IMG/VR virus record: IMGVR_UViG_3300031565_000266
Coordinates: 1-28,565 of that record
From: a virus
Length of the DNA stretch: 28,565 nucleotides
Strand: one strand, 5' to 3'
Of this stretch, positions 1 through 28,565 are shown piece after piece; the first letter of the stretch is position 1; the number at the start of each line of letters is the position of its first letter. The translations under genes were made by a program, and so were the position numbers. The notes beneath the pieces were generated by a model, which made no database searches, was not told the origin of the DNA, and worked only from the letters and a program-made list of their open reading frames with translations.

Positions 1-1
1 G

Positions 2-301
2 CCACACGTAGCGTTTCATTTCGTCCACGTTCAGGCCGTGGTGGCGGCAATAGTTTGCGATGGCGGACCAGGGAATGCGCTGGATGATGGCTTTTTTGTC
101 TTTGAACAGTGACGGCGGCCGTTCCGTTTGCAGGTCCATGTAGGCGGTCCAGTACAGGCTGAAACGCGGGTCCACGGTCGGCGGTTTTTCGATGACTTCG
201 GGAACGGCCAGGCCGCGTTCGGCATAGCTTGCTGCGATGTGGCCCTGGTCTTTCGGTTGGTGTCCGCGCAGGCCGTGGCGCAGCACCGCTGTCAGTTTCC
301 C
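2..301 (-). CDS. -1 frame extension of the tail assembly chaperone (gpGT-like), partial at left edge
   Basis: Ninety-eight codons stay open without a stop in the -1 frame from the end of the upstream chaperone gene to the window edge. The frame has no convincing start of its own, and its protein-like sequence includes VLRHGLRGHQPKDQG and MDLQTERPPSLFKDKKAIIQ. Its entry point is the heptamer GGGAAAC at 301-295, so I read it as the T part of a G-GT fusion made by -1 frameshifting. In lambda and many siphophages the fusion recruits the tail tube protein to the tape measure protein, and the G:GT ratio controls tail assembly. Position after the tail tube gene fits. The C terminus lies outside the window. 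The fusion would exceed 240 residues. Confidence 0.82.
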
Positions 302-720
302 ACCGCTTCCTGTTCGAAGACTTTGCGAAAATTGGTCCAGGAATACGCCTTCGCTTTGATCTGCCGCGCCAATAGCGGCAAATCGTTCAGGACTTTTTCC
401 ACGTTCTTCGGCGTGCATTTCAGTGCCTTGCCTGCCTGGTCTGTGATGCCTTCCCAATCCGAAACAATCGCGTGCGCGAACAGGCGGTGTTCCATTTGCG
501 GGTCGGCCAACATGTCCATGACGTTTTCCAGGCTGCCGCGTTCTTTCACAGATTTGGCCGCTTCGGTCGCCATGAACTTTCGAATTTCAGGATTCAGGTC
601 ACGGTCTGCACTGCGCACCCGTATCCTGCAAATTTCCTGTCCCTGGTGTTCGATTGCGCACCAAATTCCGTCAGTGACGGCCGATTCGCTTGTTTCGAAC
701 AGTTCATAAACACTTGTCAT
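292..720 (-). CDS. Tail assembly chaperone (lambda gpG-like short product)
   Basis: This 142-residue, charged, soluble protein has no signal peptide or membrane segment. It lies directly after the tail tube gene and before the expected tape measure gene, which is the standard place of the G/GT chaperone. It ends on a slippery heptamer that allows a -1 fusion into the downstream frame. That arrangement, more than sequence similarity, supports the call. The ATG at 720 is preceded by GAGGG at good spacing, inside a small hairpin at 726-742 with a GTGAG loop. Chaperones of this type are absent from the mature virion and bind the tape measure during tail polymerisation. Confidence 0.8.
   Translation of the reverse strand: MTSVYELFETSESAVTDGIWCAIEHQGQEICRIRVRSADRDLNPEIRKFMATEAAKSVKERGSLENVMDMLADPQMEHRLFAHAIVSDWEGITDQAGKALKCTPKNVEKVLNDLPLLARQIKAKAYSWTNFRKVFEQEAVGN
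295..301 (-). promoter_or_regulatory. -1 ribosomal frameshift slippery heptamer GGGAAAC
   Basis: On the minus strand the zero-frame codons read GTG GGA AAC TGA. The heptamer G-GGA-AAC has the X-XXY-YYZ form, and a tandem -1 slip re-pairs on GGG AAA. The zero-frame stop follows immediately. The -1 frame then runs CTG ACA GCG GTG with no stop to the window edge. Lambda uses the related GGGAAAG between G and T. I did not identify a downstream stimulatory structure. Confidence 0.85.
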
Positions 721-725
721 TTTTG

Positions 726-742
726 GAATCCCTCACAGATTC
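726..742 (-). promoter_or_regulatory. Start-associated GTGAG-loop hairpin before the tail chaperone
   Basis: On the minus strand the arms GAATCT and GGATTC flank the loop GTGAG. They form six pairs, one of them U-G. The Shine-Dalgarno GAGGG spans loop and stem, and the hairpin ends 5 nt before the ATG. It belongs to the family also seen at 5394, 10747, 17919, 24889 and 27733. Confidence 0.6.
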
Positions 743-750
743 GCGGGGTT

Positions 751-2307
751 CTACCTCACGAAGTTAAGACGCTGCACGCTGATGGTGTAGCCGAAATCAG
801 GCGACAAAATTGCCTGGTATGTTGCCGGGATCGTTACGTCCTGATTTTTGCCAGGAACGTCAGGCGCACCGCCGGCGAATTTGATGCGTGGCATGTCGAA
901 CAACATGGCCCGGCCGTTGCTGTCCACGACGCTGATGTCCAGCGACGTTTCGGTGTTGGCCAGGATTTGGTCCAGGATTGCTTTGTTGTCGAAGTACGTT
1001 CGCAGCGTGCCAGTGACACCGACTTCGCCGACACCGATGCCGGCAGCGCCGAACACGCCGACCGCTTCCTGGCGGCGCAGGTTGTTGGTCAGGTCGATGC
1101 TGGCTTCCAGCACGAAATTGACGCCAGCGGTGTCAATCGGGTCCACACCGCGGCCCAGGCGGCCCACGTTGCTGCTGGTGTTATAAACGGGATTTGTGGC
1201 TGCTGCGGCGTCAATGGGTGCCGTTTCGTACAGTGCCGGCGCAATGGTGCCCACGTGCGCGTTGCCCGTTTCCACCTGGACGGCGCTGGAAAACCCGAAA
1301 AACGTCACCGCGCCGGTCATAATCGACTGCGGTGCCAGGGCGATCGAAAAATTGTTCAGGGCCATGCCCAGGAACAGTTCGCGCAACACTTCCACCTGGT
1401 CTTCGAATCGGCGTTCCAGTGCGAACTGGTGGGCTGTCACGGCCTGGGCACCATTTTCCACGTGGTCGCCGAAATAGATTTCCACGCGTTCGGCTGCTGC
1501 GGCGCCCAAAACCATGCCGGTTTGCGCGGCGAATGTCAGGGTGCGCGCCGTGGTGTCGATGGCTTTGATGCGCGCCCACACGTTGTTGCCGGCTTCCGCT
1601 GTTGGCCAGCGTGCCATTTTCACCCACATGCCAATGGTCAGCAGGGTGTCCACGTTGCCGCCGCGGGCATTGTCGAACATGGTGTTGTTGTTGGCGACCG
1701 TCAGCACGATTTCACCGGATGCCGGCGCTGCCATCGTGATGTCACCGACTGCACCAGGAATCAGGCCGCACACTGAAAGTTTGGTTTCAGCGCCGGACGT
1801 CCAGGCAGCCAGCACGGCATTGGTGCCCGCGGTATGTGGCACGACCGTCAGCAAATCGACGGTGATGACCGTCAGTTCATAGACGCCATCGCCCTGGTCG
1901 CCTGTTGCCAGGTCATCCAGTCGCAGGATGTGCCCGACTTCGTAGTCGTCGCCTTCGCCGGCAGCCAGTTGGATTTGCCCGGCTGCGAACGACACGATGT
2001 CCGTGGCGCCCAGGTTGAATTTGTTTTGCGAATACAGCGACATCATTGCCGATTCGATCAGCAGGTCGAACGCACCGAATGACATTTCGAAATTCGTGTC
2101 GCCGCCGGCTTCGCCGCCCACCAGGATCAGGTCGCTGGTTTGTCGATCGCTGCGGATTTCTTCCGACACCACTGTGGTCGGTGTGAATGCCAGCCCAGGC
2201 GCCCCGGTATAACGCAGCGCGGTCAGCGTCAATTGTGGGTTCAGGATTGGCGCCGATTTTGCCGGTGACCTGGCAATGCGGACGCCTACGCGATTAGTGT
2301 CAGACAT
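751..2307 (-). CDS. Major tail tube protein (Phage_tube_2-like)
   Basis: This 518-residue protein probably polymerises into the tail tube. The N-terminal part (about residues 45-95) contains SEEIRSDRQTSDLILVGGEA followed by a GAFDLLIES segment, typical of siphophage tube proteins of the Phage_tube_2 group. The segment HQFALERRF...LFLGMALNNFSIAL...ITGAVTFFGF (about 290-340) is the matching second half. The usual length is nearer 300, so the extra residues (roughly 100-280) look like an inserted domain. The start is ATG with AAAGGGGAA 5 nt upstream. It lies between the tail terminator and the chaperone gene, as expected. The family assignment is from memory of motifs. Confidence 0.85.
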   Translation of the reverse strand: MSDTNRVGVRIARSPAKSAPILNPQLTLTALRYTGAPGLAFTPTTVVSEEIRSDRQTSDLILVGGEAGGDTNFEMSFGAFDLLIESAMMSLYSQNKFNLGATDIVSFAAGQIQLAAGEGDDYEVGHILRLDDLATGDQGDGVYELTVITVDLLTVVPHTAGTNAVLAAWTSGAETKLSVCGLIPGAVGDITMAAPASGEIVLTVANNNTMFDNARGGNVDTLLTIGMWVKMARWPTAEAGNNVWARIKAIDTTARTLTFAAQTGMVLGAAAAERVEIYFGDHVENGAQAVTAHQFALERRFEDQVEVLRELFLGMALNNFSIALAPQSIMTGAVTFFGFSSAVQVETGNAHVGTIAPALYETAPIDAAAATNPVYNTSSNVGRLGRGVDPIDTAGVNFVLEASIDLTNNLRRQEAVGVFGAAGIGVGEVGVTGTLRTYFDNKAILDQILANTETSLDISVVDSNGRAMLFDMPRIKFAGGAPDVPGKNQDVTIPATYQAILSPDFGYTISVQRLNFVR

Positions 2308-2334
2308 GAGACTTTCCCCTTTGAATGGTCAGCA

Positions 2335-2769
2335 TCACGCCGTCCTGATTAGATCATAGTGACTTTCGGCTGTGCAGTTCACCTGATTCCAGCCATTCAC
2401 GACACCGTTGTCCTGTGCGCCTGGATTTTCGACCGAAATGCCGGCCACGTCCACCGTTTCCAAAAAATCCATCACGACTTCGACCAGCGCCAAACGCCTG
2501 CTGGCCAGTTCGCCTTTGCGCACATAGATGACGGCCGTGATGATAGCGAACCGGCGGATGAACCGCGAATTGCCTGCGCCCAGGGCCGCATGTTCTCCCG
2601 TTTCGTGGTTGTAACCGAACCGCACGAAGTCAGTGACGGCGCTGGTGTCAAAGTCTTCCGTATCCCAGGCGATGTTCGCAGCCAGTTCGCCGGCAGCGAT
2701 CCAATGCGCCAGAAACGCCGCATTCATTGCGTCGATCTGAATTTCGGCGGTGGTAGTTGCGCCAGCCAT
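2335..2769 (-). CDS. Tail terminator protein (DUF4128/gpU-like)
   Basis: This 144-residue protein is likely the tail terminator, a hexameric ring that stops tube polymerisation and joins the tail to the neck. Evidence is the length, the order (after the gp10-like protein, before the tail tube), and a fold-like pattern with an N-terminal helix, a mid-segment RFIRRFAIITAVIYVRKGELASRR and a C-terminal strand-rich region ending in QVNCTAESHYDLIRTA, as in small terminators of the DUF4128 group. Its ATG overlaps the stop of the upstream gene, so translation is coupled. No catalytic residues are expected. Confidence 0.72.
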   Translation of the reverse strand: MAGATTTAEIQIDAMNAAFLAHWIAAGELAANIAWDTEDFDTSAVTDFVRFGYNHETGEHAALGAGNSRFIRRFAIITAVIYVRKGELASRRLALVEVVMDFLETVDVAGISVENPGAQDNGVVNGWNQVNCTAESHYDLIRTA

Positions 2770-3236
2770 CAGGGCAAATCCTTGCGTTCATTTCGCGCAA
2801 TGTTGCGCCCAACCATGACCGCCGTTTCGATGAAACTGGTGGGCGCCTGGGTGCTGTGGCCATCGTTCAAAAGGCCAATATATGGGACGTTGTTCTGGAT
2901 GACGATGCGGCGCGTGGACGGTTTGACACGTTCGATTTGCGCACGACCTGCTGCCAGCGATTCCTGGCTGGCTGCATTTTTGCCAGGTCCGCGGCCTTCG
3001 ACACCGCGCACGCCCTGGATGGTTGCGCCCAGGGACACCTGCCAGTTCCGCCTGGCGTGGCCGCCCACGTAGCCTTCCGGCGCTGATGTCGGGTTTTGCC
3101 ACAGGGTCGGATTGCCGACTGGCGTGGCGACTACAACAGACGACAGGATCGCCACCGCCACGCGCTGGATGTCTTCGCCGATTTCTTCGTCGATGCGTTC
3201 GATAATTTCCAGCGTGTTGTATGTTTTCACGGCCAT
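2769..3236 (-). CDS. HK97 gp10-like neck/tail completion protein
   Basis: The start is the ATG at 3236, overlapping the previous stop as TGATG; the upstream open frame is an antisense-like extension and is not used. The 155-residue product has an N-terminal helix (NTLEIIERIDEEIGEDIQRVAVAILSSVV), then TPVGNPTLWQ...HARRNWQVSLGA, and near the C terminus VPYIGLLNDGHSTQAPTSFIETAV. That last pattern (pocket followed by an N-x-GHS-QAP-x-x-F motif) is characteristic of gp10-like head-tail joining or tail completion proteins. Its place between the stopper and the terminator supports a neck role. Confidence 0.8.
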   Translation of the reverse strand: MAVKTYNTLEIIERIDEEIGEDIQRVAVAILSSVVVATPVGNPTLWQNPTSAPEGYVGGHARRNWQVSLGATIQGVRGVEGRGPGKNAASQESLAAGRAQIERVKPSTRRIVIQNNVPYIGLLNDGHSTQAPTSFIETAVMVGRNIARNERKDLP

Positions 3237-3625
3237 CAGGCACCTGCCTGGCGCACTTGCGCGAACCACACGAACGAACTGTTGCCTGGTTTGGATTCGA
3301 TCGCGACGACAATGGCCCACTGGCTGCTGCCGTCCACGATGATGTCCGCGGACGTGACTTTGCGGCCGGCTGGCGTCAGTGACGTCGATGCGATGATCGC
3401 CAGCGAATCGCCCAACTGGATCGCGGTGCCCTGGACCAATTCTTTTTTCAGGTCGATGAACACCGCTTTGACGGTTTGGCTGGCGCCCTTCGCCGCTTTG
3501 CCTTTCCACGGTTCAGTCGGGCTGACGTTCGTGGTGCCAGGTCCGACCAGGGAAACATCGCGCCCGAATTCGGCGACCAGTTCCTGGGCGACACCTTGCA
3601 GTTCCAGTTCGTCAGCAGCAGACAT
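3236..3625 (-). CDS. Head closure (stopper) protein
   Basis: The start is the ATG at 3625, one base after the upstream stop; an apparent longer frame upstream reads antisense-like sequence. The 129-residue protein is beta-rich with a short N-terminal helix (SAADELELQGVAQELVAEFG), then VKAVFIDLKKELVQGTAIQLGDSLAIIA and IVDGSSQWAIVVAIESKPGNSSFVWFAQVR. Proteins of this size and pattern between the adaptor and gp10-like genes are head-closure proteins that plug the portal channel. The assignment rests mainly on gene order plus this pattern. Confidence 0.66.
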   Translation of the reverse strand: MSAADELELQGVAQELVAEFGRDVSLVGPGTTNVSPTEPWKGKAAKGASQTVKAVFIDLKKELVQGTAIQLGDSLAIIASTSLTPAGRKVTSADIIVDGSSQWAIVVAIESKPGNSSFVWFAQVRQAGA

Positions 3626-3626
3626 G

Positions 3627-4178
3627 TCAGGCCCGCAGCAGCGTGCGGGACGCCGCAGTGATGTATTCGCGCAGCACGCCTTCGGCCCGCGGATAGCGTC
3701 GGAACAACACCGGCCCACTGCTTGCGCTGGCGAATTCGGTTTCCTTTGACACCGCGCCTTCCACGCGGACTTTCAATTTGCTGATGGACTTGCCGCTGGC
3801 GTCATAGGTTGGGTTCGGATTGATGCCGTTGCCGGCAGCGATCAGGGCATATTCCGCGCACGCCTGCGCGATGGCGGCCGGTATAGCTGTGGATGCGATC
3901 ACTGCTCCCGATGGCAATTTCAGGCCGTCGCGTGGCCAGTCCAATGCCTGGGTGTCCTGCGTGGCTTCCGCCAGTTCGCCCAACCACCGGCAGCGATAGG
4001 TTTGATCCATGAACTGCGTGGCCACGATCAGCGCCGCCAGGCGGTCCTGGGTGCCGAATGCGGCCCATTCATCCTTCCGCCCGGTCAGTTCCATGTAGGC
4101 TTTGGCGCCGGCGTCGTCTTCGTATGAATTGGCGTTCGCCAGCCCGGTGCCGTCTTCCTTCGTCAGTGTGATCGCCAT
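3627..4178 (-). CDS. Head-tail adaptor (DnaT-like ssDNA-binding domain family by name)
   Basis: The protein has 183 residues, starting MAITLTKEDGTGLANANSYE. The pattern NSY...AKAYMELTGRKDEW...RLAALIVATQFMDQTYRCRWLGE...LDWPRDGL...IPAAIAQACAEYAL matches the helical head-tail adaptor proteins that databases often label DnaT-like. In this context it is a virion connector docking under the portal, not a replication protein. The C-terminal segment SKLKVRVEGAVSKETEF is also typical. It is followed by the stopper, gp10-like and terminator genes in canonical order. Confidence 0.82.
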   Translation of the reverse strand: MAITLTKEDGTGLANANSYEDDAGAKAYMELTGRKDEWAAFGTQDRLAALIVATQFMDQTYRCRWLGELAEATQDTQALDWPRDGLKLPSGAVIASTAIPAAIAQACAEYALIAAGNGINPNPTYDASGKSISKLKVRVEGAVSKETEFASASSGPVLFRRYPRAEGVLREYITAASRTLLRA

Positions 4179-4187
4179 GTCGTTCGC

Positions 4188-4565
4188 CTATGCCTTGTTG
4201 ATGTCCTGCTGGACTGTGAATTTGCCCGCCAGCAGCAGGGTGATGCGCTCGCCAGCAGCATCGTCCACCTGGAAATCATAGAAATAATCGCCGGGCACGT
4301 AGGCGTCCGAAATGACTTTCCGGGCCGCGACGTTCACGCCAGCCGGCTGAAATTCCACGATGCCATTGGTGGCCGGCGCCACGATCGTGACCGGCATCCT
4401 GAACTGTTCGTTGGCTGCGGTGGCTGGTTCGTCTTCGCTGTTGACCACGATTTCCATGTTGACCAGGCCAGTCAAGTCGAACGCTGCGCCGGCTTTCGTC
4501 AGCGTCATCTGTTTCGCCACCGTGTCGCCGCGGGTGTAGGTTATATCCGGGCCTTTGCCTGCCAT
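4188..4565 (-). CDS. Putative accessory virion protein with beta-sandwich (BppU-N-like) character
   Basis: The start chosen is the ATG at 4565, overlapping the upstream TAA as TAATG; a GTG three codons earlier is possible. The 125-residue product begins MAGKGPDITYTRGDTVAKQMTLTKAGAAFDLTGL, resembling the RGD-T...FDLTG pattern of small Ig-like phage proteins related to baseplate or upper-fibre N-terminal domains. It ends in ITLLLAGKFTVQQD. It lies in a run of small genes between the fibre-like gene and the neck genes. I infer a virion role from position; the exact function is unknown. Confidence 0.55.
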   Translation of the reverse strand: MAGKGPDITYTRGDTVAKQMTLTKAGAAFDLTGLVNMEIVVNSEDEPATAANEQFRMPVTIVAPATNGIVEFQPAGVNVAARKVISDAYVPGDYFYDFQVDDAAGERITLLLAGKFTVQQDINKA

Positions 4566-4726
4566 TATCCGCACTCCACATCAGGTTCGATTGTCGCCAC
4601 CAGGTCCGCTTCCAAAACGCCCACCAGGTCGGCTTCCACTTCCGCATCCAGGTCGTCGATGACCAGGCGCGTGCCAGTGTTCACCGTGGCCGGCGCGAAA
4701 AGCAAATATCCGCCCAGGGTGATCAT
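4565..4726 (-). CDS. Hypothetical 53-aa protein
   Basis: This small gene is fixed at both ends by coupling: its ATG at 4726 overlaps the upstream stop as ATGA, and its TAA overlaps the next ATG as TAATG. The product starts MITLGGYLLFAPATVNTGTR and ends in an acidic stretch (DDLDAEVEADLVGVLEADLVATIEPD). There is no membrane segment or cysteine pair apart from one C-terminal Cys. Function is not recognised; it sits among accessory virion genes. Confidence 0.6.
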   Translation of the reverse strand: MITLGGYLLFAPATVNTGTRLVIDDLDAEVEADLVGVLEADLVATIEPDVECG

Positions 4727-5139
4727 TCTTTCAAACTCGTATCGACGCCGACCAGGCTGCCGATTTCGTTTTTGGCAGGGATCAGGTCGGTGGTCGTGCC
4801 GCGCCGGTATCGGTGCAACAGGCTGCCGGCATTGTCGAACACTTCGTCCGCTTCCAGCATGTCCCTGGACTGTTCGATGTCCAGGTCGAACTGGCCGCGC
4901 CAGTAGCGCACATCGACCTGGCTGGCTGCGATCGGGTCCGCGTCGATCAGGAACGCGTACCGCAGGCCATTGACTGCCGCGAACGTGAACGTGTACAGGC
5001 CGCGGGTCGTCCTGTCCGTCATCGCTGAATCCACAATCACTTCGGCGCCGGTGTCCAGTCGCTGGATGGTGATGGTGGGCGCCGTGGCCAGGGCGTTCAC
5101 TGGCGCGTTGGTTTTCAGCAGATTGACGGAAATTTCCAT
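4723..5139 (-). CDS. Hypothetical virion-associated protein, 138 aa
   Basis: The product begins MEISVNLLKTNAPVNALATAPT and continues with alternating strand-like segments (ITIQRLDTGAEVIVD, GLYTFTFAAVNGLRYAFLIDAD). The C-terminal half is more helical and charged (DLDIEQSRDMLEADEVFDNAGSLL). The first half resembles the small Ig-like or jelly-roll modules found in phage structural genes. It overlaps the next gene by ATGA. No specific family is recognised; location between the fibre-like gene and neck genes suggests an accessory capsid or tail component. Confidence 0.6.
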   Translation of the reverse strand: MEISVNLLKTNAPVNALATAPTITIQRLDTGAEVIVDSAMTDRTTRGLYTFTFAAVNGLRYAFLIDADPIAASQVDVRYWRGQFDLDIEQSRDMLEADEVFDNAGSLLHRYRRGTTTDLIPAKNEIGSLVGVDTSLKE

Positions 5140-5142
5140 GAT

Positions 5143-5388
5143 TTAGTCCGGCGGATTCTGGTGGATTGGCGCCTGCATCAGCGCAGGCATCACGCGGTTG
5201 ACTTTTTCCCACGGCAATGATTTCAGGATTTCCACCACGTCCTGCATGGTCGAAGGCGGCACCAGGTGCCACATCGGTCGGTTCGGGTCCAGTGGCGCAC
5301 GCGTGACAGGTGCGGCAGCCGCAGCGGCGGCAATGGCACCTTTCTGTTGATCGGCGTGTGCGTCGATTTGCTTTGTTTTCGCGTTCAT
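5143..5388 (-). CDS. Hypothetical 81-aa protein with Ala-rich N terminus
   Basis: The start is the ATG at 5388, which has GAGGG 7 nt upstream inside a GTGAG-loop hairpin (5394-5406); a TTG seven codons earlier is less likely. The product begins MNAKTKQIDAHADQQKGAIAAAA, has an alanine run, then a Pro-rich linker and a short helical C terminus (STMQDVVEILKSLPWEKVNRVMPALM). No known domain is recognised. A 66-bp gap separates it from the upstream gene; a weak promoter-like pair TTGCAC/CATAAC with 18-bp spacing is visible there but is not convincing. Confidence 0.58.
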   Translation of the reverse strand: MNAKTKQIDAHADQQKGAIAAAAAAAPVTRAPLDPNRPMWHLVPPSTMQDVVEILKSLPWEKVNRVMPALMQAPIHQNPPD

Positions 5389-5393
5389 TTTCT

Positions 5394-5406
5394 GACCCTC
5401 ACAGTC
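5394..5406 (-). promoter_or_regulatory. Start-associated GTGAG-loop hairpin before the 81-aa gene
   Basis: The arms GACT and GGTC (minus strand) flank the loop GTGAG, giving four pairs with one U-G. The hairpin ends 5 nt before the ATG at 5388, the same spacing as at 726-742. The Shine-Dalgarno GAGGG lies in the loop and 3' arm. Confidence 0.5.
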
Positions 5407-5454
5407 CAAAGTTATGCGGCGTCAGCCGCGATGCGTGCAAGTGTATCCCCATTT

Positions 5455-5967
5455 TCAAAAACCATCCGGGTCGCCGGTGATCGCCTGAATGGCCGATCTG
5501 ATGCGCTGTTTTCGTTCGCGCAGACGTTCTTTCGATCCGAGCATTTCGTCTTTGACCAGGCGGCCGACCGTGCCGGACGGTTCGGCGTCGATCAATACGG
5601 TGAAACGGTCGATGGCGGCGTCAATGTTGTCGCGTTCATCCCGCAGTTCGATCAGCACCGCGGATTCGATGGCCGGCACGGATTCAGCCAGGCCGGTGAT
5701 GTTCACCTGCAAGGCGTCCCACAGTTCCAGGGCCACGGCACTGCCCAGGGCCACAATTTGGTTTCGCCATTGCGCGTATGTGTCGGCATTGGTTTGGCCC
5801 AGGCGGTTGTATTCCACGGCCAGCGAGTCGATCCAGGCGACTGCCTGGGCGTTGGTGAAATTCGAAACCAGCACCGTGCGAATGGCATCAGCGAAATCGC
5901 CTTTGTTCAGGGCGTTGTCCAACAGCACGGCGTCCACGCCGGCTTCGTATGCGTCACGAATTGTCAT
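5455..5967 (-). CDS. Hypothetical helical protein, 170 aa
   Basis: The protein is largely helical and acidic, starting MTIRDAYEAGVDAVLLDNALN and ending in a charged helical segment (EMLGSKERLRERKQRIRSAIQAITG). There is no signal peptide, membrane segment or cysteine. Its ATG overlaps the stop of the 893-aa fibre-like gene as TAATG, and CCGTGAGG, a relative of the GTGAG motif, serves as ribosome binding site. Genes immediately after a fibre sometimes encode assembly helpers; that is inference only. Confidence 0.6.
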   Translation of the reverse strand: MTIRDAYEAGVDAVLLDNALNKGDFADAIRTVLVSNFTNAQAVAWIDSLAVEYNRLGQTNADTYAQWRNQIVALGSAVALELWDALQVNITGLAESVPAIESAVLIELRDERDNIDAAIDRFTVLIDAEPSGTVGRLVKDEMLGSKERLRERKQRIRSAIQAITGDPDGF

Positions 5968-8648
5968 TATGCGAACCTCACGGAAACCAACAGCACCCGA
6001 TTCGCCGCCGGCAATGCGCCGCTGGCCGAAATCGTGCCGTTTATTGTGAACCAGCCGGTGTTGTCCACCGTGCTGGTGATGGACATGACCAGGAACGCGG
6101 AACTGCTGCCACTTTCCTGGATGTAAATTTGATCACCGGACGCCAGGGCCGCCAGGATGTTTTGCGCATCGCCGCCGGCGTCAGTGAACTGGTCAACATA
6201 TAGGGCCGTGACGCTGGCCGGCGTTGCGTTGTTGAATCGCAGGGCGCCGGCGCCTGGATCGGCTGCGCCGGTGGCGGTCCTGAATTTCCAGTTGCCCGAA
6301 ATCAGGCCGGCATTCGTCACCCTTTCGATGATGCGCCACCTGTCCGTGCCGGCGTCGTCATACCAAATTTCGACCGTTTCACCAGGCTGCAAAACGATGT
6401 TCTGGCCGTTGGACGATGCGAAACGGTTGGCCGCCAGGCTGGCAGCGTCCTGGTCGGTCAGGGTGATGTTGAACGCGCCGATGTTCACCAGGCGGATGGT
6501 GTCGCCGTCCTGGCCGAATCCGAACGCGACGTCGATGCCGGTGATGTTGTAGTCGGCATCCGTGTCCAGCCGGACAATCGTGCGCTGGTTGTTGTTGGCC
6601 GCCAACTGATAATTGTTCTGATTCGCCGTGATTTGCGCCGGCGATTCGCTGCCCAGGTTCACGCGGCCGTCGATGCGGGCGCGACCATTGACACGCAATG
6701 CCTGCACGCGTGTGGCGCCGAATGATGGCATTTGCGCCACGTATAGGTTGGACAGGTCGTCGATGGTGCCGCCCGACAGCAACACCGCCGGGCTGTTGAT
6801 TTTGAACGCCTGCAAATCATTGACCGTTTGGCCATTGACGTCGATGCTGCCGCTGGCAGTCCACAGCACATCCGAGTATTCGCCGCCGATCTGCACCTGG
6901 CGCAAATTCGCGCCCGCGAACTGCACGAACCAATTGTTGGAATTCGGTGTGGGCGCCGTGCCGCCGAACACGACCGCGTTGACATTGAACCCCAGGCCGA
7001 TGTCCAGGGCGCCGCCGTCATCCTGTTCGAATGTCCATTCGTCGGCGGCGGTCGGTCGCAAATATAGCGGGTTTGCCGCCAGGCCGAACTGCGTGGAAAA
7101 CAGAAACGCGGACTGCGCAGTGTCCCAACCGATGGCGATGTCGGCGGCTGCGCTGGTGGCGCCCAATTTCAGGAACACGTTGTCGTTCAGGTGGACGTGG
7201 CCGCCGAAATCGGATTGCGCCGTGCCCGTATGATTGATAAACAAGCCGGAATTCATCGCGGAATTGATGCCGCGCAGCGTGGTGATGCCAGCGGCGGGGA
7301 TGTTTGGAATGTCCAAACAGTTAAGCGTGCCGATCGTACCACCTGCTATCAGGCCCGGCGATCTGGCCGCGAAATAATTGACCGCTGTGATCGACGCCGT
7401 GCCAACCGTGGCATCCACGGAACAAAACGCGAAAAATGTTTCGTGCGATGCGAGCGTGAAATTTCCAGCCAGGTTCGGGCCTACGCGTAGTTGCGATCGC
7501 ACGGCATTTTGCTGGCTGCCGGTTCTGGACCCGCCAAGTGAGCCGGTTCGCAATATCGGCTGGTTGATCATGGTGTATATCGGGCCAGTGTTCGCGCCCT
7601 GGCACGTGACGGTGGTGCCCTGATTGAACAGCGACTGCGTGTTGAACAGGTTGCCCTGTTCGGTCAGGATTAGTTCGCCGCGCCAATCCACAAAGTTTGG
7701 CGCGGTGTCGTTGCCGATTCCGCCGCCGCCTGGCACGATGCTGTTTATCGTGCTGCCCCACAACAAACACGCATTGCCCACCTGGGTGCGCGTTCGTCCG
7801 TCCGGGTAAAATTCCACGCTACCGTAGCCGTCCACCACTTCGTTGATCGCCAGCAAACGGTTGCCCAATGCCTGGCCATAGTTGATTTGCAGCGGCTGGA
7901 CATTCAGGAACGCCGTGCCGGCACCGTCTTCCAGCACCACCATCGCGCCAATGGGCGCCGCGTTGTCGCGGATGGTGAACGGTTCGGCAGGCGCCAGCGT
8001 GATGTGCAGGGCGCCGCCTGTTGCGGCATACGCCTGCTGCACGTTCACCGCGTGCGGGTTTGCCATGCTGGCCAGGTGGGCATCCAGGGCTGCGTGGCTG
8101 TTCACGCCGATGTTGGCGATGGCCGTGTGGTCAATACTGGCCTGCGTGAAATGGATGCTGGCGTCGGCGATGTGGTTGGCCGAATTCGTCAGCGCCGTGT
8201 CGATCTGCGGGTGCGTGTTCACGCCGATGTTGGTCAGCAGCGTGTGATCGGTCACGCTGATGTTAGGAACGATGGTCCAATTGCCGGCGAAAATTGTGGT
8301 GGACGGTGTATTGACCACCGCGACCAGGATGTCGCCGACAATGAACGGTTGGCTGTCCACTGTGCCGGCCACGGTCGTGTTGAACCAGTCGCCCTGGTTC
8401 AGTGCTGCCGGGAACACGCCGCCGGATGCGTCGAACGGCCCAACATATTCGCCAAAACTCTGCACTGTTTCCAGCGTCCAGCCCAGGCTGTTGCGCACGT
8501 AGCTGCTGCCGTTGTTGGGTGCGTCAGCCCAATGGATCGTTGTGTCCGCGATGTGCGTGGCGAACGAACCGGCCAGGGCCGTGATCGCGGCCTGGTTGGC
8601 TGCGATTTGGCTGGCGTCCAGCAGTGGCGTGGCGTTGACGCTGCCCAC
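5967..8648 (-). CDS. Large fibre-like virion protein, 893 aa
   Basis: This is the longest gene in the window, with a GTG start. Residues about 1-60 (QIAANQAAITALAGSFATHIADTTIHW) and about 135-210 contain repeated helical HIAD-x-(T/S)IH and GVN(T/S)H motifs, ending in HLASMANPHAV, a hallmark of phage fibre shafts. The centre is rich in Gly, Asn and Thr, suggesting beta-structure. The C-terminal third (DADYNITGIDVAFGFGQDGDTIRLVNIG...PGETVEIWYDD) resembles trimeric fibre or appendage domains. It lies between the capsid and neck genes rather than at the tail tip, so it could be a head fibre or a tail-side receptor-binding fibre. Which one cannot be decided here. Confidence 0.78.
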   Translation of the reverse strand: MGSVNATPLLDASQIAANQAAITALAGSFATHIADTTIHWADAPNNGSSYVRNSLGWTLETVQSFGEYVGPFDASGGVFPAALNQGDWFNTTVAGTVDSQPFIVGDILVAVVNTPSTTIFAGNWTIVPNISVTDHTLLTNIGVNTHPQIDTALTNSANHIADASIHFTQASIDHTAIANIGVNSHAALDAHLASMANPHAVNVQQAYAATGGALHITLAPAEPFTIRDNAAPIGAMVVLEDGAGTAFLNVQPLQINYGQALGNRLLAINEVVDGYGSVEFYPDGRTRTQVGNACLLWGSTINSIVPGGGGIGNDTAPNFVDWRGELILTEQGNLFNTQSLFNQGTTVTCQGANTGPIYTMINQPILRTGSLGGSRTGSQQNAVRSQLRVGPNLAGNFTLASHETFFAFCSVDATVGTASITAVNYFAARSPGLIAGGTIGTLNCLDIPNIPAAGITTLRGINSAMNSGLFINHTGTAQSDFGGHVHLNDNVFLKLGATSAAADIAIGWDTAQSAFLFSTQFGLAANPLYLRPTAADEWTFEQDDGGALDIGLGFNVNAVVFGGTAPTPNSNNWFVQFAGANLRQVQIGGEYSDVLWTASGSIDVNGQTVNDLQAFKINSPAVLLSGGTIDDLSNLYVAQMPSFGATRVQALRVNGRARIDGRVNLGSESPAQITANQNNYQLAANNNQRTIVRLDTDADYNITGIDVAFGFGQDGDTIRLVNIGAFNITLTDQDAASLAANRFASSNGQNIVLQPGETVEIWYDDAGTDRWRIIERVTNAGLISGNWKFRTATGAADPGAGALRFNNATPASVTALYVDQFTDAGGDAQNILAALASGDQIYIQESGSSSAFLVMSITSTVDNTGWFTINGTISASGALPAANRVLLVSVRFA

Positions 8649-8650
8649 GA

Positions 8651-9025
8651 TCAGTTCCGGCAGTTGATGACGCCGCGGCCCATTGGGTTACCGCGTCCGT
8701 CGATCAGTTCGATGTATTCCACACCAGTGAACCCGGTGGTGATGCTGGCTTCCACCAGGGCATTGGCTGCCACGTTGCCCAGGGCCGTGAATCCTGGGCC
8801 TGTCGCGATCACGCCGACATTGACACCGGCCACGCGCAATTGAATCACGCCCAGGCCGTTGGACTTCCTTGCCTGGATGCCGGTGATGGCGGTTTTGGAA
8901 CGCACGCCGGCGAACACCTGTCCGGTGAACAGTGCGGGTTTGGTGTCACCCTGCCACGAAACCACCGCACGCCGTTGTTTTGTGTTTTGGCGGCGGTAAT
9001 AGGCGGCGCGGTCCTGCGCAGCCAC
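8651..9025 (-). CDS. Hypothetical virion protein, 124 aa (possible head decoration)
   Basis: The start is GTG at 9025, six bases after the upstream TAG, with AAGGAAT as a weak ribosome site within the previous gene. The product starts MAAQDRAAYYRRQNTKQRRA (basic) and continues with strand-like segments (AGVNVGVIATGPGFTALGNVAANALVEASI, GVEYIELIDGRG). Small beta-rich proteins just downstream of the capsid gene are often decoration or fibre-anchoring proteins. I do not recognise a family, so this is position-based inference. Confidence 0.55.
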   Translation of the reverse strand: MAAQDRAAYYRRQNTKQRRAVVSWQGDTKPALFTGQVFAGVRSKTAITGIQARKSNGLGVIQLRVAGVNVGVIATGPGFTALGNVAANALVEASITTGFTGVEYIELIDGRGNPMGRGVINCRN

Positions 9026-9031
9026 GGCGGA

Positions 9032-9655
9032 CTATTCCTTCGGGTCGGCGTCAGCGTCGGCTGGCGACTTGCGTTTGCCGCCACCGATTGCCTGGTCCAG
9101 CGGTGATTTGCCGGCCCCGATGGCCAACATTTTCAAACGGTCGCGCACGCGGCGTTCGCGGTTCTCCGTGGTCCGGGCCTGCACCTGGCGCAGTCGTTCG
9201 ATGAACGTCATGCCATCAGGTTCGGAAACCGGGTTTGCCAGCACTTGCTGTTCGTCAACCAGGACGCGTTTGGCCGCTTCCAGTTCAGCCAGTTCGTCGC
9301 GGATTTCATCCAGGCGTGCACGCGTTGCCAGGCGCAATTCGATTTTCGCTTTGGCTTCGTCGGACAGTTCTGCCGGCTGCAATGGTTCAGGCGGTTCCGG
9401 TCGGTTGGCTTTGGCTGCTGCCAGGTGCGCCGCATTGGCCGATGGTTCGGCGTCCGGCTTGCTGTCCTGTTTCTGCCTTTCGGTGGCTGGTGCGCCTTCC
9501 ACGATGTCCGGCTTGTCATCCGCTGCATCGGGATCGCTGGACGGTTCCGGTGCCGGCGGTGGTGCCGGCGGTGGATTGTCCGCTGCTGCGGCATTCGCTG
9601 CCGCTTCGATGTCGTCAGCCGGTGCGGCTGCCGCTGTTGCCTTTTTCTTCGCCAT
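9032..9655 (-). CDS. Hypothetical protein with disordered N terminus and coiled coil, 207 aa
   Basis: Residues 1-95 are low complexity, rich in Ala, Pro, Asp and Glu (MAKKKATAAAAPADDIEAA, then a Pro-Ala-Pro tract). Residues about 100-145 form a charged helix or coiled coil (LSDEAKAKIELRLATRARLDE, ELAELEAAKRVLVDEQQ). The tail is basic (ENRERRVRDRLKMLAIG, GGKRKSP). The ATG is preceded by AAAGGGA. It follows the capsid terminator, so its expression relative to the capsid gene may be reduced. A structural or assembly role is inferred from position only. Confidence 0.6.
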   Translation of the reverse strand: MAKKKATAAAAPADDIEAAANAAAADNPPPAPPPAPEPSSDPDAADDKPDIVEGAPATERQKQDSKPDAEPSANAAHLAAAKANRPEPPEPLQPAELSDEAKAKIELRLATRARLDEIRDELAELEAAKRVLVDEQQVLANPVSEPDGMTFIERLRQVQARTTENRERRVRDRLKMLAIGAGKSPLDQAIGGGKRKSPADADADPKE

Positions 9656-9675
9656 AACGGTGTCCCTTTGGTTGG

Positions 9676-9703
9676 AAAAACCCGGCGGATCGCCCGCCGG
9701 GTT
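9676..9703 (-). terminator. Intrinsic terminator after the major capsid gene
   Basis: Minus-strand RNA would form a 10-bp perfect stem, AACCCGGCGG pairing with CCGCCGGGTT (9694-9703 and 9679-9688), closed by a 5-nt loop GCGAT. A run of U continues from the stem (9680-9676). It begins 17 bp after the capsid stop codon and precedes the next ATG at 9655, so it could set high capsid mRNA relative to downstream genes. Confidence 0.85.
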
Positions 9704-9720
9704 CTCGGTTTGGCTGTTGC

Positions 9721-10719
9721 TTAGGCTTCGGTCGTGCGCAGCCGGGCAATTTTGATTTGCTTACGTTCGGGAAATACGCGATTCCAGGACGTTGCTGCTG
9801 CCAGGTTGTTCGCCGTTGCGGCATTGGACGGTCCACCGTTCGCTGCCGTGCCGATGTAGGCATGGCCAGCAGGGTGCAGAATCCACTGCACGCGACTGGT
9901 CAGTGTTTCCGTGCCGGCGCCATTGCCCTGCAATGGGATGCGGTCGGTTTCCACTGGCACTTTCGGCGTGCCAACACCCAACTGAATCGCACCAGGTCCG
10001 AAAATCCACGAATCATAGTCCTGGGTCGAAACCGGCAGGCCATCGTCGATAATCACTTCCAGGTCGCCGAACCGGGCGATGCGCGTGTCGTTGTCGCTGT
10101 CCCGAATGAAATCAATCAGGTTGTTTTTGCGCATTTTCGCGTACACGACCGAATGCACCATCAGCATCGAAAAGTCTTCCAGGCTGTCGCCGGCTGTGGC
10201 CACTGAGTCGATCAGGGCTTCCGCACTGAAATCAGTGACGCCAGCAGTGAACGCGCCGGTGATGTCGTTGGTGTAGTCGCCCGCATCGTTCGCGGTGTTG
10301 TCTGCGAAAACTCCATTCATGGTTGCAACGAATGCCGCCTGGGCGCGTCGTGACCAATAGGTCGCGACTTTGTTGGCGATTGCTGTGGCTGGATCGGAAC
10401 CGGCCAGGGCTGCCGACAGGTCGGCCGTTTTCCATGACTGGTTGCGTGACAGCCGGACCTGCACTTCCTGGTTCGACGTCAGTTTGAACGGAACGGACGG
10501 CGTTTCTGAATCGTCGCCAACCAGGTCGGCATCATCCGCCAGGTCGTTCCATGATGGTGAATTGAAAGTCAGGCCGCCGCCTGCCAGGTCGCCATCCATT
10601 TGTCCATTGCGAACCGCGGCGCCCGACTGAATCAGCCGGCTTTTTTGTTCCGTGGTCAGTTGAACGTATGGGACGAAAATTTCCGGGACTACTACGTCCG
10701 CGATCTGAACTAATGCCAT
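9721..10719 (-). CDS. Major capsid protein (HK97-fold, Gp13-like coat protein)
   Basis: The 332-residue protein begins MALVQIADVVVPEIFVPYVQ, followed by LTTEQKSRLIQSGAAVRN, the standard N-terminal pattern of one coat-protein branch. The region ANKVATYWSRRAQAAFVATMNGVFADN corresponds to the spine-helix part. The segment FSMLMVHSVVYAKMRKNNLIDFIRDSDNDTRIARFGDLEVIIDDGLPV is a typical P-domain pattern, and HPAGHAYIG lies near the C terminus. The gene order scaffold-capsid, the strong ribosome site AAAGGGGAA and the terminator directly downstream all fit a highly expressed capsid gene. No protease gene is seen. Confidence 0.9.
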   Translation of the reverse strand: MALVQIADVVVPEIFVPYVQLTTEQKSRLIQSGAAVRNGQMDGDLAGGGLTFNSPSWNDLADDADLVGDDSETPSVPFKLTSNQEVQVRLSRNQSWKTADLSAALAGSDPATAIANKVATYWSRRAQAAFVATMNGVFADNTANDAGDYTNDITGAFTAGVTDFSAEALIDSVATAGDSLEDFSMLMVHSVVYAKMRKNNLIDFIRDSDNDTRIARFGDLEVIIDDGLPVSTQDYDSWIFGPGAIQLGVGTPKVPVETDRIPLQGNGAGTETLTSRVQWILHPAGHAYIGTAANGGPSNAATANNLAAATSWNRVFPERKQIKIARLRTTEA

Positions 10720-10739
10720 GAGGATTTCCCCTTTGTGTG

Positions 10740-10761
10740 AAAAAAGGCACCCTCACGGCGC
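10740..10761 (-). terminator. GTGAG-loop hairpin with U-tract between scaffold and capsid genes
   Basis: Minus-strand arms GCGCC and GGTGC (five pairs, one G-U) enclose the loop GTGAG at 10747-10761. The stem is followed by C and six U residues (10745-10740). This looks like a short intrinsic terminator or attenuator between the scaffold and capsid genes. It carries the same loop as the start-associated hairpins, although the capsid gene uses its own AAAGGGGAA ribosome site. Confidence 0.5.
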
Positions 10762-10778
10762 TGACGTTTCGGATATTA

Positions 10779-11606
10779 CTACTTTTTCGGGCGCGGTCCA
10801 CCGATTGATGTGCCTGCGACTTTGGCCAGGCGTTCGGCTTCGGGTCGGTCACTGCGTGTCAGTGCGCCCTGTTTCGTCATGTTCCAGCCGTCATGGCTGA
10901 ACGGATTGTCGGCGCCGCCACCGCCGCCGCCAGTCCCACCAGGGCCTGCACCACTGCCCTGGCTGTCAGGCCAGAAATGCGCCCAATCGGCCGATCGTTT
11001 GATGGCGGCCATGAAACCTTCCGGCACAGTGTTCGGCGTCACGCCTGGCACGGTCACGCCTTCCAGTTTTGTCACCACTTTGCCGTCAGCAGCCATTTCG
11101 AAATTTTGCGCAATCAGTTGCACCATTTGATCCACAGCAGCCGGTCGGACGCCGGCTTTGGTTGCTGCCACGGATAGCGCGTTTTTGATTGTTGTGGTGA
11201 TCGCGGTTTTTTTCGCTTCGCTGCCGACAGTTTCGGCGGTTTTCAGTTTTTCAGCGGTTGCGGCCAGTTCGCGTTCCAGGTCATGCACACGTGCAGCCAG
11301 CGCAGTGTCATCACCCGGTTTGTCGCCTGGTTTGCGGCCGTCGCCGTTGCCAGGTGCCAATTTCGTCACCGCGTCAGTGATTGCTGCGGTGATTTCTTCG
11401 CGTGTCATGCCGGTCTGTTTGACAGCTTTCAAATCGCCGGCGGCATCGGCCAGGCGTGCTTTCAGCGCGGTCTGGTAGTTGGTGAAATCGGCTTCGGTCT
11501 TCAATCCCGCAAGTCGCAACACCGCTTTGCCGTCTTTTTCAAAATACAGTGCAGCCAGGTCGGCAGGCACATCGGTCAGTTTTTCGTAGCTGTCAGCCAG
11601 TTCCAC
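10779..11606 (-). CDS. Capsid scaffolding protein
   Basis: The 275-residue protein directly precedes the capsid gene. It is acidic and helical: residues about 30-60 hold a helix (LRLAGLKTEADFTNYQTALK), residues about 100-140 a coiled coil (DTALAARVHDLERELAATAE, KLKTAETVGSEAKK). A Gly-rich linker lies near residue 230. The basic C-terminal tail (MTKQGALTRSDRPEAERLAK) is the part that typically contacts the capsid shell. The start is GTG at 11606 with GGAG upstream. No protease motif is seen, so a separate non-autocleaving scaffold is most likely. Confidence 0.82.
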   Translation of the reverse strand: MELADSYEKLTDVPADLAALYFEKDGKAVLRLAGLKTEADFTNYQTALKARLADAAGDLKAVKQTGMTREEITAAITDAVTKLAPGNGDGRKPGDKPGDDTALAARVHDLERELAATAEKLKTAETVGSEAKKTAITTTIKNALSVAATKAGVRPAAVDQMVQLIAQNFEMAADGKVVTKLEGVTVPGVTPNTVPEGFMAAIKRSADWAHFWPDSQGSGAGPGGTGGGGGGADNPFSHDGWNMTKQGALTRSDRPEAERLAKVAGTSIGGPRPKK

Positions 11607-11633
11607 TTTTTGGGTTCTCCGTCACGGATGAAT

Positions 11634-11650
11634 GCGGGCATCGCGCCCGC
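11634..11650. other. Small GC hairpin in the scaffold leader
   Basis: The arms GCGGGC and GCCCGC with a 5-nt loop form a perfect 6-bp inverted repeat 28 bp before the scaffold start. No U-tract follows on the minus strand. It could stabilise the 5' end of the scaffold-capsid mRNA; function is unknown. Confidence 0.4.
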
Positions 11651-11657
11651 TGCCGGG

Positions 11658-11687
11658 ATACTAAACCCCGCGCCGCGCCGTTTGCAA
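11658..11687 (-). promoter_or_regulatory. Candidate sigma70-like promoter before scaffold/capsid genes
   Basis: The minus strand shows TTGCAA (11687-11682), an 18-bp spacer and TAGTAT (11663-11658). Each box matches four of six consensus bases. The 86-bp gap between the gpF-like gene and the scaffold gene is one of few gaps in the head operon, which makes an internal promoter plausible. The evidence is pattern only. Confidence 0.35.
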
Positions 11688-11692
11688 CATCG

Positions 11693-12835
11693 TCACAGGC
11701 CAGGAACCAGGTTTGCAGTGATGCCTGCCGCATTGAATGCGGCACGTTCACGTTGCCACAATTCCGGCAGCGTGTAGGTGCGGCCACTGCTATCGACGAA
11801 ACGGTCCAGCGTCAGCCCGCCTTTGCGGAACAATTGGCCTTTGGTGACGCCCAGGACTTCGTTTTGAAATGCCACGTTCTGATTCGCCAAAAATTGCGCA
11901 TAGGTGGTTTCAGCCGGCACCTGGCCAACCAGTTTTTCAACAGCACGGCGGCGCGCAGGCCCGCGCAGTCCGCGCAGGTTGGCTTCGGTTGCGGCGTTCG
12001 ATGGCCGGCTGCCGATTCGTTTGCCGTCGATCGCCGGCACACGGATCGAACGACAGTTCAGGTGAATCGGCGGGATCGGGCCTTCGCCTACGTTGTACAG
12101 GTTGCCGTCCAGCGACTGGCAAATCGGCGTGGTGCGACTGTCCAGGGTCGCGGTATAAATTTCCTTTTTGACCACGTTCGCGTTGGCCGCATAGAAATCC
12201 TGCAATGCGCCGTTGTTGATCGCTGCGGTGGTTGTCTGCGCCAGCGTTTGCGCACCGCGTCGGGTGATGTTGCGCACGCCATCGCTGCCGCCCAATTCAC
12301 TGGTGCCGAAAATGCGCCTGGAAATTTGCGTCGGCGTTTCGTTGAAAATCAGGCCCTGGCGTATTTCATCCATCCAGCGCCGGCGGTCGGCCGCTTCGTA
12401 GTTGGACAGCCAGTCGCGCAGGATTTGTTTTTGCATCGGCCTGGCGAACACGATGCTGCGCAGTTGCCTGGCGGATGGCACCGACAGCGCGACCACCACC
12501 GGCAGGTTGGCTTTGATGATCGCCGCAGTGGTTTCAACTTCCAGGCGCACCAGTTCGGTCAGTTCGGTGCGCACCAGGTTCGACACTTCCAGGAATGCCG
12601 GGCCGTTCAGGTCACGGATGAACCGTTCCAGTTTGATCATGCGCAGCGTGGTGGCAGGCCCTGGGTCGAATCCGCCGGCCATGTTGTCCAGCCTGGCTTT
12701 CAGTTTGCGGCGCACGGACGGTTCGGCCCGGTTCAGAATCAGCCGAATGCGGGCAGCCAGGCCATCGGCGAACCGTTGCAGTTCGATTTTGTGCCTGGTC
12801 AGGTCATCCCGGATTCGTTCGTTACTGGTTGCCAT
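11693..12835 (-). CDS. Head morphogenesis protein, Mu gpF-like
   Basis: This 380-residue protein belongs by pattern to the Mu gpF minor head protein group. The signature is in residues about 225-270: TATLDSRTTPICQSLDGNLY followed by PPIHLNCRSIRVPAI, the conserved D-x-R-T...C...PP-x-H-x-NCRS core. The N-terminal half is helical and basic. Such proteins attach near the portal and may be ejected or needed for head assembly. The ATG lies inside the end of the portal gene (14-bp overlap). It sits between portal and scaffold, the usual order. Confidence 0.88.
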   Translation of the reverse strand: MATSNERIRDDLTRHKIELQRFADGLAARIRLILNRAEPSVRRKLKARLDNMAGGFDPGPATTLRMIKLERFIRDLNGPAFLEVSNLVRTELTELVRLEVETTAAIIKANLPVVVALSVPSARQLRSIVFARPMQKQILRDWLSNYEAADRRRWMDEIRQGLIFNETPTQISRRIFGTSELGGSDGVRNITRRGAQTLAQTTTAAINNGALQDFYAANANVVKKEIYTATLDSRTTPICQSLDGNLYNVGEGPIPPIHLNCRSIRVPAIDGKRIGSRPSNAATEANLRGLRGPARRRAVEKLVGQVPAETTYAQFLANQNVAFQNEVLGVTKGQLFRKGGLTLDRFVDSSGRTYTLPELWQRERAAFNAAGITANLVPGL

Positions 12836-14303
12836 TGGCGTCGTCGTTCAGGTTGTCCACGTTGTCCTGGTTGCCTGGTTCGCCACTGGCATCGGCCGCA
12901 CCTGGTTCGCCCAACAGTGTGGTGTCGTCCACTGCCGGTTCGTCGGCAATTTCGTCCTGTTCTTCGTCGAACGTCAGGCTGGTCAGGTCGCCTTTGCGCA
13001 TCCTGGCGTGGATGCTGCGAATGGACAGCGGTGCGCCGCGTGACTTCGCGTTCATCAGGCCCAACAGTTCCGCCGCCGGCATGGATTCGTCGATGAAATC
13101 GGTGTTGGCCGTGACTGACACATCGTCAGGATTGTCGCCGACCCATTCCGCGCAAATTTTCAGGGCCATTTCCAGGCCAGCGGCACTGGTTTCGGCGATG
13201 TTCACCAGCGTGGCCGTGCGTGCTGCCACTTTGATTTTCAGGGTTTCCGCCGCTTCCGCGCCTTTGCCGGACATCAGTTGCAGCCCGTAATTGTTCGCCC
13301 GTTCGAAGTCGTTTTCCTGCGCACTGCGCATTTCCGGGATGCCCAGGCTGTCGGCGCCGATGAATTTGGCGTCACCGTTTTCGTTCGGGATGTTGATGTG
13401 CGCGCCGGCGCCCACGATCAGTTTTTGCGTCGGGTCGTCCGGGTCGATGTTTTCGCCGATGATGACCAGTGTGTCCTGGCCTTGCATGAACAGTGCCTGC
13501 CGGTAGTCGGCATCGCCGCGATATATCGTCAGCGCCAGCCTGGCCAGGCCCAACAGTGGGATGTCGCCCAATTCAGGCGTCAGGTCCGCGTCGTTGATGA
13601 AAACGAACGGGATTTTGTCCAGGGTCGTGCCCTGGATGTTTGGCATGATGTCGGCCAACGGGACGCCATTGTCTTCGACGGTCACCGTATAAACGCCATT
13701 GATGACACGCAGTGCCCTGAATTTGTCTTTGTGTTCCCAGGTGAAACCGTCGCGGACGTTCCTGCCTTCGTCCAGTGTCACCAGGCTGATTTTGCGTTCG
13801 GCCGTTTCAGCGTCGAACACTTCGTCGTCCCAATTGATGATTTGCCGCGCACGATAGTCCACCAAATAGGGCAGGTTCCTGGATTTGTCCACGTCAGCGA
13901 ACAGCCCGGTGCGGCCGAACATCAGTTGCGTCAGTTGCAGCCGGCGAATCAGTGCGGTCAGTGGTTCGCCGCGTGCGGTCGCCGTTTTTTCCATGTCAGC
14001 CAGGCCAGGCGATAGGGTGATCACTGGCGGTTCGCGGTTCATCACGCCCACCAGGGCGTTGGCGGTGTCTTTCAAAATGGTGGGATAATTGGCCCGGATC
14101 AAATAGGACGCATACAGCGCCGCGCCTTCCTGGTTGGTTCCCATGCCCAGGGCACGCTGGCCCGATGTGGTTGGCAGGTACACGGTGCTGCGTTCTTTGA
14201 TGCGCCGTTCGCCTGCGTGGCCGTCTTCCATGACGATCCAGTCGGGTTCTATTTTCGAAAATTCGGGATGCCTGGATTGGATGTCTGACTGTGCGTTCGC
14301 CAT
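12822..14303 (-). CDS. Portal protein (DUF4055 type)
   Basis: The start is the ATG at 14303, overlapping the terminase TAA as TAATG, with AAAGGGG upstream; the open frame before it is not used. The 493-residue protein forms the dodecameric DNA entry channel. Typical features are an N-terminal YLPTTSGQRALGMGTNQEGAALYASYLIRANYP, then NALVGVMNREPPVI, a central PFVFINDADLTPELGDIPLLGLARLALTIYRGDADYRQALFMQGQDTLVI, and an acidic disordered C terminus. This matches DUF4055 portals. By eye the whole gene contains no GAG or CTC triplet in any frame. Confidence 0.9.
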   Translation of the reverse strand: MANAQSDIQSRHPEFSKIEPDWIVMEDGHAGERRIKERSTVYLPTTSGQRALGMGTNQEGAALYASYLIRANYPTILKDTANALVGVMNREPPVITLSPGLADMEKTATARGEPLTALIRRLQLTQLMFGRTGLFADVDKSRNLPYLVDYRARQIINWDDEVFDAETAERKISLVTLDEGRNVRDGFTWEHKDKFRALRVINGVYTVTVEDNGVPLADIMPNIQGTTLDKIPFVFINDADLTPELGDIPLLGLARLALTIYRGDADYRQALFMQGQDTLVIIGENIDPDDPTQKLIVGAGAHINIPNENGDAKFIGADSLGIPEMRSAQENDFERANNYGLQLMSGKGAEAAETLKIKVAARTATLVNIAETSAAGLEMALKICAEWVGDNPDDVSVTANTDFIDESMPAAELLGLMNAKSRGAPLSIRSIHARMRKGDLTSLTFDEEQDEIADEPAVDDTTLLGEPGAADASGEPGNQDNVDNLNDDANGNQ

Positions 14304-15823
14304 TAGTGTGCCCCTTTGATTCCGCCCGACGTCACGCCGCCTTTGTGTTTCAGGCATCGGTGATATGCACGTGCAAATCCGTCCGCCTGGTCTTTATAGT
14401 CGCCGGTGGGAAACGCGACCATTTCTTCGATCCAGTCCCGGTTCCAGGGTCCGCGCACGATATAGACGTTTCCCGCTTCGGCCTGCGCGGCCGGCGCGTC
14501 CTGGCGTGTTTCCTTGCTACCGGATTCGGGCGAATAGTACACGCGAAACCGTGGAAACATGCCGGCAAGGCTTTCGGCCTGCGATTTTCCCGCCTGGCCT
14601 GGGTCTTGCGGAAAGTCGATAATCACACCCTTTCCGTCCCGGTCAGCCACACTTTTCATTTTTGTTTCAACTGTCAGTGGCGAACCGCGGAACCGTTCAC
14701 AGTCTTCCACGTAGAATTTAGCACCAACACGTCGCACGCGCACGCCTGCCGTGTAGGCGCCGGCGCCCTTGTTCTGTTCTTCGGTGGCAGCCAAATCCCA
14801 ACCACGACACACGACGCCGCCTTTGGGCACATCGCCGGCGTCCACGAATTTGCCGCCGAACCATTGCAATTTGTACATGCCACCGCCGCGTGGCACAGGT
14901 CGCTGTTGCAGTTGGCCGGCCGTTGCATAGGCACCCAATTCCAGCGCCAGCCTGGTCACGCGTTCTTCCGGGAACAGTTCCGGCCATAGCATTTGGCCGT
15001 CTTTGGTGCGGAAATCGCCGGGCAGTTTGCGCCCGGATTTCAGTTTGATAGACACCGTGACGTGCGGGTGCTTTTTTTCATAGCGTGCCGGCAGGCACAG
15101 GTGCACCAGGTCCGCCTGGTCAGCCAGCATTTCGCCGGCGTAGTCGCGGGAATGTAGGCGCTGCATCATCACGCACACGCCGCCGTTTTTCGATCGCACG
15201 CGGGTCGGCAATGCCATGCGGATGCGCCGCACGACTTCGTTGCGGTTGTCGTCACTTTCGGCCTGTTCCACGTTGTGCGGGTCGTCCAGGATCACAAAGT
15301 CGCCGCCTTCGCCCATGATGCCGCCGACGCTGGTGCTGAACCGATAGCCGCCATGTTCGTTTTCGAATCGGCTTTTGACGTCCTGGCCTTTGCGGATCGA
15401 CATTTTGGTGTCGCGCAGTGCGCCGACCACGTTGCCCCATCGCTGCTGATACCAGGGCGACCGAATCAGTTTTCGGGTTTTGTCGGCATCGCGCAGTGCC
15501 AGGTCGCCGCGGTATGACGTGGCCATGAATCGTTTGCCGGCGCGTTCCTTTTTGGTCCAGCAGTACGCGTTCAGCAGCACCGACACCGACAGGCTTTTCA
15601 TGTGACCAGGTGGCACGTTCAGCAGCAGGCGCGGGATTTCACCATCGACGAATGCCTGCAAATACTCGGACTGAATTTCCAGGTGCCGGCCATCGACAAA
15701 TGGCACCGGGTCCAGCCAGGGCCATGCCTCACTGGTGAACAGGTGCAGGTCGTCTTCGCAGTATTCCGCCGTCCTGGCTTCGAAATAGGACAGGGTTTCC
15801 GTGTTAAGTGGCAGCGCCCGCAC
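14303..15823 (-). CDS. terL: Terminase large subunit
   Basis: This 506-residue packaging motor has a Walker A-like PPGHMKS at residues 71-77, Walker B DFVILDDPH at 175-183 and a C-terminal RNase H-like nuclease with GWDLAAT (Asp343), IIDFPQDPGQAGK (Asp403) and KDQADGFARA (Asp478/Asp481). It translocates DNA through the portal and cuts concatemers. The start is GTG at 15823, overlapping the small subunit by 20 bp. The proline-type Walker A with H instead of the usual residue is common in this terminase group. Both ATPase and nuclease residues look intact. Confidence 0.95.
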   Translation of the reverse strand: MRALPLNTETLSYFEARTAEYCEDDLHLFTSEAWPWLDPVPFVDGRHLEIQSEYLQAFVDGEIPRLLLNVPPGHMKSLSVSVLLNAYCWTKKERAGKRFMATSYRGDLALRDADKTRKLIRSPWYQQRWGNVVGALRDTKMSIRKGQDVKSRFENEHGGYRFSTSVGGIMGEGGDFVILDDPHNVEQAESDDNRNEVVRRIRMALPTRVRSKNGGVCVMMQRLHSRDYAGEMLADQADLVHLCLPARYEKKHPHVTVSIKLKSGRKLPGDFRTKDGQMLWPELFPEERVTRLALELGAYATAGQLQQRPVPRGGGMYKLQWFGGKFVDAGDVPKGGVVCRGWDLAATEEQNKGAGAYTAGVRVRRVGAKFYVEDCERFRGSPLTVETKMKSVADRDGKGVIIDFPQDPGQAGKSQAESLAGMFPRFRVYYSPESGSKETRQDAPAAQAEAGNVYIVRGPWNRDWIEEMVAFPTGDYKDQADGFARAYHRCLKHKGGVTSGGIKGAH

Positions 15824-16307
15824 AGGCTTTTCGCAACAGGTGGGTGATCGTGACCACTTCGGCTTTGGTCAGATTCGACAGGTCCGGGATGGCCAGCGCC
15901 GCACCAGCCACTGGTGACATGCTGCCGTCCGGGCTGACCTGTTCCACACGCGTGATTTGCTTATATGACGGATGCCTGGCTTTCAGTGTCAATTCCAGCA
16001 GGCGGTCGGACTTCGTGACCACTGCGCGCATTCGCGTCCGCTTGTCGCCGCCCTTGATTTCCAAATAGGGTTTCATTTCGACTTCGCCTTCCACGCCGCG
16101 TTTGATGCCGGTGGCTTCCAGTTTGTCCAGGAAAATCATTTCCGCATCGTCCCATGCCAGTGCGAAGTCGGCGTCCCTGGCTTTCAGTTCATACCAGGAT
16201 TTCCGGGAAATCTCGCCGGCGATGGCTGCCTGGGTGACGCTGCCGCTGGCTTCCAGTTTTTTCAGGAACATTTCGCGGCGGCGTTTGGTGATGGACTTGC
16301 GGCGCAC
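15804..16307 (-). CDS. terS: Terminase small subunit
   Basis: The 167-residue protein has a basic N terminus (MRRKSITKRRREMF) and a helix-turn-helix (residues about 20-50: SGSVTQAAIAGEISRKSWYE), followed by LKARDADFALAWDDAEMIFLDKLEATGIKRGVEG. This arrangement is typical of small terminases that recognise the packaging site and stimulate the large subunit. The GTG start directly abuts the upstream TAA, with GGCGGGA as ribosome site. The four-iteron region 17103-17173 is a candidate binding site for it. Confidence 0.86.
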   Translation of the reverse strand: MRRKSITKRRREMFLKKLEASGSVTQAAIAGEISRKSWYELKARDADFALAWDDAEMIFLDKLEATGIKRGVEGEVEMKPYLEIKGGDKRTRMRAVVTKSDRLLELTLKARHPSYKQITRVEQVSPDGSMSPVAGAALAIPDLSNLTKAEVVTITHLLRKACAGAAT

Positions 16308-16490
16308 TTATCGGTCCCGCCTGTGGTGCCGTGAATTGGGACAGGTGGCGAAGTGACTGACGTGGCCTTTTTCGACGTCGAACAGTTTGCCGCCATCGCG
16401 CACGCTGGAACAGTCCACCGGCATTTTCGTGCCCTGTTTGGTCATCATCCAAACGATCGGCGCATTGCATGTTCTGCACTGGCTGGCCAT
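16308..16490 (-). CDS. Small zinc-ribbon-like protein, 60 aa
   Basis: The start is the ATG at 16490, overlapping the upstream stop as TGATG. The product begins MASQCRTCNAPIVWMMTKQG, has a middle TKMPVDCSSV, and ends HFATCPNSRHHRRDR. One CxxC pair plus later Cys and His residues suggest a single zinc site. Similar small proteins (C-x-x-C...MPVD...H-F-A-T-C-P) are common in phages beside terminase or replication genes, with unknown role. Confidence 0.72.
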   Translation of the reverse strand: MASQCRTCNAPIVWMMTKQGTKMPVDCSSVRDGGKLFDVEKGHVSHFATCPNSRHHRRDR

Positions 16491-17047
16491 CAGTTGAAAT
16501 CCTGGTTGGTGAACTGCCCACACGTTGGACAGTGGAATCCGTCGCCGCCGCTGCCGGATGTGTCAGGCACGTCATCGTCGCGGTCCATTGTTGCCCAGGC
16601 GTCACGGTCGCGTTGCGTGAATCCAGTCAGTTCGACGTCGAAACCCTGCGCCACCAGGTCGTCGAATTCGACCGCCAGCGTGGCGAAATCCCATTCGGAC
16701 AGTTCGGCCAGGCGGTTGTCGGCCAGGACATACGCCTGCGCCTGTTCGTCGGTCAGGTGCGCCAGGTCTATGGTCGGCACTTCGATGTTCATGTATTCGG
16801 CCGCCAGGCAGCGCGCATGTCCGGCCAGGATGTCGTCACCGCGCACCAGCACAGGATTGGTGAATCCGAACTGCTGGATGGACCGGGCGATGCGTTGGAT
16901 TTGTTCGGGTTCGTGCGTCTTCGCGTTCTGCGGGTACGGCACCAGGTCGCCTGGCTTGCGGTACACGATCACGGCCGGCGGCAAACGCGTGTCGATGTTG
17001 TCGGGTCGGTCGTCTTCGTCAGGTGTTTCGGTCGGTTGGTCAGCCAT
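16490..17047 (-). CDS. ParB/sulfiredoxin-like domain protein
   Basis: The start is the ATG at 17047 with AAAAGGGG upstream. In the 185-residue protein, residues about 28-113 form a ParB N-terminal-like domain: VPYPQNAKTHEPEQIQRIAR, then FGFTNPVLV, DDILAGHARCLAAEY (the G-H-x-R motif) and LADNRLAELSEWD. Phage homologues often precede terminase genes or fuse to methyltransferases; here no methyltransferase follows. The C terminus has CPTCG (Cys173, Cys176). Roles may include CTP or DNA binding in packaging or modification. The adjacent iterons make a site-specific DNA-binding role worth considering. Confidence 0.82.
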   Translation of the reverse strand: MADQPTETPDEDDRPDNIDTRLPPAVIVYRKPGDLVPYPQNAKTHEPEQIQRIARSIQQFGFTNPVLVRGDDILAGHARCLAAEYMNIEVPTIDLAHLTDEQAQAYVLADNRLAELSEWDFATLAVEFDDLVAQGFDVELTGFTQRDRDAWATMDRDDDVPDTSGSGGDGFHCPTCGQFTNQDFN

Positions 17048-17101
17048 CACGGCCCCTTTTCGCATCACGCAGGTCGGTTTTGTCACCGTGTCACGCCCTG
17101 G

Positions 17102-17130
17102 ATCGTACCGGAACGGCGCGAAATCGTCAC
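17102..17130 (-). promoter_or_regulatory. Candidate promoter overlapping iterons 1 and 2
   Basis: On the minus strand GTGACG (17130-17125), a 17-bp spacer and TACGAT (17107-17102) each match four of six sigma70 consensus bases. A transcript would start near 17095 and lead into the ParB-like and terminase genes. An iteron-binding protein would occlude it. Confidence 0.35.
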
Positions 17131-17173
17131 GGATTTGTCGTTTTTCGTTCCGAATTGGTCCCGAATCGTGCCG
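17103..17173. repeat. Four iterons TCGTNCCG at exact 21-bp spacing
   Basis: TCGTACCG (17103), TCGTCACG (17124), TCGTTCCG (17145) and TCGTGCCG (17166) start 21 bp apart, two helical turns, so all four face the same side of DNA. The first three continue with GGAAC, GATT or AATT-like extensions. Iterons of this kind bind initiators, partition proteins or small terminases. Confidence 0.65.
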
Positions 17174-17221
17174 CTGCGTTCAATTCTGTGTCATTTCGGG
17201 CACCTGGATGCCGACCAGGCA

Positions 17222-17608
17222 TCACACCAGGCGGATTTCGATGCCGAATATGGCTTCGACCACCGCCCGTTTGAATCGCGCAGCAGTGTCATCGAACCCT
17301 TTGACGTCTTCCACGATCTGTTCGCCGGTGCGTTTGTCCTGGTATCGGAAGTCCGCCCGCCACGAACAGCGCCGCCCGTTCGGATACCGCTTTGACCTGA
17401 TTTTGATGTCCACGCCGGTCAGCCTGCCATCGACCAGGGCCTGGATGGTCAGCGGATATTTGGGCTGCAATTCGATGTTGGCAATTTCGCCGGCACGTTC
17501 CAGCAGGATCAGTTCCAGGTATCGGTCGCGTTCACGCTGCGAATCGAATTTGTGGCCGTTGGCTTCGCATTTTTCGTTTCCGAATTTGCGCGTGGATCGC
17601 CTGGTCAC
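17222..17608 (-). CDS. DUF1064-type putative endonuclease
   Basis: The 128-residue protein has the DUF1064 layout: FDSQRERDRYLELILLERAG (residues about 21-40), IANIELQPKYPL, then WRADFRYQDK (Asp86) and IVEDVKGF (Glu100, Asp101, Lys103), the acidic and ExK-like core of a small PD-(D/E)XK-like nuclease. Phage homologues are thought to act in recombination or packaging. The GTG start overlaps the upstream stop as GTGA. It is the last gene before the iteron region. Confidence 0.82.
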   Translation of the reverse strand: MTRRSTRKFGNEKCEANGHKFDSQRERDRYLELILLERAGEIANIELQPKYPLTIQALVDGRLTGVDIKIRSKRYPNGRRCSWRADFRYQDKRTGEQIVEDVKGFDDTAARFKRAVVEAIFGIEIRLV

Positions 17609-17775
17609 TTCGTGATCACGATTCTGACCGCCCTGGTGATTGGGCTGACGGTTGGCCGTGGGATGGATTGCAGTGCTTCGCGGCCGGTCCTGATGGTGTC
17701 CGCATAGGCCCGTTCTGCCTGGCGCTGCCGGTTCGTTTTCTTTGTGGTTTTTCCACCGCCGCGTTTGTTGGTCAT
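17605..17775 (-). CDS. Basic 56-aa microprotein
   Basis: The start is the ATG at 17775, overlapping the stop of the 44-aa gene as ATGA; the stop overlaps the DUF1064 start as GTGA. The product begins MTNKRGGGKTTKKTNRQRQA and ends with PTVSPITRAVRIVITK. It is strongly basic in its first half, so nucleic acid binding is possible. There is no known domain. Dual coupling and a protein-like frame support it being real. Confidence 0.62.
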   Translation of the reverse strand: MTNKRGGGKTTKKTNRQRQAERAYADTIRTGREALQSIPRPTVSPITRAVRIVITK

Positions 17776-17906
17776 TTCCGGTTCTTCCGTTTGGCCGCTT
17801 TCACCGCTTTGGCTTTTTTGCGGCGTTTGGCCAGGGCATTTTTGAACCAGGGCTGCGCCGTTTTGTCACCGTGGGCGCGTTTGGATTTGTTGCCACCGTG
17901 TGCCAT
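17772..17906 (-). CDS. Basic 44-aa microprotein
   Basis: The product begins MAHGGNKSKRAHGDKTAQPW and its second half is almost entirely Lys, Arg and Ala (ALAKRRKKAKAVKAAKRKNRK). Such a sequence suggests nucleic acid binding. The stop overlaps the next ATG as ATGA. The GTGAG-loop hairpin at 17919-17941 lies 12 nt upstream. A short GTG-initiated frame of eight codons starting in that hairpin also ends as TGATG on this ATG, which could be a leader. Upstream in-frame sequence lacks any canonical start. Confidence 0.58.
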   Translation of the reverse strand: MAHGGNKSKRAHGDKTAQPWFKNALAKRRKKAKAVKAAKRKNRK

Positions 17907-17918
17907 CAGGTGGGCAGC

Positions 17919-17941
17919 GCCGATTCCCTCACGGAATTGGC
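17919..17941 (-). promoter_or_regulatory. Longest GTGAG-loop hairpin
   Basis: Nine-base arms GCCAATTCC and GGAATCGGC (minus strand) pair at eight of nine positions around the loop GTGAG. This is the most stable member of the family. It lies in the 51-bp gap between the 37-aa membrane protein and the 44-aa gene. There is no U-tract, so it is not a classical terminator. Confidence 0.6.
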
Positions 17942-17957
17942 CGCTGCGTTTAGGAAA

Positions 17958-18071
17958 TTATGACGGATCAAAACCAGCGCCGAAAAACAGGCCGACCAGG
18001 GCCGGCCCGAACATCATCACCAGCAGCGCCAGAAATAGGATGGCCACCAGCCATTTGAATCCGCCGCGCAT
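17958..18071 (-). CDS. Mini membrane protein, 37 aa
   Basis: The start is the ATG at 18071, overlapping the upstream stop as TGATG. The product is MRGGFKWLVAILFLALLVMM followed by FGPALVGLFFGAGFDPS: one hydrophobic helix covering nearly the whole chain, with basic residues at the N terminus. It could be a holin-associated peptide or an unassigned membrane peptide. The coupled cluster of three mini membrane proteins supports its reality. Confidence 0.58.
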   Translation of the reverse strand: MRGGFKWLVAILFLALLVMMFGPALVGLFFGAGFDPS

Positions 18072-18268
18072 CAGTGGAACAGCCACTGCCAGGCAGCGAT
18101 GCCGAACGACAGCGCCAGGCCGATGCCGATGAACCAGGCCAGCGGCGCCAGCATTTCTTCGCGGTGTTTGGTTTTCCGGGCATAGTAGCCGGTCGGGTCG
18201 AATGGGTCCGGGTCGTCCAGTGGGTCCACGTTGGGCGCGAAGTCCCGCGGCTGCGTGCGTTCGTTCAC
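18071..18268 (-). CDS. Small membrane protein, 65 aa, C-terminal anchor
   Basis: The start is GTG at 18268, overlapping the upstream stop as GTGA. The N-terminal 40 residues are polar (MNERTQPRDFAPNVDPLDDP, then DPFDPTGYYARKTKHREEML) and the C terminus is a transmembrane helix (APLAWFIGIGLALSFGIAAW). This N-out or N-in topology with one helix resembles small phage membrane proteins of unknown role. It may modulate lysis given its neighbours. Confidence 0.6.
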   Translation of the reverse strand: MNERTQPRDFAPNVDPLDDPDPFDPTGYYARKTKHREEMLAPLAWFIGIGLALSFGIAAWQWLFH

Positions 18269-18456
18269 GCGCCTTTGACCTTGCCAATTAGGCGTTCGAT
18301 GCCGCCTTCGAATGCCGGGAACAGATTGCCGACGACAGCGCCGGCAGCGAATCCGATGGCCAGGGTGATCATCAGGCCCGGATATATGAAAAAGACGATG
18401 ACAGCCAGCACGCCGGCGATCAGCACCTGTTTGGAAAGTGATTTCAAAAAGTCCAT
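18265..18456 (-). CDS. Small membrane protein, 63 aa (possible holin-like)
   Basis: The ATG at 18456 has AAGGGGAA upstream. The product starts MDFLKSLSKQ, followed by two hydrophobic stretches (VLIAGVLAVIVFFIYPGL and MITLAIGFAAGAVVGNLF), and ends with an amphipathic basic tail (EGGIERLIGKVKGA). Two helices and a basic tail resemble class II holins, though the 102-aa gene is another candidate. Its stop overlaps the next GTG start. Confidence 0.6.
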   Translation of the reverse strand: MDFLKSLSKQVLIAGVLAVIVFFIYPGLMITLAIGFAAGAVVGNLFPAFEGGIERLIGKVKGA

Positions 18457-18487
18457 GTGGTTCCCCTTCGTTGCGCGTGGTGCAACA

Positions 18488-18904
18488 TTACAATGCCAGG
18501 CCGATCAAAACCAGCCCGATGACGGATTTGTGGAACAGGTTGTCGATGGTGTGGGCCGTTTCTTCGGCGCGCAGTTGGTCCAGATAGAACTGCGTGATTT
18601 CAGCCTGGTTGCGGCCTGCCTGGATGAACGTGTCGCCGGCGGCGCGTTCGTTGCGCAGCGCGGCAGCGTTCGCTGTGGCCACGTCATGGTTGCGTTCGGC
18701 CACGATGTCGAATTTGTCCAGGGCGTTCCAGCAGTCAATTGCGTCCGCTTTCCAGGGAATTGCGCACAGCACTGGCAGCGGTGTGGCGTCTTTGATTTCA
18801 GTGCGGTGGCTGGTGTCGATGTTCCAGTCAGGTGGCGGCGGGCGTGGCTGGCTTGCGCACGCGGCGACTGTTGAAACGATCAGCAATAGCATCCAGGTCC
18901 GCAT
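18488..18904 (-). CDS. Lipoprotein, candidate outer-membrane spanin (Rz1-like or unimolecular)
   Basis: The start is the ATG at 18904 with GGAG 8 nt upstream. Residues 1-18 are a lipoprotein signal (MRTWMLLLIVSTVAACAS) with lipobox V-A-A-C and Cys16; Ala at +2 favours the outer membrane. A Pro-rich stretch (PRPPPP) follows, as in many Rz1 proteins, then a charged helical region, and the C terminus is hydrophobic (SVIGLVLIGLAL). The gene starts inside the 3' end of the upstream i-spanin-like gene, out of frame, as in Rz/Rz1. The C-terminal hydrophobic segment would instead fit a T1 gp11-type single-protein spanin. Confidence 0.62.
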   Translation of the reverse strand: MRTWMLLLIVSTVAACASQPRPPPPDWNIDTSHRTEIKDATPLPVLCAIPWKADAIDCWNALDKFDIVAERNHDVATANAAALRNERAAGDTFIQAGRNQAEITQFYLDQLRAEETAHTIDNLFHKSVIGLVLIGLAL

Positions 18905-19175
18905 CGTGTTCACTCCACTGTTTCAGGCGTTCTTCCATCAGTTTGTCGGCCGCCACGCCGGCATCCAGGTCACGGTCGGCAGCTTCGCGCAGTTTCTTCC
19001 CCTTTGCAATTTCGGCGGACGTTTTGCTGGTCATCAGGGCCGCGGCCTTGTCGATGTTTTTGGCGGCGCGTTTCTTCGCCTTTGTTGACCGGGCGCCAGC
19101 CAGGGCCATGCCGATCGCCAGCACGATGGTCGTCAGGGTGATGAACCAGCCGGCTGATTTGATTTTTGCCCACAT
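18828..19175 (-). CDS. Candidate inner-membrane spanin (Rz-like), 115 aa
   Basis: The product begins MWAKIKSAGWFITLTTIVLA with a single N-terminal transmembrane helix, followed by a long charged helix (KAKKRAAKNIDKAAALMTSK, EIAKGKKLREAADRDLDAGV, ADKLMEERLKQWSEHDADLD), the architecture of an i-spanin. The lipoprotein gene overlaps its last 77 bp in another frame. It lies within the lysis cassette. Spanin pairs connect inner and outer membranes and disrupt the outer membrane in the last step of lysis. Sequence similarity alone would not prove it. Confidence 0.62.
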   Translation of the reverse strand: MWAKIKSAGWFITLTTIVLAIGMALAGARSTKAKKRAAKNIDKAAALMTSKTSAEIAKGKKLREAADRDLDAGVAADKLMEERLKQWSEHDADLDAIADRFNSRRVRKPATPAAT

Positions 19176-19177
19176 GG

Positions 19178-19486
19178 TCAGCCCTTCGGGTTCGCGTATT
19201 TGCTGGCGATATTTTCCGCGACACTGTTGCCCATGTAGCCGCAGGCGACGGCCATGCCTGGGTTCATCCAGTCCATCGCCAGCGTGGCGACGAACGCGAC
19301 CACACTGCCCAGGACTGCGATGGCGGTTTGCGCAGGGAATTCAGCGATGAATGCACCGACGCCGACTTTGGCCACTTCGCTGCGGTATTCGCCCCACTTC
19401 ATTGCCATGTGCAGCAGCAGCCCGCACAGGCAGATGAACGCTTCCACTGCTGTTTTATATTGCACAAAAAAGTCGATTTCTTCCAT
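19178..19486 (-). CDS. Holin candidate, 102 aa, two to three membrane helices
   Basis: The product begins MEEIDFFVQYKTAVEAFICL and has hydrophobic segments at about 11-30 (TAVEAFICLCGLLLHMAM), 50-71 (PAQTAIAVLGSVVAFVATLAM) and weakly at about 75-90 (GMAVACGYMGNSVAENI). Size, helices and position next to the spanin candidates suit a holin, which would release the signal-less endolysin. The ATG is preceded by TAGGTGA. Three other small membrane proteins nearby compete for this role. Confidence 0.58.
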   Translation of the reverse strand: MEEIDFFVQYKTAVEAFICLCGLLLHMAMKWGEYRSEVAKVGVGAFIAEFPAQTAIAVLGSVVAFVATLAMDWMNPGMAVACGYMGNSVAENIASKYANPKG

Positions 19487-19513
19487 GCGTCACCTATTTG
19501 AAAATCGCACAGC

Positions 19514-19534
19514 CACCGCCGGATCGTGGCGGTG
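19514..19534 (-). terminator. Perfect 7-bp hairpin after the secreted 119-aa gene
   Basis: Arms CACCGCC and GGCGGTG with a 7-nt loop start directly after the stop codon at 19535. A TTTT run follows only about 9 nt after the stem on the minus strand, so termination is possible but weak. Confidence 0.35.
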
Positions 19535-19894
19535 TCACTGCACGGCAAAAACTGGCGGATTCGGAATTCCCGGCGCCACAGTAAAATTTGCAGCGTTCGA
19601 TGGCGCACTGCGCACCCCGCTGGTGGTGATGGTGAACGCGACACAGGTGTGCGCACCAGGTGCGAACGTGCCAGGTGGTGCCTGGAATGTGTCGGTGTTC
19701 AGCGGCGCGTTGGGCACATTGGTCAGCAGCGTGCCATCGCATTCGATGTCATAGCTGGCGATCTGTGCCTGCGGCAGTGGCGTGGCGTCTTCGTATTGCG
19801 TCGGCGGTTGCCAGTTGAATGTTTTTTCACCGACAGCGAACACCAGCGGCGACAGCAGCAGCGTGGCGAAAATTAACAGGGCCAATCGTTTCAT
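19535..19894 (-). CDS. Exported protein with FN3-like fold, 119 aa
   Basis: The start is the ATG at 19894; a much longer open frame upstream reads antisense-like sequence. Residues 1-20 (MKRLALLIFATLLLSPLVFA) form a signal peptide with an A-type cleavage site. The mature part has FN3-like beta strands (IASYDIECDGTLLTN, HTCVAFTITTSGVRSAPSNA) ending PPVFAVQ, with two Cys residues able to form a disulfide in the periplasm. It is in the lysis cassette; superinfection exclusion or a lysis accessory role are guesses. Confidence 0.68.
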   Translation of the reverse strand: MKRLALLIFATLLLSPLVFAVGEKTFNWQPPTQYEDATPLPQAQIASYDIECDGTLLTNVPNAPLNTDTFQAPPGTFAPGAHTCVAFTITTSGVRSAPSNAANFTVAPGIPNPPVFAVQ

Positions 19895-19896
19895 GG

Positions 19897-20190
19897 TTAG
19901 TTCTCCGAATTGCGGGCCGCCTGGTCCGCGAAATACTGCATGATGAATTCGTCGCGGGCGATCATCCTGGCTTCGATGCCGTTCAGTTGCGTGGCAATTG
20001 CGCCCAGGGTCGCGGTGTTGGCGTCCGCGGTCTTTTTGCCGGCAGCGAAATCCGTGCCAACCAATTCGGTTTTCACATCGGCGCGCACGACTGCGTGGAT
20101 GTAATACGGCACACCCCACAACACGATGGCGACCGCAGCGGCCACCGCACTGATTCCGCCGATTATTTTGGCCGGTGTCATTTCCATCAT
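19897..20190 (-). CDS. Membrane-anchored helical protein, 97 aa
   Basis: The ATG at 20190 overlaps the upstream stop as ATGA and has AGGGGAA upstream. After MMEMTPAKII there is one transmembrane helix (GGISAVAAAVAIVLWGVPYY), then a polar helical region (ANTATLGAIATQLNGIEARM). The architecture is like small holin-associated or i-spanin-like proteins. It could be an alternative inner-membrane spanin component. No catalytic motif is seen. Confidence 0.6.
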   Translation of the reverse strand: MMEMTPAKIIGGISAVAAAVAIVLWGVPYYIHAVVRADVKTELVGTDFAAGKKTADANTATLGAIATQLNGIEARMIARDEFIMQYFADQAARNSEN

Positions 20191-20933
20191 TCGTTCCCCT
20201 GCGGTTCTGGCGCAACGATTTGTGCATATTCGGCCATTTTCTGCTGCGCATATTCGAATTCATTGCGGCGTTCAGCCTGGCGCTGTTCTTCGGCGCGGCG
20301 GGCGCCGGCCCTGCGTGCGGCAGCTTCGTCGTCCAGGCGTTTTTCCAGTGCTTCCGTGCGCGCCAATGCGGTCGCGATTTCGAATTCGTGGCGTTCTTCG
20401 CGTTCGTCGTTTTCGTCGAATCGCGGCGCAGCGACTGCTGCCGGCTGCGGTGCGCGCAACAGGTCCGGCGCGGTGTTGGCTTCCAGGCATTCGTCGCGGG
20501 TCGTGAAATGTTCAGCGATCACGTCGATGTCGCAGCGCATTTTTGCCGCCATCAGTTTCATGCCTTTGGCGTCATAGACTTCGGCCATGCACCACAGATT
20601 TGGCCCCACTGTTTGCCGGCTGACAATAATACTTCCCCACGCCGTGCTGGCCAGGCAGTCGTTGATGTCCACGTCGCCCAGGGCGTGGCTGAACGCGAAC
20701 GCCCGGCTGCCTTCCAGGGTGACGTCGCCGCCGGTCAGGGTGCTGCCTTCGACGTTGGTGTCGCCCAGGTTGGTGATCACGTCGCCGCCGTTGATGTCGA
20801 TGTCCACGTCATCACCGCCGCGTCGATCGTCGCCAGCCCAGGCCGGTGACAGGATCATGGCCCAAAACAGCAGGCCGATCAGCATGGCAACCAGGTGCTG
20901 CCAGCGAAGGATGAAAACAGGTTTTTCCGTCAT
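20187..20933 (-). CDS. Exported or membrane-anchored protein with C-terminal coiled coil, 248 aa
   Basis: The start is the ATG at 20933, overlapping the endolysin stop as ATGA; a longer upstream frame is not used. Residues about 9-33 (LRWQHLVAMLIGLLFWAMIL, then SPAWA) form a signal peptide or anchor. An Asp/Gly-rich segment (DDVDIDINGGDVITNLGDTN) and a four-Cys domain (about 80-140) follow. The last 80 residues are a highly charged coiled coil (EALEKRLDDEAAARRAGARR). It follows the endolysin directly, so a lysis-related periplasmic role is plausible. The family is not recognised. Confidence 0.64.
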   Translation of the reverse strand: MTEKPVFILRWQHLVAMLIGLLFWAMILSPAWAGDDRRGGDDVDIDINGGDVITNLGDTNVEGSTLTGGDVTLEGSRAFAFSHALGDVDINDCLASTAWGSIIVSRQTVGPNLWCMAEVYDAKGMKLMAAKMRCDIDVIAEHFTTRDECLEANTAPDLLRAPQPAAVAAPRFDENDEREERHEFEIATALARTEALEKRLDDEAAARRAGARRAEEQRQAERRNEFEYAQQKMAEYAQIVAPEPQGNE

Positions 20934-21394
20934 GTGGATGCGTCCGGGTTTCGTTTCTGAATGTGGCCCCAATCCATCAGCGTTTGGTCGGTGGTGGTGC
21001 CGTCCATGTCCCAATCGCCGCCATAGACAATTGGCACGCCCAGGTATTCGCCGGCGGCGATCATCATGCCGCCCAACACGGCGAACGCGTGGGTGTCTTT
21101 CCAGGGAATGCCCATTGATCCATCGGGCAGTTTGCACCAGGGCGCGAAGTCAATGGCCTGTGCCCAGGGCTGGCCGTCTTTGGTGACCTGGTGGAATGAT
21201 CCGGTTTTTTTCTTCGAATTGCCGGCCAGGAATGCGTCCATTTGCTGCTGGTCGCTGCGCCATCCCCACACGATCGTCAGGTCGAAGACGCCCTGGGCCA
21301 AAACATATTTCGGGATTTCGGCCAGTTCAGTGTCCGCGGTGGACAATTTGGCCAGGCTGCGTTCGCCGAATGTGAAAACTGCCATGCGCGCCAT
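20930..21394 (-). CDS. Endolysin, M15-type peptidoglycan peptidase
   Basis: The 154-residue enzyme has the LAS/M15 peptidase signature: SFHQ (His68), then AQAIDFAPW (Asp82), GGDWDMDG and DWGHIQ (His144). His68, Asp82 and His144 are the likely zinc ligands, as in T5-type L-alanoyl-D-glutamate peptidases. It would cleave peptide cross-links of peptidoglycan. There is no signal peptide or SAR anchor, so it needs a holin. The N terminus (FTFGERSLAKLSTADTELAEI) matches this family well. It is the first gene of the lysis cassette. Confidence 0.92.
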   Translation of the reverse strand: MARMAVFTFGERSLAKLSTADTELAEIPKYVLAQGVFDLTIVWGWRSDQQQMDAFLAGNSKKKTGSFHQVTKDGQPWAQAIDFAPWCKLPDGSMGIPWKDTHAFAVLGGMMIAAGEYLGVPIVYGGDWDMDGTTTDQTLMDWGHIQKRNPDAST

Positions 21395-21414
21395 CCCGTT
21401 GTTGGTGGGCGCCT

Positions 21415-21435
21415 CACACGTCCGCGAATCGTGTG
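21415..21435. repeat. Inverted repeat CACACG/CGTGTG
   Basis: Perfect 6-bp arms at 21415-21420 and 21430-21435 enclose a 9-nt loop. It lies about 20 bp upstream of the endolysin start and could be an operator or a leader hairpin. Confidence 0.4.
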
Positions 21436-21452
21436 GAGACTACACCGGGACG

Positions 21453-21516
21453 AAAACCGCGGCAACTGGCTGGTGTGGACACGCCCTTTGGAGAAACGAA
21501 CCAACCAGTGCCGCGG
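21453..21516 (-). terminator. Large hairpin with U-tract after the early operon
   Basis: Arms at 21500-21516 and 21457-21474 form 16 Watson-Crick pairs, one G-U pair and one bulge in minus-strand RNA; on the plus strand the G-U becomes C-A, so the minus RNA is the favoured one. Four U residues (21456-21453) follow the stem. The 25-nt loop is unusually long for a terminator. It starts 6 bp after the stop of the DUF7694-type gene. Confidence 0.68.
21475..21493 (+). repeat. Leader-element copy inside the hairpin loop
   Basis: GTGGACACGCCCTTTGGAG in the loop matches GTGGACGCACCCTTTGGAG at 28134-28152 at 17 of 19 positions. At 28134 it supplies the ribosome site of the rightward gene. Here, on the same strand, no gene follows. 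Confidence 0.55.
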
Positions 21517-21522
21517 GCCTTG

Positions 21523-21891
21523 CTATGTTCGCACGGTCAGGCCCTTAATTCCTACCATATACGCCGGCGGGCGCGGGATTGGCACGTCCATCGGCCGCCA
21601 CAGGTGTAAGCAAAATTCGTGATTGTTCACGTGGTCGCTGGCCGGCACGTGCAACTGCATCACGGTGGCATCGTCACCCCACAGCGTCCGTTTTATGAAT
21701 TCCATGTCGTCGTATGACGGACACTTCGAACGGCGTGAAACGCTGGCGTGCTGCCATCCTTCTCCCTCTGACATGATCACTTTCAGGCCGCGGGCCTTGA
21801 TCAAAAATGCGCCGTTCTGTTCGTCGCCAGGCGGGAACCCTGGCAGCAAAACGCGCCACTGTTCCATCCATTTGGGTGCGGCAAAACTCAC
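21523..21891 (-). CDS. DUF7694-type protein, 122 aa
   Basis: The start is GTG at 21891, overlapping the upstream stop as GTGA; sequence before it in this frame is antisense-like. The pattern GWQHASVSRRSKCPSYDDME, FIKRTLWGDDATVMQLHVPA, SDHVNNHEFCLHLWRP and IPRPPAYMVG matches a common phage family of unknown function (DUF7694). It is the last gene of the early operon, just before the hairpin terminator. Function is not known; conservation beside replication genes suggests a role early in infection. Confidence 0.8.
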   Translation of the reverse strand: MSFAAPKWMEQWRVLLPGFPPGDEQNGAFLIKARGLKVIMSEGEGWQHASVSRRSKCPSYDDMEFIKRTLWGDDATVMQLHVPASDHVNNHEFCLHLWRPMDVPIPRPPAYMVGIKGLTVRT

Positions 21892-22166
21892 TGGAACGCA
21901 TCCACCTGGATGCCGTCTTTGCCTTCCAGTCTTCGTTCGGTTTTGATCACCTGGCGCCGCAGGTCGGCCCTGTGGACACGCAGGCAGTTCCTGCATTCCA
22001 CCTGTGACAGTGTAGCCGGGAAATTCACCAAACGCGTGCTGCATGGGTCGTGCGGATACCCGCACAGCGGCAGGTCCAGGTCCGCTTCGGCGCCGGCTTC
22101 CAGGTCGCGCAGGATATGCGTCAGCATTGCCGCGCCGTTCGCGTGTCGCCAATAGCCCAATTTCAT
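21888..22166 (-). CDS. Small Cys-containing protein, 92 aa
   Basis: The start is the ATG at 22166, overlapping the upstream stop as ATGA. The N terminus is MKLGYWRHANGAAMLTHILR. Four cysteines (35, 42, 58, 61) in LPLCGYPHDPC and VECRNCLRV could bind one zinc. The C terminus is basic and helical. Many phages carry similar small zinc proteins in early operons, with unknown role. Confidence 0.68.
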   Translation of the reverse strand: MKLGYWRHANGAAMLTHILRDLEAGAEADLDLPLCGYPHDPCSTRLVNFPATLSQVECRNCLRVHRADLRRQVIKTERRLEGKDGIQVDAFQ

Positions 22167-22684
22167 GGTGGAAAATGTCCTGTTTCGCGCATCAATTCGT
22201 GGTAGTCGAACCCTTTGCCCAGGCACCAAACGATGTCAACCAGCGGCGCATTTTCGTCGATTGCGAACAGTTGATTGAACGCGAAACCGTGGCTGTGGAC
22301 TTTCACACCGCGTTCGACGAACTGGTGGCCGAACCCGGTGATGCGATACAGGCCGGAACTGTTGCTGCCGTGTTCACTTGGGTCCGCGGTCGGGTGCTTT
22401 TCGATCAATCCCCAATGGCGCAATTTCGTGCCGTCGCCGACGATGGTGGCGAACGTGTTGGCCAGCATCGTGTTCAGGTGAATCCACTGGCGTGGCTTTT
22501 TGCGGTCTTCGCCGTGCATGGCGATCAGAATGCGCGCCATGCCCTGGTTCAGTCGTCGCCGGCTGCGATGCACACGCTGGTCGCACACCGGGCATTTGGT
22601 GCCGGATGGTTCGATCGACTTTTCACGCGTGACGCGCCGCAGTTGCGTCAGGTTGTCGCCGAACAGGTCAGCCTGGTCAGTCAT
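22163..22684 (-). CDS. Zinc-motif, winged-helix-like early protein, 173 aa
   Basis: A CPVC pair (Cys31, Cys34) is followed by DQRVHRSRRRLNQGMARILI, then a segment KLRHWGLIEKHPTADPSEHG and SSGLYRITGFGHQFVERGVK that looks like a winged-helix wing region. This C-x-x-C...R-R-L-N...KLRHWGL...GLYRIT layout recurs in phage early genes. DNA binding is likely, but the target is unknown. It overlaps the nuclease gene upstream by 8 bp and the 92-aa gene downstream by ATGA. Confidence 0.75.
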   Translation of the reverse strand: MTDQADLFGDNLTQLRRVTREKSIEPSGTKCPVCDQRVHRSRRRLNQGMARILIAMHGEDRKKPRQWIHLNTMLANTFATIVGDGTKLRHWGLIEKHPTADPSEHGSNSSGLYRITGFGHQFVERGVKVHSHGFAFNQLFAIDENAPLVDIVWCLGKGFDYHELMRETGHFPP

Positions 22685-23441
22685 CGCCCAACACCGCCAA
22701 CAGTTCGTTGTAGCTGTCCAGGGTCCGCGTCAGTGCTTCGTGGTGTCGTTTCGCCGTGTCGCGCAGGTCGGACTTTTTGGCCAGGTAGCGGACGATTTCC
22801 GGGCCGACTTCACACGCACGATCGACACCCCACCGCAGCGTCAGGCCAGTGGCTGTTTCGAATTTCTGCACTTTTTCGTTCAGGTCGCGGTAGCGTTCGC
22901 GTTCGGTTTTCAGCGCCGCGTCGTGGCGTTCTTTCATGCGGTCTTCGGCGTCACATTCCAGTTTGTGGCGGAAATACTGCGACGGTTCATAGGCCCGATT
23001 CGACCGCAGCATCGCGCACACGAATGACACGTGCGGTTCCATGTAGTCGGTGGCCACTGGCGGTTTGGTGCGGAATATCTTGCCGCCTTTGATTTCCCAC
23101 AGGCCCCAGGTTTCCGGGACTTCGCCCACTGCGATCATTCCAGCCGGCGCCAGGACGACCCAAAATTTGCAGTATTGTCCGATTTCGTCGGCCTTCGCAG
23201 GGTTCTGCAATTCGCGCATCCAGTCAGCGCGGTGCGCCTTGTATTCGATGCCGGTGAACGACTGACCGCGGGATGGCCAGGTTTCGACGACCAGGGCGTC
23301 CGCCGTGCGCACCTGGCTGGAAAACCCGGTGGCATTGCGCACCTGCGGCAGCACCAACTGGCCGGACTTGCTGCATGATTTGTGCAGCAGTTCGATCGCG
23401 TCGTGTTCAGTCAGGTGTTTCTGTGGCTTTTTCTTCGTCAT
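22677..23441 (-). CDS. PD-(D/E)XK nuclease, MmcB-like
   Basis: The 254-residue protein has SSQVRTADALVVETWPSRGQ (Asp48) and FTGIEYKAHRADWMRELQNP (Glu66, Lys68), then EIGQYCKFWVVLAPAGMI and VPETWGLWEI. This is the layout of small phage PD-(D/E)XK nucleases of the MmcB-like group. The second half is a long charged helix (ERERYRDLNEKVQKFETATG). With the nearby ERF protein it may act in recombination or DNA processing. The ATG lies inside the end of the C2H2 gene (35-bp overlap) without an obvious ribosome site. Confidence 0.84.
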   Translation of the reverse strand: MTKKKPQKHLTEHDAIELLHKSCSKSGQLVLPQVRNATGFSSQVRTADALVVETWPSRGQSFTGIEYKAHRADWMRELQNPAKADEIGQYCKFWVVLAPAGMIAVGEVPETWGLWEIKGGKIFRTKPPVATDYMEPHVSFVCAMLRSNRAYEPSQYFRHKLECDAEDRMKERHDAALKTERERYRDLNEKVQKFETATGLTLRWGVDRACEVGPEIVRYLAKKSDLRDTAKRHHEALTRTLDSYNELLAVLGDD

Positions 23442-23583
23442 GTCGTTCGCCGAATTCGTGGATGTGGGTGTCGCCGTTGGTGTAGGTGATGCGGCAGGTT
23501 TCGTTCCGCCGGCGGTGCGCAGCCCGGTGCGATGCGATGCCCAACGGGTCGAAGTGTTTTTCGCAGGTGTGGCAATAGGTCAC
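23407..23583 (-). CDS. C2H2 zinc-finger microprotein, 58 aa
   Basis: The start is GTG at 23583, overlapping the upstream stop as GTGA; the frame before it is antisense-like. MTYCHTCEKHFDPLGIASHR and AAHRRRNE contain a classic C-X2-C-X11-H-X3-H finger (Cys4, Cys7, His19, His23). The rest is charged. C2H2 microproteins with F-x-P-L-G-I-x-x-H-R-A-x-H are frequent in phages and probably bind nucleic acid or a host protein. Confidence 0.82.
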   Translation of the reverse strand: MTYCHTCEKHFDPLGIASHRAAHRRRNETCRITYTNGDTHIHEFGERHDEEKATETPD

Positions 23584-23777
23584 AGTTCGACGCCATCGAC
23601 GAACTGCCGTTTGCCCATGAACAGCACGTGCGCCCAGGCGCCGCGAACCGTTATTCGGACCCACCAGGAAATGCCGTTCGGGCCGTCAGGCGTGCCACCA
23701 ATGTCACGGAATTCAGGCGGTTCCAGGCCATGTTTCAGGTGGTGGTCGATGATCACCTGGACCGGGTGCCGCTTCAC
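23580..23777 (-). CDS. Hypothetical 65-aa protein
   Basis: The start is GTG at 23777, overlapping the upstream stop as GTGA. The product starts MKRHPVQVIIDHHLKHGLEP, continues FRDIGGTPDGPNGISWWVRI and ends HVLFMGKRQFVDGVEL. It is compact and strand-rich at its C terminus, with no cysteine or membrane segment. No family is recognised. The coupled position among early genes supports it. Confidence 0.62.
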   Translation of the reverse strand: MKRHPVQVIIDHHLKHGLEPPEFRDIGGTPDGPNGISWWVRITVRGAWAHVLFMGKRQFVDGVEL

Positions 23778-24100
23778 TCCGACACCGGCGGCACGTTGCA
23801 CTGCGTCGGGTGTGGCGTGTTGCTGGCGATCCAGGACAGGCCGGGGCAATAGGTGCCGGCGCATTTGTACATGTGGCCGCCTTCGTGGCCAGCCGGTTCG
23901 CAACACTGCACCGATCCGCCGCCCAGGTATTCGCAGCGCGGTGCGTCTTCCATCGCGATGCCGGCGATGGCGTCGTGCACAGGTTTCAGGGCCTTCGACA
24001 TGGCGAAGTCGATGTGTTTGACGCACACCGCCACGCCGTTGATTTCCAGGCCGTCATTGGATTCCAGGCAGTCAGTGAATTCACAGGTGCGTGCGTTCAT
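23774..24100 (-). CDS. Cys-rich putative zinc protein, 108 aa
   Basis: The start is the ATG at 24100, overlapping the 20-codon upstream gene as TGATG. Nine cysteines lie at positions 6, 11, 26, 56, 66, 67, 80, 85 and 101, with several His residues (CEPAGHEGGHMYKC), suggesting two zinc sites. The middle (NGVAVCVKHIDFAMSKAL) is helical. No family name can be given. Similar Cys-rich small proteins are common in early operons of GC-rich phages. Confidence 0.68.
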   Translation of the reverse strand: MNARTCEFTDCLESNDGLEINGVAVCVKHIDFAMSKALKPVHDAIAGIAMEDAPRCEYLGGGSVQCCEPAGHEGGHMYKCAGTYCPGLSWIASNTPHPTQCNVPPVSE

Positions 24101-24162
24101 CAGTCGGTCCATCCAAAACCGCAATCCGGGCAGGAATGCGTGGTCACTTCCTGCGGCGCCAT
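24100..24162 (-). CDS. 20-aa microprotein with CxxC knuckle
   Basis: The frame is short: MAPQEVTTHSCPDCGFGWTD. Its ATG overlaps the upstream stop as TGATG and its TGA overlaps the downstream ATG as TGATG, leaving no spare base. The CPDCG knuckle resembles half of a zinc ribbon. It might be a translation-coupling leader, a real microprotein, or the detached N terminus of the downstream 108-aa Cys-rich protein. Confidence 0.42.
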   Translation of the reverse strand: MAPQEVTTHSCPDCGFGWTD

Positions 24163-24884
24163 CACCGCACCGCCGTCGAAACGTCTTCGAAATAGCGGAT
24201 GCCGTCCACCGTCTTCGCTGATTCCATCGCCCTGGACAGGCCGTCGATGTCGCCCTGGTGCACGGAAATGATGCCGGAAGGCAGCCGGCCAGCAGCCACC
24301 GCAGCGCACACCGCTTTCACGTCAACCACTTCCGCTTTCCAGGTTTTCTTCGTGGACACGGATGCCCTGGTGCCGCGCACAGGCGCGGCCGTGGCCTTCG
24401 GTGCTTCGATCGCCTGGGAACCTGCGACGTCAGCCTGGCGTTCCAGTTCGACCGCCATTTCGTCGGCGCTGTTGTGCGTGGCCACGCGTGTGGCTTCGGC
24501 CGCTTTGCGCAGGCGGTCTTCGCGTGCGCGGGCTTCCTGTTCTTCCTTCTGACGCGCCTGCTGGCGGATCAATTCCTGGCGCCTGGCGTAGTCGTTCATT
24601 TTTTTGGTGCAGGCGTTGATCACCACGTCGATTTTGTCCCGCGGCACTTTGAACAGTGCGTCGATGTCGCCGGACACTTTTTTCAACGGACCCACCAGCG
24701 ACAGGCGTTTGTCTTCCAGTTTGCGGCGGTAGTGGTTCAGGTCTTTTTTCAGGTCGCCGACTGTGCCGAATGTGTCGTCGTCGTGGATTTCGATGCCGTC
24801 CACCGTGGCGGCGTAGGCTTCGGATTGTTTGGCGATTGGCAGCAGTTCGCTGACAGCCAGTTCATGCGTTTGTTGCGTGTCCAT
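24162..24884 (-). CDS. Coiled-coil early protein next to ERF, 240 aa
   Basis: Residues about 45-135 are a long charged helix (DLKKDLNHYRRKLEDKRLSL, VGPLKKVSGDIDALFKVPRD, RQQARQKEEQEARAREDRLR). The C-terminal domain (VRGTRASVSTKKTWKAEVVD, VKAVCAAVAAGRLPSG) is compact. Phages often carry such a protein beside an ERF or RecT annealing protein; nuclease inhibitor or recombination helper roles are suggested, not shown. The ATG is served by GAGGG inside a GTGAG-loop hairpin (24889-24901) and follows a terminator after ERF, so its synthesis may depend on read-through or processing. Confidence 0.72.
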   Translation of the reverse strand: MDTQQTHELAVSELLPIAKQSEAYAATVDGIEIHDDDTFGTVGDLKKDLNHYRRKLEDKRLSLVGPLKKVSGDIDALFKVPRDKIDVVINACTKKMNDYARRQELIRQQARQKEEQEARAREDRLRKAAEATRVATHNSADEMAVELERQADVAGSQAIEAPKATAAPVRGTRASVSTKKTWKAEVVDVKAVCAAVAAGRLPSGIISVHQGDIDGLSRAMESAKTVDGIRYFEDVSTAVR

Positions 24885-24888
24885 TGGT

Positions 24889-24901
24889 ATCCCTCACGGA
24901 T
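24889..24901 (-). promoter_or_regulatory. Start-associated GTGAG-loop hairpin before the 240-aa gene
   Basis: Arms ATCC and GGAT (perfect, four pairs) enclose the loop GTGAG. The hairpin ends 4 nt before the ATG at 24884, and the ribosome site GAGGG is shared between loop and 3' arm. Confidence 0.55.
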
Positions 24902-24903
24902 TG

Positions 24904-24953
24904 AAAACGGCGACCAGGAAACCCGCGGACATCACGCCCGCGGCCTGGCCGCC
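24904..24953 (-). terminator. Intrinsic terminator after the ERF gene
   Basis: In minus-strand RNA the outer arms GGCGGCCAGG and CCTGGTCGCC (10 pairs, one G-U) are stacked on inner arms CCGCGG/CCGCGG with a 4-nt bulge and a 9-nt loop. G and four U residues (24907-24904) follow. It begins five bases after the ERF stop codon. Confidence 0.82.
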
Positions 24954-24958
24954 AAAAA

Positions 24959-26215
24959 CTATTTGCCTTTCAGTTCAGTCTGCCTTGTTGCGTGCCATGC
25001 GGCAAGTCCATCGACGTGTTTTTCCGGCACCAGCGACCAAATGTCCGACAGTTCCTTCGCTGTTTTGGCGCCGGTGATGGCCCTGGCGCATTCCGCCATC
25101 GTCAGTTCGCCTTCGACGTCAGGCGCCGGCTGGTCGGCGTCGATGCGCAGTTCGATCTGTTCTTTGCACTTCGCCACGATGTCGGCTTTGTCGGTCATGT
25201 TGCCGGCCGCCCATTCCAAATAGTCCAGCGGCACCTGGTCCCACTTGTAACCCTTCCATTTTCCGACCGGGAAAAACTCGTCGATGTCGGTTTTCTTCGG
25301 TGCCACGGTAGCGCCGCGCCGGGTGTCTCCGACTGCGCCGTCATCGTCTTCGCCAGTGGTCAGGCCCAGGGCGTTGGTCACGTTGTATCGGGACGCGTAG
25401 GCGTTGGCGCTGCCGACTTTTTGGCTGTCGTTTATTTTCAGTTTTTCATCCACCGGGCACACGAACGTGCGCACTTCGACGTGGCCACCGCGGTGCATCA
25501 CGTAACACAGCGATTTGATGCTGCGGCCGTCTTCGGCGATGGCTGTGTCATACGTGACCGACAGGCCGCAGGCTTTCAGCGTCGGCCGGATGGTGGCCAT
25601 GATTTGGTCCAGGTCCGCGTATGTGTACGAATACGACCCGCCGTCCGATGTGTTGACGAACGCCGTTTTGTTGTCATTGATCGGCGCGACATCGCCCTGG
25701 AAGTCGGACAGCGCAGCGGCGAACGCTTTGCGCTGCACTTCGCGTTCGTGGCGTTCAGCCAGGTCGAACAGGCGTTCCAGCTTGCTGACATCGACGCCAC
25801 GTTCCAGGGCGCCCGCCAGCATGGTCAGCGGGTTCGGTGGCACCACCATCATGCCGGCGCCAGCACCCGCCTGCGCGACCAGCGGATGCACAGTTTGCGG
25901 TTCCAGGTCGAACTGCGGCGGCAGGTCATCACCAAATTCCAGGTCCGCATCGTCCGCGGTCGTCGGGATTTCTTCGGCCATGCCGATGTGCGGGCGCATC
26001 CTGGTCGTCGGTGGTCCATCGTCCACGCCTGGCAGGTCCATCACTGTGGCCGGCTGTTCGTGGACCAGGACGTCAGGGTCCGGCAGCGTGTCGATCGCCG
26101 GCGTGCCGGCTTTGATGGCTTCGCGGCCGATTGATCCTTCCGGGAAGTCTTCCGCGGTTGCGTCCGCACCAGGGAATTCCAGGCTGTCCTGGAACTGTTG
26201 TTCGATTGATTTCAT
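24959..26215 (-). CDS. erf: ERF-family single-strand annealing protein with DUF3820-like tail
   Basis: The start is the ATG at 26215 with GGAG upstream, overlapping the previous stop as ATGA. In the 418-residue protein, residues 1-125 are acidic, Pro-rich and probably disordered; about 145-297 is the ERF core (KLERLFDLAERHEREVQRKA, SYTYADLDQIMATIRPTLKA, GLSVTYD, NAYASRYNVTNALGLTTGED). Residues about 313-340 (FFPVGKWKGYKWDQVPLDYL EWAAGNM) are a DUF3820-like module, followed by a small C-terminal domain. ERF proteins bind single-stranded DNA and promote strand annealing, helping circularisation or replication. Lack of an exonuclease neighbour is typical of ERF loci, although an MmcB-like nuclease lies nearby. 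Confidence 0.88.
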   Translation of the reverse strand: MKSIEQQFQDSLEFPGADATAEDFPEGSIGREAIKAGTPAIDTLPDPDVLVHEQPATVMDLPGVDDGPPTTRMRPHIGMAEEIPTTADDADLEFGDDLPPQFDLEPQTVHPLVAQAGAGAGMMVVPPNPLTMLAGALERGVDVSKLERLFDLAERHEREVQRKAFAAALSDFQGDVAPINDNKTAFVNTSDGGSYSYTYADLDQIMATIRPTLKACGLSVTYDTAIAEDGRSIKSLCYVMHRGGHVEVRTFVCPVDEKLKINDSQKVGSANAYASRYNVTNALGLTTGEDDDGAVGDTRRGATVAPKKTDIDEFFPVGKWKGYKWDQVPLDYLEWAAGNMTDKADIVAKCKEQIELRIDADQPAPDVEGELTMAECARAITGAKTAKELSDIWSLVPEKHVDGLAAWHATRQTELKGK

Positions 26216-26691
26216 GGTCGTTTCTCCAATTGGGTCGTGTCCGATTGTCGCATAGGTTGCGACTGTTTGCTGTGCTTTTTTGCCTTCCACATGCAAGTTT
26301 TCAAAATTGGGATGACGGCATCGAATTCGAAGACAAAACGGACGTCATCGTGATGGATGCGGCCTTTGGCATCGGGTTCGTGATGGTTCAGCGCGGCCAC
26401 GGCCTTGCGGCACAGCCAGGCGTGCAGCCCTTCGTTTTCGTCGTGATCGCGTTGGAAGTATTTGGCCAGGCGCAGGCTGGCGCTGTCGATTGCGTGCGCG
26501 CTGATTTCGACCGGATGGTCGGCGACAGGAATGCCGCGTCGGTCCAGTTCAGACCGTGCGAAATCGCTGTCCCTGGTGTCCTGGTTGACCATCCAGCGCA
26601 AATATGAAACCGGCAGACGCGTCCACAATTCGCCGGCATGTTTGCCGAACTGGATGCGTTTGCCGTGGGTGTCGATTGACGGTTCGGTCAT
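26212..26691 (-). CDS. DUF3820-like protein, 159 aa
   Basis: The start is the ATG at 26691, overlapping the upstream stop as ATGA. The N-terminal part KRIQFGKHAGELWTRLPVSY and LRWMVNQ repeats the F-G-K-x-x-G...P-x-x-Y-L-x-W motif seen in the tail of the adjacent ERF protein. The remainder (AKYFQRDHDENEGLHAWLCR) is helical, with a C-terminal basic tail. DUF3820-type modules accompany phage recombination genes and exonuclease-like proteins. Function is unknown; cooperation with ERF is inferred from adjacency and the shared module. Confidence 0.72.
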   Translation of the reverse strand: MTEPSIDTHGKRIQFGKHAGELWTRLPVSYLRWMVNQDTRDSDFARSELDRRGIPVADHPVEISAHAIDSASLRLAKYFQRDHDENEGLHAWLCRKAVAALNHHEPDAKGRIHHDDVRFVFEFDAVIPILKTCMWKAKKHSKQSQPMRQSDTTQLEKRP

Positions 26692-26813
26692 GGGCAATCA
26701 ACCACCAGCAGCACCATCCAGGCCGTGAAAATGATGCCGCCCAGGAATCCCCAGGCCCACCAAAATACCGCTGGACGTGGCTGTGGGTCTATATAGTCGG
26801 GTTTCGATTTCAT
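26688..26813 (-). CDS. Single-pass membrane microprotein, 41 aa
   Basis: The product begins MKSKPDYIDPQPRPAVFWWA and has one hydrophobic helix (FWWAWGFLGGIIFTAWMVLL) to near the C terminus (VVDCP). The ATG at 26813 has GAGGG 8 nt upstream (GTGAGGGA). The stop overlaps the next ATG as ATGA. An early membrane peptide might block superinfection or modulate the host envelope; this is a guess. Confidence 0.66.
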   Translation of the reverse strand: MKSKPDYIDPQPRPAVFWWAWGFLGGIIFTAWMVLLVVDCP

Positions 26814-26820
26814 GGTGTTG

Positions 26821-26830
26821 TCCCTCACAG
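26821..26830 (-). promoter_or_regulatory. GTGAGGGA element before the 41-aa gene (weak stem)
   Basis: CTGTGAGGGA lies 7 nt before the ATG and matches the other start-associated elements in the loop sequence, but the arms pair at only two positions. It functions at least as a ribosome binding site. Confidence 0.5.
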
Positions 26831-27058
26831 TTGGGTGTTCGCCTTGCGCACCCGCAGGCTGGCATGGAAATCGCCGCACCACTGATTTTTTGTGACGACT
26901 GGCCAATATCCGAACGGCCCAACATCGCGGGCCGCGTACATGGCCGAATCCGGTGCGATCCTGGGCGCCTTCCGCCGGCATTCGCCGCCAGCATTGTCCA
27001 GGCGTTGGTCACCCTGCGCCGCGTAGTGTGCGCAGTTCTGGCACGCCTTTGCGGTCAT
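26825..27058 (-). CDS. Cys-containing early protein, 77 aa
   Basis: The start is the ATG at 27058, overlapping the upstream stop as ATGA. MTAKACQNCAHYAAQGDQRL and GECRRKAPRIAP, then FGYWPVVTKNQWCGDFHASL give cysteines 6, 9, 27 and 61, a four-Cys layout seen in small phage proteins of the C-x-x-C...C-R...W-P-x-V...W-C-G type. A single zinc site is likely. Function is unknown. Confidence 0.72.
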   Translation of the reverse strand: MTAKACQNCAHYAAQGDQRLDNAGGECRRKAPRIAPDSAMYAARDVGPFGYWPVVTKNQWCGDFHASLRVRKANTQL

Positions 27059-27396
27059 GTCTTCGGTGGCAGTGTGCGGTGAATTGTTCGGTGAATTTTT
27101 GGCGTTTCGAACAGTTCCACCTGGTTCGGGTTTCGATCCAGGCCCCACATCACAGCGACCAGTTCGGCCGAATCAGGCAGGTCATCCAGGCCGTCATTGT
27201 TATCGACCAGGCACACGTCGCCATCCAAATCGACCCACACGCGCAGGCCGAATTCATGGCACGCCAGCATCAGTTCGCCGATCGTGGTGGCTGGTCCCGG
27301 ATAGGCCCGCCAGGTGGTTGCGTTCGCAGGGTCTTCGATTCGCAGCGAATACGGGATTTCGTCAGGCCGTTCGCCTGGTTTGTTGTTGTCGTTCAT
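27055..27396 (-). CDS. Hypothetical acidic protein, 113 aa
   Basis: The start is taken as the ATG at 27396 with GGAG 12 nt upstream; an ATG ten codons earlier (27426) is possible. The product has DEIPYSLRIEDPANATTWRA, then VWVDLDGDVCLVDNNDGLDD and a C-terminal basic tail (IHRTIHRTLPPKT). It is acidic and strand-rich in the middle. No family is recognised. It overlaps the end of the HTH gene by 35 bp. Confidence 0.6.
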   Translation of the reverse strand: MNDNNKPGERPDEIPYSLRIEDPANATTWRAYPGPATTIGELMLACHEFGLRVWVDLDGDVCLVDNNDGLDDLPDSAELVAVMWGLDRNPNQVELFETPKIHRTIHRTLPPKT

Positions 27397-27730
27397 CGTT
27401 TGCAGTCTCCAATAGTTGCATCGCATGGTGCAGGTGTTCCGCCGCCATTGTGGCGTCGGGTGTCAGTTCATACAGCCACGGCCGTTTTCCGGTTCGGCCC
27501 TGGCCGTCTTTCATGCCGTTGATTCGGTCGCGGCGTTCTTCCGCTGTCAATGGTGCGCGGCTGAACGGGTCGAATTTGCGCCTGGTGGCCAGTTGCAGTT
27601 CCACCAAATCGCACAGCCGGCTGGCCACAGTGGATTCGTTCACGCCAGTGGCCAGGCTGACCAGGCTGACGGTCGCCGGCTGCATTTCGCGCAGGGCGAT
27701 CATGGTTTCAAATAGTGCGGTTCGGATCAT
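27362..27730 (-). CDS. Winged-helix or HTH early protein, 122 aa
   Basis: Residues about 17-50 (QPATVSLVSLATGVNESTVA, SRLCDLVELQLATRR) form a helix-turn-helix with a following wing-like strand (KRPWLYELTPDATMAAEHLH). The layout resembles MarR- or replication-type winged helices. The ATG at 27730 has GAGGGGAA in a 6-bp GTGAG-loop hairpin (27733-27749). Being the second leftward gene after the XRE regulator, it may be a transcription regulator or replication protein. Confidence 0.68.
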   Translation of the reverse strand: MIRTALFETMIALREMQPATVSLVSLATGVNESTVASRLCDLVELQLATRRKFDPFSRAPLTAEERRDRINGMKDGQGRTGKRPWLYELTPDATMAAEHLHHAMQLLETANDERQQQTRRTA

Positions 27731-27732
27731 GG

Positions 27733-27749
27733 GTTCCCCTCACGGAAAC
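27733..27749 (-). promoter_or_regulatory. Start-associated GTGAG-loop hairpin before the HTH gene
   Basis: Arms GTTTCC and GGGAAC form six pairs (one U-G) around the loop GTGAG. The hairpin ends 2 nt before the ATG at 27730, so its folding could hide the ribosome site GAGGGG. Confidence 0.6.
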
Positions 27750-27757
27750 GGCCGTGG

Positions 27758-28015
27758 TCACACGGCGATGATGTGGTCCCTGGTTGGTTTCTTGCGTTCT
27801 TCCCGCCGCGCATAGGTCGGATCGTAGCAGTGGGCCACCGGCACTTTGCCGCCATAGTGATCGAACAGCGCCCTGGCGGTTTGCCTGGTCGGCGCGACTT
27901 CGCCGGCTTCGATTCTATACAGCGTGGACCGATTCACGCCGATGGCATTGGCCACCTGCTGCACGGTTTGTTTCGGTTTCAGTGTTTCGCGGTGTCTTTG
28001 CAGCAGTGTTTTCAT
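27758..28015 (-). CDS. XRE-family (Cro/CI-like) regulator, 85 aa
   Basis: The start is the ATG at 28015; the open frame further upstream runs through the control region and is not used. Residues about 12-50 contain a helix-turn-helix (KQTVQQVANAIGVNRSTLYR, IEAGEVAPTRQTARALFDHY). The C-terminal part is short and basic, with no peptidase domain, so it is Cro-like in size rather than a full CI repressor. It is transcribed divergently from the rightward operon. The ATG lies at the predicted transcription start, so the mRNA is probably leaderless, and no ribosome site is visible. Confidence 0.84.
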   Translation of the reverse strand: MKTLLQRHRETLKPKQTVQQVANAIGVNRSTLYRIEAGEVAPTRQTARALFDHYGGKVPVAHCYDPTYARREERKKPTRDHIIAV

Positions 28016-28021
28016 GTGCGC

Positions 28022-28049
28022 AATGTAGCATGAAACGCGACAGCGGCAA
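28022..28049 (-). promoter_or_regulatory. Leftward extended -10 promoter of the XRE gene
   Basis: The minus strand reads TTGCCG (28049-28044), a 16-bp spacer, then TGC-TACATT with the -10 at 28027-28022. The first base 7 nt after the -10 is the A of the regulator ATG at 28015, predicting a leaderless transcript. Confidence 0.62.
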
Positions 28050-28084
28050 CAGTCCCAAAGTGTGACCGAATTCCGGCGAAATCT

Positions 28085-28098
28085 GTGACGGCCATCAC
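28085..28098. promoter_or_regulatory. Operator-like palindrome 1
   Basis: GTGACGGCCATCAC is a 14-bp palindrome with 12 matching positions. It sits in the middle of the divergent region and could bind the XRE dimer. Confidence 0.45.
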
Positions 28099-28104
28099 GC
28101 CCGG

Positions 28105-28128
28105 AAGTGTGCACCGCGTGCGACACTT
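28105..28128. promoter_or_regulatory. Operator-like palindrome 2
   Basis: AAGTGTGCAC and GTGCGACACTT are inverted copies apart from one extra base, around a CGC centre. A third half-site CAAAGTGT occurs at 28056. It could bind the XRE dimer or the 122-aa HTH protein. Confidence 0.45.
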
Positions 28129-28133
28129 TGACC

Positions 28134-28152
28134 GTGGACGCACCCTTTGGAG
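28134..28152 (+). repeat. Leader element of the rightward operon
   Basis: GTGGACGCACCCTTTGGAG precedes the ATG at 28161; its GGAG is the ribosome site. A 17/19 copy lies at 21475-21493 in the same orientation. Confidence 0.55.
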
Positions 28153-28160
28153 TCACCGAA

Positions 28161-28412
28161 ATGAACATCGAACAAGTCACCAACACCGAAATTTTCATGG
28201 AAGGCGACAGCACCATCACCGTGGAAACGCTGGTCATCGTCGAATCCATCACCCTGTGGACGCCGGAAGACGAACAGGAATTCACGCCCATGTTCGCGCC
28301 GATGTTCGCGCCCGACTACGCCGAAACGCTGGTCATCCGCGTGATCGCTGCCGCGCCGTTCATTGCGCCGGTGATCCTGGACGTGTGCGGCCGTCAAACG
28401 TGGGTGTGCTGA
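28161..28412 (+). CDS. First gene of the rightward operon, hypothetical 83 aa
   Basis: The start is the ATG at 28161 with GGAG 8 nt upstream. The product begins MNIEQVTNTEIFMEGDSTIT, is acidic and strand-rich (VETLVIVESITLWTPEDEQE), has a short repeat FTPMFAPMFAPDY, and ends DVCGRQTWVC. No known family is recognised. Its position opposite an XRE regulator is where Cro-type or early host-takeover proteins lie; function is unknown. The stop overlaps the next ATG as TGATG. Confidence 0.7.
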   Translation: MNIEQVTNTEIFMEGDSTITVETLVIVESITLWTPEDEQEFTPMFAPMFAPDYAETLVIRVIAAAPFIAPVILDVCGRQTWVC

Positions 28413-28565
28413 TGGCGACCCGATTGCGCGATCCACGCCAGGCTGAACGCCGAATCGACAGCCAGGCGGCGCCTGTGGGCCTGTGTGACGATTTGGCGCC
28501 GATGCTGGCCACTTTCCACGCCGCGGCCCTGTTCACGGTCCTGGACGCCCTGCGGCGTTCCCTGG
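28412..28565 (+). CDS. Second rightward gene, partial at right edge
   Basis: The ATG at 28412 overlaps the previous stop as TGATG. Fifty-one codons are visible: MATRLRDPRQAERRIDSQAA, then PVGLCDDLAPMLATFHAAAL and FTVLDALRRSL. The frame stays open to the window edge. Basic N terminus followed by a helical segment; function cannot be judged from this fragment. Confidence 0.68.
   Translation, partial: MATRLRDPRQAERRIDSQAAPVGLCDDLAPMLATFHAAALFTVLDALRRSL

What the first reader, a model, noticed from the sequence alone, without database searches (positions are those of the whole stretch)
1..28565. Near-complete absence of the triplet GAG/CTC on both strands and in all frames
Reading every row, I count about 45 occurrences of GAG or CTC in 28.6 kb; uniform expectation is about 890. 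In the coding span 11693-14303 (gpF-like plus portal) I see none. The loss is not only codon bias: Glu is almost always GAA and Leu CTC is missing, but GAG is also missing across codon junctions, and both strands of the same genes lack it. Many of the survivors sit in ribosome binding sites (GGAG, GAGG) or terminators. This implies selection against the DNA triplet itself, for example evasion of a host nuclease, restriction or modification system with a short GAG-containing site, or a phage-encoded process acting at GAG. No known three-base restriction site explains it.
Basis: seen in the sequence. Interest (0 to 1): 0.9.

Follow-up and report, generated by a model that had tools for sequence, protein, structure and literature searches.

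The report
Phage genome purged of triplet GAG
This bacterial virus has silently edited almost every GAG/CTC out of its DNA (44 left where 580 to 1,030 are expected) without altering its proteins unusually, and it has lost the DNA-methylating half of a protein that its unedited relatives keep, which suggests it hides from an unknown host DNA-cutting defence that reads only three bases.

Summary
GAG+CTC occur 44 times in 28,565 bases. First-order Markov expects 583; composition alone about 1,030. It is the rarest of 32 triplet pairs (o/e 0.08; next 0.42). All codon phases, both strands, non-coding DNA and all 16 flanking contexts are depleted.

Orthologous codons show silent erasure. Relatives' GAG/CTC sites are kept at 0-3%, against roughly 20-57% for most control triplets, yet residues are kept at the normal rate. 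Escapes use transitions and transversions, so no single mutation process explains it.

Depletion is lineage-specific: the window clade and a second clade (45 kb contig G015) are separated in the TerL tree by non-depleted relatives; a distant GC-44% contig (L239) is depleted too.

Every non-depleted close relative whose locus is sequenced, bar one clade, carries a ParB-methyltransferase fusion between DUF1064 and TerS. The window clade keeps only the ParB half; the G015 clade neither. The exception (L065-L071) lacks the fusion, has normal GAG and partly avoids GCAG/GAAG.

Best explanation: escape from a host restriction-type defence reading GAG, site elimination replacing methylation. Host, enzyme and order of events are unknown. 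CRISPR-PAM evasion, a phage-encoded GAG nuclease, codon bias and mutation bias fit less well.

The parts
1..28565 (.). Genome-wide depletion of GAG/CTC on both strands (44 sites; o/e 0.08 Markov, 0.04 composition)
   Evidence: Exact counts, Markov model, codon shuffles, sliding windows
16490..17086 (-). ParB-only protein (198 aa): counterpart of the ParB half of the ParB-methyltransferase fusion of non-depleted relatives; methyltransferase half absent
   Evidence: ParB-MTase HMM matched only at positions 2-159 of about 435; PF02195 weak match, PHROG ParB/DNA methyltransferase families
16308..16489 (-). Short gap before TerS where relatives have the methyltransferase domain (about 0.8 kb)
   Evidence: Synteny table; no PF01555, PF00145, PF02086, PF02384 or PF05869 match in the window record
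17222..17608 (-). DUF1064 (Holliday-junction-resolvase-like) gene, upstream marker of the locus
   Evidence: PF06356 1.7e-13; phrog_190
15804..16307 (-). Small terminase subunit (TerS), downstream marker of the locus
   Evidence: Conserved position before TerL and homology among relatives
14303..15823 (-). Large terminase subunit (TerL), used for the tree
   Evidence: PF17289 2.3e-13; tree
24893..24895 (-). Example of a surviving GAG in a Shine-Dalgarno position (CCGTGAGGGATACCAATGG) before gene 24162-24884
   Evidence: Survivor list
27739..27741 (-). Example of a surviving GAG in a Shine-Dalgarno position (CCGTGAGGGGAACCCATG) before gene 27362-27730
   Evidence: Survivor list
5977..5979 (-). 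Example of a surviving GAG in a Shine-Dalgarno position (CCGTGAGGTTCGCATAATG) before gene 5455-5967
   Evidence: Survivor list

Best explanation
SHOWN: the genome carries the footprint of selection against the 3-base duplex word GAG/CTC itself. SHOWN: this arose separately in two clades of one phage family, and in both the methyltransferase of the ParB-MTase fusion in the packaging cluster is missing. INFERRED: hosts carry a sequence-specific DNA defence (restriction nuclease, nickase, base-excision enzyme or similar) whose recognition element is the asymmetric triplet GAG. Phages with the MTase methylate their DNA and can keep the sites. Phages without it survive by removing the sites through mainly synonymous changes, tolerating a few tens, among them those used as ribosome binding sites. 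The residual sites suggest a low killing probability per site rather than one-site lethality. Confidence by step: DNA-level selection about 0.97; host restriction-type defence about 0.7; GAG as a target of the phage MTases about 0.4 (untested).
For: Depletion in all phases, both strands, non-coding DNA and every flanking context. GAG/CTC sites of relatives are kept at 0-3% while most control triplets are kept at 20-57%, with residues conserved at the average rate. Two clades separated by non-depleted relatives in the TerL tree, and a third, distant GAG-avoider L239. Thirteen non-depleted contigs have the full or partial ParB-MTase next to TerS; the window, L002 and L004 keep only ParB, and L016, L020, L022 have DUF1064 directly before TerS. 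Non-depleted relatives can carry two or three MTases. Published precedents: phages that modify their DNA avoid fewer restriction sites (PMC6286503); MTases in the packaging module of 936-type phages protect against restriction enzymes (PMC4190342).
Against: Host and enzyme are unidentified. Few independent events: two MTase losses with GAG loss. A third clade without the fusion (L065-L071) has normal GAG and only partial avoidance of other words. The record is incomplete, so another MTase could lie outside it. Published surveys find site avoidance mainly for orthodox Type II sites and not for Type I or IIG systems; a bacterial 3-base restriction site is not known to me. Whether MTase loss is cause or consequence of site loss cannot be told.
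Confidence: 0.7

Rival explanations
1. CRISPR PAM evasion: the host uses a type I CRISPR system with a GAG/CTC PAM, and the phage removed all PAMs.
For: A 3-base motif on both strands fits a PAM; PAM depletion has been reported in phages (PMC4246573, PMC12174588).
Against: Reported depletion is mild: the strongest group median is a log ratio of -0.59, o/e about 0.55 if natural log, against 0.08 here. It does not explain why the MTase is missing in both GAG-less clades. Escape needs only the targeted protospacers to change, not every PAM.
Confidence: 0.1
2. A phage-encoded nuclease or nickase cuts host DNA at GAG, and the phage spares itself by lacking the site (as chlorovirus nicking enzymes attack host DNA).
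For: Nt.CviQXI (R/AG) and Nt.CviPII (CCD) are virus-encoded short-site nickases. The window encodes nuclease-like genes such as DUF1064.
Against: No gene is shared by the two GAG-less clades and absent from GAG-rich relatives; DUF1064 occurs in both kinds. The ParB remnant is absent from the G015 clade. It does not explain the MTase pattern.
Confidence: 0.07
3. Another DNA-binding process makes GAG costly: primase or replication, packaging, a topoisomerase, or a host repressor-like protein.
For: Depletion is uniform along the genome and independent of genes.
Against: Relatives with the same core gene set (same TerS, TerL, portal, capsid) tolerate GAG freely. It gives no reason for the MTase association or for other words being avoided in other lineages.
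Confidence: 0.05
4. Mutation bias (for example deamination within CTC) or host-matched codon usage.
For: Glu is 453 GAA against 11 GAG; CTC is 2 of 645 Leu codons.
Against: Phases 1 and 2 fall to about 7% of the synonymous-shuffle expectation and non-coding DNA to 9%. The main replacement CTC to CTG is a transversion and CTT is rare (10 Leu codons). A relative at 82% TerL identity lacks the bias.
Confidence: 0.02

Closest known systems
Restriction-site avoidance in phages (survey PMC6286503)
   Same: A short DNA word is removed on both strands beyond codon and lower-order effects; related phages with DNA modification avoid fewer sites.
   Different: Known cases are mostly orthodox Type II sites, typically 4-6-base palindromes; here the word is a 3-base asymmetric triplet needing several hundred changes, and no cognate enzyme is known.
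Phage orphan methyltransferases in the packaging module (lactococcal 936-type phages, PMC4190342)
   Same: Adenine MTase beside the terminase genes, proven there to protect against restriction enzymes.
   Different: Here the enzyme is a ParB-MTase fusion of unknown target, and the interesting phages are those that lost it.
PAM depletion in phages (PMC4246573, PMC12174588)
   Same: Depletion of 2-3-base motifs on both strands.
   Different: Reported effects are mild; no link with methyltransferase loss.
Chlorovirus short-site enzymes Nt.CviQXI (R/AG) and M.CviQII (AG); PMC7019647
   Same: Recognition of a 2-3-base word that includes GAG.
   Different: Virus-encoded enzymes of algal viruses; no homologue or activity was shown here.
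Phosphorothioate systems (Ssp at CCA; gut motifs CAG, GAGC; PMC9646914, PMC11931770)
   Same: Bacterial self/non-self systems with 3-base motifs exist.
   Different: Only a fraction of motifs is modified and SspE is directed by host marks, so site removal is not an obvious escape; a GAG motif was not found.

Membership tests
Restriction-site avoidance | Word strongly under-represented beyond composition, codon usage and lower-order words | tested here: met
   o/e 0.08 Markov; phases 1 and 2 at about 7% of synonymous shuffles
Restriction-site avoidance | Both strands and non-coding DNA affected | tested here: met
   GAG and CTC on the sense strand both lost; non-coding 14 against 152
Restriction-site avoidance | Avoidance weaker in relatives that can modify their DNA | tested here: met
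   MTase-bearing relatives have GAG o/e 0.72-1.08; modification itself not measured
Restriction-site avoidance | Host encodes a restriction system reading the word | not testable with these tools
   Host unknown; genome scan gave only distant Rhizobium prophages
Orthodox Type II restriction site (palindromic, usually 4-8 bp) | Palindromic word | tested here: not met
   GAG is asymmetric and 3 bases long; every flanking context is depleted
CRISPR PAM depletion | Host CRISPR system with a GAG or CTC PAM | not testable with these tools
   Host unknown
CRISPR PAM depletion | Strength in the reported range | tested here: not met
   0.08 here against about 0.55 in the strongest reported group median (natural log assumed)
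ParB-methyltransferase fusion (anti-restriction MTase) | ParB N-terminal domain plus N6/N4 MTase domain with DPPY/SPPY and FxGxG motifs | tested here: met
   For relatives L005, L008, L013, L018
ParB-methyltransferase fusion (anti-restriction MTase) | MTase domain present in the window protein | tested here: not met
   Window 16490-17086 matches the HMM only at 2-159
Phage-encoded GAG nuclease with self-protection by site absence | A gene present in GAG-less clades and absent from GAG-rich relatives | tested here: inconclusive
   None found, but contigs may be incomplete and diverged genes may be missed

The most novel reading that the evidence does not exclude
An undescribed bacterial defence recognises the bare asymmetric triplet GAG, and sibling systems in similar habitats recognise other 3-4-base asymmetric words (GGA, GCAG/GAAG, AAGA). 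It is strong enough to drive repeated near-total removal of those words from phages that lose their methyltransferase.
Probability: 0.4. Interest if true: 0.85.

Novelty: new variant of a known kind. Interest (0 to 1): 0.74.

Why it matters
Removing a triplet from 30-45 kb means hundreds of selected, mostly silent changes, far beyond the 4-6-base avoidance known in phages. It points to a host DNA defence reading only three bases, which must itself mark or spare thousands of host sites, and for which no bacterial example was found here. The family is a natural experiment: sister lineages either keep a ParB-methyltransferase or purge the motif, and different lineages purge different words. That makes the trade-off between modification and site avoidance directly testable, and gives a way to infer unknown defence specificities from phage genomes alone.

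Tried and rejected
Codon preference as sole cause: rejected. A single mutational pathway such as cytosine deamination: rejected, transversions dominate at CTC. RNA-level selection (internal Shine-Dalgarno, RNase): rejected, sense-strand CTC is depleted at least as strongly as GAG. A longer motif containing GAG: rejected, all 16 contexts are depleted. Mosaic or assembly artefact: rejected, uniform along the contig and reproduced in other contigs. Protein cost: none detectable, residues at erased sites are kept as often as elsewhere. Phage-encoded GAG process: no candidate gene. Host identification: genome scan and tRNA search gave nothing. Another MTase family in the window or G015: PF01555, PF00145, PF02086, PF02384, PF05869 all negative. 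'Every clade without the fusion strongly avoids some triplet': not fully upheld, L065-L071 avoid GCAG/GAAG only partly. Literature searches for a GAG-specific three-base bacterial system found nothing. A first script and three searches failed for technical reasons and were repeated.
Full report
WHAT IS THERE. The window is a 28,565-base virus record with nearly all genes on the minus strand: tail tube, major capsid, Mu-F-like minor head protein, DUF4055 portal, TerL, TerS, DUF1064, ERF recombinase (capsid by homology). It has 11 GAG and 33 CTC. A first-order Markov model expects 583 (o/e 0.08), base composition about 1,030. No other triplet pair is below 0.42. No site lies in 11693-14303, and no 1-kb bin exceeds 6 against about 36 expected.

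IT IS A DNA-LEVEL EFFECT. In coding DNA, phase 1 has 6 sites against 93 and phase 2 has 11 against 160 in synonymous-codon shuffles; non-coding DNA has 14 against 152. Sense-strand GAG and CTC are both lost. All 16 NGAGN contexts in the window clade are at 0.00-0.14 of expectation, so the word is GAG and nothing longer; none of its one-mismatch neighbours is as depleted. Survivors are over-represented just before start codons (17 of 44 have an ATG 4-15 nt downstream, background 14.6%, p = 8e-5), where GAG serves as a Shine-Dalgarno element.

HOW THE SITES WENT. In codon alignments with L005 (TerL 82% identical), 3 of 229 GAG/CTC sites of L005 remain in the window, while most control triplets remain at 21-57% (in-frame GGA/TCC, driven by codon choice, is the exception at 7-8%). 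Residues at erased sites are conserved as often as average (both residues kept 0.56 against 0.56 for all adjacent pairs; in-frame residue kept 0.76). The same holds for G015 against L018 and L017. Replacements include transversions (CTC to CTG, 54 of 77) and transitions (GAG to GAA, 71 of 107). This is selection with proteins held constant, not one mutational mechanism.

LINEAGES. Among TerL relatives, the window clade (L002-L004) and a second clade (L016 in the 45.5-kb contig G015, L020-L022; o/e 0.12-0.18) lack GAG. L005, L007-L011, L013-L015, L017-L019 and L064 do not. The tree needs two separate changes. A distant contig found through its capsid, L239 (GC 44%), also avoids GAG in all phases (o/e 0.26). 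The other loci of the wider scan outside these clades show no comparable GAG loss (lowest 0.58). L005, the sister of the window clade, is mildly depleted (0.77), also in phases 1 and 2, so the pressure may predate the split. Two other contigs of the window phage reproduce the depletion, one adding 6.1 kb of tail genes with 5 GAG/CTC against 126.

THE METHYLTRANSFERASE. In most non-depleted relatives the gene order is DUF1064 > ParB-N6/N4 methyltransferase > TerS > TerL. In the window, L002 and L004 only the ParB half remains (HMM positions 2-159 of about 435). In L016, L020 and L022 DUF1064 is followed directly by TerS. Searches for five MTase families found none in the window or G015. Non-depleted phages can carry two or three MTases. 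The fused MTase domains differ between lineages: TSPPY in L005, whose nearest solved chains include the N4-cytosine enzyme PvuII; TDPPY in the others, near DpnA and CcrM among others. This suggests changing specificities. Non-depleted contigs L006, L012 and L023 are cut off before the locus.

OTHER WORDS. Lineages without the fusion avoid other short asymmetric words: L041-L047 GGA (o/e 0.18-0.31); L025-L039, L045 and L072-L073 GCAG together with TCAG, TTGG or GAAG; L065-L071 partially GCAG/GAAG/TGCA. The last clade also lacks the fusion but has normal GAG, so MTase loss does not by itself imply GAG avoidance. L025's contig G024 carries a C5 MTase. These motifs are less clear-cut than GAG and partly entangled with base composition.

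MECHANISM. The best-supported account is escape from a host restriction-type defence that reads GAG: modify the DNA (ParB-MTase) or remove the sites. The reciprocal pattern matches published observations that modifying phages avoid fewer sites (PMC6286503) and that packaging-module MTases protect phages from restriction (PMC4190342). Residual sites imply a low killing probability per site, as for a nickase or an enzyme needing several sites (inference). Not shown: the host, the enzyme, the MTase's target, and whether MTase loss came before or after site loss. No gene is shared only by the GAG-less clades, which argues against a phage-encoded GAG nuclease. PAM evasion would be far stronger than reported cases and does not explain the MTase association.

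KNOWN OR NEW. Site avoidance is known, mainly for orthodox Type II sites. A 3-base asymmetric target, hundreds of silent changes, recurrence in two or three lineages and the paired loss of a methyltransferase make this a new variant. If the cognate host system is found and truly reads three bases, it would be new in kind; chlorovirus Nt.CviQXI (R/AG) and phosphorothioate motifs such as CCA and CAG show that such short recognition is possible.

Noticed in passing
window 1-28565: CTAG is absent (0 sites, about 15 expected per strand by the second-order model) and AGCT is reduced to 10 sites (o/e 0.29 second-order; 0.06 relative to MTase-bearing relatives), so ordinary palindromic sites may be avoided as well.
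   Followed up: partly
L041-L047 (contigs around 3300005828, 3300033142): A related clade avoids GGA/TCC (o/e 0.18-0.31) in all codon phases.
   Followed up: partly
L025-L039, L045, L072, L073: Related clade avoids GCAG (o/e 0.02-0.08 of composition or background) together with TCAG, TTGG, GCAC and, in L025/L033, GAAG and AAGA.
   Followed up: partly
L208 1-9772: AAGA/TCTT is completely absent (about 9 expected per strand) in a phage with a capsid 77% identical to the window's; another asymmetric 4-base word.
   Followed up: no
L150-L153; L155-L157, L160, L161, L163: GTAC absent in these more distant phages, and ATCG also absent in L150-L152.
   Followed up: no
L245 1-10847: TAA/TTA occurs only 6 times against 39 expected, and GTAC is absent.
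   Followed up: no
L018 (contig G017, 31 kb): An MTase-bearing phage shows a milder depletion of ACT/AGT (o/e 0.50), strongest as AACT, in all phases.
   Followed up: no
L013 5906-6949, L014 2240-3196; G007, G012, G017 records: Non-depleted relatives carry extra methyltransferases: a second N6/N4 enzyme upstream of DUF1064, C5 enzymes in G007 and G012, a D12-type in G017.
   Followed up: partly
window 9721-10719: The major capsid is 58-60% identical to Pseudomonas phages PaMx25, NP1 and JG054; from general knowledge that group is kin to phages with 7-deazaguanine DNA modification, a different anti-restriction route.
   Followed up: no
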